Source: Salipiger mucosus DSM 16094
GTDB taxonomy: Bacteria > Pseudomonadota > Alphaproteobacteria > Rhodobacterales > Rhodobacteraceae
Direction: 5' to 3'
DNA: 64,000 nt
NCBI RefSeq assembly: GCF_000442255.1
Contig: NZ_KE557279.1
Location: 1,228 to 65,227, forward strand
Part shown: piece after piece, positions 1 to 64,000 of the stretch
Position numbering within the stretch: the first letter of the stretch is position 1
Layout: the number at the start of each line of letters is the position of its first letter
Notes under the pieces: generated by a model
The model's database searches: none
What the model was told of the DNA's origin: nothing
Seen by the model: only the letters and a program-made list of their open reading frames with translations
Position numbers and translations under genes: made by a program

Positions 1-765
1 GTCGTGCACGACACCTGCCAGGCCATCGCCCATTTCGCCGACCGCCACGGCCTCGACCGGGGCTTCTTCGCGCGGCTGCTCTGGCAGGAAAGCCGCTTCG
101 ACCCCAACGCGCGCAGCCACGCCAACGCCCAGGGCATCGCGCAGTTCATCCCCTCGACGGCGGCGCTGCGCGGGCTGGCGGATGCCTACAACCCCGCCGA
201 GGCGCTGGAATACTCCGCGCAGTACCTGGGCGAGCTCACCCGGCGCTACGGCAACCAGGGGCTGGCGGCGGTGGCCTACAACGGCGGCGAGCGCCGCGCC
301 GACGGGCTGGTCGCGGGCACCGGGGGGCTCGCGCGGGAAACCATCAACTACGTGCGCATCATCACCGGCCTCAGCGCCGAGACCTGGCGCGACGCCCCGC
401 CCGAGGACCCCGACTTCCGCCTGCAGGAGGACAAGCCCTTCGACGAGGCCTGCACCGAGCTGGCGCGCGACCGCCGCCTGACGGCCTACCCCGAGCCCGA
501 GCCGAAGCTCTCGCCCTGGGGCATCCAGGTCGCCTATGGCACCACGCAGGACCGCGCGCTCGCGCAGTTCCGCGACCGCGCCCGCAGCTGCCGCGCCGTG
601 GTGGGCGACGAGACGCCCGAGCTGGTCTGGCAGAAGAGCCGCGCCAGCCCGCGCGGCGGCTACTGGATGGCGCGCCTCGGCCGCCGGGACCGCGACGGCG
701 CCTGGAGGGACTGCGCCCGCCTCAAGCGCGCCGGCTGCGCCTGCGCGGTCTACGCCAACCGCTGA
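1..765 (+). CDS. Lytic transglycosylase with C-terminal SPOR-like region, 5'-partial
   Basis: The reading frame is open to the first base of the window, so the N-terminus (probably including a signal peptide) lies upstream. Residues about 15-125 are an SLT/Slt70-type domain: the catalytic glutamate sits in LLWQESRFDP, followed by GIAQFIP and the AAVAYNGG motif. Enzymes of this fold cleave the MurNAc-GlcNAc bond of peptidoglycan in the periplasm. The last 80 residues (from LSPWGIQVAYG) resemble a SPOR peptidoglycan-binding repeat and carry four cysteines near the end. It stands alone, with no close partner within the window. Family assignment is firm; the true start cannot be seen. Confidence 0.85.
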   Translation, partial: VVHDTCQAIAHFADRHGLDRGFFARLLWQESRFDPNARSHANAQGIAQFIPSTAALRGLADAYNPAEALEYSAQYLGELTRRYGNQGLAAVAYNGGERRADGLVAGTGGLARETINYVRIITGLSAETWRDAPPEDPDFRLQEDKPFDEACTELARDRRLTAYPEPEPKLSPWGIQVAYGTTQDRALAQFRDRARSCRAVVGDETPELVWQKSRASPRGGYWMARLGRRDRDGAWRDCARLKRAGCACAVYANR

Positions 766-778
766 CCCCGCGCCCCGT

Positions 779-801
779 CCTTCATCTTTCTCCAAATACG
801 C
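779..801 (-). repeat. Copy 1 of a dispersed intergenic motif
   Basis: On the minus strand this reads GCGTATTTGGAGAAAGATGA, matching the motif GTATTTGG-N4-AAGATGAAG seen again at 2482-2507 and 5531-5556. It lies just after the transglycosylase stop codon. I recall similar motifs as common in Rhodobacteraceae intergenic regions; the function is unknown to me. Confidence 0.5.
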
Positions 802-921
802 AAACCCCGTCCCCGTCCCGGCACCCCGCCCCAAGAGATGCCCGGAATCGCCCCCGTCCCGCCCCGCGCGTGACGCAAAGCCCGCGTAGTGCTACGCCCC
901 CGAAGACCCCCGGAGACCGCC

Positions 922-1938
922 ATGGCACGCTTCGTGATCGCGACATCGGGCATGGTCGCCCTGCTGGCCCTCGCGCTTGTCGCGGGGGGCGTCTTCGCGT
1001 GGCTGGCGCTGCTCTACATCACGGTCGTCACCTATGTCCTAGACCGCATCGCGGCGCTGGCCGCGCCCGACCATCCCGAGCGCGAGTTTCCGGCGGGTGA
1101 AAGGCTCTCGGTGGCGCTGGGGCTGGCGCATTTTCCGCTGCTCCACGCGGGCGCCGCGGTGGTCGCGGGCGCCGGGGATCACGGCGCGGCCACACGGGGT
1201 GTGCTCTTCTTCGCGCTGGCGCTCTTCCTGGGGCAGGTGAGCAATTCCAACGCGCACGAGCTGATCCACCGCTCGGACCGGTGGCTGCGGCGGCTGGGGA
1301 TGGCGGTCTATGCCTCGATGCTTTTCGGGCACCATGTCTCGGCGCATCTGCGGGTGCACCACGTTCATGCCGCGACCGCGCGCGATCCGAACTCGGCGCC
1401 GCTGGGGCGCAGTTTCTGGGCCTTCGCGCCGCGTGCCTGGATCGGGAGTTTCCGCGCGGGCCTGCGGGCCGAGACCGCGCTGCGCCGGCGCGGCCGCGCG
1501 CGCGGGATGCACCCCTACCTGGTCTACGCGCTGGGGTCCGCGGCCTCGCTGGCGCTGGCGGGGGCGCTGGCGGGCTGGGCGGGACTGGCGGCGCTGCTGG
1601 GGCTCGCGCTCTACGCGCAGGCGCAGCTGCTGCTGTCGGACTACGTCCAGCACTACGGGCTGCGCCGGAGGCTGCGCGCGGACGGCCGGCCCGAGCCGGT
1701 GGGGCCGCAGCACAGCTGGAACGCGCCGCGGGGGTTCTCCTCGGCGCTGATGCTGAACGCGCCGCGCCATTCGGACCACCACGCGCATCCGGGCCGCCCC
1801 TACCCGGGGCTGGACATCGACCGCGCAGCGATGCCGATCCTGCCGCAGTCGCTGCCGGTCATGGCGGTGCTGGCGCTGGTGCCGCCCGCCTGGCACCGGC
1901 TGATGGACCGCCGCGCCGCGCGTTGGCAGGCGCGCTGA
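922..1938 (+). CDS. AlkB-family integral-membrane hydroxylase (alkane 1-monooxygenase-like)
   Basis: This 338-residue membrane protein has the histidine boxes of non-haem diiron fatty-acid-desaturase/AlkB enzymes: HELIH at 112-116, HHVSAHLRVHH at 137-147 and a third box NAPRHSDHHAHP near 275-286. Several hydrophobic segments lie at 8-40, 65-85, 93-108 and about 205-235. AlkB enzymes insert oxygen into terminal alkyl carbons with rubredoxin as electron donor; no rubredoxin gene is adjacent, so the substrate is open. ATG at 922 is preferred to a GTG at 889 because GGAG precedes it by about 7 bases and the hydrophobic N-terminus begins there. At 338 residues it is shorter than classical AlkB (about 400). 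Confidence 0.82.
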   Translation: MARFVIATSGMVALLALALVAGGVFAWLALLYITVVTYVLDRIAALAAPDHPEREFPAGERLSVALGLAHFPLLHAGAAVVAGAGDHGAATRGVLFFALALFLGQVSNSNAHELIHRSDRWLRRLGMAVYASMLFGHHVSAHLRVHHVHAATARDPNSAPLGRSFWAFAPRAWIGSFRAGLRAETALRRRGRARGMHPYLVYALGSAASLALAGALAGWAGLAALLGLALYAQAQLLLSDYVQHYGLRRRLRADGRPEPVGPQHSWNAPRGFSSALMLNAPRHSDHHAHPGRPYPGLDIDRAAMPILPQSLPVMAVLALVPPAWHRLMDRRAARWQAR

Positions 1939-2022
1939 GACATGTCGCACGCCGCTCCGTGCCGGGCGGTGTGGCGGTGCATGCCCCTTCCCTCGCGGCG
2001 CGCGCTCTGGCAGGCTCGGGCC

Positions 2023-2418
2023 ATGAGACGCCTGTTCGCCCTGCTCCTGGTCCTTGCCGCCGCGCCGCTCGCGGCGGCGCAGCCGATGAGCGGCGCCGAG
2101 TTCCAGTCCTACGTCGAGGGCAAGACGCTCTACTTCGGGCAGAACGGCGAGGCCTACGGGGTCGAGGAATACCTGCCGGACCGGCAGGTGCGCTGGTCCT
2201 TCCTGGACGGCAAGTGCAAGGAGGGGTTCTGGTACGAGCAGTCGGAGATGATCTGCTTCGTCTACGAGGACCAGGAGACGCCGCAGTGCTGGAGCTTCTT
2301 CCGCGAGGGCAGCAAGCTGCGCGCGGTCTTCCGGAACGATCCTTCGAGCACGGTACTCTACGAGGCCAAGCAGGACGACGAGCCGATGGTCTGCCTCGGG
2401 CCGGAGGTCGGCGTCTGA
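2023..2418 (+). CDS. Small secreted protein of unknown function
   Basis: This is a 131-residue protein with a clear signal peptide (MRRLFALLLVLAAAPLAAA, cleavage near residue 20). The mature part contains four or five cysteines (in GKCKEGFW, EMICFVY, QCWSF and VCLG), suggesting disulfides in the periplasm, and conserved-looking aromatic stretches such as GEFW/YEQSEMICF. I do not recognise a named family with certainty; short periplasmic proteins of this kind are common in roseobacters. The start at 2023 is chosen because it begins the signal peptide; an upstream in-frame ATG at 1942 would add a charged non-secretory extension. It is convergent with xseA. Confidence 0.6.
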   Translation: MRRLFALLLVLAAAPLAAAQPMSGAEFQSYVEGKTLYFGQNGEAYGVEEYLPDRQVRWSFLDGKCKEGFWYEQSEMICFVYEDQETPQCWSFFREGSKLRAVFRNDPSSTVLYEAKQDDEPMVCLGPEVGV

Positions 2419-2481
2419 AGCGCTTTTCCTGTAAGGGTTCAGAGGGCTCTGCCCTCTCTTGCCCCTGCGGGGCAATTCACT

Positions 2482-2507
2482 CCCGGGATATTTGAGGCCA
2501 GAAGATG
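2482..2507 (+). repeat. Copy 2 of the dispersed intergenic motif
   Basis: Reads CCCGGGATATTTGAGGCCAG followed by AAGATG, related to copies at 779-801 and 5531-5556. It lies between two convergent genes (ends at 2418 and 2539) and is preceded by two short inverted repeats (GAGGGCTCTGCCCTC and TTGCCCCTGCGGGGCAA), so the block may serve as a bidirectional terminator or barrier. Confidence 0.5.
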
Positions 2508-2538
2508 CTTCGGGGGCGCGCGGTCCCGCGCGGCTGCG

Positions 2539-4023
2539 TCAGAAGAGGCTGCCCTGTTCGGGGGGCTTTGAGGGCGTCTTCTTGGCACGTGTGGGGGTGC
2601 CGGCGCTGCCGCCGAGGCGGAAATGGCCGTCGGCGAATTCGATCTCGAGACCGCTGGCGGCTTCGGCCTGGACCTTGCGGGTCAGGACCTGGCCCTCGCC
2701 GCTGCGCACGACGGCGTAGCCGCGGTCGAGCGTGCCCTTGTAGCTGAGCGTTTCCAGCAGGCGGCCGGCGCCTTCGAGCCGCTGGCGGGGGGTGTCGACG
2801 CGGCGGGTGCCGGCCTCGGCGAGGCGGCGGGTGAGCGCGTCCAGCGCCTCGCGGCCGCGGGTGAGTTCGCGGCGGATGGGGTGCAGGCTGAGGCGGTCGG
2901 CGCGGCGGCCGAGCGATTCGCGGCGATGCGCGATGGCGCGGGTGAGCAGCGAGGGACGCAGGGCGCCCGCGCCCTCGGAGAGCGCCACGCGGCGGGTCTG
3001 CACGCCCCGGATCAGCGCCTGCGGCAGGCGCTCGGACTGCAGATCGAGGCGCTGGCGGGGGCCGTCGAGCAGGGTCTCGGCGCGCGGCAGGCTGCGGGCG
3101 AGGTCGCGCAGGCGCTGGCCGCGCGTCTCAATGCGCTGGCCCATGGCGCGGGTCATGCGCGACTGCGCCTCGCCCGTCCAGGAGAGCAGCTCCATGCGCA
3201 CCGGCACGGCGATCTCGGCCGCCGCCGTGGGCGTGGGCGCGCGCTTGTCGGAGACGAAGTCGATGAGCGTAGTGTCGGTCTCGTGCCCCACGGCGGAGAT
3301 CAGCGGGATCTGCGAGGCGGCGGCGGCGCGGGCGACCGCTTCCTCGTTGAAGCCCCAGAGGTCCTCGACCGAGCCGCCGCCTCGGGCGACGATGAGCAGG
3401 TCGGGGCGCGGCAGCGCGCCGCCGGGGGTGAGGCGGTTGAAGCCCTCGATGGCGCGGGCGACCTCGGGCGCGCAGGCGGCGCCCTGCACCGCGACGGGCC
3501 AGATCAGCACCTTGCGCGGGAAGCGTTCGCGCAGGCGGTGCAGGATGTCGCGGATCACCGCGCCCGAGGGCGAGGTGACGACGCCGATCACCTCGGGCAG
3601 CCAGGGCAGCTCCTGCTTGCGCTCGGGGGCGAAGAGGCCCTCGGCGCGGAGCTGTTCCTTGCGCTTTTCCAGCATCGCCATGAGCGCGCCGAGGCCCGCC
3701 GGGCGGATGTCGTCGATGACGATCTGGTACTTGGACTGGCCGGGATAGGTGGTGAGCCGGCCGGTGGCGACGACCTCCATGCCCTCCTCGGGCTGGGTCC
3801 GGAGCTGGGCGGCCTTGCCCTTCCACATGACGCCGGAGATGACGGCGCGGTCGTCCTTGAGGTCGAGGTAGATGTGCCCCGAGCGCGGGCGCGAGACGCG
3901 GCCGACCTCGCCGCGGATGCGGACGTGGCCGAACTCGCCCTCGATCATGCGCTTGACCGCCCCCGAGAGCTCGGAGACGGAGAATTCGGGGGTGTTGCCG
4001 GCGTCGTCGTCGATGAGGTCCAT
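2539..4023 (-). CDS. xseA: Exodeoxyribonuclease VII large subunit
   Basis: This 494-residue protein is XseA. It has an N-terminal OB-fold (residues about 15-110, with FSVSELSGAVKRMIEGEF and VSRPRSGHIYLDLKDD), then the catalytic XseA domain with GVVTSPSGAVIRDILHRLRERFP, DLLIVARGGGSVEDLWGFN and SAVGHETD. Exonuclease VII, a complex of XseA with several XseB subunits, degrades single-stranded DNA in both directions in mismatch repair and DNA damage. The length exceeds E. coli XseA (456), with a low-complexity C-terminal tail. xseB is not adjacent. It is transcribed divergently from purD. Confidence 0.95.
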   Translation of the reverse strand: MDLIDDDAGNTPEFSVSELSGAVKRMIEGEFGHVRIRGEVGRVSRPRSGHIYLDLKDDRAVISGVMWKGKAAQLRTQPEEGMEVVATGRLTTYPGQSKYQIVIDDIRPAGLGALMAMLEKRKEQLRAEGLFAPERKQELPWLPEVIGVVTSPSGAVIRDILHRLRERFPRKVLIWPVAVQGAACAPEVARAIEGFNRLTPGGALPRPDLLIVARGGGSVEDLWGFNEEAVARAAAASQIPLISAVGHETDTTLIDFVSDKRAPTPTAAAEIAVPVRMELLSWTGEAQSRMTRAMGQRIETRGQRLRDLARSLPRAETLLDGPRQRLDLQSERLPQALIRGVQTRRVALSEGAGALRPSLLTRAIAHRRESLGRRADRLSLHPIRRELTRGREALDALTRRLAEAGTRRVDTPRQRLEGAGRLLETLSYKGTLDRGYAVVRSGEGQVLTRKVQAEAASGLEIEFADGHFRLGGSAGTPTRAKKTPSKPPEQGSLF

Positions 4024-4178
4024 GACGCGCAGACTAGCCGGGCGCGCGGGGGAGCGAAAGGCGTGGCGTGACCCGGGATGCGCCTGCGCGGCGGCCGCGC
4101 GGGCGGCGTGCGTTCCATGGCTTGCGCGGGACGGGGCGCGCGGCTAGGACACCGGCATTCTCGGAAAGGGGCGCGGAC

Positions 4179-5441
4179 ATGAACATCCTCATTCTCGGCG
4201 GCGGCGGGCGCGAACATGCGCTGGCCTGGGCGGTCATGCAGAACCCCAAGTGCGACAAGCTGATCGTCGCGCCGGGCAACGCGGGCATCGCGCAGATCGC
4301 CGAATGCGCCCGGCTCGACATCGAGGACGGCGGCGCGGTGGCCGAGTTCGCCGGCGAGAACGCCATCGACCTGGTGATCGTGGGCCCCGAGGCGCCGCTG
4401 GCCGCGGGCGTGGCCGACCGGCTGCGCGACGCGGGCCTGCTGGTCTTCGGGCCCTCGGAGGCGGCGGCGCGGCTCGAGGTCTCGAAGAGCTTCACCAAGG
4501 AGATCTGCGACGCGGCAGGCGCGCCGACCGCGGCCTACGCGCATTTCACCGAAGCGGAACCCGCGAAGGACTACGTGCGGGCGCAGGGCGCGCCGCTGGT
4601 GGTCAAGGCCGACGGGCTGGCCGCCGGCAAGGGGGTGATCCTCTGCGACACGGTGGAACAGGCGGAGGCGGCACTCGACGGGATGTTCGGCGGCGCCTTC
4701 GGCGGGGCCGGCGCCGAGGTGGTGATCGAGGAGTTCATGACCGGCGAGGAGGCCTCGTTCTTCGTGCTGGTCGACGGCGAGGACGTGCTGCCCGTGGGCA
4801 CCGCGCAGGACCACAAGCGCGTGGGCGACGGCGACACCGGGCCCAACACCGGCGGGATGGGGGCCTATTCCCCTGCCCCGATCATGGACGCGGCGGTGAC
4901 GCGCAAGGCGCTGGACGAGATCGTGCGGCCGACCATGGCCGAGATGGCGCGGCGCGGGACGCCCTATTCCGGCGTGCTCTACGTCGGGCTGATGATCGAG
5001 AACGGCCAGCCGCGGCTGGTGGAATACAACGTGCGCTTCGGCGACCCGGAATGCCAGGTGCTGATGATGCGGCTGGGCGCGCAGGCGCTGGACCTGATCC
5101 ATGCCTGCGCCGAGGGGCGGCTGTCGGAGGCGCAGGTGAACTGGGGCGACGATCACGCCATGACGGTGGTCATGGCGGCGGCGGGCTATCCCGGGGCCTA
5201 CGAGAAGGGCTCGGTCATCGGGGGGCTGGAGGCGCTGCCCGAGGACAGTTTCCACCAGGTCTTCCATGCCGGGACCGCCGAGCGCGACGGGCGCATCGTT
5301 GCGAGCGGCGGGCGCGTCCTGAACGCCACGGCGCGCGGCGCGACGCTGGCCGAGGCGCGCGCGCGCGCCTATGCGCTGGTCGACGGGGTGGACTGGCCCG
5401 AGGGGTTCTGCCGGCGGGACATCGGCTGGCGGGCGCTCTGA
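4179..5441 (+). CDS. purD: Phosphoribosylamine-glycine ligase (GAR synthetase)
   Basis: This 420-residue ATP-grasp enzyme ligates glycine to 5-phosphoribosylamine, the second step of de novo purine synthesis. Visible hallmarks are the N-terminal [17 protein letters not shown], the ATP-grasp core [17 protein letters not shown], the glycine-loop [20 protein letters not shown] and the metal-binding [10 protein letters not shown]. The length is typical. The start at 4179 gives the canonical N-terminus and follows GGAAAGG; an upstream in-frame extension to 4068 is not conserved-looking. It is a single-gene unit divergent from xseA, and the next gene is convergent. Confidence 0.96.
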
Positions 5442-5530
5442 ACGGGCGGTTCGCTTGCGGAGCGCGCCTGCGGCGCGCGCGGGTGTGATTGCGCTCGGGC
5501 CGCGCAGGCCCCGGGGCGCTGCCCCGGACC

Positions 5531-5556
5531 CCGGCGTACTTGGCCACAAGAAGAAG
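5531..5556 (+). repeat. Copy 3 of the dispersed intergenic motif
   Basis: CCCGGCGTACTTGGCCACAA followed by GAAGAAG, at the junction of the convergent genes purD and the cyclo-ligase. It is preceded by a GC-rich inverted repeat (CCGGGGCGCTGCCCCGG, about 5510-5526). Same layout as copy 2: hairpin, then GTAYTTGG, then AAGAWGAAG. Confidence 0.5.
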
Positions 5557-5557
5557 C

Positions 5558-6112
5558 TCAGGACGGGGTGATGACCTCGGTCTCGGTCACGATCAGGTCG
5601 AGCGGCTGGTCGGTGGGCTCCATCGGCAGCTCGGGCGCCTCCTGCGCGGCATAGGCGAAGCCCACGGCCCAGGTGGGGCGGCGGGCGCGGAGCTGTTCGA
5701 GCGTGCGGTCGTAGAAGCCGCCGCCGTAGCCCAGCCGGGCGCCCGCGCGGGTGAAGGCCACCAGCGGGACGATCAGCAGCTCGGGTTCGATCCAGTCCGG
5801 CGTCTCGGGGATGCGGGCGCCGAAGGGGCCCTCGATGAGCGGCATGTCCGGCTCCCACCGGGCGAAGCGCAGCGGCGCGCCCTTGGCCTCGATCACCGGC
5901 AGGCCCACGGGGCCGTGGGCCGCGGCCTCGGCCATGGCCGGGAGCGGGTCGATCTCGGAGCGGATCGGCATGTAGCCCGAGAGCGGCACGCCCCGGTGGC
6001 CCGCCAGCACCTCGGAGAGGCGCCCGGCGCCGGTGCCGGGGTCGGCGGCATGGGCCGCGGCGCGGCGGGCGAAGGCGGCCTTGCGGGCGGCGGACTTGTC
6101 GATGCCGCTCAC
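5558..6112 (-). CDS. 5-formyltetrahydrofolate cyclo-ligase
   Basis: This 184-residue protein of the YgfA/MTHFS family converts 5-formyl-THF to 5,10-methenyl-THF with ATP in the cytoplasm. The signature GARLGYGGGFYDRTLEQLRA (ATP/folate site) is near residues 124-143, preceded by LLIVPLVAFT. The start is a GTG at 6112 whose four bases GTGA overlap the mgtE stop codon, which argues for translational coupling and against the much longer upstream frame. A basic N-terminus (DKSAARKAAFARRAA) is typical of the family, whose members are 180-200 residues long. Confidence 0.88.
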   Translation of the reverse strand: MSGIDKSAARKAAFARRAAAHAADPGTGAGRLSEVLAGHRGVPLSGYMPIRSEIDPLPAMAEAAAHGPVGLPVIEAKGAPLRFARWEPDMPLIEGPFGARIPETPDWIEPELLIVPLVAFTRAGARLGYGGGFYDRTLEQLRARRPTWAVGFAYAAQEAPELPMEPTDQPLDLIVTETEVITPS

Positions 6113-7503
6113 AGCAGCACCAGCTGGGCGAGGCCGAGGAAGGCGAAGAAGCCCACCACGTCGGTCACCGTGGTCACGAAGGTGCCGGAGGCGAGCGCGG
6201 GGTCGACCTTGAGCTTGTCGAGCACCACCGGGATCGCGATGCCGGCGAGGCCGGCCACCGCGAGGTTGATGACCATCGCCGCAGCGATCACCAGGGCCAG
6301 CACCATCGAGCCGAACCAGACGTATTCCAGCACCCCCATGACCAGCGCGAAGGTGCCGCCGTTCACCAGCCCGACCGCGAGCTCGCGGCCGATGACGCGC
6401 CAGAGGTTGGACGAGGTGAGGTCCTTGGTGGCGAGCGCGCGCACTGCAACGGTCAGCGACTGGGTGCCGGCGTTGCCGCCCATGGAGGCCACGATGGGCA
6501 TCAGCACGGCGAGCGCCACGACCTGGGCAATGACCTCCTCGAACTGGGAGATCACGAGGCTTGCCAGCACCGCCGTCAGAAGATTCACCGCCAGCCACGG
6601 CAGGCGGCGGCGCGTGGTTTCGAGCACCGTGTCGGAGATGCGGCTCTCGTCGCCCACGCCGGCGAGGCGGAGGATGTCCTCCTCGTGTTCCTCGTCGAGC
6701 ACGGCCATGGCGTCGTCGATGGTGATGACGCCGACGAGGCGTTCGTTCTCGTCCACGACGGGCGCCGAGATCAGGTGGTACTGGTTGAAGGCATAGGCCA
6801 CCTCGCCCTCGTAGCGGGTGACCGGGATGACGTGGAAGGTATCCGAGGCGATGGACTGCAGCATGACCTCGCGGCGCGAGGCCATGAGCCGGCCCAGCGC
6901 GACGTTGGCCACCGGGCGCAGCCTGGGGTCGACCAGCACGATGTGGTAGAACTGCTCCGGCAGGTTCTCGGTCGCGCGGAGGTAGTCGATGGCCTCGCCC
7001 ACGTTCCAGTGCTCGGGGGCCATGACCACCTCGCGCTGCATCAGGCGGCCGGCGGAATACTCCGGGTAGGTGAGCGATTTCTCGACCGCGATCCGGTCGC
7101 TGTCTTCCAGAACCTCGAGGATGGCGTCCTGCTGGCGCTTGTCGAGATCCTCGAGCAGGTCGACCACGTCGTCGGATTCGAGGTCGCGGACCGCGTCGGC
7201 CAGCACCTGCGGGTGCAGGACGTGGATGATCTCCTCGCGGATGGTCTCGTCGAGCTCCGACAGGATGTCGCCGTCGAACTCGCGGTCGTAGAGCTTGACC
7301 AGACGCATCCGGTCGAAGGCGTTGATCTGCTCGAGCAGGTCGGCGATGTCGGCCGCGTGCAGCGGCTCCATGAGTTCGATGAGCTTGTCGCGATCACCGG
7401 TGTCGACGGCGTAGAGAATCGATGCGACGGCCTTGCGGTCGAGCGCATAGGCGTCGTCTTCGGGTGTCTCTTCCGGTGCTGTGATCTGCTCTGGTTCGCT
7501 CAT
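6109..7503 (-). CDS. mgtE: Magnesium transporter MgtE
   Basis: 464 residues with the full MgtE layout: an N-terminal helical superhelix domain (about 40-150, DLLEQINAFDRMRLVKLY), two CBS domains (about 155-285, ending in VGVITIDDAMAVLDEEHEED), and a C-terminal membrane domain with five hydrophobic helices (about 310-460) carrying the pore-associated PIVASMGGNAGTQSLTVAVRAL. MgtE is a Mg2+-gated Mg2+ channel of the inner membrane; the cytosolic domains close the pore when Mg2+ is high. Start at 7503 (MSEPEQIT) is preferred to 7560 since the extra 19 residues look untranslated. It overlaps the cyclo-ligase gene by 4 bp. Confidence 0.95.
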   Translation of the reverse strand: MSEPEQITAPEETPEDDAYALDRKAVASILYAVDTGDRDKLIELMEPLHAADIADLLEQINAFDRMRLVKLYDREFDGDILSELDETIREEIIHVLHPQVLADAVRDLESDDVVDLLEDLDKRQQDAILEVLEDSDRIAVEKSLTYPEYSAGRLMQREVVMAPEHWNVGEAIDYLRATENLPEQFYHIVLVDPRLRPVANVALGRLMASRREVMLQSIASDTFHVIPVTRYEGEVAYAFNQYHLISAPVVDENERLVGVITIDDAMAVLDEEHEEDILRLAGVGDESRISDTVLETTRRRLPWLAVNLLTAVLASLVISQFEEVIAQVVALAVLMPIVASMGGNAGTQSLTVAVRALATKDLTSSNLWRVIGRELAVGLVNGGTFALVMGVLEYVWFGSMVLALVIAAAMVINLAVAGLAGIAIPVVLDKLKVDPALASGTFVTTVTDVVGFFAFLGLAQLVLL

Positions 7504-7627
7504 GCCTGTTCCCGATGTCTGCGCGTTGCACAGAAGGTAGGACAATGCGCCGACAGGCAACAGGGCGCATTGCCTTGTCGGGCCCGCGTCCGCATTCTCC
7601 GCCCGTCATGACGAGGAGACAGGCACG

Positions 7628-8920
7628 ATGGCCGAACTGCACCTGGGACAGGTCCTGAGTTTCACCGCCTCCCCCTTCGAGGCGGGCCCCGGGGCGGTGC
7701 GCCACGAGGCCGAGGGCGCGGTGCTGGTCGAGGACGGGCGGTTCGCCGCGCTGGGAACGGCGCAGGCGCTGCGCGCGGCGCATCCCGGCGCACGGGTGGT
7801 GGATCACGGCGGCGGGCTGATCGTGCCGGGATTCGTCGATGCCCATGCGCATTACCCGCAGACCGCGATGATCGCGAGTTGGGGCAAGCGGCTGATCGAC
7901 TGGCTGAACGCCTATACCTTTCCCGAGGAGATGCGCTTTGCCGATCCCGCCCATGCCGCCGAGGTGGCCGGGCGCTATCTCGACCTGCTGCTGGCGCATG
8001 GCACCACGAGCGTGTGCAGCTTCTGCACGATCCATCCCGCCTCGGTCGAGGCGCTTTTCGAGGCGGCCGAGGCGCGGGGGATGCGCGTCTTTGCGGGCAA
8101 GACCTGCATGGACCGCGACACCGCGCCCGAGGGCCTGCGCGATACCGCGCAGGCGGCCTACGACGACAGCCGCGCGCTGCTGGCGCGCTGGCACGGGCGG
8201 GGGCGCGCGGAATACGTCATCACGCCGCGGTTCTCGCCCACCTCGACGCCGGGACAGCTCGAGGCGCTGGGGGCGCTCTGGGCCGAGAACCCGGGCTGCC
8301 TGATGCAGACCCACCTGAGCGAGCAGACCGACGAGATCGCCTGGGTGAAATCGCTTTACCCGGAGGCGCGCGACTACCTCGACACCTACGAGGCGCACGG
8401 GCTGCTGGGCGCCGGCGGGCTCTACGGCCACGCGATCCACCTGGAGCCGCGCGAGCGCGCGCGGTTGCGCGAGGTGGGCGCGGGGCTGGTGCATTGCCCG
8501 ACGTCCAACACCTTCATCGGATCGGGGCTCTTCGACATGGAGGGGCTGAGCCGCGAGGGGCAGATCATCGGGCTGGCGACCGACACCGGGGGCGGGTCGT
8601 CGTTCTCCATGCTGCGGACCATGGCGGCGGCCTACGAGATCGGACAGCTGCGGCACCGGGCGCTGCATGCCTCGGAACTTCTGTGGCTGGCGACGCAGGG
8701 CTCGGCGCGGGCGCTGCGGGCGGAGGACCGGATCGGCAACATCGCCCCGGGGCTGGAGGCGGATTTCACCGTGCTCGACCTGGCCTCGACCCCCGCCATC
8801 GCGCAGCGCGTGGCGCAGGCGGACGACATCTGGGAGGCGCTGTTCCCGACGATCATGATGGGCGACGACCGGGCCGTGAGCGGCACCTGGGTCGCGGGGC
8901 GGCGCGCGGGCGCGGCCTGA
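7628..8920 (+). CDS. guaD: Guanine deaminase
   Basis: A 430-residue amidohydrolase of the guanine deaminase family (guanine to xanthine plus ammonia). Zn ligands appear in PGFVDAHAHYPQ (residues about 66-77), HLSEQTDE, LYGHAIHL and LATDTGGGSSFSM. The PQ after the HxHY motif and the THLSEQTDEIAWV stretch are typical of GuaD rather than chlorohydrolases. It is preceded by GAGGAGACAGGCACG as ribosome-binding site. A second purine deaminase (10320-11660) lies 1.4 kb away, so the region handles salvage or disposal of guanine and oxidised guanine. Length matches the family. Confidence 0.88.
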   Translation: MAELHLGQVLSFTASPFEAGPGAVRHEAEGAVLVEDGRFAALGTAQALRAAHPGARVVDHGGGLIVPGFVDAHAHYPQTAMIASWGKRLIDWLNAYTFPEEMRFADPAHAAEVAGRYLDLLLAHGTTSVCSFCTIHPASVEALFEAAEARGMRVFAGKTCMDRDTAPEGLRDTAQAAYDDSRALLARWHGRGRAEYVITPRFSPTSTPGQLEALGALWAENPGCLMQTHLSEQTDEIAWVKSLYPEARDYLDTYEAHGLLGAGGLYGHAIHLEPRERARLREVGAGLVHCPTSNTFIGSGLFDMEGLSREGQIIGLATDTGGGSSFSMLRTMAAAYEIGQLRHRALHASELLWLATQGSARALRAEDRIGNIAPGLEADFTVLDLASTPAIAQRVAQADDIWEALFPTIMMGDDRAVSGTWVAGRRAGAA

Positions 8921-8981
8921 CGCCCGTGACGGGGGCGGCTCCGGCGCTAGCTCTCGCGGAAAGACCACGAGGAGTTTCACC

Positions 8982-9634
8982 ATGTCCCGCATCCTGCTGA
9001 TCGGCGCCACCGGCGGTGTCGGCCACCGCCTGCTGCCCATGCTCATCGCCGGGGGCCACGCCGTCACCGCGCTGCACCGCAAGCCCGAGCAGGCCGAGGG
9101 CCTGCGCGCGGCGGGGGCGGACCCGGTGCAGGCCGACCTGATGGAGATCACCGCCGAGGAGATGGCGCAGGCGGCGCGCGGTCACGACGCCATCGTCTTC
9201 TCGGCCGGCGCCGCGGGCAGCGGCATGGACCGCACGGCCGAGATCGACGGGCGCGGGCCGGTCAAGATGGTCGAGGCGGCGTGGGCCAACGGGATCTCGC
9301 GCGCCTACCTCGTCTCGGCCTTTCCCGAGTCCCGGCGCGATGCCGAGCCGAGCGAGGGCTTCGAATTCTACATGAAGACCAAGAAGGAGGCCGACGTGGC
9401 GCTGGCGGGCCGTGGCTGGACTACGTGATCCTGCGCCCCGGCACGCTGCTGTCCGAGGAAGCCAACGGGCAGGTCGCCCTGTCGCGCGCCCTGCCCTACG
9501 GCTCGGTCAGGCGCGGCAACGTGGCCGCCGTGCTGGCGGCGCTGATCGCGCGGCCGGAGATCCGTCAGGAGATTCTCGAGCTCACCGACGGCGAGACGCC
9601 GGTGGCCGATGCGGTGGCGGCGCTGGCGCGCTGA
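8982..9634 (+). pseudogene. NAD(P)-binding SDR-type protein, frameshifted
   Basis: A protein with an N-terminal Rossmann motif (ILLIGATGGVGHRLLPMLIAGG), of the NAD(P)H-binding atypical SDR type (YwnB/SDR_a5-like), is read in one frame to about 9413. It continues in another frame with LDYVILRPGTLL through the stop at 9634. The break fits loss of one base from a G run at 9414-9415: restoring GGG gives the smooth reading RGLDYVILRPG. Together the halves make a normal 217-residue protein. As written the protein would end early after GRGWTT. It could be a genuine pseudogene or a sequencing error in a short homopolymer; the rest is well preserved, so the change is recent or artefactual. Confidence 0.75.
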
Positions 9635-9641
9635 GACGGGG

Positions 9642-10172
9642 TTACTTCGGCCGGCCGACCACCAGTGCCCAGTAGTCGCCCGAGCGCGCGATGCCGTATT
9701 GCGTGACGTTGCGCTTGAGCATGTTGGCGCGGTGGCCGGAGGAGTTGTTCCAGACCTCCATCACCGTGGGAAAGCCGCGCGGGGTCCAGGCGACGTTCTC
9801 GGCCACGGTGGCGTAGTCGTAGCCCTGCGCGCGGGCGCGGTCGCCGACGCTGCTGCCGTTGGCGCCCTCGTGGGTGAGCTGGTCCATGCGGGCCATGTCA
9901 CGCGCCTGTGCGGCGGCGGCGGCGGTCAGCTGGCTCGACCGCGCGAGGCGCGGCAGGCCGTTGGCGGCGCGGTAATCGTTGAAGGCCTGGCCCGGGTTCA
10001 CCTGCGCGTCCGGGGCGGCGCCCTGCTCGCGGTAGAGGTATTCGGCGTGGGCCGATTCGCTCGAGGACACGGCGGGACGGGAAGAGCTGCCTGTCGGCGC
10101 GTCGTCGCGGACGTCGACCTCGACGCAGGCGGCGAGGGGGATCATCACGAGGGCGGCAAGGGCGAGGCGCAT
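9642..10172 (-). CDS. CAP/SCP-domain lipoprotein
   Basis: 176 residues. The N-terminus MRLALAALVMIPLAACVEV has a lipobox (LAAC), so it is probably anchored to a membrane on the periplasmic side. The rest is a CAP (SCP/PR1) domain: FNDYRAANGLPRL, a histidine in LTHEG, a glutamate in ATVAENVAW, and GHRANML, the usual CAP tetrad region. Bacterial CAP proteins are secreted, and their biochemical role is mostly unknown. It is convergent with the frameshifted SDR gene and upstream of nothing obvious. Family assignment is good; function is not. Confidence 0.82.
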   Translation of the reverse strand: MRLALAALVMIPLAACVEVDVRDDAPTGSSSRPAVSSSESAHAEYLYREQGAAPDAQVNPGQAFNDYRAANGLPRLARSSQLTAAAAAQARDMARMDQLTHEGANGSSVGDRARAQGYDYATVAENVAWTPRGFPTVMEVWNNSSGHRANMLKRNVTQYGIARSGDYWALVVGRPK

Positions 10173-10319
10173 CGTCAGGTCTCCTCCGGGGTGGCATGAA
10201 CGGGCCGGTTGCGTGCCCTCCGGTTTAGCAGAGCGCGGGCGCCGCGCCAGCGTCGCGGCGGCGGTCGGCGGGGACCCGCCCGTGCGCGGGGCGACTGGCG
10301 CCCTGCCCTGTCGGTTCTG

Positions 10320-11660
10320 TCAGGTCGCCTCGGAGAGCGCGCGGGCCAGCCGCGCCTGGTGGGCGACGGTGCCGGGCAGATCCACGGTGGTCAGGTGCCC
10401 GTCGCGCACCACCTGCCGGCCCTCGACGAAGAGGTCCCGCACCCGGCGCGGGCCCGCGAGCAGCAGCGCCGCCGGGTCCCAGCTGCCGGCGCTTTCGACG
10501 CCCGAGACATCCCAGAGCGCCAGGTCCGCCCGCATGCCGACAGCCACCTGTCCGCAGTCGTGGCGCCCCAGCACCTCGGCCCCGCCGCGGGTGGCGAGGC
10601 GCAGCGCCTCGCGCGCGCTCATGGCGTCGGCGCCGCGGGTGACGCGCTGCAGGAGCATGGCCTGCCGCGCCTCCTCGACCAGGTTCGAGCCGTCGTTGCT
10701 GGCCGAACCGTCGACGCCAAGGCCCACCGGCACGCCCGCGTCGAGCATCGCCCGCATCGGCGCGATGCCCGAGCCGAGGCGGCAGTTGGAGCAGGGGCAA
10801 TGGGCGACGCCGGTGCGCGAGGCGGCGAAAAGGTCGATCTCGGCGCCGTCGAGTTTCACGCAATGGGCGTGCCAGACGTCGGGGCCGGTCCAGCCCAGCT
10901 CCTCGGCATACTGTCCGGGGCGGCAGCCGAACTGCGCCTCGGAATAGGCGATGTCCTCGGCGTTCTCGGCAAGGTGGGTGTGCAGCATCACGCCCTTGTC
11001 GCGGGCGAGGATGGCCGCGTCGCGCATCAGCTCGCGGCTGACCGAGAAGGGCGAACAGGGGGCCACACCCACGCGGATCATGGCGCCCTCGCGCGGGTCG
11101 TGGAAGGCGTCGATCACGCGGATGCAGTCCTCGAGGATCGCGGCCTCGCGCTCGACGAGGGAATCGGGCGGCAGGCCACCGTCGGTTTCGCCGATGCTCA
11201 TGGCGCCGCGCGTGGCGTGGAACCGCAGCCCGATCTCGCGCGCGGCGTCGATGGTATCGTCGAGCCGCGCGCCATTGGGAAAGACGTAGAGGTGATCCGA
11301 GGTCAGCGTGCAGCCCGAGAGCGCCAGCTCGGCGAGGCCCGTGAGGGCCGAGACGCGGATCTCCTCGGGGCCGAAGCGGGCCCAGATCGGGTAGAGCGTC
11401 TTGAGCCAGCCGAAGAGCAGCGCGTCCTGCGCGGCGGGCACCGCGCGGGTGAGCGTCTGGTAGAGGTGGTGATGGGTGTTCACCAGCCCGGGCGTCACGA
11501 TGCAGTTCGCGGCCTCGACGACCTCGCCCGAGGTCTCGAGCCCCGGGCCGATGGCGGCGATGACGCCGTCCCGCAGGAGGATGTCGGCGCCTGCCAGCTC
11601 GTCGAACGCGTCATTCATCGTCAGCACGCGGCGCGGCGCGCGCAGCAGGGTCTCGCTCAT
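10320..11660 (-). CDS. 8-oxoguanine deaminase-type amidohydrolase
   Basis: 446 residues of the AtzB/TrzN-like amidohydrolase group. Metal ligands are in PGLVNTHHHLYQTLTRAVP (HxH), HTHLAEN, WHAHCV and GVDGSASND. The segment TGVAHCPCSNCRLGSGIAPMRAMLDAGVPVGLGVDGSASNDGSN is characteristic of 8-oxoguanine deaminases (8-oxoguanine to urate), although hydroxyatrazine-type deaminases share the architecture. It lies near guanine deaminase but on the opposite strand. The start ATG at 11660 is preceded by a weak GGGA. The family is firm; the substrate is inferred. Confidence 0.78.
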   Translation of the reverse strand: MSETLLRAPRRVLTMNDAFDELAGADILLRDGVIAAIGPGLETSGEVVEAANCIVTPGLVNTHHHLYQTLTRAVPAAQDALLFGWLKTLYPIWARFGPEEIRVSALTGLAELALSGCTLTSDHLYVFPNGARLDDTIDAAREIGLRFHATRGAMSIGETDGGLPPDSLVEREAAILEDCIRVIDAFHDPREGAMIRVGVAPCSPFSVSRELMRDAAILARDKGVMLHTHLAENAEDIAYSEAQFGCRPGQYAEELGWTGPDVWHAHCVKLDGAEIDLFAASRTGVAHCPCSNCRLGSGIAPMRAMLDAGVPVGLGVDGSASNDGSNLVEEARQAMLLQRVTRGADAMSAREALRLATRGGAEVLGRHDCGQVAVGMRADLALWDVSGVESAGSWDPAALLLAGPRRVRDLFVEGRQVVRDGHLTTVDLPGTVAHQARLARALSEAT

Positions 11661-11745
11661 GGTCCCGTCCCTTTTCCGGCTCCGCGCAGTCTTGCCCGGA
11701 GTTCACCGCGAAGGGAAGGCGCACCCGAGGGCGCGGGGTGTCGTT

Positions 11746-12546
11746 TCAGCCGTTGAGGCGTTCGAGCGCTTGGCGATGCAGTTCGGGCGAGCCCGCCGCG
11801 ATGGCGCGGCCGCCCTCGTGGGCCGGGCCGCCCTGCCAGTCGGTGACGACGCCGCCCGCCGCCTCGATGGCCGCGATGGGCGCCTGGATGTCGTAGGCGT
11901 GCAGCCCGGCCTCGATCACGAGGTCGATCTGCCCCGCCGCCAGCAGCGCGTAGGCGTAGCAGTCCATGCCGTAGCGGGTGAGCCGGGCGGTCTGCGAGAC
12001 GCGCTCGAAGGCGGCGCGGTCGTCGGGGGTTCCGACCTCTGGAAAGGTGGTGAAGAGGATCGCCTGGTCGAGCGGCACGTTCCGGCGCGTGCGCATCGGG
12101 CGTTGGCCCAGCGGGCCGGTCCAGTCGGAGCGGCCGAGCCCGCCGCAGAAACGCTCGCCGGTGTAGGGCTGGTCGATGAGGCCCAGCAGCGGGCCTTCGG
12201 GGCCGGTCCAGGCGACGAGCACGCCCCATGTCGGAGTGCCGCTGACAAAGCCGCGCGTGCCGTCGATGGGGTCGAGCACCCAGGAATATCCGCTGTCGCC
12301 CGCCCGGTCGGCCAGCTCCTCGCCGAGAATGGCATCGGAGGGGCGGCGGGCGGCGATGATCTCGCGCATGGCGGCTTCGGCAGCACGATCGGCCACCGTG
12401 ACGGGATCGAATCCCTCGGCGGCCTTGTTGTCGGCGCTCAGCGTCTCGCTGCGAAAGTGCGGCAGGATGGCCGCGCGTGCCGCATCTGCCACGGCCTCGG
12501 CCGTGGTCCAGATCTCGTCTGCCAAATCCTGGGTAATCCGTGACAT
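11746..12546 (-). CDS. hisN: Inositol-monophosphatase-family enzyme, probable histidinol-phosphatase
   Basis: A 266-residue Mg2+-dependent phosphatase of the IMPase fold. Metal-site motifs are LGEEL (about 76-80), [20 protein letters not shown] (about 89-108) and the C-terminal [33 protein letters not shown], and absence of the inositol-type GTTNF, match the HisN branch (histidinol phosphate to histidinol, histidine pathway). Many alphaproteobacteria use this enzyme in place of HisB-N. No other his genes are adjacent, so the assignment rests on sequence style only. Confidence 0.75.
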
Positions 12547-12598
12547 CCTGCCTCCGCTGCCGCCCGTGTCAGGCGGCTATCGCAGAGGCGGGAGCGAC

Positions 12599-12985
12599 TC
12601 AAGCCACGTCGGACAGGACGCGGGCGAGTTCGAAGAGGCGGCGGCGCTGATTCTCGGGGATGGCGTAGTAGGACCGCACGAGATCGAGCGCTTCCTTGTC
12701 GCCGAGAAGGTCGGCCGGAACGGAGGCGGCCTGCTCGGGCGCTTCGACGGGTTCGCTGCCCTGCTCGGCCTCGATGCCTTCGAAGAAGAAGCTGACGGGA
12801 ACGTCCAGTGCATCCGCGATGTCCCAGAGCCGCGAGGCGCTGACGCGGTTGGCGCCGGTCTCGTATTTCTGGATCTGCTGAAACTTGATCCCAACACTCT
12901 CGGCGAGTTGCTGCTGGGTCATGCCCACGAGCCAACGGCGATGGCGAATGCGTTTGCCCACGTGGACATCAACCGGATGCGTCAT
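12599..12985 (-). CDS. XRE-family HTH transcriptional regulator
   Basis: 128 residues with an N-terminal Cro/C1-type helix-turn-helix (residues about 10-65: GKRIRHRRWLVGMTQQQLAESVGIKFQQIQKYETGANRVSASRLWDIA) and an acidic C-terminal region rich in Glu/Ala followed by a helical tail (LVRSYYAIPENQRRRLFELARVL). This layout is widespread in Rhodobacteraceae. The start at 12985 (MTHPVD) has GGAA nearby; a second in-frame ATG at 13003 adds MKKERG and is possible. It is divergent from the quinone reductase gene across a 290-base AT-richer spacer. Target genes are unknown. Confidence 0.85.
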   Translation of the reverse strand: MTHPVDVHVGKRIRHRRWLVGMTQQQLAESVGIKFQQIQKYETGANRVSASRLWDIADALDVPVSFFFEGIEAEQGSEPVEAPEQAASVPADLLGDKEALDLVRSYYAIPENQRRRLFELARVLSDVA

Positions 12986-13273
12986 TCCTCGTTCCTTCTT
13001 CATCGCCCCGACACAGGACCCAATCTCCGCGTGCAGGTCACACGCGCCTAATCAACCTAGCCTCGTATGTGGCAGAAAGTACTTCCAGTCCAAGTGCCTA
13101 ATCAAGATGTTTTTTCACCACACGCTGAACGTCCGCCAGATGACACAGCTCTAAGTTGCATTCATCATGAATAATTTGGCGATTTGGCGTGGAATTTCCG
13201 AGGGTTCCGTAATGGACCTGACCTGTCGATATCCATATGTTTACTCAAGCACAGGTTCTGTTCCGGAGGACAC
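12986..13273. promoter_or_regulatory. Divergent intergenic spacer between the XRE regulator and the quinone reductase
   Basis: This 288-base region is clearly AT-richer than its surroundings (for example TGTTTTTTCACCACACG and TCATCATGAATAATTTGGC) and must hold promoters for both flanking genes. A strong ribosome-binding site, GGAGGA at 13265-13270, precedes the reductase ATG. I see no convincing operator palindrome and no small gene. Confidence 0.4.
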
Positions 13274-14239
13274 ATGCGCGCATACCGAGTCGAATCCACC
13301 GAGGCGAAGCCGGCCCTGCAGGATATTCCCGTTTCCGAGCCCGGACTTGGCCAGGTGAGGCTGCGGATCGAGGCCTGCGGCCTGAACTTCGCGGATCTCC
13401 TCATGATGAAGGGCACCTACCAGGAAACGCCCCCTGCCCCCTTCACCCTGGGCATGGAAGTCGCCGGCGAGATCGACGCTGTCGGCCCCGGCGTCGAGGG
13501 ATTCGCCCGCGGCGACCGGGTGGCAGTCTACGGCGGACAAGGCGGGCTGGCCGAGTACGGCGTCTTCGACGCGAAGCGCGCGGTGAAGCTGCCCGAGGGC
13601 ACGGACCCGGTTGCGGCGGCGGGCTTCCAGATCGCCTATGGCACCAGCCACCTCGCGCTCGATCACCGCGCCCGGCTGCAGCCGGGCGAGACGCTGCTCG
13701 TGCTGGGCGCGGCCGGCGGCGTGGGGCTGACGGCGGTGGAGATCGGCCGTTTGATGGGCGCGCGCGTGATCGCCTGCGCGCGAGGGGCCGACAAGCTCGA
13801 GACCGCGCGGGCGGCCGGGGCCGACCACCTGATCGACGCCGAGACGCAGGATATACGCGAGGAGGTCAAGGCGCTGGGAGGCGCCGATGTCGTCTACGAT
13901 CCGGTGGGCGGCGAGCAGTTCACCGCGGCCTTCCGGGCCTGCCGCCCCGAGGCGCGCATCCTGACCATCGGCTTCGCCAGCGGCGAGGTGCCGCAGATCA
14001 AGGCCAATCACCTGCTGGTCAAGAATCTCACGGTCATGGGCCTCTACTGGGGCGGATACCTGGGCTTCCGCCCCGAGGTGCTGACCGGATCGCTCGACCG
14101 GCTGCTGGGCTGGCTCGCCGAGGGCCGGATCAAGCCCCATGTCAGCCATGTCCTGTCGCTGGACGAGGTGGACGAGGGGCTCGAGCTGCTGCGCAGCCGA
14201 CGCTCGACCGGCAAGGTGGTGATCCGCATCGGCGGGTGA
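13274..14239 (+). CDS. NADPH:quinone oxidoreductase (zinc-independent MDR family)
   Basis: 321 residues of the quinone-reductase branch of medium-chain dehydrogenases. The N-terminal GroES-like domain has ACGLNFADLLMMKGTYQ and PFTLGMEVAGEI. The nucleotide fold follows with LVLGAAGGVGLTAVEIGRLMGARVIA and DVVYDPVGGEQF. No structural zinc cysteines are present, which is typical of the family. The reaction is reduction of quinones or enals with NADPH in the cytosol. ATG at 13274 with GGAGGA four bases upstream is the clear start. The substrate in vivo is unknown. Confidence 0.87.
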   Translation: MRAYRVESTEAKPALQDIPVSEPGLGQVRLRIEACGLNFADLLMMKGTYQETPPAPFTLGMEVAGEIDAVGPGVEGFARGDRVAVYGGQGGLAEYGVFDAKRAVKLPEGTDPVAAAGFQIAYGTSHLALDHRARLQPGETLLVLGAAGGVGLTAVEIGRLMGARVIACARGADKLETARAAGADHLIDAETQDIREEVKALGGADVVYDPVGGEQFTAAFRACRPEARILTIGFASGEVPQIKANHLLVKNLTVMGLYWGGYLGFRPEVLTGSLDRLLGWLAEGRIKPHVSHVLSLDEVDEGLELLRSRRSTGKVVIRIGG

Positions 14240-14375
14240 CGCCAAGTCGCACCGCCCTGTTCACAAGCTGGCGAAACAGCCCGTTTCGGCCCGTTAGTGA
14301 CTTGAATTGCGGGCCCGCTCTGCCAATATCTGACACTAATTGTGAATGACCCCACGGGACTTCTTGGAGGCTTGA

Positions 14376-15119
14376 ATGGCAGAATACAGAACGATCCGGA
14401 CCGCCGGCGCAGCCGGCGCCCGCGCGGGCCAGGTTGACGAGGGCCTGCGCGCCCACATGAACAAGGTCTACGGCACCATGTCCATCGGCATGCTGCTGAC
14501 CTTCCTGGTGGCATGGGCCGTCGGCACGAGCCCCGAGCTCCTGGCCGTCTTCCGCGACCCCGCAACGCTGCAGCCCAACATCCTGGGCTGGATCGTGATG
14601 TTCGCGCCGCTGATCATGGTTTTCGCCTTCGGCGCCATGATCAACAAGCTGTCGGCCTCGGGCGCACAGCTGTTCTTCTATGGCTTCGCGGCGGTCATGG
14701 GCCTGTCGCTGAGCTGGATCTTCGTGGCCTTCACCGGCTACTCGATCGCGCAGGTCTTCCTGGTGACCTCGATCGCCTTCGCGGGCCTGTCGCTCTGGGG
14801 CTACACCACGAAGAAGGACATCTCGGGCTGGGGCTCGTTCCTGATCATGGGCGTGATCGGCATCCTCGTGGCGTCGATCATCAACATCTTCCTGCAGTCG
14901 CCGGCCATCATGTTCGCGATCTCGATCCTGGGCGTGCTGATCTTCGCAGGTCTCACCGCCTACGACACGCAGCAGATCAAGAACGAGTACATCGAGCATG
15001 CGCGCCACGCGGACACCGAGTGGCTGGGCAAGTCGGCGATCATGGGGGCCCTGCGCCTCTACCTCGACTTCATCAACATGTTCATGTTCCTGCTCCAGCT
15101 GCTGGGCAACCGCGAGTAA
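14376..15119 (+). CDS. Bax inhibitor-1/YccA family membrane protein
   Basis: 247 residues with seven hydrophobic segments between about 35 and 240. The BI-1 signature lies near residues 175-200 (GVLIFAGLTAYDTQQIKNEY), including the aspartate of the TAYDTQ motif thought to act in the Ca2+ leak mechanism of BI-1 homologues. It is an inner-membrane protein. E. coli YccA modulates FtsH proteolysis; the role here is inferred only from family. The gene ends 22 bases before a strong intrinsic terminator and is monocistronic. Confidence 0.9.
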   Translation: MAEYRTIRTAGAAGARAGQVDEGLRAHMNKVYGTMSIGMLLTFLVAWAVGTSPELLAVFRDPATLQPNILGWIVMFAPLIMVFAFGAMINKLSASGAQLFFYGFAAVMGLSLSWIFVAFTGYSIAQVFLVTSIAFAGLSLWGYTTKKDISGWGSFLIMGVIGILVASIINIFLQSPAIMFAISILGVLIFAGLTAYDTQQIKNEYIEHARHADTEWLGKSAIMGALRLYLDFINMFMFLLQLLGNRE

Positions 15120-15141
15120 GCACCGGACATCCGGACAAGAC

Positions 15142-15169
15142 AAAGGCCGCCCCTCGGGGCGGCCTTTTT
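15142..15169 (+). terminator. Rho-independent terminator after the BI-1 gene
   Basis: A 10-bp GC stem (AGGCCGCCCC / GGGGCGGCCT, loop TCG) followed by TTTTTC on the plus strand. Its position 22 bases after the stop codon fits transcription termination of the BI-1 gene; an A-rich 5' side means it could also act for the convergent gene. Confidence 0.85.
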
Positions 15170-15190
15170 CGTTGGGCGTGGCGCTTGCGC

Positions 15191-15532
15191 TCAGTTCAGC
15201 GCGAGCTGCGTGCGGGTGCGCGCGGCGGTCACGGTCACGGCATCGGCCTCGCGCGAGAAGCGGTACTCGGTGCCGCGCTTGCCCGGCAGGCCGAAGACGA
15301 CGTTGTCGCCATCGTTCAGCAGCATGACGAGGCGCTGGGGCGCCGCGTCGCCCGGCTCGGCGTAGTGGGCGACGACCTTGTGGGCCTCGCCCTCGGGCTG
15401 CCAGAAGACCGACATGTCGACGGTGCCGCCGTGCACGGTGCCGCCGGCCAGCGGCGTCTCGAGGGTCAGGCTGTCGGCCAGCGCGGCCACGGGGGCGGCG
15501 GCCAGGAGGGTTGCGAGCGTGAGGGCTTTCAT
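15191..15532 (-). CDS. Small secreted protein of unknown function
   Basis: 113 residues beginning with a signal peptide (MKALTLATLLAAAPVAALA, cleavage after residue 19 or so). The mature part (about 94 residues) has a beta-rich look (GGTVHGGTVDMSVFWQPEG, RLVMLLNDGDNVVFGLPGKRGTEYRF). I do not recognise the family. The start at 15532 begins the signal peptide; 22 further codons upstream are open but non-secretory. The gene is convergent with the BI-1 gene. Confidence 0.6.
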   Translation of the reverse strand: MKALTLATLLAAAPVAALADSLTLETPLAGGTVHGGTVDMSVFWQPEGEAHKVVAHYAEPGDAAPQRLVMLLNDGDNVVFGLPGKRGTEYRFSREADAVTVTAARTRTQLALN

Positions 15533-15746
15533 CGGGATATCTCCGGTTCGAATGCATTGGCGGGCGCCCGGACGGCACCCGTTTCTGCAGTGCAGCATTT
15601 CATGCCTGCCGGTGCGATGGAATCACCGATCCGGCATACCGGCCATGCAACAAGTGCAGAAAATCAAAGGGTTAACTGAATACCACGGTACACGATATGC
15701 CGGCCCGCCCGGTGGCGCGCGGTGCAAACCCTTGGCCCCAAACGTG

Positions 15747-15777
15747 AAAAGACCGCCCGGGCGTCGCCCGAACGGTC
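15747..15777 (-). terminator. Rho-independent terminator after rpmG
   Basis: On the minus strand GACCG-TT-CGGGCGACGCCCG-GG-CGGTC forms a two-part stem (CGGGCG/CGCCCG inner, GACCG/CGGTC outer) followed directly by TTTT. It begins about 25 bases after the rpmG stop codon. Confidence 0.75.
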
Positions 15778-15802
15778 AATCACTGTCCCGTCGAAGGAAG
15801 GC

Positions 15803-15970
15803 TTACTTGATCTTGCCTTCCTTGTATTCGACGTGCTTCCGCGCGACCGGGTCGTATTTACGAACGGTCATTTTCTCGGTCATCGTGCGGGCGTTCTTCT
15901 TGGTCACGTAGAAGTGGCCGGTGCCCGCGGTCGAGTTCAGGCGGATCTTGATGGTGGTCGGCTTCGCCAT
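15803..15970 (-). CDS. rpmG: 50S ribosomal protein L33
   Basis: A 55-codon gene reading [18 protein letters not shown] at the N-terminus, with YVTKKNART and the C-terminal [17 protein letters not shown]. This is the Cys-free L33 form of proteobacteria, a structural protein of the large ribosomal subunit near the E site. GGAGACG precedes the ATG as ribosome-binding site. It sits between the L33 terminator and the RNase P RNA gene, all on the minus strand. Confidence 0.95.
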
Positions 15971-16071
15971 TGTACGTCTCCTGCACCGGAGGCGCGGGCC
16001 TCCGTGAAATCTCTCGGAGCCCGCCTTTTACTCATGCGGGCGTGGGAGTCAACCGGCTCCGGGCCGGAAAA

Positions 16072-16473
16072 GCGCGCGGAGGGCCTGTAAGCCGGATTCT
16101 GTTGCCGGACGAGTTGCCCCGCCCGACAGGCGACCATTCATCTCGGCCCGCGGTCGCCCGCGGGCTCATGCTGCCAACCCGGATCCCTCGGGCCGAAGCG
16201 GCCCTGCGGCGATATCGCCGAAGCGATCAATCCCGCGCGGGATCCCTATTTGGCATTGCTCCCGGTGGGGCTTGCCATGCGGCGACGGTTGCCCGCCCCC
16301 CGGTGGGCCCTTACCCCACCGTTTCACCCTGACTCCGGACGCATCCGGAGCGGTCTGTTCTCTGTGGCGCTTTCCGTCAGGTTGCCCTGCCCGGGCGTTA
16401 CCCGGCACCGGCGCTTCGGCGAGTCCGGACTTTCCTCTGCCCTTGCAGGCAGCGGCCGCCCGGCCCTCCGCGC
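16072..16473 (-). ncRNA. rnpB: RNase P RNA (bacterial type A)
   Basis: Minus-strand 5' end GGAGGGCCGGGCGGCCGCUG followed by CUGCCUGCAAGGGCAGAGGAAAGUCCGGACU, the conserved 5' core, and 3' end ACAGAAUCCGGCUUACAGGC, the conserved terminal element. GCGCGGAGGGCC at the 5' side pairs with GGCCCUCCGCGC at the 3' side to form helix P1. Length about 402 nt, normal for alphaproteobacteria. It is the catalytic RNA that trims the 5' leader of tRNA precursors. A short T run (CTTTTCC) follows on the minus strand. Long open frames drawn across this locus are artefacts. Confidence 0.96.
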
Positions 16474-16516
16474 CGGATGCACATAGGCGCCGCGCGCGGG
16501 CGCGTCAACGGTGGGA

Positions 16517-17227
16517 CTAGCGCAGCAGCATCGGGGTTGCGAGCCACTCGTGCAGGGCCTCGTTCACCGCCTCGGGGGCCTCAAGCACCGGCAGGTGCCC
16601 GGCCTCGTCGATGACGCGCAGCACGCCGCCCGGGATCAGCTCGGCCGTGACCTCCTGCCGCTTGACCGGGTGCAGCGTGTCCTCGGCGCCGCAGAGCACC
16701 GTGGCGGGCACGCGCAGCTTGCGCATCGCCGCCTGCTGGTCGCGCCGCTTCTGGAGGGCGCGGACCTGGCGCACGAAGACCTCGGGGCCCAGCCCCGCCG
16801 CCATCTCCTGCACCAGCGCCTGGATCTCGGCGCGGTAGGGCCCGGGCGCGAGGCTGTCGGGCGGCAGCAGCGCATCGACCGCATCCGAGAGCCGCCCGGC
16901 GCGGGCCTTGATGATGAGCGTATCGCGCTCGGCGGCCTGCTGGGGCGTGTCGGCCAGCGGCGAGCTGCCCATGAGCATGATCCGCAGCACGCGGTCGGGC
17001 GCGCGGCGTTGCAGCTCCATGGCGACCATGCCGCCCAGCCCCATACCGGCCAGGGCGAATCGCCGCGGCAGGCCGTCGAGCAGGGACGAGGCGACCTCTT
17101 CGATCCGCTCACCAAGGTGCACGGGCGCGGCAACGACCATGCGCTCACGCGAGAATTCCGCGATCTGCGGGCCGAAGAGCCGCGCATCGCACATCGCTTC
17201 GGGAAGAAGCACGAGCGGTTCAGTCAT
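16517..17227 (-). CDS. Alpha/beta-hydrolase-fold protein lacking the nucleophile serine
   Basis: 236 residues with the alpha/beta hydrolase layout: VLLPEAMCDARLF near the oxyanion region, a nucleophile-elbow segment at residues about 60-65, the acid in CGAEDTLHPV and the histidine in DEAGHLPVLEAP. At the elbow the sequence is AGMGLGG where relatives have G-x-S-x-G, so the serine position is glycine. I checked this on the DNA (GGTATGGGGCTGGGC on the minus strand). Either the protein is non-hydrolytic or it uses the fold for binding. It lies between rnpB and a SnoaL-like gene. Family is firm; activity is doubtful. Confidence 0.78.
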   Translation of the reverse strand: MTEPLVLLPEAMCDARLFGPQIAEFSRERMVVAAPVHLGERIEEVASSLLDGLPRRFALAGMGLGGMVAMELQRRAPDRVLRIMLMGSSPLADTPQQAAERDTLIIKARAGRLSDAVDALLPPDSLAPGPYRAEIQALVQEMAAGLGPEVFVRQVRALQKRRDQQAAMRKLRVPATVLCGAEDTLHPVKRQEVTAELIPGGVLRVIDEAGHLPVLEAPEAVNEALHEWLATPMLLR

Positions 17228-17381
17228 GCCTTGTGCCGTGCCCGGACGTCTTGGCTTCGCCCCCTGCGGGATGCGCCATGGTCCGCCTCTGCTGATTTGT
17301 CTGCCTCGGCGCGAAGCCTATCAAAGCGGCCGGCGAGCGAAAGGCCTGTGTCGGGGCACCGGCATGGCTCCGCCGGCCGGA

Positions 17382-18392
17382 TCAGACGGCGGCCAGCTCG
17401 GGCCCCCGGTGGCGGCTTCGGACGGCATGCGCGCCGGTGTGGCGGTGGATCTGCATCCAGATGGCTGCCTCGTCGAATAGCGTCCATTCGCGCCGAAGGC
17501 CCTCGGGGCCGAACTCGGCATGGGTGAAGCCCATGACGTGCAGCGGCGCGCCGGTGGGGCGGCCGAAGGGCCCCCAGCCCTCGTGCCGCCCGGTGAGCGA
17601 CCAGCGTAGCGCGGCGCGGGGCGGCATCAGCCGGTCCTCGGCGCCGATGCGGTGGTGGATCGCGAAGACCCCCGAAGGCAACGCCGCGCGCAGCCCCAGC
17701 CAGAAACGTTCCGCCGCGCCCGGCCCCTGCCCCGCGACGCCGCCCGGGTAGGCCAGCCGCGCGCAGGGGTCGTACTGCGCCGGGATCTCGGAGTGTTCGC
17801 CCGCCATGACCTGCGACAGCAGGGCCGCCAGCGCCTCGCCCCACTGGTTGCTGTTGCCCTGCCCGGTATAGGGGCCGGGCGTGTCGATCTCGGGGCGGAA
17901 GGGCGCGGCCTCGGGGTCGGAGAGCGAGAGCCGGTCACGCGCCCAGTCCGAGACGCGCAGGCCCAGCTGGCGCAGGAGCGCGCCGCTGTCGATCACCGCC
18001 CAGCCGTCGCTGATGCGGTTGTCCTTGGCGTAGAGCTCGGCCATGGCGCGCAGTCGCACGGGACGGCCGGTCGGGGTGCCATAGGGTCCCGCCCCCTCGT
18101 GGACGCCGCGCAGGTGCAGACGCTGCGCGCCCAGGAAGCCGACCGGCGGGGCGCCCGAGGCCAGGATGTCCTCGCTCACCGCGCGGAGCGAGGGCAGCGC
18201 GACGGCAAGCTCGGAAACCTCGGCGCGCAGCGCCTCGGGGCCGTGGTCGATGCCGGCGGCGCGGCGCAGCACGAGGCCGGGATGCCCGAAGCGCCGCAGC
18301 GTGGTGGCGGCGCCGCGCTGGTTCCAGATCGCCTCGGTCGCCGCGCGCAGATAGTCGGGATAGCTCCGGAAGCCGGGCTCGAATCCCCTCAT
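17382..18392 (-). CDS. SnoaL/NTF2-like (ester-cyclase-type) protein, possible two-repeat
   Basis: 336 residues. Two similar halves can be seen: RRFGHPGLVLRRAAG..HEGAGPYGTPTGRPVRLRAMAELYAKDNRISDGWAVID..LLRQLG (about 34-150) and AIHHRIGAEDRLMPPRAALRWSLTGRHEGWGPFGRPTGAPLHVMGFTHAEFG..EWTLFDEAAIWMQIH (about 240-325). Both carry the HEG-x-GPxGxPTG stretch and the W-x-x-x-D ending of SnoaL-like polyketide-cyclase folds. So it looks like an internal duplication of an NTF2-fold domain. The family often occurs in catabolic settings with unknown substrates; no function is assigned. Confidence 0.7.
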   Translation of the reverse strand: MRGFEPGFRSYPDYLRAATEAIWNQRGAATTLRRFGHPGLVLRRAAGIDHGPEALRAEVSELAVALPSLRAVSEDILASGAPPVGFLGAQRLHLRGVHEGAGPYGTPTGRPVRLRAMAELYAKDNRISDGWAVIDSGALLRQLGLRVSDWARDRLSLSDPEAAPFRPEIDTPGPYTGQGNSNQWGEALAALLSQVMAGEHSEIPAQYDPCARLAYPGGVAGQGPGAAERFWLGLRAALPSGVFAIHHRIGAEDRLMPPRAALRWSLTGRHEGWGPFGRPTGAPLHVMGFTHAEFGPEGLRREWTLFDEAAIWMQIHRHTGAHAVRSRHRGPELAAV

Positions 18393-18604
18393 GTCAGGCC
18401 CTCCGCTTTCGGGCAGGCTGCGCGAAAGCGGTTAGCGAAAGGTTGAGAGGCACGGGGACCGATACGCGCATGAGCGAAGGTGCCGCCTTTTCAGCGGCTT
18501 GCCGTCGCGCGCTCAGGTCTTGGGGAAAGAGACGGCCCGCGGGTCGGAGCCGGGCGAAGAGCGCCCGGCAGGCCATTGGCGACAAAGGTGCTTTGCGCTC
18601 GAAC

Positions 18605-19342
18605 TCAGCCGAGAATGCCGGTGATCGCGTCCTCGATCATCGCGAGGTTCGCGGGCTCGGAAAAGCGGTGGTCGGCGCCCTTCACGAAGCTCAGCCGGAC
18701 GTCCGGTCCCTCGATGTGGTCGAGCAGGCGCAGCGCGGTCTCGCGGGTGACGGCCTCGTCCTCGGTGCCCTGCATCAGGCGCACCGGGTAGGGCATCGGC
18801 AGCGGCGACCGCAGCACGAGGTTCTCGCGCCCGTCCTCGATCAGGCGGCGGGTGACGGCGTAGGGATCGCCGTAGGCGGAGGGGAGATAGATCACGCCCT
18901 CCTCCATGACCTTGCGCTTTTCCTCGTCCGAGAAACCGGCCCAGAAGCCGTCCTCGGTGAAATCGGGGGCCGCGGCGATGCCGACGAAGCCCACGACCTG
19001 TTGCAGCCGCCGGGTCAGGATGCAGCCGATCCAGCCGCCCATCGACGACCCGACGAGCAGCACCGGGCCGTCGGTCACATGCTCGATCACCGCCTGCGCG
19101 TCAGCCGCCCAGTCGCCGATGCAGCCGTCCTCGAAGGCGCCGCCCGATTGGCCGTGCCCGGCGTAGTCGAGCCGCAGGAAGGCCCGGCCGCGCGCCTGCG
19201 CCCAGGCCTCGAGGTGCACGGCCTTGGTGCCCTCCATGTCGGACTTGTAGCCCGGCAGGAAGACCACCAGCGGCCCCTCGCCCGGCGTGTGGGCATAGGC
19301 CAGCCGGGCGCGCGGGCCGTCGAGAAACGCGACCCCGGCCAT
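18605..19342 (-). CDS. Alpha/beta hydrolase (ABHD10-like thioesterase/esterase type)
   Basis: 245 residues with an intact catalytic set: nucleophile elbow VGSSMGGWIG (Ser near 102), acid in MQGTEDEAV, and histidine in KGADHRFSEP. LPGYKSDMEGTKA and RLDYAGHGQSGGAFEDG are typical of the ABHD10/short serine-hydrolase group. Its ATG overlaps the stop of the upstream YebC gene (TGATG at 19340-19344), so the two are translationally coupled. Cytoplasmic, with no signal peptide. The substrate is not known. Confidence 0.85.
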   Translation of the reverse strand: MAGVAFLDGPRARLAYAHTPGEGPLVVFLPGYKSDMEGTKAVHLEAWAQARGRAFLRLDYAGHGQSGGAFEDGCIGDWAADAQAVIEHVTDGPVLLVGSSMGGWIGCILTRRLQQVVGFVGIAAAPDFTEDGFWAGFSDEEKRKVMEEGVIYLPSAYGDPYAVTRRLIEDGRENLVLRSPLPMPYPVRLMQGTEDEAVTRETALRLLDHIEGPDVRLSFVKGADHRFSEPANLAMIEDAITGILG

Positions 19343-20082
19343 CAGAGCTGGGCCATGACCTCGTCCGAGGCCTCGAAGTTGGTGGTGACGCGCTGCACGT
19401 CGTCGTCGTCCTCGAGCGCGTCCACCAGCTTCATCAGCGACTGCATGGAGTCGAGGTCGAGCTCGGTGGTCGTCGTGGGCTTCCAGATGAGCTTGGTCGA
19501 CTCGGATTCGCCCAGCTGCTCCTCGAGCGCGTTGGAGACGTCGTTGAGGTCGGTGTCGGCGCAGTAGACGACGTGGCCCTCCTCGGAGCTTTCCACGTCC
19601 TCGGCGCCCGCCTCGATCGCGGCCATCATGACGTCGTCGGCATCGCCCGCGTCGGCGGGATAGACGATCTCGCCCTTGCGCTCGAACATGAAGGCGACCG
19701 AGCCGGTCTCGCCCATGTTTCCGCCGTTCTTGGTGAAGGTCGAGCGCACGTTCGAGGCGGTGCGGTTGCGGTTGTCGGTCATCGCCTCGACCATCACCGC
19801 CACGCCGTTGGGGCCGTAGCCTTCGTAGCGGATTTCCTCGTAGTCCTCGCCGTCACCGCCGGTCGCCTTGGCGATGGCGCGCTGGATGTTGTCCTTGGGC
19901 ATGGACTGGCTCTTGGCTTCCTTGACCGCCAGCCTCAGGCGCGGGTTCTTCTCGGGATCGGGGTCGCCCATCTTGGCGGCGACGGTGATCTCCTTGGAGA
20001 GCTTCGAGAAGATCTTCGCCCGGAGCTTGTCCTGGCGGCCCTTTCGGTGCTGGATGTTTGCCCATTTGGAATGGCCGGCCAT
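19342..20082 (-). CDS. YebC/PmpR family DNA-binding regulator (translation-factor-like)
   Basis: 246 residues starting [18 protein letters not shown], the YebC signature. It continues with [65 protein letters not shown] and [18 protein letters not shown]. YebC proteins are cytosolic. Some repress transcription, and recent work on homologues points to help for ribosomes stalled on proline stretches. Here it sits before an alpha/beta hydrolase in a coupled pair; in many genomes it neighbours ruvC, which is not seen here. A good match over the full length. Confidence 0.95.
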
Positions 20083-20194
20083 GGCTGCCTCTTGCCTCGT
20101 CTGTCGGTGAAAGTCTGGAGGTGTCCATAGCCCAGCCCCGGCCCTGCCCGCAAGTCTGCGCGGGCGGGTCCGGGGGCCGCGCGGGGCGCGGGGC

Positions 20195-21949
20195 CTATTC
20201 CCAGCAGCTCACCTTGACGGTCATGGCCGAGGCCGAGGCCGTCAGGTCGGCGGGGTCCATCGCGCCTTCGCCGCGCGTCTCGGAGACCTGCACCCCGGCA
20301 CCGCGCAGGAAATCGAGGATCGGCGCCGCGTTGGCGGCAAAACTCACGTCCTCGGGCAACTGGCGGCCGTCCTGCTCACGCGGGAGGAGCATGCCCAGCA
20401 CCGCGCCGCCCGTGTCGAGCACAGGGCCGCCCGCATCGCCGGGCTCGGAGGCGAGCGCGAGGCGCTTGAGCCCCTCCTCGCCCGAAAGCCCGCGCACGTC
20501 CTCGAGCGAGCCGAAGGTCAGGGTGGGCGCCGGAAGCACGCCGCCGAAGGGGTAGCCGGCGACGGCCACCTCGGACTTGATGCGCGGCGGGTCGGCGCGG
20601 AAACTGGCCACGGCGCGCGGGGCGACGCGATCGGTCGCGCGCAGCACGGCGAGGCCGAGCTCGGCGTCGGTGGCCACGATCTCGGCCTCGTGCACCTCGT
20701 CGAGCGTGACGCGGCCGCAGCTTTCCACGGCAGGTGCCGAGGTCAGCACCGCGCCGCGGTCATCGACGAAGAAGCCCGAGACGCTGGCGATGGGTTCCCG
20801 GATCTGGAGCCCCGAAACGAGGTCGACCGCCTGCCCTGCATCGCTGATCTGCGCCGGGTCGAGCACGCCCGCGACGGGGCGGAAGCTGGCCTGCATTTCC
20901 TGCAGCACGCGCGAGCGGCGCTCCTCGTCCCCGGCGGGCCAGATCAGGGTGAAGCCCTTGATACGGCCCTCGCGCAGGGTGACCTCGGTGTGACTGGCGA
21001 TGCGGGCGTTCTCGCCGGTCAGGGTAAAGCCGTCGCGGCGCCGCTCGCGCGGGCCCTCGAGCGGCACGATCTCGAGCGTCTGCATGATCTCGTAGAGCCC
21101 GCCCAGCGTCTGGCGGTCGCCGGGCTGGCTGATGAGCAGAACGCGCGCGCCAAGGTCGGTGGTCGGCTCGTAGATCGAGAACGGCGCCTCGACGCGATCC
21201 TGCGCGACCACGCCGGTGGGCATCTCGATCTCGATGCCGGCGCGGGTGTCGGTGACCAGCTGCATGTCGAGGCCATCCAGCACGGCGTTGTACTGGTCGA
21301 GCAGCGCGCCGCGCTGCGTCGTGGTCAGCACGCCGGTCGGCTGGAAGCCGTTGGCGCTCTGCCAGTCGGCCATGGCCGCGCGGGTGCCGCGGCCGAAGGC
21401 GCCGTCGATGGCGGCGCCGTAGTGGCCGGCCCACTGCAGGGCGATCTGAAGCTGCTCGCGCTCGGCGCGCGAGAGCTGCCGCTCGTTTCGGCGGGCCTCG
21501 GCCGGGGTCTCCTGGGTGACCTGCGGCTCGGGCTCGGGCTGCGTTTCGGCCTCGCCGGTGGGCTGTTGTTCGGTCTGCGGCGCGGGCACGGTGACGGTAT
21601 CGCCCTCGCCCAGCTCGGCGCCCACGGGCCAGAACTGGCGGCCGTATTCGTCCTCGGCCACGAGGTAGGCGTCGCGCGGCACGCGGCCCTCGCGGCGCAG
21701 GTCGCGCAGCAGCTCGGTGGCGTTCAGCGGCGAATAGGGCCCGAGCGCGATGGCGTACCAGCCTCCGCCCAGCGAGAAGCCGTTCACGTTGGCCAGTCGC
21801 CCGGCGTAGCCGCGCAGGCTCCGTTCTGCGGATGTCAGGCTGGGTTGCGCCTCGATCTGAATATAGACGATGTCGTCGCCGGATTGTGCCAGCGCCGCGC
21901 CGGTCAGGGCCAGCGCCGCGACGCCGGCCAAGAGAAATTTGCGCACCAT
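20195..21949 (-). CDS. Secreted SPOR/peptidoglycan-binding protein with a degenerate trypsin-like domain
   Basis: 584 residues. Signal peptide at 1-21 ([21 protein letters not shown]); a SPOR-like domain about 25-110; a Glu/Pro/Gln-rich linker about 120-150; a PG_binding_1 domain about 160-215 ([31 protein letters not shown]); then, near the C-terminus, a trypsin-like S1C fold. All three catalytic positions look lost. The usual NAHV is SAPAV, DLALL is ELGLAVL, and GDSGGP is GDAGGP (confirmed on the DNA near 20430-20445). It is therefore probably a periplasmic cell-wall-associated pseudoprotease. The start at 21949 is set by the signal peptide. Confidence 0.75.
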
Positions 21950-22116
21950 ACCTGTCCTTGCCTTGCGGGCCTCGTGTCCGCCGGGCTTTTGCGCCCGGTC
22001 CGCCTGATGTTCTAGCATGCGACCGCCGCCGGTCACGCCAAAATTGCCGTGAGGCGCGATTGACCCCCGTGGCTGTGGCGCATAATCAAGCCTCGATCGT
22101 CACACGGGGCTCTCGC

Positions 22117-23046
22117 ATGACCGAACACCGCAGCAAACCGCGCAGTTTCCAGGAGATCATCCTGCGGCTTCAGACCTACTGGGCCGGCAAGGGGTGCGCC
22201 GTGCTGCAGCCCTACGACATGGAAGTGGGGGCCGGGACCTTCCACCCCGCGACCACGCTGCGCGCGCTGGGATCGAAGCCCTGGGCCGCGGCCTACGTCC
22301 AGCCCTCGCGCCGGCCGACCGACGGGCGCTACGGCGAGAACCCCAACCGGCTGCAGCACTACTACCAGTTCCAGGTGCTCATCAAACCCTCGCCGCCGGA
22401 CCTGCAGGCGCTCTACCTGGGCTCGCTCGAGGCCATCGGCATCGACATGGCCATGCACGACGTGCGCTTCGTCGAGGACGACTGGGAAAGCCCGACGCTG
22501 GGCGCCTGGGGGCTGGGCTGGGAGGTCTGGTGCGACGGCATGGAAGTGTCGCAGTTCACCTACTTCCAGCAGGTCGGCGGGCACGACTGCAACCCGGTCT
22601 CGGGCGAGCTGACCTACGGCCTCGAGCGGCTGGCGATGTACGTTCTGGGCATCGACCACGTGATGGAGATGCCGTTCAACGATCCGGGCAGCCCGCAGCC
22701 GCTGACCTACGGCGAGGTCTTCCGCCAGACCGAGGAAGAGTATTCGCGCTTCAACTTCGACATGGCGAACACCGAGGTCCTGCTGCGCCACTTCGAGGAG
22801 GCCGAGGCCGAATGCGCCGCGATCCTCGATGCGCCCGAGATCGACGCCAAGACCGGCCGCCGCATCGTCATGGCGCATCCCGCCTACGACCAGTGCATCA
22901 AGGCCAGCCACATCTTCAACCTGCTGGACGCGCGCGGCGTGATCTCGGTCACGGAGCGGCAGGCCTACATCGGCCGCGTCCGCGCGCTGGCCAAGCGCTG
23001 CGCCGACGCCTTCGTGCAGACCGAGGCCGGGGGCGGCGCCGTCTGA
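22117..23046 (+). CDS. glyQ: Glycyl-tRNA synthetase alpha subunit
   Basis: 309 residues with near-universal GlyQ features: [67 protein letters not shown] and [20 protein letters not shown]. The alpha subunit holds the class II active site and works as an alpha2beta2 tetramer with GlyS. ATG at 22117 is the canonical start. It overlaps the next gene by one base (TGATG). glyS is not found anywhere in this window, although the small gene at 23746 is of the kind usually lying between glyQ and glyS in related bacteria. Confidence 0.96.
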
Positions 23047-23741
23047 TGGCAAGGCGCGACACGCCCCTCCGCCGGCTGAAATACCGCCTGCTGTCGCGCC
23101 TACCCGGCCAGGCCGGGCTGAACTACGCCCGCAAGCTTCGCAAGCTCGACGCGCCCCGGGCCGAGGCGCAGATGCGCGCCGCGCTCGAGGCCTCCGCGGG
23201 CGGGATCTGCATCGACCTTGGCGCCAACATGGGCGTTCACAGCCGCACGATGGCGGCGCGGGCCGGCAAGGTCTACGCCTTCGAGCCCGACCCCTGGACC
23301 GCCGCCCGCCTGCGCGAGAACCTGTCGGACCTGCCGAACGTGGAAGTCATCGAAGCGGCCGCCGGCCCCGAGGCGGGCACGGTGCACCTTTACCGCACGC
23401 CGGATTTCGACAGCGACCGCGAGACGCAGTCGCAGTCCTCCTCGCTGCTGGCCGAGAAGCGCAACATCGACAGGGAACACGCGATCGACGTCGAGATGGT
23501 GGATTTCCCCGCCTTCCTGGAAGGGCTGGAGGGCGAGATCTCCGTCATCAAGATGGATATCGAGGGCGCGGAGGTGGCGCTGATGGAAGCGCTGCTCGAC
23601 CACCCCGTTCTGGAGCGCATCGGCCATATCTTCGTCGAGACGCATGAAAGCCGCATCCCCGAACTGGCCCCCCGCACCGAGGCGTTGCGCGCCCGCGCGC
23701 GCGGCCTGAGCCGTCCCGTCATCAACCTGGACTGGAAGTGA
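23046..23741 (+). CDS. FkbM-family SAM-dependent methyltransferase
   Basis: 231 residues. The SAM-binding motif is GICIDLGANMGVHSRTMA (about 52-69), followed by VYAFEPDPWTAARLRENL and, further on, the FkbM signature VIKMDIEGAEVALMEALLDH (about 174-193). FkbM enzymes methylate hydroxyls of sugars or small molecules. The ATG shares its A with the glyQ stop codon, so it is coupled to glyQ, an unusual partner whose logic is not clear. No other glycan-modifying genes are near. Substrate unknown. Confidence 0.88.
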   Translation: MARRDTPLRRLKYRLLSRLPGQAGLNYARKLRKLDAPRAEAQMRAALEASAGGICIDLGANMGVHSRTMAARAGKVYAFEPDPWTAARLRENLSDLPNVEVIEAAAGPEAGTVHLYRTPDFDSDRETQSQSSSLLAEKRNIDREHAIDVEMVDFPAFLEGLEGEISVIKMDIEGAEVALMEALLDHPVLERIGHIFVETHESRIPELAPRTEALRARARGLSRPVINLDWK

Positions 23742-23745
23742 TCCG

Positions 23746-24264
23746 ATGAGCGGCAAGATCCTGGCCATCGCCATCGTTGCCGTCGCGCTGATCTTCGGCG
23801 CGGTGGTCTACTACGCGCAGGTCTACTACTATTACACCGAGGTGCCGGCGGCAGAAGCGCAGGTCGTGCTGACGCCCGAGGACGGCGGCGCGCCGCGGCC
23901 CATCGAGTTTTCCGACTACCAGGGCATCGACGCGACCTCCTCGCCCATCCGCTACCGCGCCTGCTTCAGCACGCCCGAACGTCCCGAGACGCTGAACGGC
24001 CGCTTCGAGCGCTACGAGGGCGCGGAGCCGCGCAACGCGCCCTTCTGGTTCGGCTGCTTCGACGCCGAGGCCATCGGCGAGGCCATCGCGGCCGGAGAGG
24101 CCGTGGTCTATACCGCCCGCCGCAACTTCGAGTTCGGCATCGACCGCGTGGTCGCCGTCACCCGCGACGGACGGGGCTACGTCTGGCAGGAGGTCAACGA
24201 CTGCGGCGACAAGGCCTACGACGGCACGCCGCTGGGCGATCACTGCCCGCCGCGCGACCAGTAG
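23746..24264 (+). CDS. Small membrane-anchored protein (DUF6446-like)
   Basis: 172 residues. A single N-terminal transmembrane segment (about 4-24, KILAIAIVAVALIFGAVVYYAQVYYYYTEV) is followed by a periplasmic domain with cysteines in YRACFST, FGCFD, NDCGD and DHCPP, likely two disulfides. Proteins of this type are regularly found next to glyQ in Rhodobacteraceae, as I recall; no function is established. It starts 5 bases after the methyltransferase stop, in the same operon as glyQ. Confidence 0.7.
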   Translation: MSGKILAIAIVAVALIFGAVVYYAQVYYYYTEVPAAEAQVVLTPEDGGAPRPIEFSDYQGIDATSSPIRYRACFSTPERPETLNGRFERYEGAEPRNAPFWFGCFDAEAIGEAIAAGEAVVYTARRNFEFGIDRVVAVTRDGRGYVWQEVNDCGDKAYDGTPLGDHCPPRDQ

Positions 24265-24292
24265 CCGCCCTGCCCTTCGGCGGCATCCGCCG

Positions 24293-25192
24293 TCAGGCCA
24301 GCCCGTTATCCGACAGGAACCTGCGCAGCGTGCCCTGCTGCGCCTCGGTCAGCGGCCATGCCGAGGGCGGGCGCGTCGGACCGCAGTCCTGCCCCAGCGC
24401 ATGAAGCGCGGCCTTCACGCCGGTGACGTTGGTGCCGTTGAGCTCCTCCGCGCGGATCTCCTCGAAGGGGCGCATCTCGGCGATGAGCGCGTTGGCGCGG
24501 GCGAAGTCGCCCTTGGCCAGCGCGCCGTGGATCGCCATGGAGCGCTCCGGCCAGACGTTGATCAGCCCCGAGGTGAAGCCCCGCGCGCCGACCGCGTAGA
24601 GCGGCGGCGCCCAGACCTCGGCCAGCCCGGCGACCCAGACGATCGAAGGATCGCAGGCCTCGATCGCCGCGGCGAGCTTCAGCGGGTTGGGCGTGGCCCA
24701 TTTCACGCCCTTCACACCGGGGATGTCGCAGAGCGCCTTGATCCCCGCCGTGCCGATGGCGTCGTTGCGCAGGTAGAGCATGATCGGCAGGCCGCCGCCC
24801 GCCTCGCTGACCGCCTCGACGTAGTCGACCGTGCCGCGCGGCGACACGAAGGGATCGGGCGGTTGGTGGATCATCAGCGCCGTGGCCCCCGCCTCGGCCG
24901 AGGCGCGGGCGAGCGTGCAGGCGTCGCGGATGCCGCGGCCCACGCCCGCGAGCAGCGGGGCCCGGCCGTCGACCAGCCCCGCGACCTCGCGCACCATGGT
25001 GCAGGCCTCGTCGGTGGTCAGCGCGTAGAACTCGCCGGTGTTGCTGTTGACCACCGGCATGTGCATGCCGGCGCCGAGCGCGCGGTCGAGGATCGGTGCC
25101 AGCTTGGCGGGCGCGATCTCGCCCGCCTCGTCGTAGGGCGTGACGAGGATGCCCGAGATGCCCGTGAGCGCGGTATCGAGGTCGAGAGCCAT
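24293..25192 (-). CDS. Dihydrodipicolinate-synthase-family lyase (2-keto-3-deoxy sugar acid type)
   Basis: 299 residues of the class I aldolase DapA/NAL family. The Schiff-base lysine is expected in GVKGVKWATPNPLKL (about 158-160). ILVTPYDEAGEI, NSNTGEFYALTTDE and PIMLYLRND occupy the usual active-site places, with YLRN replacing the YNxP of true DapA. It starts 11 bases after a sugar-acid dehydratase in the same operon, so it most likely cleaves or dehydrates the 2-keto-3-deoxy acid made by that enzyme rather than acting in lysine synthesis. Possible products are pyruvate plus an aldehyde, or alpha-ketoglutarate semialdehyde; the sequence alone does not say which. Confidence 0.82.
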   Translation of the reverse strand: MALDLDTALTGISGILVTPYDEAGEIAPAKLAPILDRALGAGMHMPVVNSNTGEFYALTTDEACTMVREVAGLVDGRAPLLAGVGRGIRDACTLARASAEAGATALMIHQPPDPFVSPRGTVDYVEAVSEAGGGLPIMLYLRNDAIGTAGIKALCDIPGVKGVKWATPNPLKLAAAIEACDPSIVWVAGLAEVWAPPLYAVGARGFTSGLINVWPERSMAIHGALAKGDFARANALIAEMRPFEEIRAEELNGTNVTGVKAALHALGQDCGPTRPPSAWPLTEAQQGTLRRFLSDNGLA

Positions 25193-25203
25193 GAAGCCTC
25201 CGT

Positions 25204-26946
<1,743 letters not shown>

Positions 26947-26970
26947 GGAGACCTCCCTATTCTGAGGCTT

Positions 26971-26984
26971 TGTATGCGCTTACA
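26971..26984. promoter_or_regulatory. LacI-family operator-like palindrome O1
   Basis: TGTATGCGCTTACA, a 14-base palindrome with one mismatched pair and the central CG step usual for LacI/GalR operators. It lies 25 bases upstream of the dehydratase ATG (26946), placed to block its promoter or transcription start. Confidence 0.7.
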
Positions 26985-27078
26985 TGACAAGCTGTCAACG
27001 CGGCCTGATGGAGAGCAAGACTGCATTCGAACGCGGCGGATTGCGCACCGGGACGTTGCCGCGTAACATGGCGCGCAA

Positions 27079-27092
27079 TGTATGCGCTTTCA
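27079..27092. promoter_or_regulatory. LacI-family operator-like site O2
   Basis: TGTATGCGCTTTCA, identical to O1 in 13 of 14 positions. It is 75 bases upstream of the regulator's ATG and 108 bases (centre to centre) from O1, close to a whole number of helical turns, so both genes could be controlled by one looped repressor tetramer. Confidence 0.65.
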
Positions 27093-27166
27093 GAACAAGC
27101 TCGAGGAACGGCCCGTCGAGGACACCGGGACCCGCGCCCTTGCGGCGCGTTGCGGGGAACGACATC

Positions 27167-28213
27167 ATGGCGCGGATGAGCGCGAAGACCGGAAGCAGCG
27201 ACGCCCCCGGTGGGCGGGGCGGCAGGAGCGTCACGATGGCCGCGGTCGGGCGGCTGGCCGGGGTCAGCCAGGTGACGGTGTCCCGCGCGCTGAGCGATCC
27301 GTCGAAGGTCTCGCCAGAGACGCTGGCCCGCATCCGCGAGGCGATCGAGGTCACCGGCTTCGTGCCCAATGCCATCGCGGGCGCCCTCGCCTCGCGGCGC
27401 TCGATGCTGGTGACCGCGCTGGTGCCCTCGATCACGAACATCGTCTACGCGACCATGGTCAAGGCCTTCAGCAACCGCATGCGCGAACACGGCTACCAGT
27501 TCCTGTTGTCGGAAACGGGCTTCGATCCCGAGGAGGAGGAACGGATCATCGCGACCGTGCTCTCGCGTCGGCCGGACGCGATGCTGCTGACCGGCATCCA
27601 CCACACCGCGCAGGCGCGCAAGATGCTGCTCGGCGCCGATATCCCGGTCGTCGAGGTCTGGGACATCACCGACTCGCCCGTCGATCTCTGCGTCGGCTTC
27701 TCGCATGCCGAAACGGGCCGCGCGGTGGCCGAATACGCCGTCGCGAAGGGTCACCGCCGCGCCGGAACGGTCACGGCCGGGGACGCCCGCGCGCTGCGGC
27801 GCAAGGAGGCCTTCTCGCGCCGTTTCACCGAGCTTGGCGGCACGGTGCTGGCCGAGATCGACCACGACGGACCGGCCACGCTCGCCCGCGGGCGCGAGGG
27901 GCTGGCCCGGCTGATCGACATGGCGGGGTTCGCGGGCGGCTTCGTGCACTGCAGCTCGGACGTGCTGGCCCACGGCGTGGTGATCGAGGCCCACGCGCGC
28001 GGGATCGACGTGCCCGGCACGGTGGCCGTGTCGGGCTTCGGCGACCAGGATTTCGCCGCGCAGATCGAGCCGCCCATCACGACCGTGCGCGTCGACCGCG
28101 ACGTTCTGGGGCGCAGCGCGGCCGAGGCCGTGCTGGCCCGGATCGGGAAACGCCCCGATGTGCCGACCGTCACGGACGTGGGCTTCGAGATCATCACGCG
28201 CGGCACCGCCTGA
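27167..28213 (+). CDS. LacI/GalR-family transcriptional regulator
   Basis: 348 residues. The N-terminal HTH is at about 17-40 (VTMAAVGRLAGVSQVTVSRALSDPSKVSPETLARI), followed by the hinge-like region and a periplasmic-binding-protein-like sensor (ALVPSITNIVYATMVKAF through VSGFGDQDFAAQIEPPITTVRVDRD). It resembles GntR/IdnR-type regulators of gluconate-like sugar acids, which fits the divergent dehydratase/aldolase operon; a 2-keto-3-deoxy acid or aldonate is a plausible inducer. ATG at 27167 is preferred because GGGGAACGAC precedes it; 27176 is also possible. Two operators lie between the genes. Confidence 0.9.
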   Translation: MARMSAKTGSSDAPGGRGGRSVTMAAVGRLAGVSQVTVSRALSDPSKVSPETLARIREAIEVTGFVPNAIAGALASRRSMLVTALVPSITNIVYATMVKAFSNRMREHGYQFLLSETGFDPEEEERIIATVLSRRPDAMLLTGIHHTAQARKMLLGADIPVVEVWDITDSPVDLCVGFSHAETGRAVAEYAVAKGHRRAGTVTAGDARALRRKEAFSRRFTELGGTVLAEIDHDGPATLARGREGLARLIDMAGFAGGFVHCSSDVLAHGVVIEAHARGIDVPGTVAVSGFGDQDFAAQIEPPITTVRVDRDVLGRSAAEAVLARIGKRPDVPTVTDVGFEIITRGTA

Positions 28214-28246
28214 GCGCGGATCGCCGGGCGGCGGGCCCCGTGCCGG

Positions 28247-29851
28247 TCAGGTTTCGTCGTCTCTGGCGAGGTCGGCCGCCGCCTCGCGCAGCAGGAACTT
28301 CTGCACCTTGCCGGTCGCGGTCTTGGGGATCTCGCCGAAGACGAAGCGCCGGGGCCGCTTGAAGCCCGCGAGATGCTCGCGGCAGAAGGCCTCGAGCTCC
28401 GCCGCCTCGAGCGGCTCGCGCGCCTCGACGAAGGCGCAGGGCGTCTCTCCCCACCTGGGATGGGGCGCCGCGACCACCGCTGCCAGTGCCACGGCGGGAT
28501 GGCGGTGGAGCATCTCCTCGATCTCCAGAGACGAGACGTTCTCGCCCCCGGTGATGATCACGTCCTTGGCGCGATCGCGGATGTGGATGCGCCCGTCAGG
28601 GCCCATGACCGCGATGTCGCCGGTGCGGAACCAGCCGCCCTCGAAGGCGGCCTCGGTGGCCTCGGGGTTCTTGAGGTAGCCCGACATGATGGTGTTGCCG
28701 CGCAGCACGATTTCGCCCTGGCTCTCGCCGTCGGCTGGCACGTCGGCGCCGGTCTCGTCGATGACGCGGAGCGCGGGCACGGTGGCATGCGGCCGCCCCT
28801 GCGAGGCGAGGTAGCGCGCCTTGTCGGCCACGGACGCCCCGGCCATGTCGGGCGGGAGCGGGTTGATCGTGCAGGGACCGTAGCACTCGGTCAGCCCGTA
28901 GAGATGCGTGAGGTCGAACCCGATGGTGCCCATGCTTTCGATGAGCGAGGTGGTCGGCGCGGCGCCGCCGGTGCCCACCATGACGCGGGGCGATTCCGCG
29001 TTGCGGCTTTCGCGGGCGGGATGGTCGAGCAGCATGTAGAGGACCACCGGCGCGCAGGCGAGATCGGTCACGCCGTGGCGCGCGATGGCCTCGAAGATCG
29101 CCTCGGGGTTCACGCCGTCAAGGCAGACATGCACGCCGCCCGCCGCGGTCACCGCCCAGCCGTGGCACCAGCCGTTGCAGTGAAAGAGCGGCAGGGTCCA
29201 GAGGTAGACGGTGCCGGGCCCGAACCCGAGGCTCGAGCGGTTGCCCATCGCGTTCTGCCAGGCGCCGCGATGATGCAGCACCACGCCCTTGGGGTTGCCG
29301 GTGGTGCCCGAGGTGTAGTTCAGCGCGATCGGCTGTGCCTCGTCGGTGATGGCCTCGCGCCAGTCGCGGCGCGCCTCCGGCAGCGGGCCGCGCATCACCT
29401 CGAAGGGCGCGCCGGCGGCGGGCGCCCCGTCGAAGACCAGGAACGGCCGATCGCCCGCGACCTCGGCTGCGAGCGGGGCGCAGGCGGCATCGGCCAGCAC
29501 GACCTTCGCGCCCGAATGGTCGAGGATGTAGCGCACCGCCTCGGCGTCGAGCCGGGTGTTGATGGTGTTCAGCACCGCGCCCAGCAGCGGCACCGCGAAA
29601 TGCGCGATGATCATCTCGGGCCGGTTGCCCGCCAGCACCGAGACCACGTCGCCCCGGCGCACGCCCTGCGCGGCCAGGCCCTCGGCCATGCGTTGCACGG
29701 CGGCGTCGACCTCCGCCCAGGTGTAGCGGTCGTCGCCGAAGAGCACCGCCGTCTCCCCGGGCCGGTCGGCCACGGTCTTGTCCAGCAGGTCGAGCGGCGT
29801 CAGCGGCGCGCGGTTGGCCGCGCGCGGTGCCAGATGTGGCGCGTCGAACAT
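28247..29851 (-). CDS. AMP-dependent acyl-CoA ligase
   Basis: 534 residues of the ANL superfamily. The P-loop-like motif NYTSGTTGNPKGVVLHH is near 175-191, followed by LYGLTECYGP, the GWFRTGDIAVMGPDGRIHIRDR adenylation motif, and the C-terminal catalytic lysine in IPKTATGKVQKF. The general style matches medium-chain or methylmercaptopropionate-type (DmdB-like) ligases of marine alphaproteobacteria. The enzyme activates a carboxylic acid to its CoA thioester through an acyl-AMP. The start at 29851 has GGGAGGACCTC just upstream and removes a non-homologous extension. No beta-oxidation genes are adjacent, so the substrate is open. Confidence 0.88.
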   Translation of the reverse strand: MFDAPHLAPRAANRAPLTPLDLLDKTVADRPGETAVLFGDDRYTWAEVDAAVQRMAEGLAAQGVRRGDVVSVLAGNRPEMIIAHFAVPLLGAVLNTINTRLDAEAVRYILDHSGAKVVLADAACAPLAAEVAGDRPFLVFDGAPAAGAPFEVMRGPLPEARRDWREAITDEAQPIALNYTSGTTGNPKGVVLHHRGAWQNAMGNRSSLGFGPGTVYLWTLPLFHCNGWCHGWAVTAAGGVHVCLDGVNPEAIFEAIARHGVTDLACAPVVLYMLLDHPARESRNAESPRVMVGTGGAAPTTSLIESMGTIGFDLTHLYGLTECYGPCTINPLPPDMAGASVADKARYLASQGRPHATVPALRVIDETGADVPADGESQGEIVLRGNTIMSGYLKNPEATEAAFEGGWFRTGDIAVMGPDGRIHIRDRAKDVIITGGENVSSLEIEEMLHRHPAVALAAVVAAPHPRWGETPCAFVEAREPLEAAELEAFCREHLAGFKRPRRFVFGEIPKTATGKVQKFLLREAAADLARDDET

Positions 29852-30065
29852 GAGGTCCTCCCTTGCCTCCGATGCACAGGCGTCGTGGTCCTCCTCCGCG
29901 CGCCTGCGGCTTGGCACCCTGCGGTGCGCCTCGTCGGCGCGCACCACAGGGCGCACGGTGCCCGTGCCCCGCGCCCGCGAGTATTCTCGGAGAGATGGCT
30001 GGCTGCAAGGATCGTCCACGCGCGGGCGATCCGCCCCGCCGCGCCACCGGAGGCAGAGAGGCCCG

Positions 30066-30497
30066 TTACTGGGCGAGCGCCTCCTGCACGATCTCGTCCA
30101 GCAGGGTCTGCACCTCCTGCATCGGGCCCTCCGGGTAGGTGCGGAAGCCCACCGTCACCTCCTCGCCGGTATCGGCGACGAAAATGCCGTAGGGACAGTA
30201 GGCGATGTTCATCGGGTCGGCCTCCATCACGCTGCGCGAGGTGACCGCCGAGCAGAAGATGAAGACATCCGCCGCCTCGAACAGCTCGACATCGCTGCCG
30301 ACATCCTCGCCGGTGCGCTCCAGCATCGCGCCCACGTGGCTGGTGTAGTCGACCACGAGGCCGCGTCCGACGATGGCGCTTTCGACGGCGAAGGCGGTAT
30401 CCTCGAAATTGGCATTGCTGGTGTAGCTGGTGACGTCCTGCGCGGCGGCGGGCGCGGCGAGCGCCAGGGCTGCAAGGCATGCTGCAAGGTATTTCAT
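30066..30497 (-). CDS. DUF302-family secreted protein
   Basis: 143 residues with a signal peptide (MKYLAACLAALALAAPAAAQ). The mature part matches the DUF302 fold: FEDTAFAVESAIVGRGLVVDYTSHVGAMLERTG, then CPYGIFV and YPEGPMQEVQTLLDEIV. Cysteines in VFIFCSA and AYCPYG could bind a ligand. DUF302 proteins are periplasmic and often linked to sulfur or metal metabolism; no function is proven. GGGAGGACAAG is a good ribosome-binding site for the ATG at 30497. Confidence 0.78.
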   Translation of the reverse strand: MKYLAACLAALALAAPAAAQDVTSYTSNANFEDTAFAVESAIVGRGLVVDYTSHVGAMLERTGEDVGSDVELFEAADVFIFCSAVTSRSVMEADPMNIAYCPYGIFVADTGEEVTVGFRTYPEGPMQEVQTLLDEIVQEALAQ

Positions 30498-30609
30498 CTT
30501 GTCCTCCCGGGATGAGTGATCCCGCAAGGATGCCAGCCTCGCGGCTCCATGCCTTGATGCAAGTCAACGGCGCCTCGCGGCAGGCACGGTCCGCTCCGGC
30601 GAACGGTGC

Positions 30610-31530
30610 CTAGAGTCCGGCCCGGGCGCGCAGGATGTCGCGGAATTCCAACGCGGCACCGCCGAGTGGCTCCTTGCGGCGGGTGACCAGCCCGAAGCCG
30701 CCCAGCTTGATCTCGGGGCGGATCGGCAGCTTGGTGAAGAGGCCCGCCCGGCGGTGCGCCTGGACCACCGGCTCGGGCAGCAGCGCCACCGAGTCCGAGA
30801 CCTGCACGAGATGCAGGATCAGCAGGATCGAACTGCATTCGACGCTGTCGGTGGGCCGGCGCAGCCCCTCGGCATCGAAGGCCGCATCGAGCACCTGTCG
30901 CGAGGGGTTCGAGGGCGGCTGAAGCGCCCAGGAACAGTCGACCAGATCCGCCAGCCGCGTCGCCGCGCCCGCCAGCGGGTGCCCGGTTCGGGCCACCACG
31001 GTCAGGCGCTCCTCGGCCAGCGGCTCGAACGCGAAGATATGGCGGTGCCGCTCGGCGCTGAACCGGCCCACGGCAAGGTCGATCCGCCCGGCCTCGAGCT
31101 GCTCGAGGATGCCGTCGCTGGTCTCGCCGTGCAGCGAGAGCAGGAGCTGCGGTCGCTTGCGCTTGATCTCGGCCACGGACCGGGCCACGAAATCCGGCGC
31201 GGCGCCGGTGATCGCCCCCACCGTGAGCGTGCCGTAGCCGCCGGCGCGGCGGGCGTGGAACTCGTCCGAGAAGCGCTGCAGGCGCGAGAGCTGCGCGCGC
31301 ACGTTGGAGACGACGAACTCTCCCAGCGGCGTCGGCGTCAGGCCGCGGGGATGACGCTCGAAGAGCGTGGCGCCGAAGATCTCCTCGACGTCGCGCAGCA
31401 TCTTGGAGGCGGTCGACTGCGTCATGTTGAGCGCATCGGCGGCCTGGTGCGTCGTGCCCCGGTCGGCCAGCGCCACGATCAGCGACATGTGCCGGACCTT
31501 GAGGCTGGCGGTGATATCCTGCTCGACCAT
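30610..31530 (-). CDS. LysR-family transcriptional regulator
   Basis: 306 residues (start MVEQDITASLKVRHMS) with a winged HTH at about 10-70 (LIVALADRGTTHQAADALNMTQSTASKMLRDVEEIFGATLFERHPRG) and a type 2 periplasmic-binding-like effector domain. An in-frame start at 31587 would add 19 residues. It is divergent from the tripartite tricarboxylate transporter genes and so is the obvious candidate to control them, probably in response to the transported carboxylate. The pattern of RGLTPTPLGE and GAITGAAPDFV resembles GbpR/CbbR-like sugar-acid or aromatic-acid regulators. Confidence 0.88.
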   Translation of the reverse strand: MVEQDITASLKVRHMSLIVALADRGTTHQAADALNMTQSTASKMLRDVEEIFGATLFERHPRGLTPTPLGEFVVSNVRAQLSRLQRFSDEFHARRAGGYGTLTVGAITGAAPDFVARSVAEIKRKRPQLLLSLHGETSDGILEQLEAGRIDLAVGRFSAERHRHIFAFEPLAEERLTVVARTGHPLAGAATRLADLVDCSWALQPPSNPSRQVLDAAFDAEGLRRPTDSVECSSILLILHLVQVSDSVALLPEPVVQAHRRAGLFTKLPIRPEIKLGGFGLVTRRKEPLGGAALEFRDILRARAGL

Positions 31531-31817
31531 CGGCGCCCTCGTCACGCGGCTTTCCTGCGTGATCGCGTTTCGCGATCGCAGAGCCATTATTCTTCATTGG
31601 AACGTTATCAGCGGGCTGGTTAGCGTCAATCCCGAGGAGAGGGTCCGAGGGGGGCCGGCAAATTTCGCAGACGCGGCGACAGGGCCCGGCGCACCAGCGG
31701 CGCGGGGCCTGTCGCGCCGCCCCCGCCCGGACCCATGCGGGCGCCATCACCGCCGCATGCGTCCATCGAGGACGCAAGCGGGTGGACCGCCCAGACATGC
31801 AAAGGAGGAGGATTCGC

Positions 31818-32792
31818 ATGCATTTCGTGAAAACCGCCGCGGCCATCGGCGGCCTCGTGGCCATGACCGGCGCCGCCTGGGCGCAGGAGTATCCCGAGCG
31901 CCCGATCCAGCTGATCGTGCCGTGGGGCGCGGGCGGCGGCACCGACGCGGTGGGCCGCCTGCTGGGCGCCGAGATCCAGAAGGAGATGGGCGTTCCGGTC
32001 AACGTGGTGAACCGCACGGGCGGCTCGGGCGTGGTGGGCCACAGCGCCATCGCGAACGCAGAGCCCGACGGCTACACCATCGGCATCATGACCATCGAGA
32101 TCGACATGATGCACTGGCAGGGTCTGACCGACCTGACCTACGAGGACTACGACATCCTGGCCATCGTCAACGCCGATCCGGGCGGGGTCATGGTCTCGGC
32201 CGATTCCGAGTGGGACAGCGTCGAGGGGCTGCTGGAGTCGATCAAGAACGAGCCGGCGGGCACCTACAAGGCCTCGGGCACCGGCCAGGGCGGCATCTGG
32301 CACGTCGGCCTCGCGGGCTGGCTGCTGTCGGAAGGGCTGGCGCCCGACCACGTGACCTTCGTGCCCAGCCAGGGCGCGGCACCGGGCCTGGCCGACATGG
32401 TCGCGGGCGGCGTGGACATCGTGCCCTCGTCGCTGGCCGAGGGCCGCTCGATGATCGAGGCGGACCGCGTACTGCCGCTGGCCACCATGTCCGCCGAGCG
32501 TCAGGATGCCTTCCCCGACGTGCCGACGTTGGCCGAGACGACCGGGTCCGACTGGACCGTCGCGGTCTGGCGCGCGGTCGCGGCGCCCGACGGGCTGCCG
32601 GACGACGTGAAGACAAAGCTCATGGACGCGGTCGAAACCGCCTACAACTCGGAAGAGTACAAGCAGTTCATGACCGACCGCGGCTTCGGCCTTCGCTGGG
32701 CGCGGGGCGAGGACGCCACCGAGATCGTCGCCAATGACGACGCCGCCTTCGGCGAGGTCATGAAGGAAGCCGGGCTCGCCGCCGAGGAGTAA
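31818..32792 (+). CDS. Tripartite tricarboxylate transporter substrate-binding protein (TctC/Bug)
   Basis: 324 residues with a signal peptide (to about residue 24, GAAWAQ) and the Bug-fold start YPERPIQLIVPWGAGGGTDAVGR, which forms the carboxylate-binding loop. Periplasmic partner of TctA/TctB (next two genes). Bug proteins bind citrate, tartrate, other dicarboxylates or aromatic acids; the ligand here is unknown but the downstream 2-hydroxyacid dehydrogenase suggests a hydroxy acid. AAGGAGGAGG lies just before the ATG at 31818, a very strong ribosome-binding site, consistent with the excess of binding protein over permease. Confidence 0.92.
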   Translation: MHFVKTAAAIGGLVAMTGAAWAQEYPERPIQLIVPWGAGGGTDAVGRLLGAEIQKEMGVPVNVVNRTGGSGVVGHSAIANAEPDGYTIGIMTIEIDMMHWQGLTDLTYEDYDILAIVNADPGGVMVSADSEWDSVEGLLESIKNEPAGTYKASGTGQGGIWHVGLAGWLLSEGLAPDHVTFVPSQGAAPGLADMVAGGVDIVPSSLAEGRSMIEADRVLPLATMSAERQDAFPDVPTLAETTGSDWTVAVWRAVAAPDGLPDDVKTKLMDAVETAYNSEEYKQFMTDRGFGLRWARGEDATEIVANDDAAFGEVMKEAGLAAEE

Positions 32793-32944
32793 GGGCCAGC
32801 CCTGAAGGCGGGGCCGGGTGCGGGCAGAAGCCCCGCCCGGCCCCGTTCCCGTCCGCGGGGGCCGCGACGGCCCCCGCGTCGACACGACAGACACCCTCGC
32901 CTCGCGCGGCCGCAGCGACGAGCGCGACAGACAGGACACCGCCG

Positions 32945-33418
32945 ATGCGCGTCACCGACCTGACCCTGGGATTGCTGACCCTGCTGGGGGGGATCGCGAT
33001 CTACATCTCGGCCCTGGATTTCCAGGCCATCCCCGGCCAGTCCTACGGCGCCGGCACCATGCCGCGCGCGATTTCCTTCGTCACCGTGCTGCTGGGCCTC
33101 TTCATCGTGGTCAAGGCCGTGATCGCGGGCGAGCGCATGCCCGGCCTGCGCCTCGAAGAGTGGACCCGCAGCGGCCCGGCGCTGCTGCGCATGCTCTCGG
33201 TGCTGGTGCTGATCGTGGTCTATATCGTCGTCTCGCCCCTGCTGGGCTTCCTGCCCACCGCCTTCGGCGTGATGGTCGCGGCGATGCTGATCCTCGGCGT
33301 GCGCTGGCCGCTCGCGCTGATCGTCTCGGCGCTGGCCGCGCTGGCGATCCAACAGAGCTTCGGCCGCCTGCTTCTCGTGCCGCTGCCGCGCACGGACTTC
33401 CTGACTTTCCTTTGGTGA
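32945..33418 (+). CDS. Tripartite tricarboxylate transporter small subunit TctB
   Basis: 157 residues with four hydrophobic segments (about 8-28, 40-60, 82-110, 118-140), the TctB pattern. It is the small membrane subunit of the sodium- or proton-driven TTT system. Its stop is 7 bases before the TctA start. Sequence is poorly conserved in this family, so the call relies on length, topology and position between TctC and TctA. Confidence 0.88.
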   Translation: MRVTDLTLGLLTLLGGIAIYISALDFQAIPGQSYGAGTMPRAISFVTVLLGLFIVVKAVIAGERMPGLRLEEWTRSGPALLRMLSVLVLIVVYIVVSPLLGFLPTAFGVMVAAMLILGVRWPLALIVSALAALAIQQSFGRLLLVPLPRTDFLTFLW

Positions 33419-33425
33419 ACGCCCC

Positions 33426-34934
33426 ATGTCGACCGTGATGGAGGCCGCGGGCCTCGTCTTCCAACCCTACGTCCTGCTGGTGATCCTGGGCTCCGCAGCC
33501 TTCGGCATGTTCGTGGGCGCCATCCCCGGGCTGACCGCGACCATGGCGACCGCGCTGCTGGTGCCGGTGACCTTCTTCATGGAGCCTGTCCCCGCCATCG
33601 CCACCATCGTCACGGCGACCGCCATGGCGATCTTTGCCGGCGACATCCCGGGCACCATGCTGCGCATGCCCGGCACGCCCGCCAGCGCCGCCTACGTGCA
33701 GGACGGCTACGCGCTGACGCGGCAAGGGCGGCCGGAATCGGCGCTTGGCGCCTCGCTGGTGTTCTCGTCCATGGGCGGGATCTTCGGGACGCTGGTGCTC
33801 ATCAGCGCCTCGCCCGCGCTGGCCGAGATCGCGCTGAAGTTCTCGTCCTTCGAGTATTTCTGGCTCGTGGTGCTGGGCCTGTCCTGCGCTGTCTTCATCT
33901 CGCCCGGCTCGCCCGCGCGGGGGCTGATCTCGCTCATGGTGGGGCTCTTCGCCGCCACCATCGGGCTCGAGAACCCCGCCGGCGCGCCGCGCTACACTTT
34001 CGGCTCGGTCGAGTTGATGGGGGGCATCCAGTTCATCCCGGCGATGATCGGCCTCTTCGCCGTCTCCGAGGTCATCCGCGCCTTCATCAAGCGCGGCGGC
34101 GAGGTGCGTCCGCCCGCGACCTCCGGCAGGGGGATTTTCCGCGAGCAGGCGCATAACCTCGTGACCTACCCGGTGCAGGCGCTGCGCGGCAGCGCGCTCG
34201 GCACGGCCATCGGCGCCCTGCCCGGCGCCGGCGCGGACATCGCGGCCTGGATCTCCTACGCGATCAGCAAGAAGTTCTCGAAGACGCCCGAGAAGTTCGG
34301 CACCGGCCATGTCGAGGGGCTGGTGGAATCCGGCGCCTCGAACAACGGCGCGATGAGCGGGGCCTGGATCCCGGCGCTGGTCTTCGGCATTCCGGGCGAC
34401 TCGATCACCGCGATCGTGATCGGCGTGCTCTACGTCAAGGGGATCAACCCCGGCCCGATGGTCTTCATCACGCAGCCGCAGATGATCTACGCGGTCTTCA
34501 TCGTCTTCCTGCTGGCGAACCTGATGATGCTGCCGCTGGGCTGGGTCGCGATCAAGGGCGCGCGGCAGGTGCTGTCGATCCCGCAGAAGGTGCTGATGCC
34601 GCTCATCCTGATGTTCTGCATGGTGGGCTCCTTCGCGATCAACAACTCGGTCTTCGGCATCGGCATCATGCTGGTCTTCGGCATCATCGGCTTTCTCATG
34701 GAGGAGAACGACATCCCCATCGCCCCGGCGATCCTGGGGCTGGTTCTGGGGCCCATGCTGGAGCAGAACTTCGTCACCTCGATGATCAAGTCCGAGGGAA
34801 GCTTCATCGCCTTCTTCGAGCGCCCCATCGCGGCAGGCCTGGGCCTCTTCACCATCGCGGTCTGGTCGATCCCGCTGGTGATGTGGCTGCTGCGCCGCCG
34901 CCCCGGCGCAGCGAGCCGTCCGCAGGACAGCTGA
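33426..34934 (+). CDS. Tripartite tricarboxylate transporter large permease TctA
   Basis: 502 residues with about 12 hydrophobic helices and the conserved TctA glycine loops: GMFVGAIPGLTATMATALLVPVTF (about 18-41), FAGDIPGTMLRMPGTPAS, GTAIGALPGAGADIAAWISYAISKKFS and NNGAMSGAWIPALVFGIPGDSITAIVIGVL. It is the main translocation subunit. With TctC and TctB it forms a complete uptake system under the divergent LysR regulator. Confidence 0.95.
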   Translation: MSTVMEAAGLVFQPYVLLVILGSAAFGMFVGAIPGLTATMATALLVPVTFFMEPVPAIATIVTATAMAIFAGDIPGTMLRMPGTPASAAYVQDGYALTRQGRPESALGASLVFSSMGGIFGTLVLISASPALAEIALKFSSFEYFWLVVLGLSCAVFISPGSPARGLISLMVGLFAATIGLENPAGAPRYTFGSVELMGGIQFIPAMIGLFAVSEVIRAFIKRGGEVRPPATSGRGIFREQAHNLVTYPVQALRGSALGTAIGALPGAGADIAAWISYAISKKFSKTPEKFGTGHVEGLVESGASNNGAMSGAWIPALVFGIPGDSITAIVIGVLYVKGINPGPMVFITQPQMIYAVFIVFLLANLMMLPLGWVAIKGARQVLSIPQKVLMPLILMFCMVGSFAINNSVFGIGIMLVFGIIGFLMEENDIPIAPAILGLVLGPMLEQNFVTSMIKSEGSFIAFFERPIAAGLGLFTIAVWSIPLVMWLLRRRPGAASRPQDS

Positions 34935-34977
34935 GGCGCCGTTTTCAACATATGTCAGTCAAGGGAGCCTACGAGGC

Positions 34978-35922
34978 ATGACCAAACCCGACCTGCTTCT
35001 CGTCGCCGACCTCGCCCCGCGCGTGGTCGAGCAGCTGGACAAGGACTTCACCGTGCATCGCTACTGCGATGCCGACGACAAGGCGGGATTTCTCGCCGCC
35101 CTGCCCGACGGGGTGCGCTTTGTCGCCACAGGCGGCGGCACCGGCTGTTCTCGCGAGATCATCGAGGCGCTGCCGGCGCTCGAGATCATCTCCTCCTTCG
35201 GGGTGGGCTACGACGCGGTCGACGTCGGAGCCGCGCGCGAGCACGGCGTGCGCGTGACCAACACGCCCGACGTGCTGAACGATTGCGTGGCCGAGGTCAC
35301 CATGGCGCTGATGCTGGCGCTGGCGCACCGCCTGCCCGAGGCCGAACGCTACACCCGCGAGGGCCGTTGGGAGCGCGAGGGCAGCTTCCCGCTGACCGAG
35401 GAGCTGACCGGAAAGACGGTGGGCATCATCGGGCTGGGCCGCATCGGCAAGTCCATCGCGCGGCTGGCGCAGGCCTTTTCCATGCGGGTGGTCTACCACG
35501 GCCGCAGCGAGCAGGCGCATCAACCCTTCGAATACTACGCCGATGTCGAGGCGATGGCCCGCGATGTCGACTGGCTGGTGGTGATCGCGCCCAGCACGCC
35601 GCAGACGCGCGGCATCGTGAGCCGCGGCGTGCTGGAGGCGCTGGGGCCCGAGGGCCGGCTGGTGAACGTGGCGCGCGGCGACCTTGTGGACGAACCGGCG
35701 CTGATCGAGGCGCTGTCCTTGGGCGCCATCGCGGGCGCGGCGCTGGACGTCTTCGCGCAGGAGCCGCATGTGCCGGAGGAACTGCTGAAACTGCAGAACG
35801 TGGTGCTACTGCCGCACCAGGGCAGCGCGACGCACAAGACGCGGGCGGCCATGGGCGATCTCGTCGTGCGGAACCTGCAGGCCCACCTGCGGGGCGATCC
35901 GGTGCCGACGCCGGTGGTCTGA
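34978..35922 (+). CDS. D-2-hydroxyacid dehydrogenase (NAD(P)-dependent)
   Basis: 314 residues of the formate/glycerate dehydrogenase family. The Rossmann motif is VGIIGLGRIGKSIARLA (about 144-160). Catalytic Arg in NVARGDLVDEPAL (about 240), Glu in DVFAQEPHVPEEL, and His in NVVLLPHQGSATH (about 281). The glutamine after the histidine and the short length suggest the glyoxylate/hydroxypyruvate reductase branch. It follows tctA by 43 bases on the same strand, so it likely oxidises or reduces the acid imported by the TTT system or its product. Confidence 0.9.
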   Translation: MTKPDLLLVADLAPRVVEQLDKDFTVHRYCDADDKAGFLAALPDGVRFVATGGGTGCSREIIEALPALEIISSFGVGYDAVDVGAAREHGVRVTNTPDVLNDCVAEVTMALMLALAHRLPEAERYTREGRWEREGSFPLTEELTGKTVGIIGLGRIGKSIARLAQAFSMRVVYHGRSEQAHQPFEYYADVEAMARDVDWLVVIAPSTPQTRGIVSRGVLEALGPEGRLVNVARGDLVDEPALIEALSLGAIAGAALDVFAQEPHVPEELLKLQNVVLLPHQGSATHKTRAAMGDLVVRNLQAHLRGDPVPTPVV

Positions 35923-35970
35923 GACCCGCGCCGGGCCATGAACGGCCCGCGCCAGCCGGTGCGGGCCGTC

Positions 35971-35992
35971 GCCCCTTGCGCTTGGGGCTTTC
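35971..35992 (+). terminator. Possible terminator after the hydroxyacid dehydrogenase
   Basis: GCCCCTTGCGCTTGGGGC hairpin followed by TTTCC, about 50 bases past the stop codon, preceded by a further GC-rich inverted repeat (GGCCCGC..GCGGGCC, 35944-35967). The T tract is short, so efficiency is uncertain. Confidence 0.4.
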
Positions 35993-36043
35993 CGCAATGG
36001 CGGCGCTCCTCCAAGCGCCGCCGGTTGCCTGGTCGCGAGGACG

Positions 36044-36340
36044 TCAGGCGGTTTCCTTCACCCACTCCTCGACCACCTCGAACCCTTCGGGCTTGGGCTG
36101 TGCCTCAAGGAGATCGGCGAAGTTGCCCCAGATCTCCTTGACCCGCGGCTTGTTCGCTTCGAGGTCGTCCTTGCTGGAAACCAGTGACACGATGTACCCA
36201 CTGCCGTCGTCGTTCATGGTGCACAGGAAGTGCTGCATGCCCTGAAGCCCCATGATCTGGTCCTTCACGCGTGCCATGATCGCCTCGGCCTCCTTGCGGC
36301 TGCCCGGCTTCATCTTGAACGGTGTGATACGTGCAAACAT
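36044..36340 (-). CDS. Antibiotic-biosynthesis-monooxygenase (ABM)-like small protein
   Basis: 98 residues with the dimeric alpha/beta-barrel pattern: MFARITPFKMKPGSRKEAEAIMARVKDQIM, then GMQHFLCTMNDDGSGYIVSLVSSKDDLEAN. Start ATG at 36340 is preceded by GGAGGAGAAGGCC. Small proteins of this fold include haem-degrading enzymes, monooxygenases and stress proteins; nothing here decides between them. It is convergent with the hydroxyacid dehydrogenase. Confidence 0.7.
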   Translation of the reverse strand: MFARITPFKMKPGSRKEAEAIMARVKDQIMGLQGMQHFLCTMNDDGSGYIVSLVSSKDDLEANKPRVKEIWGNFADLLEAQPKPEGFEVVEEWVKETA

Positions 36341-36677
36341 GGCCTTCTCCTCCCAGCGGGATCGCCGGCTACCAGCGTCCGGCTCCGCCATGATACCACG
36401 AGTCGGCCGCTTTCGGAGGCTGCAGGTCGTATCAGGCGGCGCGCGGTGTCCGGCAATGCGCCGGGATCGATCCCGCGGCGATGGGAACGCCCTGGCGCCC
36501 GCCGCATGAGCCAGTCCCAGGCCGCGCTGCGACGGGTCGCATCCTTCGGTGTATCGCGCGACGCCCCTGAGAGCGCCGGCACGTGCACCTTGTCTCGACC
36601 TCCCCCGCCGTATCGGAGGTGTCCGGGCCATCCGGCAGGCGATTGACGAGCGGAGTGGTTCCGTGGTTAACGAGCTG
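36341..36677. other. Non-coding spacer upstream of the cobalamin riboswitch
   Basis: About 340 bases with no convincing gene; open frames here are short and lack ribosome-binding sites. A TTGACG at 36643-36648 is a candidate -35 element for the riboswitch transcript, but I see no clear -10 box. Confidence 0.35.
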
Positions 36678-36870
36678 CGATGGTTCCCGGAACGCCGAGT
36701 GCACTCCGGGATGAAATGGGAACACGGTGAGGTATCGCCCGAAAGGCGCCAAGTCCGTGACTGCCCCCGCAACTGTGAGCGGAGAGCGATCCCGAGAACA
36801 CCACTGGGCCATGAACCGGCCCGGGAAGGTTCGGGAAAGCCGTGACCCGCAAGTCAGGAGACCTGCCATC
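36678..36870 (+). promoter_or_regulatory. Cobalamin (B12) riboswitch
   Basis: The conserved cobalamin-aptamer elements appear in order: GGTTCCC pairing with GGGAAC (36683, 36719), GGTGAGGTATCGCC, the B12-box-containing GTGACTGCCCCCGCAACTGTGAGCGG (about 36757-36782), CCACTGG, CCGGGAAGG and GCCGTGACCCGCAAGTCAGGAGACCTGCC (about 36839-36867). It lies about 130 bases upstream of the first gene of a 5-gene operon. When adenosylcobalamin binds, such elements usually block translation start or stop transcription, so the downstream genes should be made when B12 is scarce. Confidence 0.96.
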
Positions 36871-37003
36871 TCCGGCGCGTTTCGCGCCGCAGTCACTTTG
36901 GACCGGGCGGGGTTGTCCGGCAGGAGATGTGCCATGACAGGACGGCGAATATCGCCCGATGACATTGCTGGTCTGCCCGCCCCGCATTTGTGCGGAGGGC
37001 ACG

Positions 37004-37804
37004 ATGGTAGATGCGCGGATCATCCCGTTAAGACGACACGAAGACGGCCGGGGCTCCGGCCAGGCTGACAAGGCCCGGGGCGAGTGGGTCCTTTTCGCCT
37101 GCTCCTCGAGCAACCTCAGCAAGGGCGGCTTCCAACGGCTGGAGGCGATCTGCGCCGCCGCGACGGAGCGGCCGCACATGCTGATCCGGCTCGAGGACAT
37201 GGGCCAGAGCCTTTTCGAGGCGATGGACGAGATGCGCCGCGGCGGGGCCGGAACGATCCGGCTGCAGCCCATCGGCCTGCCCTTCCCCGAGAGCCTGCTG
37301 AGCTGGCTTCCCGGCGTGCTGGCACACTGGAAGAGCCGCCCGGTCAACGCGGGGATCAGCGTGTCTCTCGGCCCCGAACCCTCGCGCGCCGCCAGTGGCC
37401 CGGCCGGCATGCTTCGCGAGCTGCTGGACGCGCCTTCGGCGTCACTCGCTGGCGTGCCCCCCGCCCTCGGCAAGCCGGGATGGGACAGCCCGCCGGATTT
37501 CGACTTTCACCTGCTGGTCTGTACCGGGCCGCGCTGCCAGATGCGCGACGCGGCAAGCCTGAGCCATGTCCTGAAAGCCGAGTGCGCCGCGGCGGGGATC
37601 GCGAAGCGCTGCCTGACCACGACCACCGGCTGCATCTATCCCTGCAACAAGGGCCCTGTCGTCGCGGTCTATCCGCAGGGCGACTGGTTCCGCGTGCCCG
37701 ATCGCACCGCAGCCCGGCGGCTCGTGCACGAGGTGCTCTGCGCGGGCCGCAACCTGCCAGACCTGCAGTTCCATTCCGCCCGGCGCGCCCGGGCCGATCA
37801 CTGA
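37004..37804 (+). CDS. Thioredoxin-like [2Fe-2S] ferredoxin-domain protein in a B12-controlled operon
   Basis: 266 residues. The C-terminal third has the thioredoxin-like ferredoxin cysteine pattern: HLLVCTGPRCQMRDA (two Cys) and RCLTTTTGCIYPCNKGPVVAVYP (three Cys). The N-terminal part (WVLFACSSSNLSKGG to about 120, with RLQPIGLPFPESLLSWLPGVL) is weakly reminiscent of chelatase-like CbiX folds, but I would not insist on it. It is the first gene behind the cobalamin riboswitch and 24 bases before an ABC binding protein. A role in cobalt handling or cobalt-chelation redox is plausible. ATG at 37004 follows GGAGGG; 36959 is an alternative start. Confidence 0.7.
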   Translation: MVDARIIPLRRHEDGRGSGQADKARGEWVLFACSSSNLSKGGFQRLEAICAAATERPHMLIRLEDMGQSLFEAMDEMRRGGAGTIRLQPIGLPFPESLLSWLPGVLAHWKSRPVNAGISVSLGPEPSRAASGPAGMLRELLDAPSASLAGVPPALGKPGWDSPPDFDFHLLVCTGPRCQMRDAASLSHVLKAECAAAGIAKRCLTTTTGCIYPCNKGPVVAVYPQGDWFRVPDRTAARRLVHEVLCAGRNLPDLQFHSARRARADH

Positions 37805-37828
37805 CCGACGCCGACAAAGGACACCCCG

Positions 37829-39361
37829 ATGAAATCCCTTGCGAGCACGCTTGCCCTTGCGCTGACCCTTGGCCAGCCCACCCCGGCGCAGCAGACCGAC
37901 CAGCCGATCCGCATCATCACGTCGTTCAGGATCGACGGCATGGACCCCGAGACCGAGGGCTTCTGGTTCCAGGAGTTCGGGGTCGCCGAGTTGCTGATGG
38001 AGTTCCGGCGCGACGGCTCGGTCGCGCCGTGGCTGGCCGAAAGCCTCGAGCGGGTGGACGATCTGACCTGGGTCATCACGCTCAACGAGGGCGTGACCTT
38101 TCACAATGGCCGGCCGGTGGATGCCGCGGCGGTCAAGCAGCTGATGGACTTCCGGCTGGCCAGCAAGGCCTCGCTCCGGGGCGTGGTTCCGGCGGAAACC
38201 ACCTTCGAGGTCACGGGCCCGCTGGAGATTACCGTCTCCACGCCCGTGCCGCTGCCGGAGTTCCCGAACGTCCTGGCGCACGAAAGCTACTTCCTGATCT
38301 ACGATCTCGACGCCGCCCGGGCCGCGGGAGAGGACCAGGAGGCGCTGCAAGATGCCGGCATCTACACCGGCCCCTACGAGGTTACGGATCTGACCGACAC
38401 CGCCCTGACCGCCACGCGCAACGCGGACTACTGGCGCGGCGCGCCGGCCATGCCCGGTGTCACCGTCAGCTTCGTGACCGATCTCAACGCCCGTGCCCTC
38501 GCGGTCCAGAACGGCGAAGGCGACATCGCGCTCTACCCGCAGATCTCGGCCAAACCGGTCTACGACGCCACGCCCAACGTGAACCTTGCCCTGGGGGATC
38601 TGTCCACCGGCGGCTACGCCGCCTTCATGAACACCGAAGACGGCGCGTTTTCGGATGTCGCGGTCCGGCGCGCCGTGATGAAGTCCATCGACTACGCCGA
38701 GGTGGCCGGGTCGGTGTTCCGCGGCGCGACGGCAGAGGCGGAGGGGCTCTATTCCGGCGCCTTCCCCTGGGCCGTGACGAATTACGAGCACGACCCGGCG
38801 GAGGCCGCGCGCCTGCTGGACGAGGCCGGATGGACGCTGGAGGGCGACGTCCGGACCAAGGACGGCGTGCCCCTGACGGTCCGGATGGTGATCTACCCGC
38901 AGCAGCCAGACCTCGTGCCGATGTCGAATGCGCTCCAGGCTTACCTGCGCGAGGTCGGCATCGGCTCCGAGATCGTCGTGGTGGACAGCGTCAGCGATGC
39001 GATCGCCTCCGGCTCGATCGAATGGGACATGGCGCTGCTCGCCAACGGCTCTGCCACGGTCGGCGCGGTTCAGGGCTTCCTTGCCCGTTACCTCGCCACG
39101 GACGGCAACCGGAACTTCGCCGGCTACTCCAACGCCCGCATGGACGAACTGATCGCGGCCCTCGCCACGGAAGTTGAGGGCGCCGCGCGAAACGACATCC
39201 TCGCCGAGATCCAGGATATCCTCGTCGAGGACGATCCCTACGTGTTCAACGTGACCATGCTGCGCCCCCGGGCGCTGGTCTCGGATGCTTGGGCATCCTA
39301 CCGGCCCGGCGTCGCATGGCGGCACATCGGCTGGCAGACCGCGCCCGACGCGGTGAATTGA
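37829..39361 (+). CDS. ABC importer substrate-binding protein (SBP_bac_5; nickel/peptide class)
   Basis: 510 residues: signal peptide (about 1-21) then the family 5 solute-binding fold typical of oligopeptide, dipeptide and nickel importers: ESLERVDDLTWVITLNEGVTFHNGRPVDAAAVKQLMDF (about 70-107), the ALAVQNGEGDIALYP segment, and VRRAVMKSIDYAEVAGSVFRGATAEAEG. It is the periplasmic receptor of the importer encoded by the next three genes. Position behind a B12 riboswitch suggests cobalt, a cobalt chelate or a corrinoid-related ligand instead of peptides; ligand residues cannot be read from sequence. Confidence 0.88.
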   Translation: MKSLASTLALALTLGQPTPAQQTDQPIRIITSFRIDGMDPETEGFWFQEFGVAELLMEFRRDGSVAPWLAESLERVDDLTWVITLNEGVTFHNGRPVDAAAVKQLMDFRLASKASLRGVVPAETTFEVTGPLEITVSTPVPLPEFPNVLAHESYFLIYDLDAARAAGEDQEALQDAGIYTGPYEVTDLTDTALTATRNADYWRGAPAMPGVTVSFVTDLNARALAVQNGEGDIALYPQISAKPVYDATPNVNLALGDLSTGGYAAFMNTEDGAFSDVAVRRAVMKSIDYAEVAGSVFRGATAEAEGLYSGAFPWAVTNYEHDPAEAARLLDEAGWTLEGDVRTKDGVPLTVRMVIYPQQPDLVPMSNALQAYLREVGIGSEIVVVDSVSDAIASGSIEWDMALLANGSATVGAVQGFLARYLATDGNRNFAGYSNARMDELIAALATEVEGAARNDILAEIQDILVEDDPYVFNVTMLRPRALVSDAWASYRPGVAWRHIGWQTAPDAVN

Positions 39362-39362
39362 G

Positions 39363-40304
39363 GTGATCCGGTCCACCCTACGCCGACTCGCCCAGGCCGG
39401 GCTGACCGCGCTTGCGGCCAGCCTGCTGGTCTGGGCCATGCTGCCGCTCGCGCCGGGTGACCCGGCTTACCGGATCCTGAAATCGCAGGCACCGGAACAC
39501 GAGCCCTACCCCGCCGAAATCGCGGAACTGCGCGCCGACATGGGCCTCGACCGCCCCTTGCCGGTGCAGTACCTGGCCTGGCTCGGGCGCGTGGTGCAGG
39601 GCGATCTCGGAACCTCGTGGCGCACCGGTCAGCCGGTCTCGGACGAGATCGCGCGGCGTCTGCCCGCGACCCTCAGCCTGCTGGGCCTCGCGCTGGTCGT
39701 CTCGGTCTCGGTCGCGCTGCTGCTTGCCCTGATCTCGGCCGCCTTCCGGGATCGATGGCCCGACAAGATCATCCGCGCCTACGCGCAGATCGGCGCGGCG
39801 CTCCCGACGTTTCTCTTCGGCCTTCTGGCACTGCAGTATGTCGTCGTGGGCGCGGGCGTGGGCAAGGTGCTGTCGGGCGGCGCACTTGGCATGGCCCTCC
39901 TGCCCGCGCTGATCATCGGCGTCGACCGCGCGGCGGGCTGGACGCAGCTGCTGCGGGCTTCGCTGATCGACGCGATGAACAGCGGGTATGCCCACATGTC
40001 CCGGGCCCGCGGCTCGCGGCCGTGGCGCACCCTGCTGATCCACGCGCTGCCCAATGCCGCCCTGCCGTTCCTGACGGCGATCGGCGTCTCCGTCGGAGCG
40101 TTGTTGGGCGGCTCGCCGATCATCGAGGACCTCTTCACCTGGCCCGGCCTCGGCAGCTACACGCTGTCCGCACTGGCCGCGCGGGACTTTCCGGTGATCC
40201 AGGCCTTCGTGCTGGTCTCGGCATTGCTCTATGTCGCCGCCAGCCTTGCGATCGACCTCGCTGCCATCGCCATCGACCCGCGCCTGCGGGAGGCGCGGGC
40301 ATGA
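39363..40304 (+). CDS. ABC importer permease (NikB/DppB class)
   Basis: 313 residues, GTG start one base after the previous stop (spacing supports coupling). Six hydrophobic helices; the EAA loop for ATPase contact is RASLIDAMNSGYAHMSRARGSRPWRTLLIHALPNA (about 198-232). The N-terminal helix and LGLDRPLPVQYLAWLGRVVQGDLGTSWRTGQPV stretch are typical of the first permease of nickel/dipeptide importers. Overlaps the second permease by 4 bp (ATGA). Confidence 0.92.
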   Translation: MIRSTLRRLAQAGLTALAASLLVWAMLPLAPGDPAYRILKSQAPEHEPYPAEIAELRADMGLDRPLPVQYLAWLGRVVQGDLGTSWRTGQPVSDEIARRLPATLSLLGLALVVSVSVALLLALISAAFRDRWPDKIIRAYAQIGAALPTFLFGLLALQYVVVGAGVGKVLSGGALGMALLPALIIGVDRAAGWTQLLRASLIDAMNSGYAHMSRARGSRPWRTLLIHALPNAALPFLTAIGVSVGALLGGSPIIEDLFTWPGLGSYTLSALAARDFPVIQAFVLVSALLYVAASLAIDLAAIAIDPRLREARA

Positions 40305-41191
40305 GCGCCACCTGGTCCCGCCTTGCTGCGGCGCGCGCTCGTCCACCGGCGAGCACGCCGACCCGAGGGCTGCTGCCCCGGCTGTGGTCGCACCCCAGCG
40401 GGCGGACCGGACTGATCCTCGGCGGGCTGCTGCTTGCCTTCGCCCTGATCGGCACGGTCTGGACGCCCCACGAGCCGAACTGGCCCGACTACGCCGTGGC
40501 GCTGCGGGCGCCGGATACGGAATACCTGCTGGGCACCGACGACACCGGGCGCGACCTGCTGTCCCGGCTGATGGAGGGCGCGCACCGCTCCCTGGGCGCG
40601 GCGCTGCTGGTGCTGGGCGGGGTCTTCGCGGTCGGGCTGGTCTACGGAACCGTCTCGGGCCTCGCCGGAGGCTGGGCGGACATCGTGATGATGCGCCTGG
40701 CCGACGTGATGATGAGCCTGCCGGGCCTTGTCCTGGCCTTTGCCGTCATCGGCATCCTCGGCCCCGGCTTCCTCAACCTGCTGGTGGCGCTGATCGTCGC
40801 GGACTGGGCCTGGTACGCGCGGCTGGCCCGCTCGATGGCGATTGGCAGCCGGAACCGACCCGACGTGATTGCGGCGCGAATGGCCGGGGTGCCGGGCTGG
40901 CGGATCGTGTCGAGCCACATCCTGCCGGGCCTCGCGCTGCATCTCGGCGTGGTCGCCTCCCTCGCGCTTGGCAGCACGGTCGGCGCGATATCCGGCCTGT
41001 CCTTCCTCGGCCTCGGCGTGCAGCCGCCGCTGGCGGAATGGGGGGCGATGCTGTCAGACGCGCGCCTGTTCTTCTCCGTGGCGCCCTGGCTGCTCTGGGG
41101 ACCGGCGGTGATGATCTTTCTCTCCGTCCTCTCGGCGAACCTGATCAGCAACGGGCTTCGCGACATCCTGGCCGTGGAGGGACGGCGATGA
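40301..41191 (+). CDS. ABC importer permease (NikC/DppC class)
   Basis: 296 residues with the DppC pattern: N-terminal cytoplasmic stretch, TM helix at about 35-52, then TPHEPNWPDYAVALRAPDTEYLLGTDDTGRDLLSRLMEGAHRSL. The EAA loop is RPDVIAARMAGVPGWRIVSSHILPGL (about 190-215). The ATG overlaps the previous stop by four bases, and its own stop overlaps the ATPase start by four bases. It pairs with the NikB-class subunit to form the membrane channel. Confidence 0.92.
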   Translation: MSATWSRLAAARARPPASTPTRGLLPRLWSHPSGRTGLILGGLLLAFALIGTVWTPHEPNWPDYAVALRAPDTEYLLGTDDTGRDLLSRLMEGAHRSLGAALLVLGGVFAVGLVYGTVSGLAGGWADIVMMRLADVMMSLPGLVLAFAVIGILGPGFLNLLVALIVADWAWYARLARSMAIGSRNRPDVIAARMAGVPGWRIVSSHILPGLALHLGVVASLALGSTVGAISGLSFLGLGVQPPLAEWGAMLSDARLFFSVAPWLLWGPAVMIFLSVLSANLISNGLRDILAVEGRR

Positions 41192-42588
41192 CCCCGATCC
41201 TCGACTGCCGGAACCTGACCGTCGCCTACGGGCCCGCCCCCACCGTCTCGGATGTCAGCTTTGCCCTGAAGGCGGGCGAATGCCTCGCCCTCGTGGGCGC
41301 ATCGGGCTCCGGCAAGTCCACCATCGCGCGGGCGGTGCTTGGGCTGCACGGCCCCTCGACGCGTGTGTCGGGCCGCATCGGCCTGTCGGGCCATGACCTG
41401 CGGGCCACCGGAGAAGTCACCCTCTCCGGCCTGCGTGGCCGCCTTGTCGGCTACGTCGCGCAGGATCCCTACGCGGCCTGCGACCCGCTGCGGACCGTCG
41501 GCCACCACGTGGGCGAGGCCTGGCGCAGCCGGGGCATGAACCCCGCACCGGGCGAGGTCGTCGAGCGCCTGCGCATGGTCGGGATCGACAACGCGCCTCA
41601 CTTCGCTTCCAAGGCCCCGCATTGCTGGAGCGGCGGCATGCTGCAGCGCGCCTGCATCGCGGCCGCGAGTGCCCATGCCCCGCCTCTCATGGTTGCCGAC
41701 GAGCCGACGAGTGCCCTCGACCCCCGCCGAGGTGACGAAATCCTGACGACCCTGCGGGCCGGGCGGCTCTGCCACTCCTCGCTCATCAGCCATCACGTCG
41801 ATCTCGTGCGCCGCCATGCGGACCGGGTGGCAATCCTGCACGAGGGCCGGCTTGTCGACGACTTTCCGGTCTCGCGGCTCGATGACAGCCATCGCCATGC
41901 CGTGACCCGCCGGCTGACCCGGACGGCGACAAGGTGGGTCAGCAAGGAGGCGCGCGCGCCGGGGGAGGTCCTGCTGACAGCGCGCAACGTGACCCGCAGC
42001 TACGCCGGAACCGGCCGGACCATCGGGCCCTTCAGCTTCCGCGTGCGGGCTGGCGCCGCCATCGGGCTGAGCGGCTCCTCCGGGTCGGGCAAGTCCACGA
42101 TCCTGCGCATGATCGCCGGGCTCGATGCGCCCGACGAGGGACAGATCGACCTCGCCCCTGCCCTCCGCCGTCGCGGGGCGATCATGCCGGTCTTCCAGAA
42201 CCCGGCCGCCAGCCTGAACCCCTTCTGGCCGATCTGGCGCACGATCAGCGAGCCGGCCTCGGCCTCCAAGCGCATCCGAACCGCGGACCGCAAGGCCCTC
42301 GCGCGTCGCCTGCTCGGACAGGTCGGGCTGGAACGGGTCGACATCGAAGCCCGCCCCGACGAGGTCTCCCTCGGTCAATGCCAGCGGATCGCCATCGCCC
42401 GCGCCATTGCCGCGAACCCGCTGCTTCTGGTCGCCGACGAACCGACGAGCGCGCTCGACACGGTCGCGCGCGCGCAGGTTGCCGATTTGCTCGCCGCCCT
42501 GGTGCGCGATGGAATGGCGCTGGCCATCGCCAGCCACGACCCCTGGATCCACGACCGGCTGAACGCCGAGGTTGTGAGCGTCCACTGA
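41188..42588 (+). CDS. ABC importer ATPase with two nucleotide-binding domains
   Basis: 466 residues, two fused ABC ATPases corresponding to NikD and NikE (DppD/DppF). First domain: Walker A GASGSGKST (about 35), signature CWSGGMLQR, Walker B LMVADEPTSALD, and an unusual H-loop ISHHVD. Second domain: Walker A GSSGSGKST (about 292), signature VSLGQCQR (canonical LSGGQ degenerate), Walker B LLVADEPTSALD, H-loop IASHDP. The fusion lacks the C-terminal oligopeptide (PF08352-like) extension seen in peptide importers, closer to metal importers. Last gene of the riboswitch operon; about 130 bases later mobile-element remnants begin. Confidence 0.9.
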   Translation: MTPILDCRNLTVAYGPAPTVSDVSFALKAGECLALVGASGSGKSTIARAVLGLHGPSTRVSGRIGLSGHDLRATGEVTLSGLRGRLVGYVAQDPYAACDPLRTVGHHVGEAWRSRGMNPAPGEVVERLRMVGIDNAPHFASKAPHCWSGGMLQRACIAAASAHAPPLMVADEPTSALDPRRGDEILTTLRAGRLCHSSLISHHVDLVRRHADRVAILHEGRLVDDFPVSRLDDSHRHAVTRRLTRTATRWVSKEARAPGEVLLTARNVTRSYAGTGRTIGPFSFRVRAGAAIGLSGSSGSGKSTILRMIAGLDAPDEGQIDLAPALRRRGAIMPVFQNPAASLNPFWPIWRTISEPASASKRIRTADRKALARRLLGQVGLERVDIEARPDEVSLGQCQRIAIARAIAANPLLLVADEPTSALDTVARAQVADLLAALVRDGMALAIASHDPWIHDRLNAEVVSVH

Positions 42589-42873
42589 CGGCACCAGCCT
42601 GCGTTGCCGATGCGGAGGCACGATCGTTCAGATGGTTGGTCCGAGACCGGCCGGGAGCCCTTTGCTCGAGGAGCTGCCGCCACCGGCAAAAGTCCTTGCA
42701 CCATCAGGCGATAGGGCTTTGTTGCGCAAAGGGCGTGAAGCCCGGCCCTCCCCTTTCCCCGGACGCACTTATCCCACGGGCTCCGTGACAGGTATGCCGA
42801 GCGCGGTGTCGCCGTTGAGCACGGCGGCGCGGATCTGGAGTTCGGCGACCTGGCGATCGAAATCGCGTGCCAT

Positions 42874-42914
42874 GCCCCGCCCGGCAGCCCATTCGGAGAA
42901 TCTGTGAGAGGAGG
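42874..42914 (-). repeat. Hairpin microinsertion B2 (diverged type I)
   Basis: About 41 bases between transposase codons for GQS and MARDF. The minus strand has a tiny hairpin ATTC-TCC-GAAT followed by CTGCCGGGCGGGGC, matching the 3' arm of type I copies. Homology to type I is partial, so membership is tentative. Confidence 0.5.
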
Positions 42915-42944
42915 GCTTTGCCCCGGCAGTTTCACGCAATGCAT

Positions 42945-42987
42945 GCACTGACCGGCAGGGCATTTCCGAAGGAAATGTCCCGATAGG
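42945..42987 (-). repeat. Hairpin microinsertion B (type I)
   Basis: 43 bases inserted exactly between the transposase codons for RAETK and MHCVKL. The minus strand reads CCTATCGGGA, a hairpin CATTTCC-TTC-GGAAATG (42961-42977), then CCCTGCCGGTCAGTGC. Removing it joins AAA to ATG in frame. Same ends as copies A and C but a different stem, with paired changes on both arms. Confidence 0.7.
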
Positions 42988-43271
42988 TTTTGTCTCGGCG
43001 CGGCTTCGGCGGTGGTATCCGCTCCACTTTCGCCAGATGGCGCCGTCCAGGGTATTTCGATGCGCGCAGGGCCTCGTTCCGGGCGATGGCGGCTGCGGTC
43101 GAAGGCTTCCAGGGCCTGGCGTTCCTGCACGGCGGGATGACGGCATGGGCGCCAAGGTCGGCGATGGCGTCGTGGCACCTGCGCGTGTCGCAGGCACCGT
43201 CGGCGGTGACCGCCCCGATCTCCACGTCGTCAGGGATCTGGCTGAGCAGTTCGGGCAGCATGGGCGCGTCC

Positions 43272-43310
43272 GCTGCCCGACAGGGCATTGCGCAGCAATG
43301 TCCCGAAAGG
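43272..43310 (-). repeat. Hairpin microinsertion A (type I)
   Basis: 39 bases: CCTTTCGGGA, hairpin CATTGC-TGC-GCAATG (43286-43300), then CCCTGTCGGGCAGC. It sits exactly at the junction where about 55 codons of the transposase are missing, so here the element coincides with a deletion. Confidence 0.68.
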
Positions 43311-43465
43311 GATCGGCAGGTTCAGTGGCCCCAGCGAGCCGCGGTATGGAATGGACATGGCCAAGGTCTTCTGGCGCCGGCTCGGCGTGCTGAAATCGGG
43401 CACCGCCCAGTCGAGGCCGACGAGACGTAGAAGGCTTTCAGGCAGCGCACGCTCGCCGGATCGGC

Positions 43466-43681
43466 ATGGGCGCGCGCGGTGCTCCGCTACGGCATCACGC
43501 TCTCGCGATCCTTCTGTTCCTGCGGGCCCTGCGCCGCTCCGGCGAGCGCGCCGGCCGGCTGGCCGAGCAACTCGAGACCATGGAGAACACCCATGACGCG
43601 CTACGACGGATGCTCGAAGCGGCGGCGCGGCCGCGAACTCGCGAGGAACTGGCTGAGAGGCTGCGCAACGGTCGGCTCTGA
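43466..43681 (+). CDS. Small coiled-coil protein fragment, possible phage i-spanin (Rz-like) remnant
   Basis: 71 codons: a hydrophobic N-terminal stretch (HHALAILLFLRALRR), then a predicted coiled coil RSGERAGRLAEQLETMENTHDALRRMLEAA and RTREELAERLRNGRL. That is the layout of inner-membrane spanins. An out-of-frame reading over the end contains GCATVGSDNG, reminiscent of overlapped o-spanin lipoproteins, but it lacks a hydrophobic signal. It abuts the truncated end of IS5 remnant 1 and has no clear ribosome-binding site, so it is likely a prophage leftover. Confidence 0.3.
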   Translation: MGARGAPLRHHALAILLFLRALRRSGERAGRLAEQLETMENTHDALRRMLEAAARPRTREELAERLRNGRL

Positions 43682-43923
43682 CAATGGCAGCTTCGCGACG
43701 TGCCCGCGCTTCGTCGAGCATGGCTTGGAGTTCCAAGCGGGGTCGGGCGAGCAACCATGCCGACTCCCGGAGAGATCGATGATCGCGAAGATGCTGAGCG
43801 ACCACGCTCTCATGCGAGACCTGGCGCCGACGCGTCGACGTCAGGTCCACCCGCCGAACACTATGCCACAACACTTCCTTTTCTTTCGCAAATTTTACAA
43901 TGAATTCGGTAACCTAGGAGAAT
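43682..43923. other. Spacer between the spanin-like fragment and cheB
   Basis: Nothing convincing is coded here. It holds a short AT-rich stretch (TTTCGCAAATTTTACAATGAATTC, 43885-43908) just downstream of cheB; no hairpin terminator is seen. Confidence 0.3.
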
Positions 43924-45030
43924 CTACTTCTTGGTTGCCGCCCAATTCTTGATGTCTGCAGGCAGTCTGGAAAGAGGGCGTGCCAGAGTGGCGGCCCCGA
44001 TGGACAGCGCCTCGTACGGCATTCCGAAGACCACGGATGTCGCCTCGTCCTGGACAAGCGTCTCGGCGCCGGCCTGTCGCATTTCCAGCAATCCGCGCGC
44101 GCCGTCATCCCCCATGCCGGTCAATACGATCCCAAGGGCCTGGCAGCCTGCGGCCTGTGCGACCGAGCGGAACAGCACGTCGACCGAGGGGCGGTGGCGA
44201 GACACGCATTCCCCGGCCACGATCTCGATGGCGTAGCCGGCCCCGTTTCGCCGGACCAGCATGTGGCGGTTGCCCGGCGCGACCATGACCAAGCCGCGCG
44301 CCAGGCGGTCTCCCGACTGGGCTTCGGTGACGCGCGGGCGGCAGAGCCCGTCCAGCCGTTCCGCAAAGGTCCGCGTGAAATGCTCTGGCATGTGCTGGAC
44401 GATCACGATCGGCGGCAGGTCGGGCGGCAGCGGCGACAACACCTGCACCAGCGCCTCGGTTCCGCCGGTGGAGGCTCCAATGGCGATGATCTCTCCATGC
44501 GGCGGGCCCGCATTCGCGCGCGGCGGCAGCGGCGGCAGGATGACATCCGCAGTCAGCTTCGGGCCAGGGCTGAGGGTCTTGGCTGCCGGTTTCGCGCCGC
44601 GCCGTGGTCGCGTCGATGCGGCGGCATGGACGGCATCGCTCAGGCGCACCTCGGCCTCGGCCCAGTCCGCCTTTGAGGTGAGCCGGGGTTTGGAAACCAC
44701 CTCGGCCGCGCCGCTTTCAAGCGCCAGCATCGCGTTTTTCGACCCCTCGGCCGTGAAGGCCGAGCAGACGACCACCGGCATCGGCCGTTGCGCCATGATC
44801 CGGCGCAGGAAGGCGAGGCCGCTCATCCCCGGCAGTGCCAGGTCCAGCATCAGCACGTCGGGCAAGGCATTGCGCATGGCGGCGGCGGCCTCGTAGGCGT
44901 CGCCGGCCTGGCCCATGACCGTGATCCCGGGGTCGGCCGACAGAAGCCGGGTCAGGGCCGACCGGGCCGAGGCGCTGTCGTCGACGATCATCACCGAGAT
45001 GGGCGTCGCCGATCTGGGCTGCGGGCTCAT
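43924..45030 (-). CDS. cheB: Chemotaxis protein-glutamate methylesterase/response regulator CheB
   Basis: 368 residues. N-terminal receiver domain (about 12-125) with the phospho-acceptor Asp in VLMLDLALPGMSG and Lys in VVSKPR; a linker of about 40 residues; then the methylesterase domain with catalytic Ser in AIGASTGGTEAL, His in VIVQHMPEHFTRTFAERL and Asp in LTGMGDDGARGL. It demethylates or deamidates receptor glutamates, giving adaptation. Last gene of the che operon; its ATG overlaps the cheR stop by four bases. Confidence 0.95.
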   Translation of the reverse strand: MSPQPRSATPISVMIVDDSASARSALTRLLSADPGITVMGQAGDAYEAAAAMRNALPDVLMLDLALPGMSGLAFLRRIMAQRPMPVVVCSAFTAEGSKNAMLALESGAAEVVSKPRLTSKADWAEAEVRLSDAVHAAASTRPRRGAKPAAKTLSPGPKLTADVILPPLPPRANAGPPHGEIIAIGASTGGTEALVQVLSPLPPDLPPIVIVQHMPEHFTRTFAERLDGLCRPRVTEAQSGDRLARGLVMVAPGNRHMLVRRNGAGYAIEIVAGECVSRHRPSVDVLFRSVAQAAGCQALGIVLTGMGDDGARGLLEMRQAGAETLVQDEATSVVFGMPYEALSIGAATLARPLSRLPADIKNWAATKK

Positions 45031-45878
45031 GCGTCAACCTCTTGTCTGCGGAAGGCGGCTGGGGCGTGCTGTTTCAGGCGCGGGTCGTCGACGATCATCG
45101 ATTCCGCGTGGCCCACGAAGAACCAGCCGCCGACCCGAAGGTGGTTCACGACATCCGAGACCACGCGGGCCTGCTGCGCGGCATCAAAATAGATCAGCAC
45201 GTTGCGCAGAAAAATCGCATCCAGGTTGTGCGCCACCGGGAAAGGCGGGTCGATCAGGTTGAGTTCGGCAAAACGGGCGCGGCGGCGCAGTTCCGGCACG
45301 ATCCGCACGTCTTCCCCGGCGGATCGACCGCGCCCCATCATTACATAGCGCGACCGCATGTCCGGCGGCACAGGCGCCATCTGCATCGAGGGATAGATCG
45401 CGCGAGTCGCCTGTTCCAGAACGGTGCTGGAAATGTCGGTCCCGAGGATCGCCCAGTCGAGCCGGGCATCCGCCAGCGCCGCGTCGGCAAGGACCATCGC
45501 GGCGGACCACGCCTCGGCCCCGGTAGAAGAGGCGGCGCTCCACAACCGGAACCGGCAGGCGGCGCCGGGGCGGGTACGGTTCAGCGCCTCCGGGATGACC
45601 TTTCGAGCGAGGATATCGAAATGGGCCGGTTCACGGAAGAAGTCGGTCTTGTTGGTCGTGACCTTATCGACAATCAGCTTCCATTCGTCGTTGAGTGCGC
45701 CGCCCGAAAAAAGATGCGCGAGATAGTCGTCGAGATCGCGGAACCCACCCTCCAGCAGCCGCCGCTGCAGGCGCGAGGCCAGAAGGTGGTCCTTGTTCGC
45801 CGGCATCCTGATCCCGGTTTCGGCGTAGATCAGGTCGCGGAAGCGACCGCGCAGGTCCGGCTGGCTCAGTCGCGACAC
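45027..45878 (-). CDS. cheR: Chemotaxis protein methyltransferase CheR
   Basis: 283 residues: the N-terminal helical domain (about 1-75; YAETGIRMPANKDHLLASRLQRRLL), then the SAM-dependent domain with TTNKTDFFREPAHFD, LWSAASSTGAEAWSAAM (in the SAM-binding position), GTDISSTVLEQATRAIY and NLDAIFLRNVLIYFD. It methylates receptor glutamates. Overlaps cheW by 13 bp at its start and cheB by 4 bp at its end. Length typical. Confidence 0.94.
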   Translation of the reverse strand: MSRLSQPDLRGRFRDLIYAETGIRMPANKDHLLASRLQRRLLEGGFRDLDDYLAHLFSGGALNDEWKLIVDKVTTNKTDFFREPAHFDILARKVIPEALNRTRPGAACRFRLWSAASSTGAEAWSAAMVLADAALADARLDWAILGTDISSTVLEQATRAIYPSMQMAPVPPDMRSRYVMMGRGRSAGEDVRIVPELRRRARFAELNLIDPPFPVAHNLDAIFLRNVLIYFDAAQQARVVSDVVNHLRVGGWFFVGHAESMIVDDPRLKQHAPAAFRRQEVDA

Positions 45879-46396
45879 GGCACGTCATTCGGGGCAGTCC
45901 GACGCGGCCGGGCCGCGGCCATGACGGCGGGATCGAAGACCGCGTTCACGTCCAGCAATGCGGTGATCTGGTTGTTCCGCCGCCCGATCCCGTGCAGCAC
46001 GCGCGGGTCCCAGGCCAGCATCTCGGCCTCGCTCACCGGCGCGATGAGGCCACCGTCGTCGAGCCCCGCTACCTCGATCACACGATCAACGCGAAGCGCG
46101 ACCCGGTGGTGGGTGCCGGCGCGGTCGAAGCTGAGGAGCAGGATGCGCGTACCCTCATCCTCCGCCCGGCTCGCCTCGCCCAGAAGGCGACGCAGGTCCA
46201 CCAGGGCCACCGAAGCGCCCCGCACGTCGATCAACCCAAGCAAGTGTTCCGGCGCGTTTGGCAGCCGCACTGGCTGCTGCGGCGACAGGATCTCCTGTAC
46301 CATTCCAACCTCCACCGCGAAGAGGCTGCCGGCGACGGCGAAGGTCACGACGGTCTCCGCCCGCTCGATCCGGGGTGCTTCCACAGACACTTCCAT
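45866..46396 (-). CDS. cheW: CheW coupling protein (copy 1)
   Basis: 176 residues with a single CheW/SH3-like domain (about 15-155): FAVAGSLFAVEVGMVQEILSPQ, NAPEHLLGLIDVRGASVALVDLRRLLG and VALRVDRVIEVAGLDD. It links receptors to CheA. It lies 12 bases after the MCP stop. A second CheW is two genes upstream; the two may serve different receptor positions in the array. Confidence 0.92.
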   Translation of the reverse strand: MEVSVEAPRIERAETVVTFAVAGSLFAVEVGMVQEILSPQQPVRLPNAPEHLLGLIDVRGASVALVDLRRLLGEASRAEDEGTRILLLSFDRAGTHHRVALRVDRVIEVAGLDDGGLIAPVSEAEMLAWDPRVLHGIGRRNNQITALLDVNAVFDPAVMAAARPRRTAPNDVPCRD

Positions 46397-46408
46397 CCCC
46401 TCACCCCG

Positions 46409-48061
46409 TCAGGCTGCGTTGCGCCTGCCGGAGGGGCGCATGAAATCGGCGTCCAGTTCGTCCTCGCCCCCGCTCATGTCGAAGTCGAAGCCGCCACCGT
46501 CGAGCTTGTGCGCGGCCTTCGACACCCTCTTCGCGGGCCGCCGGGCAGCGACAGGAGCAGGTTGCCCCTGCTCGTCCGTGCGGAAGTAGGAGATGGCAGA
46601 GCGCAGCGTCTCGGACTGGGCGGACAGTTCTTCGGCGGTTGCGGACATCTGTTCCGAGGCCGACGTATTCTCCTGCGTCACCTTGTCGAGCTGCTGGATC
46701 GCCAGGTTGACCTGGGTCGCGCCGGAGGCCAGTTCGCGGCTGGCCGAGCTGATCTGGCTGACCAGTTCCGAGGTCCGCTCGATATCCGGCACCAGGCCAT
46801 CGAGCATTTTCCCAGCCTGTTCCGCGGCCTGCACCGTGTTGCCGGACAGCGAAGAGATCTCTCCCGCCGCCGTCTGGCTGCGCTCTGCAAGCTTGCGCAC
46901 CTCCGACGCCACCACGGCGAAGCCGCGCCCGTGTTCGCCGGCCCGCGCGGCCTCGACCGCTGCGTTCAGCGCCAGAAGGTCGGTCTGGCGGGCGATCTCC
47001 TGCACCACCATGATACGTTCGGCGATGGTCTTCATCGCCTCGACCGCCTCGGCCACGGCGCGGCCGGAATCTCGGGCGTCGGAGGCGGATTTCCGGGCCA
47101 TTTCCTCGGTCTGAGTGGCGTTTTCGGCGGTCTGTTTGATGTTGGCGGTCATCTGCTCCACCGAGCTCGACGCCTCTTCGGTCGAGGATGCCTGTTCCGT
47201 CGCGCCCTGGCTCAGCTGTTCGGCGGTCGAGGCCATTTCGGACGACCCCGACGCCACCTGGCCGGCTCCCCCCGTGACCTCGCCCACGACGCGGCGCAGG
47301 TTGTCGGTCATGTCGTTGAATGCCCTCAGAAGATCCGCAATCTCGTCGTTGGTCGTGATATTGGCGGTTTCGGTCAGATCGCCGGCCGCAACCTTGCTGG
47401 CCAAGGCATTCGCGCGATGAAGGCCACGGCTGATCGTCAGGATGATCCAGGCCGCCGCGATGGTCCCGATCGCGAGCATCCCGACGATCATCGCGATGGC
47501 GAGCGCGCGGGACGAGCCATAGTTCTCATTCGAGCGTGCGTCGGCCGCGGCAAGGCCTTCCATGTTCAACGCGAGAACTTCTTCAAGCAATGTCTCCATG
47601 CGGTCCCACATGACCTGGCCCTCGCGGGAGATCAGGCGATAGGCCTGAAGCTTGTTCCCGTTCTCGGCCATCGCCATTGCCCTGTCGTTCATCTCCGTAA
47701 GCGTCGTCAGTTCCTCTTCGAAATTTTCCAGTAGACGCTTACCGTCCTCGGACGCCAGGTCGGTGAATTCGTCGAAAATGTCCTGTCCGATGCCTCGGGT
47801 TTGCTCCAGACGCTGCTGGACGAGGGCCTCCTGCTCAGGGTTTTCCGCCAGGATGTATTCCCTGACGTCACGTTGCGCCCGCAACTGATTGGCCGTCAGT
47901 TGTTCTGCCAATTGTACGCGTTGCGCGTCCTCTTGGACGATACTGGTCAGATTGCCGCTCATCGTGCCGAGCGAGCGCAGACCCATGACCATCCCGAAGA
48001 CGGCAACGGCGATCAGGACCGCGAATGCGGATGCGAGCTTGAGTTTCAGTGTAAATCTCAT
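46409..48061 (-). CDS. Methyl-accepting chemotaxis protein
   Basis: 550 residues. TM1 about 9-29, a periplasmic four-helix-bundle sensor (about 30-185), TM2 about 188-212, HAMP about 213-265 and a long MCP signalling domain whose hairpin tip is [41 protein letters not shown]. Glutamine/glutamate methylation candidates flank it ([17 protein letters not shown]). The C-terminus ends [10 protein letters not shown] and has no NWETF-like pentapeptide. It is the only transmembrane receptor in the cluster; ligand unknown. Confidence 0.95.
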
Positions 48062-48071
48062 GGCGCTGTCC

Positions 48072-48596
48072 TCAGGGCTGGAGTGCAGGAAGCTCGAACC
48101 CGCTCAGATGGGTCGAAAATATCCCGTCTAGATCGGGAATGATGAAGAAACGGTCGTTCTTGCGGCCGATGGCCTCGACCAGATGACGCGGCCAGCGGGT
48201 GCCGACGCTGGGCACATCCTCTAGCGCGGCGCCGGTCACGTCGGTGACCTCGTGCACCTGTTCGGCCAGGATCCCGACGACCGAAGGCGCGCCGTCGAGC
48301 ATCAGGTCGAGCACCAGGATGCGTGTGTCGGCATTGGGCGGGCGGATCGGCATACGCAGGGGAATGCGTAGGTCGGTTAGCGGCACGACCATGCCGCGCA
48401 CGTTGATGAGCCCGCTGGCGAAGCCTGGCGCGTTCGGGACGCGGGTGATGGTGCCGGGCTCGATCACCTCGCGCAGGATCGCGGTCGAGATCGCCACCAG
48501 CTCCGCCCCGAGGCTGAGCGTGACCATGGTGCGGTTGCGCCGAGCGTGGGACGGCATTCCGGCGGGCGGGCGCCGTTCGGTGGTTGCGGACATCAT
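48072..48596 (-). CDS. cheW: CheW coupling protein (copy 2)
   Basis: 174 residues with a CheW domain: [53 protein letters not shown] and [30 protein letters not shown] at 48596 overlaps the cheA stop by four bases. Its C-terminal [12 protein letters not shown] is a common CheW ending. Confidence 0.92.
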
Positions 48597-50497
48597 GCGG
48601 CCTCCGTGCTGTCGCGCGTCTGGCCGAAGGCCACCAGTTGCGGCACATCTAGGATCAGCGCGACCGAACCGTCGCCCAGCACCGTCGCGCCGGAAAAAGT
48701 CTTAAGCGCGGCATGCAGCGGCGTAAGCTGCTTGATGACGGTCTGGCTGGAGCCGATGATCCGGTCGACGGTCAGCCCGACCCGCAGTTCGCCGGCCGTC
48801 ACCACGACGACCTTCTGCCAGGGTCCGGCCTGTCCCTCGCAGCCCAGCAGGTCGCGCATTCGCAGAAACGGCACCAGCTGGTCGCGAATGTTGAGGAAGC
48901 GGGAGCCCCGGCTACCGTCCGCATGCGCCTCGGGCAGTTCGCTGATGTGTTCGACGGCGGCCAGCGGGATCGTGTAGCGTTCGCCGCCGATCTCGACCAG
49001 CAACCCGTCGATGATCGCGAGCGTCAATGGCAGTCGCATGTCTATCTGCGTGCCGTGCCCGGGCTCGCTGTCAACCTCGATGGAGCCGCGCAGCTGTTCG
49101 ACGGTGCGTTTCACCACGTCCATGCCCACACCGCGGCCCGACAGTTCGGTCACCGTTTCGGCGGTGGAGAAGCCGGGGTGCAGGATCATCGCCCGCAGTT
49201 CGGACTCCTCCAGTTCGGCGTCGGGGGCCACCAGCCCGCGCTCCTCGGCCCGGGCGCGGATGCGGCCGAGATCGAGGCCGCGCCCGTCGTCCGACAGGCT
49301 GATGACCACCTCGGCCCCGGAATAGCGGGCGCTCAGGCGGATCGTTCCGGCGTCGGGCTTGCCGAGCGCGCGGCGATCCTCGGCTGCCTCGAGGCCGTGA
49401 TCGGCAGAGTTGCGGATCAGATGCAGCAGCGGATCCGCCAGCAGTTCGATCACCGTCTTGTCGAGTTCTGTATCCTCGCCCTCGATCTCCAGCACGATCT
49501 GTTTGCCGAGGCTGTCGTTCAGATCGTGCACGAGGCGTCGGAACCGGCCGGTGATCGTTTCGATGGGTGTCATGCGGATCGACATCGTCGTCTCGCGCAT
49601 CCCGGTGGCGAGGCGCTGAATCTCTTCGGCAACGCCAACAAGTTGCGGATCGCCTGAACGCAGGGCGAGTTCCGCCAGCCGCGCCTCGGCGATTACCAGT
49701 TCGCCGACGCGGTCCATCATCTCGTCCAGCCGTTCGGCCGGGACGCGCATCATCGCGCGGTCGCGTGAGGGTGCAGCGGACGGGCCGGTGACCGTAGCGG
49801 GGTCATCGGGCGCCCCGGCTTCGGGCACGCCATCGCGCTGCAAGTCGAGGTCCAGCCCCCCGTCGTTGAAGATGAAGACCTCACGGATCTGGTCCTCCGT
49901 CAGGTTGCCGGGCAGGCGCATCCGCCAACCGAGCCATAGCCGGTCGGGCTCGATCGCGGCCAGGTCCGGCAGGCGATCGGTCAGCACCTCGACATCGGTG
50001 GCGCCCAGGGTGCGCAGTTCGTCCAGCAGCCCTTGCGGCCGGGCGCCGAGGATCAGGCAGTCGGGCGCCAGATGGAAGGACAGTCGCCAGCCGTCCGATG
50101 CGTCGGCCGCGCCATCCCCGACGCTTGAGACCATCGCGCCAAGTTCCGCCAGCAGGGGCGCCCCGGCTTCAGGCCCGCCGCCGTCCAGCAACGCGACGAC
50201 GTGATCGCGCGCCCTCAGGCACAGGGCGATCAGCGCGGGGGTGACGGGAAAGGCGCCTTCGCGCACAGCCTCGAAGGCGGTTTCGAAATGATGCAGGAAC
50301 TGCGACAGTTCGACATGGCCGAACATTGCGCCCGAGCCCTTGAGCGTATGCAGATCGCGGAACACGCGGTCTATCAGCGCCTTGTCGTCGGGGCGGCTCT
50401 GCATGTCCAGCAGTCCGGCCTCAAGGCTTTCGGCAAGCTGTTGCGCTTCCATCAAGAAAAGTTCGTCGGCGTCCCCCCGGCCGTTCGTCCCCGTCAT
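48593..50497 (-). CDS. cheA: Chemotaxis histidine kinase CheA
   Basis: 634 residues. P1 (Hpt) at about 5-110 with the phosphorylated His in FRDLHTLKGSGAMFG; a region around 115-215 in the P2 position; P3 dimerisation (RVPAERLDEMMDRVGELVIAEARLAEL, about 250-320); P4 kinase with N box HLIRNSADHGLE, G1 DDGRGLDLGRI and G2 ELSGRGVGMDVV; P5 CheW-like domain (RLPLTLAIIDGLLVEIGGERYTIPL to the end). All catalytic motifs are intact. Coupled by 4-bp overlaps to both neighbours. Confidence 0.95.
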   Translation of the reverse strand: MTGTNGRGDADELFLMEAQQLAESLEAGLLDMQSRPDDKALIDRVFRDLHTLKGSGAMFGHVELSQFLHHFETAFEAVREGAFPVTPALIALCLRARDHVVALLDGGGPEAGAPLLAELGAMVSSVGDGAADASDGWRLSFHLAPDCLILGARPQGLLDELRTLGATDVEVLTDRLPDLAAIEPDRLWLGWRMRLPGNLTEDQIREVFIFNDGGLDLDLQRDGVPEAGAPDDPATVTGPSAAPSRDRAMMRVPAERLDEMMDRVGELVIAEARLAELALRSGDPQLVGVAEEIQRLATGMRETTMSIRMTPIETITGRFRRLVHDLNDSLGKQIVLEIEGEDTELDKTVIELLADPLLHLIRNSADHGLEAAEDRRALGKPDAGTIRLSARYSGAEVVISLSDDGRGLDLGRIRARAEERGLVAPDAELEESELRAMILHPGFSTAETVTELSGRGVGMDVVKRTVEQLRGSIEVDSEPGHGTQIDMRLPLTLAIIDGLLVEIGGERYTIPLAAVEHISELPEAHADGSRGSRFLNIRDQLVPFLRMRDLLGCEGQAGPWQKVVVVTAGELRVGLTVDRIIGSSQTVIKQLTPLHAALKTFSGATVLGDGSVALILDVPQLVAFGQTRDSTEAA

Positions 50498-50862
50498 CGG
50501 CCCAGCACCTTCTGCACGACGCCCAGCAGCTTGCGATCGTCGAATGGTTTGGTCATCCAGCCAAGCGCCCCGGCCTCGCGCGCCTTCTGTTTCAGCGTGT
50601 CGGCGTTTTCGGTCGACAGGAAGATCACCGGCACCCCGGCACTGCCCGGCATCTTGCGGAAGGCGCGTATGAAGCCGAGTCCGTCGAGGTTCGGCATGTT
50701 CTGATCGGTGATCACCGCCGCGGGCATGGACGCACGCACCTGGCTCAACGCGGCCTGGCCGTCGCTCGCCTCGACCGTGTCGTAACCGGCCATCCGCAGG
50801 GTCGAGGTGATCATTCTGCGCACCGAGTCGGAATCGTCGACGACAAGCACCCGCCCGCTCAT
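50494..50862 (-). CDS. CheY-type single-domain response regulator
   Basis: 122 residues, only a receiver domain: VLVVDDSDSVRRMITSTLRM (acidic pocket), phospho-acceptor Asp at about 53 in AVITDQNMPNLDG, FLSTENADT and the Lys in WMTKPFDD. ATG at 50862 overlaps the preceding STAS gene stop (ATGA). This early-operon CheY probably signals to the motor, or serves as a phosphate sink. Confidence 0.93.
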   Translation of the reverse strand: MSGRVLVVDDSDSVRRMITSTLRMAGYDTVEASDGQAALSQVRASMPAAVITDQNMPNLDGLGFIRAFRKMPGSAGVPVIFLSTENADTLKQKAREAGALGWMTKPFDDRKLLGVVQKVLGR

Positions 50863-51146
50863 TCTGACACCTCGGCTACGGGGGCCACCGCGACTGGCAC
50901 CGGTGTTGCCACGGTATCGAGCGCGAGAGATTGCCACAATTCGACCGCAGGGCCGTCCTCCGGCATTTCGACGGTCAGCGTCCGCCCCTGACCCTCGGCC
51001 GTGCGGATCGCACAGGCCAGCAGCTGCGCGCCGCAGGCGTCGAGCGTGTCGTCCGGCGACAGCCTGACGACGGACCCGCCATCGGCCAACAGGCACGCCA
51101 GGCGATCCCGTGCGTCGGCAATTTCGCTGATCGTCAATGAGGCCAT
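50859..51146 (-). CDS. STAS-domain protein, first gene of the che operon
   Basis: 95 residues with the STAS fold of anti-sigma-antagonist type (VVRLSPDDTLDACGAQLLACAIRTAEGQGRTLTVEMPEDGPAVELWQSLALD). The usual phosphorylatable serine position falls near DACGAQ, where a serine is absent, so regulation by phosphorylation is uncertain. STAS genes lead several alphaproteobacterial che clusters. ATG at 51146 has GGGAAGGAGC upstream; a longer frame to 51275 lacks support. It starts divergently from the coiled-coil gene at 51334. Confidence 0.8.
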   Translation of the reverse strand: MASLTISEIADARDRLACLLADGGSVVRLSPDDTLDACGAQLLACAIRTAEGQGRTLTVEMPEDGPAVELWQSLALDTVATPVPVAVAPVAEVSE

Positions 51147-51333
51147 GCGCTCGCTCCTTCCCCTTCGGACAGGGTCGGAGAGTGGAGATAAAGAGTTTCC
51201 CGTTGGTAAAACCCGGACCAGATTTTCCGAGGCGCGGTGTAACCTCGTGTTAATGTCCCAGCGCCTATCGTCCACTCGTTACCCGCCGCCGCCTCGGCCG
51301 CGGCGTTTTCGGGAACGAGGTGGGACAGCCCGC
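51147..51333. promoter_or_regulatory. Divergent promoter region of the che cluster
   Basis: 187 bases between the STAS gene and the coiled-coil gene; must carry both promoters. It includes GTGTAACCTCGTGTTAATGTCCC (51236-51258), an AT-richer patch; no obvious operator palindrome is seen. Confidence 0.4.
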
Positions 51334-53067
51334 ATGGCGCAACTGGACAGCCCCATCGAAAGCACGACCACCCTGACGTCGCGGCTGGCGGCCGAGGGGC
51401 GTGCCGTCGAAACCGTCTTCACTGCCGCGGCCGATGCGCTGTTTGCGGGGCGCGAGGATCTGGTCCGCCTCGTCGCGACGATCCAGGCCTATCGTACTGG
51501 CCTGTCGCGGCTTTCCACCGACGAACTGATCGCCAGCAGCACCGCGATGACCGAACAGATCGCCACGGTGGAGGCATCCTTTGCCGAAGAATGCCGCGCC
51601 ATTGCCACCATGGAACAGGCGCTGCGCGCCACGAAGAGCCCGTTCTCCAGCCTGCGCCAACGGGTCCAGACGTTGCAGGTGTTCACCAGCACCGTGCGCG
51701 TGGTGGAGATGGAAGTCGGCTTCGACGAAGGCCACAGCTTCTCGCAGCAGATCAAGGACCAGTCGACCCGGAGCATGGAGGGCCTCGAGGAACTGGGACG
51801 ACTTGCGCGCAGGATCCGCGAGCAGACGGCCGAGATCTCGGCCCGGCAGACGGCCTTTACGGACACGGGGGGGCGGTCGCTGTCCGCGATGCGCGGACAG
51901 CTCGACGCGATGGTAGCCCGGATCGCGCCCGGGGTGAAAAAGGCCCTTGAGGACGGCGCCCGGACGGAGGATGCCGCCCGCCAGGCAAGCGACCGCCTTG
52001 GCGGCGCCATCTCCGCGCTGCAGGTTGGCGACAGCTTCCGGCAGCGGATCGAGCATGCGGGCGCCGCGCTGGCCCTTCTTCCCGACGCCACCGAGCATCG
52101 GGCGGCCCACGCCTTCCTGCGCCATCTGGTCGCCACGCAAATGACCGCAGCCGCGACGGCATTGCGGCGCGACATCGACCGCGCCGCCGACACCATGGCG
52201 ACTGTCTCCGCAGGAACGGCGGACCTGGTCGCCTGGTCGGGCGAGCTGCTTGAGTCGTCCGAGATCGCGGAGCTTCTGGGCACCTTGCAGGATGTCTCGG
52301 GCGCCGGTCTGGCCCGGCTCTATTCAGCGCAGGCCGAACGTCGGCTGCTGGAGACCCAGCTGCGCACCCTGCGCGACGCTCTGGGCGACATCCAGAAGGT
52401 GACCCGCGAACAGCTTGAAGTCGACGGCCTGATGCGGATGGGCAGTTACAACGTGACCCTGCGCAGCCAATCATCGCGTGGCAAGGGCACGACGATGACC
52501 TATGTTGCGAAGCAGATTGGCGAATTGACCGACCAGTGCCTTGCTGCGCGGCAGGACGTCATGCGCCATCTGGACGTGGTTCGCCGCACCATCGCAGACA
52601 ATTTCCACACGAGCGCGGGCCGGGTGTCGGGCCGGCTGGACAGCATCGCTGACGGCATGTCGGGTCTGGGCGACATGCTGCGTCTCTGGCGCGACCTCCA
52701 TGCCTCGCTGTCTGATCTGCGCACGGCAGGCCCAGAGGCCGTGGCGGAGTTTGACCGCTGCGCAAAACAGATGCGGGCGCAGCTTGCGACCGCGCAACGG
52801 CTGGAAGATATGGCAGACCGCCTGCGCATCGACCCGTCCGTGCCCCAGGCCTTTCCCGCGGACGACCCCACAGCGCGAGAGATCGCGGCGCAGATACGCG
52901 CGCTTTATTCGGTCCCCGAAGAACGCGAGATCCACGATCGCCTCTGTGCGCCCGGTTCGTCAGGCGCCGCGCTGCCCGCGCGGGCTCCGGCGGAAGGCAT
53001 CGCAGGGGGGGCACCCGCCGAGCCCGGCGGGGCGCCCGCGGAAGAGGCCGAGTTCGAATGGTTCTGA
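51334..53067 (+). CDS. Large soluble coiled-coil protein linked to chemotaxis, C-terminal aromatic tether
   Basis: 577 residues, predominantly alpha-helical with heptad-like stretches (for example ELGRLARRIREQTAEISARQTAF, 150-175; ALGDIQKVTREQLEVDGL, 350-367), no signal peptide and no membrane span. It lacks the conserved MCP hairpin tip. The C-terminus is a flexible Pro/Ala/Gly/Glu tail ending EEAEFEWF, similar in design to the flexible linker and W/F pentapeptide by which MCPs hold CheR/CheB. It is divergent from the che operon and followed 40 bases later by a globin gene. Possibly a cytoplasmic scaffold or receptor-like protein; no named family is recognised. Confidence 0.6.
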   Translation: MAQLDSPIESTTTLTSRLAAEGRAVETVFTAAADALFAGREDLVRLVATIQAYRTGLSRLSTDELIASSTAMTEQIATVEASFAEECRAIATMEQALRATKSPFSSLRQRVQTLQVFTSTVRVVEMEVGFDEGHSFSQQIKDQSTRSMEGLEELGRLARRIREQTAEISARQTAFTDTGGRSLSAMRGQLDAMVARIAPGVKKALEDGARTEDAARQASDRLGGAISALQVGDSFRQRIEHAGAALALLPDATEHRAAHAFLRHLVATQMTAAATALRRDIDRAADTMATVSAGTADLVAWSGELLESSEIAELLGTLQDVSGAGLARLYSAQAERRLLETQLRTLRDALGDIQKVTREQLEVDGLMRMGSYNVTLRSQSSRGKGTTMTYVAKQIGELTDQCLAARQDVMRHLDVVRRTIADNFHTSAGRVSGRLDSIADGMSGLGDMLRLWRDLHASLSDLRTAGPEAVAEFDRCAKQMRAQLATAQRLEDMADRLRIDPSVPQAFPADDPTAREIAAQIRALYSVPEEREIHDRLCAPGSSGAALPARAPAEGIAGGAPAEPGGAPAEEAEFEWF

Positions 53068-53107
53068 ATCCGGCCTGTGGGGCTCTTTCAGAAGGATATT
53101 GCACAGG

Positions 53108-53533
53108 ATGCTGACCCAAGGGGAGATCAAGGCGATCCGCGCCAGTTGGCTGCTGGTCGCAGCCAATCGCGCCGAATTGGGCGAGCGTTTCTACAAGAAC
53201 CTGTTCCGCGCCGCCCCCGAGGTCCGGCCCATGTTCACCAACGGGCCGCGGGTGCAGGGACGCAAGCTGATGGAGACGCTGGCCATCGTGGTCGACAGCC
53301 TCGACGACCTCGCTCCCCTGCTGCCGACGATCCGGCAACTCGGCGCCAGTCACGCCGCGCTCGGCGTTCGGCCGGAGCATTTCGATTTGGTGGGGAGGAT
53401 CCTCCTGCAGACGCTCGTCGAGGCGGCGGGGGAGGAGATGCCGAATGGCGCTACCGACGCGTGGACGAAGGCCTATCAAGCTGTCGCTTCGGCAATGATC
53501 AATGAGGAGATGCCAAAGCCGAACCGGTTCTGA
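53108..53533 (+). CDS. Single-domain bacterial globin
   Basis: 141 residues matching flavohaemoglobin/Vitreoscilla-type globin domains: MLTQGEIKAIRASW (A helix), RFYKNLFRAAPEVRPMFTNG with the CD-corner Phe, and ASHAALGVRPEHFDLVGRILLQTL with the proximal His in SHAALG. There is no reductase domain. Such globins bind O2, NO or sulfide. It is 40 bases after the coiled-coil gene on the same strand, inside a chemotaxis cluster, so a role in supplying an oxygen- or NO-related signal is conceivable but unproven. Confidence 0.88.
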   Translation: MLTQGEIKAIRASWLLVAANRAELGERFYKNLFRAAPEVRPMFTNGPRVQGRKLMETLAIVVDSLDDLAPLLPTIRQLGASHAALGVRPEHFDLVGRILLQTLVEAAGEEMPNGATDAWTKAYQAVASAMINEEMPKPNRF

Positions 53534-53698
53534 TCTCAAGAGAATTGCGCGTCGGGGAGCTTTCGGAGTGCATTTTCCCTCTACTGACGCTCAACTGGAG
53601 GCCGTTGGACGGCTCTGATGCGCAAAGCCTATGAGGGATTCACCTCGTGATTCCAATGCGCTAACTTGAAGGGATGATCAGTCCCATACCCCGACCGG

Positions 53699-54519
53699 CG
53701 TTGTTGCGCAACTCTCGGCTGAGGCGTGACTGCCCTTCCCCCCTGACGTTATGCCACGCGGACGATCTCGGCGGTACCGAGGGCGTTGAAGCGGTTCATG
53801 AGGGCGATGCGGATGTGGATTTCGGCTGCCTGGCGAGGGGCTCTGGCCATGATCCGCTCGCCGAGGGCTTTCAGGCAGCGCAGACCCGCCTCGATACGGC
53901 TGCGGACGTGGTATCCGGTCCAGCGTTTCCAGAACGCCTGCCCGTAGTGTCGGATCGCGCGCAGTGTCTCGTTTCGGGCGCGTACCGCAGGGCAATCGTC
54001 TTTCCGCAGGCAGCCTTTTTCCGGATCGGAATGATCGGAGCATCTTCACGCTCGATGATGGCCTTGTGGCAGCGGCGCGTGTCGTAGGCGCCGTCGGCGG
54101 TCACGGTGCCGATCTGCTCATCTTTTGGGATCTGACCGAGCAGGCCGGGAAGCACCGGGCTGTCGCCGTCGCGGCTGGGGGTCAATTCCAGGGCGCGGAT
54201 GTCGGACGTGGCCGGGTCCATGGCCAGATGCACCTTGCGCCATTGGCGCCGGCCCTGTGGCCCGTGTTTTCGGGTCTGCCATTCGCCATCGCTCAAGAAC
54301 TTGATCCCGGTGCTGTCGATCAGAAGGTTCAACGGACCTGCGACACGGCGATACGGAACCTGAACAGTCTGCTTGTCCGAGTCCCACCGCTCGCCGTCGC
54401 GGAGCCACATGCCGTTCAGGTTCATGCCCTTCTTGCTGGGGACTCCCGGTTCGTGATCCGGGTTAGCGATCTGTGAAAGGTCGGCGTATTCGAGGAAAAC
54501 GACCTCGCGTCGGGAGAGT
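53699..54519 (-). mobile_element. IS5-family element remnant 2
   Basis: Left end GCGTTGTTGCGCAACTCTCG (53697-53716) shares the TTGTTGCGCAA core with remnant 1. The transposase homology ends near 54519 without a right terminal repeat, so the 5' end of the transposase is missing. It borders the chemotaxis cluster on the right, in the same orientation as remnant 1. Confidence 0.78.
53749..54519 (-). pseudogene. IS5-family transposase pseudogene 2
   Basis: Reads EVVFLEYADLSQIANPDHEPG, then NLLIDSTGIKFLSDGEWQTRKHG (first Asp) and GTVTADGAYDTRRCH (second Asp). A one-base slip in an A run near 54015-54020 (IPIRK/K) moves the rest to another frame: RKDDCPAVRARNETLRAIRHYG, FWKRWTGYHVRSRIEAG (catalytic Glu), ending ALGTAEIVRVA at the stop at 53749. 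The N-terminus is missing beyond 54519. No hairpin microinsertion is present in this copy. Confidence 0.85.
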
Positions 54520-54660
54520 TAACGTCAGGTCGAGAGATGATTTGGCTCTAGTTGCACGAGATGGGAAATAATCTCCTTGGTGGCGACTATAAATTTAAAA
54601 GATATTTTAGCCTCGCGCTGCCAGTGTCGTGTTCGTGCCCGCTCCCCCGGTTGGCGCGCA
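54520..54660. other. AT-rich spacer between mobile fragments
   Basis: Contains an AT-rich patch (TATAAATTTAAAAGATATTTTAG, 54589-54611), the lowest-GC stretch nearby, with no gene. It may be prophage or plasmid DNA left between the IS5 remnant and the integrase pseudogene. Confidence 0.35.
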
Positions 54661-54698
54661 AGGGTTCCCGGGCGCCGCTCCTCCCGCCCGGGAACCCT
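54661..54698. repeat. Perfect 14-bp inverted repeat downstream of the integrase pseudogene
   Basis: AGGGTTCCCGGGCG / CGCCCGGGAACCCT separated by 10 bases, located 8 bases after the integrase stop codon (54706-54708). It is a strong hairpin without a T tract; it may be an old integrase terminator or a protein-binding site. Confidence 0.6.
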
Positions 54699-54705
54699 GA
54701 CCGCA

Positions 54706-55465
54706 TCACGTCGTCATCCGCATCTCGTCTAGCCAGTCCGCGTAGTGCTGCATCATCCGCGTCCGCCCCTTCCAGGTCCTCGGCCGAGTTATAGGCCCGC
54801 CGGACGTTGTTCTTGTCCTCGTGCGAGAGTTGCTTCTCGATCCACCGCTCGTCCCACCCCTGCTCGTTGAGGTTCGTCGAGGCTGTCTTGTGGAACCCGT
54901 GCGGGACGTGCTTGCCCTTTTAGCCGAGCGACTTCATCGCCGCCTCCATGGTGTTCTCCGACATCACCGGCCCGGTGCGGCCCTGGGCAGGGAACATCAG
55001 GTCGCCTTTATGCCCGGTGAAGGAGCGGAGGAGCTTGAGCGTCGCGAGGCTCTGCGTCGCCAGCGGGACGATATGCTTGCGCTTCCGCTTCATCCTCCCG
55101 GCGGGCACGACCCACAAGCCGTCTTCCCACGAGATTTCGTTCCACGTCCCGAACCTCAGCTCCGAGGAGCGCAGCCATGTCAGAGCGGTGAGCTTGAGGG
55201 CACATTGCGTGATGAAGCCGCCCGGGCAGTCCCAGACGGCGCGCATCAAGACTTCCACCTCGTCGCGCTCCGTGACTGCGGGGAAGCCCTGCTTCTTCGG
55301 CGCCACGATCGCGCCCTAGAGATCAGCGGCGACATCCCGGTCGCAGTCGCCGGTCGCGATGCCGCAGCGCAAAACACAGCTCGCCGCGCCGCGTACCCTA
55401 CGGGCGTTCTCATACCGCTGGGCTGCATCCTCTTCGCGCAGGACTGGCGCCTTTCCTGATCCTCC
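54706..55465 (-). pseudogene. Tyrosine recombinase (P4-type integrase) pseudogene, C-terminal part
   Basis: Core-binding and catalytic domains of a DUF4102/P4-like integrase: ARRVRGAASCVLRCGIATG, then (after a TAG) IVAPKKQGFPAVTE, ALTWLRSSELRFGTWNEI (Arg I region), KRKHIVPLATQSLATL, then (after a TAA replacing Tyr in KSLG-Y-KG) KHVPHGFHKTASTNLNEQGWDERWIEKQLSHED (His-x-x-Arg box with Lys, H, H). A one-base insertion near 54755 precedes RTRMMQHYADWLDEMRMTT. With two stops and a frameshift it is dead. It is joined at 55465 to an IS21 fragment that separates it from its N-terminal part. Confidence 0.87.
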
Positions 55466-55917
55466 TTACCTCCAGTCGAACTGGCAGGCCTCGCCTGGAT
55501 CGAAGGTTAGTGGGACATAGGCGGCCGCAGACGCCTCCCGTTCCTCCCTGTTCCACGACGCTGCATATCGCCGAACTGCATCATAACCGCCGTCGTATCC
55601 GCGGGCCCGCAGCTCCTCGAAGATCCGGATAAGGGTCAGCCTCTCACGCTTCGCCTTCCGGGCATTTGCCGCCAGCATGTCATCGAGCTCACCCGTCCAG
55701 GGGCCGATCTTCGGCAGCGGCTGGATCATGCGCTCGTAGGTCAGTTCGGTCGCCCCGGACCGGATCACCTTGCGCACCGTGTTCCGCGAGACCCGTAGTT
55801 CGCGGCAGATCTGCTTGATCGACTTGTTCGGCATTGGCCTCGGACCAATGGCGGCTCAATGCCTCAATCCTGAAAATACGCCCGCCGCATCTTCGCAATC
55901 GTCTCCACGACCAACAT
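55466..55917 (-). pseudogene. IS21 transposase IstA, N-terminal fragment
   Basis: Begins MLVVETIAKMRRAYFQD at 55917, is interrupted by a 41-base hairpin microinsertion (55827-55867), and continues KSIKQICRELRVSRNTVRKVIRSGATELTYERM (the IstA helix-turn-helix) to TFDPGEACQFDW. The DDE catalytic domain is missing. IstB is absent. Non-functional. Confidence 0.85.
55827..55867 (-). repeat. Hairpin microinsertion E (type II)
   Basis: 41 bases between codons for AYFQD and KSIKQI of IstA. Minus strand: TGAGGCATTGAGCC, loop GCCATTGGTCCGAG, GCCAATGCCGAA; outer stem GGCATTG/CAATGCC. Deleting 41 bases restores the IstA frame. Shares ends (TGAG..GAA) and loop with copies F and G in an unrelated transposase. 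Confidence 0.68.
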
Positions 55918-56029
55918 CCCACACCGTGTTCCCCGATGACTTCGGGGGCATCATCCACGTCAGTGTAAGGGGGGCATTTTGGGACGCCGATCACCCCTCT
56001 AAGGGGTCAATTTTGCACGCCTGTTCACA

Positions 56030-56411
56030 GGAAGGTCTTTCGTAGCTTCTGCTCCAGCGATGTGATCGTGCGGGGGTTGGCCCCCTCGGCGCGGCGCTTC
56101 TCCATGAACTCGGAACACAGGTCGAACCAAGACTTCTCGGCGGCTTCCTCCTCCCCATCCTCGACCGCTTCGGGGTCGATGCCCCGCAGGACCATCCTCT
56201 TGATCTCGTCGCGCTGTTCGCGCGCGTCGGCCAGCTTGACGAGAGGATGGGGTCCGAGGGTCCGCTTTCTCTACGCACCGTTGAAACGGTAGCTGAGCTT
56301 CCACGAGCGAGCGCCGGAAGGGGTGACCTCGATGGAGAGTCCCTCTGAGTCGGCCTTGGAGTAGCGGGTGGATTTCGGTTCCAGTTTGCGGTTGACGGCT
56401 TCTGTGAGCAT
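56030..56411 (-). pseudogene. Tyrosine recombinase pseudogene, N-terminal part (DUF4102 domain)
   Basis: Starts MLTEAVNRKLEPKSTRYSKADSEGLSIEVTPSGARSWKLSYRFNG at 56411. After a TAG it continues RTLGPHPLVKLADAREQRDEIKRMVLRGIDPE, FDLCSEFMEKRRAEGANPRTI and SLEQKLRKTF. This is the arm-binding DUF4102 domain plus the start of the core-binding domain of the integrase whose C-terminal part lies at 54706-55465. It starts 191 bases from the 3' end of tRNA-Ser, the expected place for an integrase using that tRNA as attachment site. Confidence 0.85.
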
Positions 56412-56601
56412 AAGTTTCTGTCTTTCTTTTGAGAATCCCGATTTTGTTGCCCCGACAGCGCCTACCCGGCTCGGGGTAACGCGGGGGTAACAGGTGACCC
56501 CGCGACAGGTCGCGACAAAAGGTGACAGTAAGGTGATATTCCCGAAAACAAGGCGCGCGAGCGCGTCTCGTCCTGAACTTTCGGGTTATGTCAGGGGTGG
56601 A
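56412..56601. other. Spacer between integrase and tRNA-Ser
   Basis: Holds direct short repeats (GGGTAACGCGGGGGTAACAGG, 56474-56494) and CGCGACAGGTCGCGACAAAAGG (56503-56524), an iterated pattern such as integrase arm-binding or excision-factor sites. No gene is seen. The attachment core would be expected next to the tRNA 3' end. Confidence 0.35.
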
Positions 56602-56691
56602 TGGCGGAGACGAAGGGATTCGAACCCTCGAGACCCTTCCGGGCCTACTCCCTTAGCAGGGGAGCGCCTTCGACCACTCGGCCACGCCTCC
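56602..56691 (-). tRNA. tRNA-Ser (anticodon GCT)
   Basis: 90-base type II tRNA including encoded CCA: acceptor GGAGGCG/CGTCTCC-G-CCA, D arm GCCGAGTGGTCGAAGGC, anticodon arm CTCCCCTGCTAAGGGAG with GCT (plus-strand AGC at 56655-56657), a long variable arm and T arm GAGGGTTCGAATCCCTTC. It decodes AGC/AGU serine codons. The integrase pseudogene faces its 3' end. A second copy of its 5' half is at 58505-58542. Confidence 0.95.
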
Positions 56692-56962
56692 GTCGACGCG
56701 TATAGCCAAGGAAACACGGGGGTTACAAGGCGAAACTGCCCTCATCGTCAAAAATCTCCCTTCCGTCAAAAACCGCTTCAAGAGGCACTGAGAGGCACCA
56801 AGTTTGGGCAAGATCTGGTCAATTTCCCTTACAGCGAAAGCGCCCTCGAACGCGTCAAGCGTTTTGTGAGGCCGCGCAGGCCGAACGTGCCCTTGAATCT
56901 GCCAAGGTCGTTTCCGGCCGGGTCTGCACGATCCGATCTCCTTTCCAGAAGGAGGTTGGGAC

Positions 56963-57472
56963 ATGAAGACCAACAGCAAGGACCCGGGTTCTGCGAGCGC
57001 CGAAGAGCTCGCTATGTATTGGAGACTGCCCTCGGCCAGGGCTGCCCGTGAGCTCGCGCGGAAAATCGGCGTCCGCAACGTCGGCGGCCGATACGCGTGG
57101 TCTTCCATTTGGGCAGCCGAGGGGCTCGCGCCACCTCCACGATCGCGCTGGGACGAACTGAAGCTGCCACACTGCACGGCGGACGACGTCGCAGGCATCC
57201 TCGGGGAGTCGCCGCGCTCCGCCAGGCGACGCGGGTTGGCGAAGCCAGATGCGAGCTTTCCCGACCCTATCCCGCTACGGAAAAAGCCGATGCTCTGGCG
57301 AAGGGCACAGCTACGCGCCTGGCAGGCAGGATTGCCTGGGCCTGACTACAAGCGCGCCTCGACGACAGCGATGCTCTCGCCTGAAGCCTCGAAGCCCCGG
57401 CAGCGCAAGCCCGCGTGGAAAGTATTCGATCCGTGGGCTGCAGCACGATCTGCGGCCACCGGGAACGATTAG
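56963..57472 (+). CDS. Unknown small protein of an integrated element, C-terminus at an IS boundary
   Basis: 169 codons with an excellent ribosome-binding site (AGAAGGAGG at 56948-56956). Sequence is rich in Arg/Ala/Trp: SAEELAMYWRLPSARAARELARKIGVRNVGGRYAWSSIWAAEG, which looks like a MerR/excisionase-style helix-turn-helix for DNA binding, then a second similar segment TADDVAGILGESPRSARRRG. The stop codon TAG at 57470-57472 is formed at the left edge of an IS5-type element, so the original protein may have been longer. Function unknown; phage or island regulator is likely. Confidence 0.6.
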   Translation: MKTNSKDPGSASAEELAMYWRLPSARAARELARKIGVRNVGGRYAWSSIWAAEGLAPPPRSRWDELKLPHCTADDVAGILGESPRSARRRGLAKPDASFPDPIPLRKKPMLWRRAQLRAWQAGLPGPDYKRASTTAMLSPEASKPRQRKPAWKVFDPWAAARSAATGND

Positions 57473-57683
57473 GCTCAGGACCCATTGATTTGGTTGGGCG
57501 ATCGTGATTCACCGCTCGAAAATGAGCGGTGAACCTGTCTGATCTTTTCTGGTTGAGCGATGCGCAGATGGCGCGTCTTGAGCCTTACTTTCCGAAGTCG
57601 CATGGCAAGCCCCGGGTCGATGACCGGCGGGTTCTGAGTGGCATTATCTTCATCAATCGCAACGGCTTGCAGTGGCGCGACGG

Positions 57684-57721
57684 TGAGGCTCGAACCGCCA
57701 CCGGTTCGAGGCCGACCCGAA
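57684..57721 (+). repeat. Hairpin microinsertion G (type II)
   Basis: 38 bases after codons QWRD: TGAGG, hairpin CTCGAACCG-CCAC-CGGTTCGAG, then GCCGACCCGAA. Removal gives an in-frame join to GGGGAGTATGG (EYG). Aligns with E over TGAGGC..CCGCCA..GGT.CGAGGCC..CCGAA. Confidence 0.66.
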
Positions 57722-57970
57722 CGGGGAGTATGGCGCCCACAAGACACTCTACAACCGCTGGAAACGATGGAGCGATAAAGGCGTCTTCGCCCGGATCATG
57801 GCGGGGCTGGCCGCCGAGCGCGGCGAGGAGATGACTGTGATGATCGACGCCACCCATCTGAAGGCCCATCGCACGGCGTCCAGCCTGGGCGTTAAAAAGG
57901 GGGGCGTGGACGCCTGATTGGCCGAACCAAGGGCGGTATGAACACGAAGCTGCACGCCATCTGCGACAGA

Positions 57971-58010
57971 TGAGCCATGTCGCGCCATTGGTCCGAGCGA
58001 CAATGGAGAA
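57971..58010 (+). repeat. Hairpin microinsertion F (type II)
   Basis: 40 bases after codons AICDR: TGAG, stem CCATGTCGC paired with GCGACAATGG (one bulge) around loop GCCATTGGTCCGA, then AGAA. Removal restores the frame into CRPIDLF. The stem differs completely from that of E while the loop is identical. Confidence 0.68.
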
Positions 58011-58213
58011 TGCCGGCCCATCGACCTGTTCCTGACGAAGGGTCCCGTCAGCGACTACATCGGGGCGCGTGCGCTCGTCAGCGGGCTGCCCAACGTCAAG
58101 TGGCTTCACGGAGATCGCGGCTACGATGCCGACCGGTTCAGAGAAGCCTTGCAGGACAAGAAGATATGTCCTTGCATCCCGGGCCGGAAGAAACGGAAGA
58201 CGCCCGTCCGGCC

Positions 58214-58254
58214 CCCTTTCGTGACATTGCTGCGCAATGCACTGCCGGGCAATG
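58214..58254 (+). repeat. Hairpin microinsertion C (type I)
   Basis: 41 bases between codons PVRP and DKRRYK: CCCTTTCGTGA, hairpin CATTGC-TGC-GCAATG, then CACTGCCGGGCAATG. Removal restores frame and the expected protein length exactly. Nearly identical to copy A, which sits in a different IS5 subgroup 15 kb away. Confidence 0.7.
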
Positions 58255-58504
58255 GACAAGCGGCGGTACAAACGCCGTAATCGCATCGAGATCATGTTCG
58301 GCAGGCTCCAGGACTGGCGGCGCGTTGCAACGCGGTACGACCGATGCCCGAAGACCTTCTTCTCGGCGATCGCACTCGCCGCAACCGTCATCTTCTGGCT
58401 GTGAGCGGGAACGAGTCCTGAGCCCCGGCAATGCTGGCAAGGACTTGTCAATTCCAGGCCGGCATCCAGAAACGTCCTCTATTTCCAGTGATTTAAAGTC
58501 CTCA

Positions 58505-58542
58505 AGCAGGCGGACCACCTTCGACCACTCGGCTACGTCTCC
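58505..58542 (-). other. Half tRNA-Ser(GCT) remnant (5' half)
   Basis: GGAGACGTAGCCGAGTGGTC followed by GAAGGTGGTCCGCCTGCT matches the 5' half of the tRNA-Ser at 56602-56691 from its first base to the anticodon, then homology stops. Same strand as the intact gene, so the 1.85 kb between is bracketed by a direct repeat. Likely an attachment-site scar. The rest of 58425-58722 holds nothing else I can support. Confidence 0.6.
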
Positions 58543-58722
58543 GCTGATCCGTCTTGGGGGCAGACGCGGAGAAACAAGCCGATAATGGGGTCATGTTCGA
58601 TTCCGCGGATACGGCGCGGGACGCCGTCGCGGAAAGCGCGAGGGCCGCGCCGGGGATGACCGGCGCGGCCCTGCGGGTACAGGCGGACGCCAGCCCAATG
58701 GTCGGCGTCCGTCCGCGCCGGG

Positions 58723-59570
58723 TCAGTCGGCGGCAACCGCCTCCTGGCGCTGCTCGCCGAGCTTGTCGATTCGCAGCTCCATCACGTCGCCGGGCTTCAC
58801 GAAGCGCTGCGGGTTCATGCCCATGCCCACGCCCGACGGGCGTGCCCGTCGGCGATGATGTCGCCCGGCATCAGCTTCATGAACTTCGACAGGTAGCTGA
58901 CGATCTCGGCCACGCCGAAGATCATGTCCGAGGTGTCGCTGTCCTGAACGGTCTTGCCGTTGAGATCGAGCGAGAGCTTGAGCGCCTGCGGGTCGCCCAC
59001 CTCGTCCGCGGTCACGAGGTACGGACCGCAGGGGCCGAAGGTGGGGGCCGACTTGCCCTTGATCCACTGGCCGCCGCGCTCGATCTGGAAGGCGCGCTCG
59101 GACATGTCGTTTATGACGCAGTAGCCCGCGACGTAATCGAGGGCGTCGGCCTCGGAGACGTAGAGCGTCTCGCGGCCGATCACCACGCCCAGCTCGACCT
59201 CCCAGTCGGTCTTTTCCGAGCCGCGCGGGATGACGACCGGATCGAAGGGACCCGACAGCGCCGAGGTCGCCTTGTTGAAGACGATCGGCTCCTTCGGCGG
59301 CTCTGCGCCGGTCTCGGCCGCGTGCTTGGCGTAGTTCAGGCCGATGCAGAAGAAGTTCGGCACCGAGGCGAGGCAGGCGCCGACGCGCTCGTCCGCCGAC
59401 AGCTCGGGCATGGCCGACAGGTCAAGCGCGCGGATGGCGTCCAGCGCCTCCAGCGACACGCCCTGCCCGGCAAAGTCCGGCACCACGCCGGAGACGTCGC
59501 GGATCACGCCGCCGTCATCCAGAACGGCGGGTTTCTCGGCGCCGGGAGCGCCCACTCTGAGAAGCTTCAT
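58723..59570 (-). pseudogene. Fumarylacetoacetate hydrolase-family protein, frameshifted near the C-terminus
   Basis: A 280-residue FAH-family protein (ureidoglycolate lyase/2-keto-3-deoxy-fuconate hydrolase type): FFCIGLNYAKHAAETG, PIVFNKATSALSGPFDPVVIP, DWEVELGVVIGR (metal Glu), GYCVINDMSERAFQIERGGQWIKGKSAPTFGP. The frame breaks after MPGDII; instead of the expected TGTPxGVGMG it reads ADGHARRAWAWA and stops. The correct ending (GVGMGMNPQRFVKPGDVMELRIDKLGEQ) continues in another frame to the stop at 58723. Two extra bases lie in a 20-base perfect palindrome at 58833-58852. Its ATG overlaps the gntR stop by four bases. It may still fold partly, but loses a conserved loop. Confidence 0.8.
58833..58852. 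repeat. Perfect 20-base palindrome at the frameshift
   Basis: CCGACGGGCGTGCCCGTCGG: arms CCGACGGGC and GCCCGTCGG around GT. Family comparison suggests an ancestral imperfect palindrome; both inferred single-base additions make the arms match perfectly. Confidence 0.7.
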
Positions 59571-60271
59571 GTCTGTCCTTTCTGCTTCGTTCCCTCCGGC
59601 GCCTCGGCTTCCGCCTTGCGCGCCGCGTTGTCGGCTTCCATCGCCGCGACAATGTCTTCGGCGAGGTTGCCCAGATGCTGGTCCAGCGCCACCTCGACCG
59701 CCACGGGGTCGCGGTCGCGCAGGGCCGTCATGATTGCGCTGTGGTGGCTGACCACCCGTTCGCGGTTGCGCCGCATGGTGGCCGACAGGAACCGCGCACG
59801 CCAGAGCCGCGCAAGGTAGGAGCGGTGGGTGTCGGCCAGCGCCGCGTTGTGCGCGGCCTCGGCGATCTTGCGGTGGAAGGCCATGTCGATCTCGAAGAGA
59901 TCGAGCGCATCGGCCGTGTCGTAGGCTTCGGCGATCTGCTGGCTGAGCGAATCGAGTTCGTCGAGATCGGCCTCCGTCGCCTCGTGGCAGGCGATCTGCG
60001 CCGAGAGCTTCTCGAGCGCGAGCAGCACAACCACCTGGTCGTGGACTTCCTTGACGGTGGGCTGTGCCACGACCGGGCTGCGCGACGGGCGGAGGACGAC
60101 CAGGCCCTCCTTGGCGAGGATGCGGATCGCCTCGCGCATGGGGGTCCGGCTCACGCCCAGTTCGGCCGCGTTGTCGCGTTCCTTGATCGTGGTATCCGGG
60201 GGCAACTTGCCCCGCAGGATATCGCGCCGAAGCTGGTCGGCGATATGCTCCGGCAAGGTGCTGTCAGACAT
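59567..60271 (-). CDS. GntR-family (FadR/VanR-type) transcriptional regulator
   Basis: 234 residues: winged HTH at about 8-75 (IADQLRRDILRGKLPPDTTIKERDNAAELGVSRTPMREAIRILAKEGLVVLRPSRSPVV), then an all-helical FCD effector domain with metal/ligand histidines (DLFEIDMAFHRKIAEAAHN; SHHSAIMTALRDRD; LDQHLGNLAEDI). It is divergent from a TRAP transporter operon, with its palindromes in between, and coupled to the FAH gene. The probable ligand is the transported organic acid or its product. Start at 60271; a longer frame to 60364 runs through the operator and is not used. Confidence 0.92.
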   Translation of the reverse strand: MSDSTLPEHIADQLRRDILRGKLPPDTTIKERDNAAELGVSRTPMREAIRILAKEGLVVLRPSRSPVVAQPTVKEVHDQVVVLLALEKLSAQIACHEATEADLDELDSLSQQIAEAYDTADALDLFEIDMAFHRKIAEAAHNAALADTHRSYLARLWRARFLSATMRRNRERVVSHHSAIMTALRDRDPVAVEVALDQHLGNLAEDIVAAMEADNAARKAEAEAPEGTKQKGQT

Positions 60272-60349
60272 CCAAAGGCGCTCCGTGTCCAAGACTTGCT
60301 TGGAGTTACTAGAGGTCCCCGCTGAGGGGAAGGAGACCTTGGCATGATG

Positions 60350-60367
60350 TTTTTGGTATACCAAAAA
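60350..60367. promoter_or_regulatory. GntR operator O1 (perfect palindrome)
   Basis: TTTTTGGTATACCAAAAA, a perfect 18-base palindrome in the divergent gntR-dctP1 region, with the TGGTATACCA core typical of FadR-type GntR regulators. It lies 79 bases before gntR's start and 120 bases before dctP1. Confidence 0.8.
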
Positions 60368-60486
60368 TCGTTGATTGTGAAGCCCCGATTACCTTAGCGT
60401 CACGATCGGACGGCATGCCAGATGCCGTCCGGCGCCAAGGGAGGGCGCCGGTAACAGACTGCAAGAACGTCTCGGGAGGAGACCAC

Positions 60487-61503
60487 ATGTCATTGAAACT
60501 CTTTTTGAAAGGTGCCGCGCTCGCCGCGGTGGCCGCCACCCCCGCCCTGTCGCAGGAGGTCACCCTGCGCATCCAGACGCACTATGCGACCGAGCATCCC
60601 TCCGGGAAGATGGCGGCCCAGTTCGCCGATGACGTCGAGACCATGTCGGGCGGCGAAATCGACATCGAGATGTTCTACTCGTCCTCGGTCGTCGCCTCGA
60701 CCGAGACCTTCGACGCGGCCATCAACGGCATCCTCGACTGCGACATGACCTCGGGCGCCTACCAGACCGGCAAGAACGCCGGCTTCCAGTTCGTCGGCGA
60801 CATCATGGGCGGCTACGAGACTCCCTGGCAGCAGCTTTCGTGGCTCTACTACGGCGACGGCATGGCAGCCGCGCAGGAGCTCTACAACGCGCAGGGCATG
60901 CAACTGATCGGCTGGTGGCTCTACGGACAGGAATCGCTGTCGTCCTCGACCCCGATCGCGGGCATGGAGGATCTCGAGGGCTGGAAATTCCGTTCGCCCC
61001 CGGGCATGGAAACCGAGATCTTCGAGGAACTCGGCGCATCGCCCATCGTGATGGACTTCACCGAGATCTTCACCGCGCTCGAGACCGGCATCATCGACGG
61101 CGCCGACGCCTCGGGTCTCTACAACAACGTGGGCCTGGGCCTCTACGACATCGTGAGCCACGCCACCTACCCCGGCTTCCACTCGCAGCCCTCGGACCAC
61201 CTGGCGTGCAACCAGGCCGTCTGGGAAGGTCTCAGCGAAAAGCACCAGCGGATCATCGAGACCGCGATGCAGAAGCTGACGCTGCAGGTCGCGCTGTCGA
61301 TGGAGAAGCGCAATGCCGAGGCCGCGGCACAGCTGCAGGAGCAGGGCGTGACGCTGCATGACTGGTCCGCCGAGGATCGCGCGGCCTTCCGCGAGGCGGC
61401 GCAGTCGGCCTGGGACAGCTGGGCGGAGCGTACCCCCGAGGCCGCGTCGCTGGTCGAGAGCCACAAGACCTACATGCGTCAACTCGGCCTGATCTCCGAC
61501 TGA
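60487..61503 (+). CDS. TRAP transporter substrate-binding protein DctP (copy 1)
   Basis: 338 residues: signal peptide to about residue 22 (ATPALSQ), then a DctP-family fold with RIQTHYATEHPSGKMAAQFADDVETMSGGEIDIEMFYSSSVV, the ligand-contact stretch DLEGWKFRSPPGMETEIFEELGASPIVMDFTEIFTALETGIIDGADASG, and AMQKLTLQVALSMEKRNAEAAAQLQEQGVTL. The MDFTEIFTALETG motif resembles binding proteins for keto or sugar-related acids. ATG at 60487 follows GGGAGGAGACC. Nearly identical in design to the next gene. It is regulated from O1. Confidence 0.93.
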   Translation: MSLKLFLKGAALAAVAATPALSQEVTLRIQTHYATEHPSGKMAAQFADDVETMSGGEIDIEMFYSSSVVASTETFDAAINGILDCDMTSGAYQTGKNAGFQFVGDIMGGYETPWQQLSWLYYGDGMAAAQELYNAQGMQLIGWWLYGQESLSSSTPIAGMEDLEGWKFRSPPGMETEIFEELGASPIVMDFTEIFTALETGIIDGADASGLYNNVGLGLYDIVSHATYPGFHSQPSDHLACNQAVWEGLSEKHQRIIETAMQKLTLQVALSMEKRNAEAAAQLQEQGVTLHDWSAEDRAAFREAAQSAWDSWAERTPEAASLVESHKTYMRQLGLISD

Positions 61504-61536
61504 TCGCGGCCGGTCCGCGTTTCGCGACACCACATG

Positions 61537-61563
61537 CGGCGGCGCCCGAATCGGGCGCCGCCG
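61537..61563 (+). terminator. Terminator-like hairpin after dctP1
   Basis: CGGCGGCGCCCGA / TCGGGCGCCGCCG, a 13-bp perfect stem with a one-base spacer, followed by TTTCCGTTT. Intrinsic terminator of moderate strength. Confidence 0.65.
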
Positions 61564-61760
61564 TTTCCGTTTGGCAGATTCGCACCGCGCGCTTCGGAAG
61601 GGGATTCGCCGGGTGCGCTCGCCCCTGAAGAACGCTGCGACGCAGCAATCGTGCCCATGACGCCCCCTGCCCCGCGACCCCGCGCCGCAAGCTACGCCCG
61701 ATCCGTCCCAAAAGCCTTGAATCAACGGCTTGACAGAATCGAAGCACCACAAAATCGGAT

Positions 61761-61772
61761 TTGGTATACCAA
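61761..61772. promoter_or_regulatory. GntR operator O2
   Basis: TTGGTATACCAA, the core of O1 with flanking A runs (AAAATCGGAT..AAAAAACC). It is 118 bases upstream of dctP2. Confidence 0.72.
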
Positions 61773-61816
61773 AAAACCGTTGAAAGGACCGCACCGACTG
61801 CGCTAGCGTCCCCTTC

Positions 61817-61830
61817 GATGGTATACCATC
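61817..61830. promoter_or_regulatory. GntR operator O3
   Basis: GATGGTATACCATC, a perfect 14-base palindrome with the same TGGTATACCA core, 55 bases (centre to centre) from O2 and 60 bases upstream of dctP2. Confidence 0.7.
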
Positions 61831-61889
61831 TGGCGCATTGAGGGAGCGCCACGGAACCGGGGCGCGTGCCCCCTTCAGGGAGGAAACCT

Positions 61890-62912
61890 ATGAAATTGAA
61901 GTCCGTTCTGAAAACCGCCGCCTGCGCCGCTGTCGTCGCAGTGCCGGCCATGGCGCAGGATGTCACCCTGCGCATGCAGACGCACTACGCGACCGAGCAC
62001 CCCACGGGTCAGGCGCTGGCGCGTTTCATCGACGACGTCCAGACCATGTCCGACGGCAATATCGCCATCGAGATGTTCTATTCGTCCTCTGTCGTCGCAA
62101 CGACCGAAACCTTTGACGCTGCCATCAACGGCATCGTCGACTGCGACGCCACCGGCGGCGCCTACCAGACCGGCAAGAACCCGGCTTTCCAGTTCGTCGG
62201 CGACCTGATGGGCGGCTACGACACGCCGTGGCAGCAGTACAGCTGGCTGTACTACGGCGGCGGCTACGAGGCGGCACAGAAGCTCTACAACGAGCAGAAC
62301 ATGCAGCTGATCGGCTGGTCGATCTACGGCCAGGAATCGCTGTCCTCCTCGACGCCGATCGCCGGCCCCGAGGATCTCGAAGGCTGGAAGTTCCGTTCGC
62401 CCCCGGGCATGGAAACCGAGATCTTCGAAGAGCTCGGCGCATCGCCCATCGTGATGGACTTCACTGAGATCTTCACCGCGCTGGAAACCGGCATCATCGA
62501 CGGCGCCGACGCGTCCGGCCTTGCCAACAACGTGGGCCTCGGCCTTTACGACATCGTGAAGCACGCCACCTACCCGGGCTTCCACTCGATGCCGGCCGAC
62601 CACCTGGCCTGCAACAAGGACGTCTGGGACGGCCTGACCGAGGCGCAGCGCCGGATCATCGACACCGCCTGGCAGAAGCTGTCCTTCCACATTGCCCTCT
62701 ACAACGAGAAGGCAAACTCGGAAGCGGCCGCACAGCTGCAGGAGCAGGGCGTGACCCTGCACGCATGGTCCGACGAAGACCGCAAGGCCTTCCGCGAAGC
62801 CGCTCAGGTTGCCTGGGAGCGCTGGGGCGACAAGAACGAACAGGCCCGCGCAATCCTCGAGAGCCACAAGGCGTACCTCACGGACCTCGGCCTGCTGGGC
62901 AGCGACAGCTGA
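61890..62912 (+). CDS. TRAP transporter substrate-binding protein DctP (copy 2)
   Basis: 340 residues, signal peptide to about residue 22 (VPAMAQ), then sequence parallel to copy 1 throughout: MQTHYATEHPTGQALARFIDDVQTMSDGNIAIEMFYSSSVVATTETFDAAINGIVDCDATGGAYQTGKNPAFQFVGDLMGGYDTPWQQ, same MDFTEIFTALETGIIDGADASG. Differences are concentrated near residues 120-135 and at the C-terminus. With DctQ and DctM downstream it forms the full transporter; copy 1 could deliver to the same membrane unit with other ligand preference. GGGAGGAAACCT precedes the ATG. Confidence 0.93.
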   Translation: MKLKSVLKTAACAAVVAVPAMAQDVTLRMQTHYATEHPTGQALARFIDDVQTMSDGNIAIEMFYSSSVVATTETFDAAINGIVDCDATGGAYQTGKNPAFQFVGDLMGGYDTPWQQYSWLYYGGGYEAAQKLYNEQNMQLIGWSIYGQESLSSSTPIAGPEDLEGWKFRSPPGMETEIFEELGASPIVMDFTEIFTALETGIIDGADASGLANNVGLGLYDIVKHATYPGFHSMPADHLACNKDVWDGLTEAQRRIIDTAWQKLSFHIALYNEKANSEAAAQLQEQGVTLHAWSDEDRKAFREAAQVAWERWGDKNEQARAILESHKAYLTDLGLLGSDS

Positions 62913-62949
62913 TTCACGGCAGCGTCTGAACGCTGGCCCGAAACTCTGC

Positions 62950-62979
62950 GGCGGGCCCCCTAGGGGGCTCGCCTTTTTT
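62950..62979 (+). terminator. Terminator/attenuator between dctP2 and dctQ
   Basis: GGCGGGCCCCC-TA-GGGGGCTCGCC followed by TTTTTT. A strong intrinsic terminator placed inside the transporter operon, which would let binding protein be made in excess over the permeases by partial read-through. Confidence 0.85.
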
Positions 62980-63022
62980 GAACCAACCAAACCCGAGCAT
63001 CGCCTTGGCGGGGAGCCCGAGC

Positions 63023-63850
63023 ATGGAAGACACATCTCAATCGCAGTCCGTCTGGCTGGGATCGCTACGCGGTCCGGTCAGGCTGATCGCGATCGCGTTC
63101 GCGGTCGTGACGGCACTGCTCTTCATCTACCTCGTGGCCATGAAAATCATGGACCCGGAAAACGCATATGGCATGCACGAGATGATCCGCCCGGCAGGCC
63201 GGCCCATCGTGCAACTCATGCTGGCGGCCATCACCGGCACGCTGCTGTTCACCTCGATCTACCTGTCGGACCACATCGGCGCCATCGAGCCCGAACCGCA
63301 CGGGTTCTTCGACATCCTGTCGCTGGTCACCTCGCGCCTGGCGATGATGGCCATCGCCATCATCGTGCTGGTGATGTTCTACGAAGTGGTCTCGCGCTAC
63401 GTCTTCGAGGCGCCGACCCTCTGGGCGAACGAATTGTCGCTCTGGATCGCGGCCTTCGTGTTCCTCTTCGCGGGTCAGTACGCGATGCAGCAGCGCAGCC
63501 ACATCCGCATCTACGTGATCTACGACATCATGCCACGCTGGATGCAGAAGACGGCCGACGTGATCTCGGTCCTGCTGATCGTGGGCTTCTGCGTGACGCT
63601 GGTCTGGGGCGGCTACAACGACGCCATGACCCGCTTCCTGCGCATGGAGACCTTCGGCACCGCGTGGGATCCGCCGATCCCCGGCATCGTGAAACCGGCG
63701 ATCCTGATCATCATCGTCCTTGTGACCATCCAGTCGATCTCGAACCTGATCGCCGACTGGAACAAGGCGCCCGAGCACCATTCGCCCGCAGACGAGATCG
63801 ACGAGACCGAGATCGAGAACCTGCGCCGAACCCTGGGAGAAGATAAATAA
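63023..63850 (+). CDS. TRAP transporter small permease DctQ
   Basis: 275 residues; long for DctQ (about 160-200) because of an additional N-terminal membrane hairpin. TM helices about 18-38, 57-80, 104-130, 142-160, 180-200 and 225-250, with the DctQ core YEVVSRYVFEAPTLWANELSLWIAAFVFLFAGQYAMQQRSHIRIYVIYD. Start ATG at 63023 follows GGGGAG. Its stop TAA shares the A with the dctM ATG (TAATG). It forms the membrane complex with DctM. Confidence 0.92.
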   Translation: MEDTSQSQSVWLGSLRGPVRLIAIAFAVVTALLFIYLVAMKIMDPENAYGMHEMIRPAGRPIVQLMLAAITGTLLFTSIYLSDHIGAIEPEPHGFFDILSLVTSRLAMMAIAIIVLVMFYEVVSRYVFEAPTLWANELSLWIAAFVFLFAGQYAMQQRSHIRIYVIYDIMPRWMQKTADVISVLLIVGFCVTLVWGGYNDAMTRFLRMETFGTAWDPPIPGIVKPAILIIIVLVTIQSISNLIADWNKAPEHHSPADEIDETEIENLRRTLGEDK

Positions 63851-64000
63851 TGGATATCGGGACACTCAGCCTGATCCTTCTGCTGGGCATCTTCGCCCTG
63901 CTGGCCATCGGGATGCCACTGGGCTTTGCCTCGGCCTTCCTCGCCGCGGTCACGCTCATGCTGAAGTTCGATGCGAGCATCCTCTTCGGCGACTTCGGCC
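63850..64000 (+). CDS. TRAP transporter large permease DctM, 3'-partial
   Basis: The first 50 codons are visible: MDIGTLSLILLLGIFALLAI then GMPLGFASAFLAAVTLMLKF, the first helices of a DctM permease with the GMPLGFA motif. The gene runs off the window. Coupled to dctQ by a one-base overlap. Confidence 0.92.
   Translation, partial: MDIGTLSLILLLGIFALLAIGMPLGFASAFLAAVTLMLKFDASILFGDFG

Follow-up and report, generated by a model that had tools for sequence, protein, structure and literature searches.

Hairpin-forming DNA inserts of about 25 to 60 bases interrupt insertion sequence (IS) elements in Salipiger mucosus and other marine Rhodobacteraceae, and look like tiny mobile elements of an undescribed class that live within other mobile elements. 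They probably belong to several families of mobile DNA elements, very short and non-autonomous, which are maintained in hairpin form and have IS elements as their habitat. Their insertion is precise, both orientations occur, and in two sister sets the host genes changed in a near-neutral manner after insertion. The inserts were noticed in the 64-kb stretch of S. mucosus DNA analysed here (the window), where a first-pass annotation had interpreted them as a mobile microelement class or as sequences that are skipped. This interpretation was partly supported. Mobility is supported by precise insertions, found in many genomes and in many unrelated IS families, by recurrent sites and by carriers of one site that do not form a single clade, while skipping found no support.

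All seven inserts claimed in the window (A to G) are present at the given positions or a few bases away and, when aligned to uninterrupted relatives, prove to be clean insertions of 35-43 nt in their hosts. The proposed division into two families also holds, with A, B, C and G belonging to type I (A diverged) and D, E and F to type II (E diverged). The host copies and inserts are as follows.

42740..43460, minus strand: IS5-family copy, host of inserts A, B and C (72.1% identity over 614 nt to Sulfitobacter IS5 L361)
42877..42914, plus strand: insert A (type I, diverged), 38 nt long, at site t730 of IS5 L361 (alignment to L361)
42946..42988, plus strand: insert B (type I), 43 nt long, at site t699 (alignment to Sulfitobacter IS5 L361)
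43271..43311, plus strand: insert C (type I), consensus length 41 nt, at site t263-264 of IS5 L361
55443..55960, minus strand: truncated IS21 (start of IstA), host of insert D and of part of another insert
55443..55469, minus strand: partial further hairpin insert, IS21 site t462 (IS21 alignment; L015 has a 42-nt form)
55830..55867, minus strand: insert D, type II, 38 nt, IS21 site t102 (alignment to intact IS21)
57480..58430, plus strand: IS5-family copy, host of inserts E, F and G
57683..57722, plus strand: insert E (type II, diverged), net length 35 nt relative to intact IS5 (split by the aligner into 13 + 22 nt)
57969..58010, plus strand: insert F (type II), net length 37 nt relative to intact IS5 copies
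58214..58254, minus strand: insert G (type I), consensus length 41 nt, net length 40 nt relative to intact IS5

For insert C, where the aligner split the gap, the length was taken from the element consensus. This insert adjoins the Asp codon of LLI^DSTGIK, which we take to be the first catalytic Asp of the transposase. The group representative of its host IS5 copy matches Pfam DDE_Tnp_1_5 / DDE_Tnp_1. An insert similar to A, with a better paired stem, is present in the C1 copy L018, and the Thioclava indica locus L287 carries at the identical site t699 an insert whose inner stem is identical to that of B. The IS21 fragment of the window shares 82.7% identity over 456 nt with the Paracoccus seriniphilus IS21 copy L159, and it ends within an eighth insert (55443-55469) that was absent from the initial list. 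Letter-identical counterparts of insert D were found at t102 of L163, a copy from a Leisingera plasmid, and of L015. The latter, an IS21 copy of the same genome as the window, contains 16 insertions of 24-75 nt; it is 90.9% identical to intact IS21 over 2315 nt, and its sole other indel is a 1-nt deletion. The same genome also carries L002, an uninterrupted sister of the IS5 copy at 57480..58430.

Type I inserts are about 41 nt long (of 124 parsed copies, 99 measure exactly 41 nt; 10 were unparsed) and have the form CACTGCCCGGCAG-stem-loop-stem-CGAGAGGG, in which the ends are constant and the stem is variable yet paired. Types II (about 35-41 nt), III (about 50-63 nt, with two hairpins) and IV (24 or 27 nt) were found in the same kinds of hosts. 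A type I model gave ten matches in the S. mucosus genome with E-values of 1.5e-18 to 3.1e-11, a count that excludes insert A and for which B, C and G were among the model-building sequences. The earlier claim that it is the structure that is conserved, and not the sequence of the stem, is supported by 118 distinct type I rows, which showed two-sided base-pair changes in 87 cells, against a shuffled mean of 17.2, in an alignment that was fitted to the type I model and leans towards it. None of 500 shuffles reached the observed value and slid controls reached at most 43. The E-values of the model and the covarying stem pairs argue that the inserts are not due to chance. No Rfam match was obtained for any insert in five loci and in window positions 42500-58600.

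Empty sites were detected within the fetched loci for 45 of the 134 unique type I copies, with a net length of 41 in 25 of them. Identity at empty sites reached about 89% at best, and near-identical pairs differing in the presence of the insert were not seen. No target duplication was evident at type I inserts, the net length being equal to the element length. Substitutions were commoner within 3 nt of the junctions (0.219 vs 0.085), so the insert ends may be off by a few bases.

A search for further copies took both types well beyond the seven original inserts. Among 394 Rhodobacteraceae genomes, 156 contain type I, 169 contain type II and 77 contain both, a weak co-occurrence (Fisher p 0.04). 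Type I was also present in 102 plasmid records, for which the ten tallied genera and 60 listed rows are roseobacter relatives (assigned by recognition), and 119 genome stretches had matches, all but six of the 80 titles listed being Rhodobacteraceae or close kin. Dinoroseobacter shibae DFL 12, Ruegeria pomeroyi DSS-3 and Phaeobacter plasmids all gave type I matches, while none was found in phage records.

Among callable hosts, the inserts are nearly restricted to transposase genes. A colinear uninterrupted homologue spanning the insert was available for 123 of 194 copies (71 had no host call), and the called hosts were transposase genes of IS3, IS5, IS21, IS66, IS91, IS256, IS6 and others. Ten representatives, hand-chosen from 28 host clusters and accounting for 100 of the 123 called copies, each match a transposase family or IstB; the other 18 clusters (23 copies) were judged by eye only. 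Transposase families also led the counts per family in a Pfam scan of the longest abutting frames, and the single non-transposase matches in neighbouring frames were MutE, AMP-binding, Fic, TraG, H-NS and RNase H. At least one copy, L104, lies inside an rhs-like gene (identity by reading). Relative to the host gene, 56 of the 123 type I inserts are in sense and 67 in antisense orientation, some strand calls being possibly wrong. Host-frame calling by cross-locus scores (40 antisense and 14 sense of 54) was too noisy and was not used. The insert length is divisible by three in 4 of 123 type I cases.

Type I inserts preferentially follow YCRTC and precede G; most used sites in three intact reference IS copies do not match the strict YCRTC^G motif. 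Several sites are recurrent, including t326, t562, t885 and t964 of IS3. Site t263 of IS5 is occupied in 15 of the 21 related copies in hand, a proportion that overstates how common this is, since the loci were fetched largely via type I matches and the plasmid rows were partly picked by length. The carriers at t263 are not one clade, and a single-clade tree was rejected (p-AU 6.9e-6). Near-identical inserts were also found at matching sites of hosts about 20% diverged. The same sites have thus been struck in separate host lineages, and together with the near-identical inserts in diverged hosts this supports mobility. A process recognising the folded strand could copy or move the element, in a homing-like manner, to the corresponding sites in related IS copies. 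Insertions in useful genes would be weeded out, and broken IS copies could be carried on by transposases acting in trans.

Shared sites could also be old insertions inherited with IS lineages, plus some loss, instead of the result of repeated insertion or homing. The identity of inserts at shared sites drops as their hosts diverge (medians 0.98, 0.90, 0.88 and 0.84), so part of the sharing may indeed be inheritance, and all 154 same-site type I pairs are in the same orientation. As the general explanation, inheritance is nonetheless unlikely given the scattered carriers at t263. Moreover, L015 is closer to the intact L159 (91.4%) than to L164 (88.8%), yet L015 and L164 share, at t1320, a type I insert whose stem is the same in both and, at t1577, a type IV insert that is nearly identical between the two. 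At t964 and t326, inserts are identical or one to three changes apart while their flanks diverge within about 3-10 nt on the left and 1 to about 40 nt on the right. Copies dead since a common insertion would also be expected to show more nonsense codons and a higher N:S than seen. A more elaborate proposal, which we hold to be doubtful, is that the hairpin families are a host- or element-driven system disarming transposons, in which folded DNA enters conserved transposase sites, some near catalytic codons, and then homes to related IS as a gene-drive-like curb. Seven of 29 distinct sites lie within 15 nt of presumed catalytic codons, against 2.55 expected (p 0.011). This is a hint only, because the choice of sites, motifs and margin was made with the data already known and such proximity holds for none of the three sites in the IS5 copy at 57.5 kb.

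The reading of the inserts as skipped sequences implies that ribosomes bypass them or that the RNA is spliced, so that interrupted transposases stay functional, like in yeast mitochondria or at the T4 gene 60 gap. Reading frames do rejoin once the inserts are removed, which only shows that the hosts were intact before insertion. The IS21 copy with 16 inserts (L015) looks conserved on its own branch outside the junctions (N:S 21:56, no stop), but such host divergence can be older than the inserts. Nonsense codons are absent from 13 of 15 IS5 carriers and from 3 of the 9 IS3 copies with interruptions, several carriers also being free of small indels, and two IS5 copies with a 39-nt insert have an open frame and are annotated as whole proteins. 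Interrupted IS copies have also multiplied: D. shibae has three identical 919-bp interrupted IS5 copies (next best full-length copy at 75%), and genome G340 has three interrupted IS3 copies at 98-99.5% (next full-length copies at 79% and 77%, longer partial ones at most 84%). Against skipping, orientation is unbiased (56/67), and nonsense codons are found in the other 6 of these 9 IS3 copies (including three siblings), in 2 of 15 IS5 carriers, twice in the IS21 copy L164 and, by reading, once in a D. shibae IS5 copy. Sister copies with inserts in common gave N:S of 14:5 plus one stop (L131-L132), 10:8 (L079-L082) and 0:2 (L079-L083). Pooled over the first two sets, which contain few pairs, the N:S of 24:13 fits the neutral fraction (2.6:1; p 0.36), and the ratio of intact pairs (0.28-0.49:1) is rejected (p 1.4e-5); these p-values were computed on the fuller 24/37, smaller codon sets giving 18/23. 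The branch test looked favourable to skipping; the sister comparison, in which changes must postdate the insert, did not. Skipping is very improbable, and the inserts probably broke most host transposase genes.

No mobilising gene was found. The inserts might be REP/RAYT-type repeats of the known kind, with a resident Y1 (HUH) transposase as mobiliser, as their hairpin form, small size, asymmetric target preference and lack of evident target duplication would allow. Y1_Tnp (PF01797 at E 1e-6) was detected in 31 of 394 genomes and is positively associated with type I (20 of the 31; odds ratio 3.0, p 0.004). However, 136 of the 156 type I genomes lack a Y1 transposase, among them G002, G035, G067, G075, G262 and G340, and it was rejected as the mobiliser. 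The insert hosts are also genes and not intergenic space, and a GTAG or CGTC tag, read by eye, is absent from the ends of type I and II copies. We consider an identity with REP/RAYT repeats quite improbable. Type IV has a CGTC-like start or stretch and an in-frame length of 24 or 27 nt.

If the inserts are indeed mobile elements, a gene-less 41-nt element that resides family-wide in other mobile elements would rank with the smallest known mobile DNAs. It would raise the question of which process inserts a folded 41-mer without evident target duplication. The inserts would also account for part of the transposase pseudogenes of roseobacters, widely used strains included.

In the open-licence literature searched, no description of such inserts was found. 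Among the closest known systems are REP elements of the GTAG and CGTC superfamilies, palindromic repeats of 20-40 nt that are thought to be mobile; CGTC families are common in Alphaproteobacteria and have no dedicated transposase (PMC3733652). REPs are mostly intergenic; some copies lie within genes and are described as encoding amino acids, and in the same source Rickettsia palindromic elements (RPE) are named as well (PMC3733652). Types I and II differ from REPs in their ends and in sitting in transposase genes, where they mostly break the frame; type IV alone may be near CGTC-type REPs. RPE are palindromic inserts spread within protein genes of Alphaproteobacteria, mostly longer and in frame in their host genes, whereas few type I lengths (4/123) are divisible by three and the hosts are IS transposases. 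The bypassed inserts of Magnusiomyces capitatus mitochondria form hairpins. Like the T4 gene 60 gap, which also has hairpins, they are described as short frame-disrupting blocks that are bypassed in translation (PMC5009743). The inserts studied here, in contrast, occur in either orientation, and sister copies accumulate changes like unselected sequence. Small dispersed repeats of cyanobacteria and GC clusters of yeast mitochondria are also very small mobile sequences without genes, and we know of no restriction to transposases for either. The YCRTC^G preference without evident duplication may recall IS200/IS605-like insertion, yet most used sites in the three references miss the strict motif. 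Although they have no IS terminal inverted repeats recognisable by eye and no evident target duplication, the inserts resemble MITEs in being short non-autonomous elements.

All seven hairpin inserts that the first-pass annotation had described in the transposase genes of the window were present at those places; the window spans 1228-65227 of contig C7 in a 5.69-Mb genome. Alignment to uninterrupted relatives, one of the checks it proposed, showed them to be clean insertions. The comparison was a Sulfitobacter IS5 for the IS5 copy at 42.7-43.5 kb and a Paracoccus seriniphilus IS21 for the IS21 fragment at 55.4-55.9 kb. Against the Sagittula stellata IS5 and their own sister copy (L002), the three inserts E, F and G of the IS5 copy at 57.5-58.4 kb have net lengths of 35, 37 and 40 nt. 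Three further features were recorded in the window:

55443-55469, an additional partial insert, beyond the seven
53690-54560, a decayed IS5 copy without hairpin inserts, lying between interrupted copies (63.2% identity to the reference over 808 nt, many small indels)
56605-56691, minus strand, a tRNA gene (Rfam RF00005), between the two interrupted IS regions

A covariance-model search of this genome, also suggested at the first pass and run with a type I model built from ten copies, returned ten good matches, all in the same IS copies, and two further weak ones on another contig. An IS21 on contig C16 (L015) differs from the intact IS21 by 16 insertions, each 24-75 nt long; the two are 90.9% identical over 2315 nt and otherwise show one indel, of 1 nt. 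By eye, five or more shapes can be told apart among these 16 inserts. Types I and II are two of them; type III has two hairpins, one of them resembling GAATTGATCC-TGT-GGATCAATTC, type IV measures 24 or 27 nt, and the rest have other shapes. The type IV inserts of L015 at 10233-10256, 10918-10944, 11037-11063 and 11104-11127 have lengths divisible by three, and by eye the frames of the two at 11037 and 11104 are open. Across 394 genomes of Rhodobacteraceae, type I was found in 156, type II in 169 and either one in 248; per-genome copy numbers from these runs are lower bounds, with 15 or 16 candidates scored per genome. When 150 candidates were scored in seven rich genomes picked for it, 4 to 33 copies per genome were found. 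Matches were obtained in 102 plasmid records and in none of the phage records searched. A pattern scan of species genomes matched at least 119 stretches; among the 80 titles seen, all but six named Rhodobacteraceae or close kin. The exceptions comprised one Labrenzia and three unplaced Alphaproteobacteria, together with a Kitasatospora and a Methanotrichaceae archaeon that were both probably matched by chance.

Parsing succeeded for 124 of the 134 unique type I copies, which follow the layout CACTGCCCGGCAG - stem - loop - stem - CGAGAGGG and are exactly 41 nt long in 99 cases. Their ends are constant while the stem varies yet stays paired, which upholds the initial proposal that structure rather than stem sequence is kept. 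Pairing was found in 90.9% of type I cells versus 82.7% in shuffles, and cells changed on both sides of pairs numbered 87 versus 17.2 in shuffles and at most 43 in slid controls, in an alignment fitted to the type I model and thus biased towards it. The target preference is Y C R T C on the left and G on the right. For 45 of the 134 copies the fetched loci also contained an empty site; as the net length has its mode at 41 (25/45), type I appears from these alignments to insert without target duplication.

For 123 of 194 unique copies, an uninterrupted homologue spans the insert on one strand. Host and element strands agree in 56 and are opposite in 67, calls that are noisy because some of the homologue clusters judged by eye are antisense frames. 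The length is a multiple of three in 4 of the 123 inserts. The homologues form 28 clusters, and each of the ten representatives scanned (100/123 copies) matches a transposase family or IstB, as follows: rve/IS3, DDE_Tnp_1 (IS5 types), IS21 IstA and IstB, IS66, IS91, DUF772, Mutator and IS240. The remaining 18 clusters (23 copies) were assessed by eye. Copies outside IS elements look rare, though they exist, and frames neighbouring inserts gave six single non-transposase Pfam matches. The clearest non-IS host seen is what we read as an rhs-like gene fragment in genome G055, with a short type I element at L104:2483-2523 and a similar uninterrupted stretch elsewhere in the same locus.

Certain sites (t, position on the uninterrupted reference IS) recur. 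In IS3, t562 and t964 carry type I, t885 carries type II, by our reading in both orientations, and t326 carries type III with three different stems. We read t326 as the frameshift site, at the close of OrfA, from which IS3 elements produce OrfAB; the type III inserts there in five loci (L079, L156, L310, L056 and L172) add a strong hairpin at that point. The same 54-nt insert occupies t326 in L310, L156 and L079, whose hosts are about 20% apart. Site t964 was seen in seven copies from three genomes: three have an identical 41-nt insert, two others are shorter by one C, and the remaining two carry one and two changes, respectively. Their flanks begin to differ within about 3-10 nt to the left of the insert and within 1 to about 20 nt to its right. 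At IS21 t102, the 38-nt insert of this genome recurs letter for letter in Leisingera sp. M527, the hosts being 85.6% alike. Compared with window 42945-43314, a sister IS5 copy on contig C1 (L018:7983-8027) is missing the segment that separates inserts B and C, and in place of the two it has a single chimeric type I element, flanked on the left as B is and on the right as C is; this is a deletion by recombination between two microelements.

Shared sites could be old insertions passed on with IS lineages, an explanation that we consider unlikely. IS5 t263 is filled in 15 of the 21 copies compared, by inserts whose stems are of many kinds, and a single carrier clade was rejected (p-AU 6.9e-6); the 15/21 is inflated, since the set was collected largely via type I matches. 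Among 154 same-site pairs, inserts are less alike the more their hosts diverge, with median identity dropping from 0.98 to 0.84 (0.795 for different-site pairs), which counts against pure homing. In our view the spread combines fresh insertion at favoured sites with transfer between matching sites and some inheritance.

The first-pass annotation had also raised the idea that the inserts are skipped. Skipping by bypass or splicing, which would leave the transposase functional, is in our view very improbable. Counted outside junctions, codon changes on the branch of the 16-insert IS21 itself are 21 nonsynonymous (N) and 56 synonymous (S), with no stop; this is close to the uninterrupted branches (9:36, 29:108 and 27:97; neutral expectation 2.6:1) and could reflect either retained function or divergence older than the inserts. 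Sister copies with common inserts are a more direct test: L131-L132 gave 14 N, 5 S and one stop, L079-L082 gave 10 N and 8 S, and L079-L083 gave 2 S only. The first two pairs pooled (24:13) match the neutral fraction (p 0.36) and are not intact-like (p 1.4e-5), contrary to skipping. Nonsense codons occur in six of nine interrupted IS3 copies (of which three are siblings), twice in the IS21 copy L164, but in only 2 of 15 IS5 carriers. Four copies, L060, L241, L284 and the four-insert L287, are free of nonsense codons and of small indels. Most inserts probably inactivate their host, and many may be recent. Two IS5 transposases from different genera, L356:1-876 and L359:1-877, are annotated as whole proteins; the species are Leisingera methylohalidivorans and Loktanella salsilacus. 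Each has a type I insert of 39 nt, equal to 13 residues, at one and the same site immediately before the LLI^DSTG Asp, and the frame stays open.

Interrupted IS copies have multiplied: a single D. shibae plasmid bears three identical interrupted IS5 copies of 919 bp, their ends complete, and genome G340 has three interrupted IS3 copies (98-99.5%) with terminal repeats and different flanks. We infer that they would have been moved in trans by related transposases. Taken together, we favour with fair confidence the reading that the inserts are non-autonomous mobile microelements in IS elements, its standing slightly lowered, and that of skipping and of inheritance each slightly raised, by the scarcity of nonsense codons among IS5 carriers together with the bias of the t263 set. 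By a Y1 search of the 394 genomes, a resident Y1 transposase is not a general requirement for carriers.

No insert matched Rfam in the stretches searched, and no published description of such inserts was found in the open-licence literature; we file them as small palindromic mobile DNA of a new sort, outside every tested family. Their nearest known likeness is to REP elements. According to PMC3733652, CGTC repeats, which are REP elements, are common in Alphaproteobacteria, have no dedicated transposase and lie mainly between genes. Type IV, with its CGTC-like start, may be kin of these repeats, unlike types I and II. The bypass cases (PMC5009743) have only their shape in common with the inserts.
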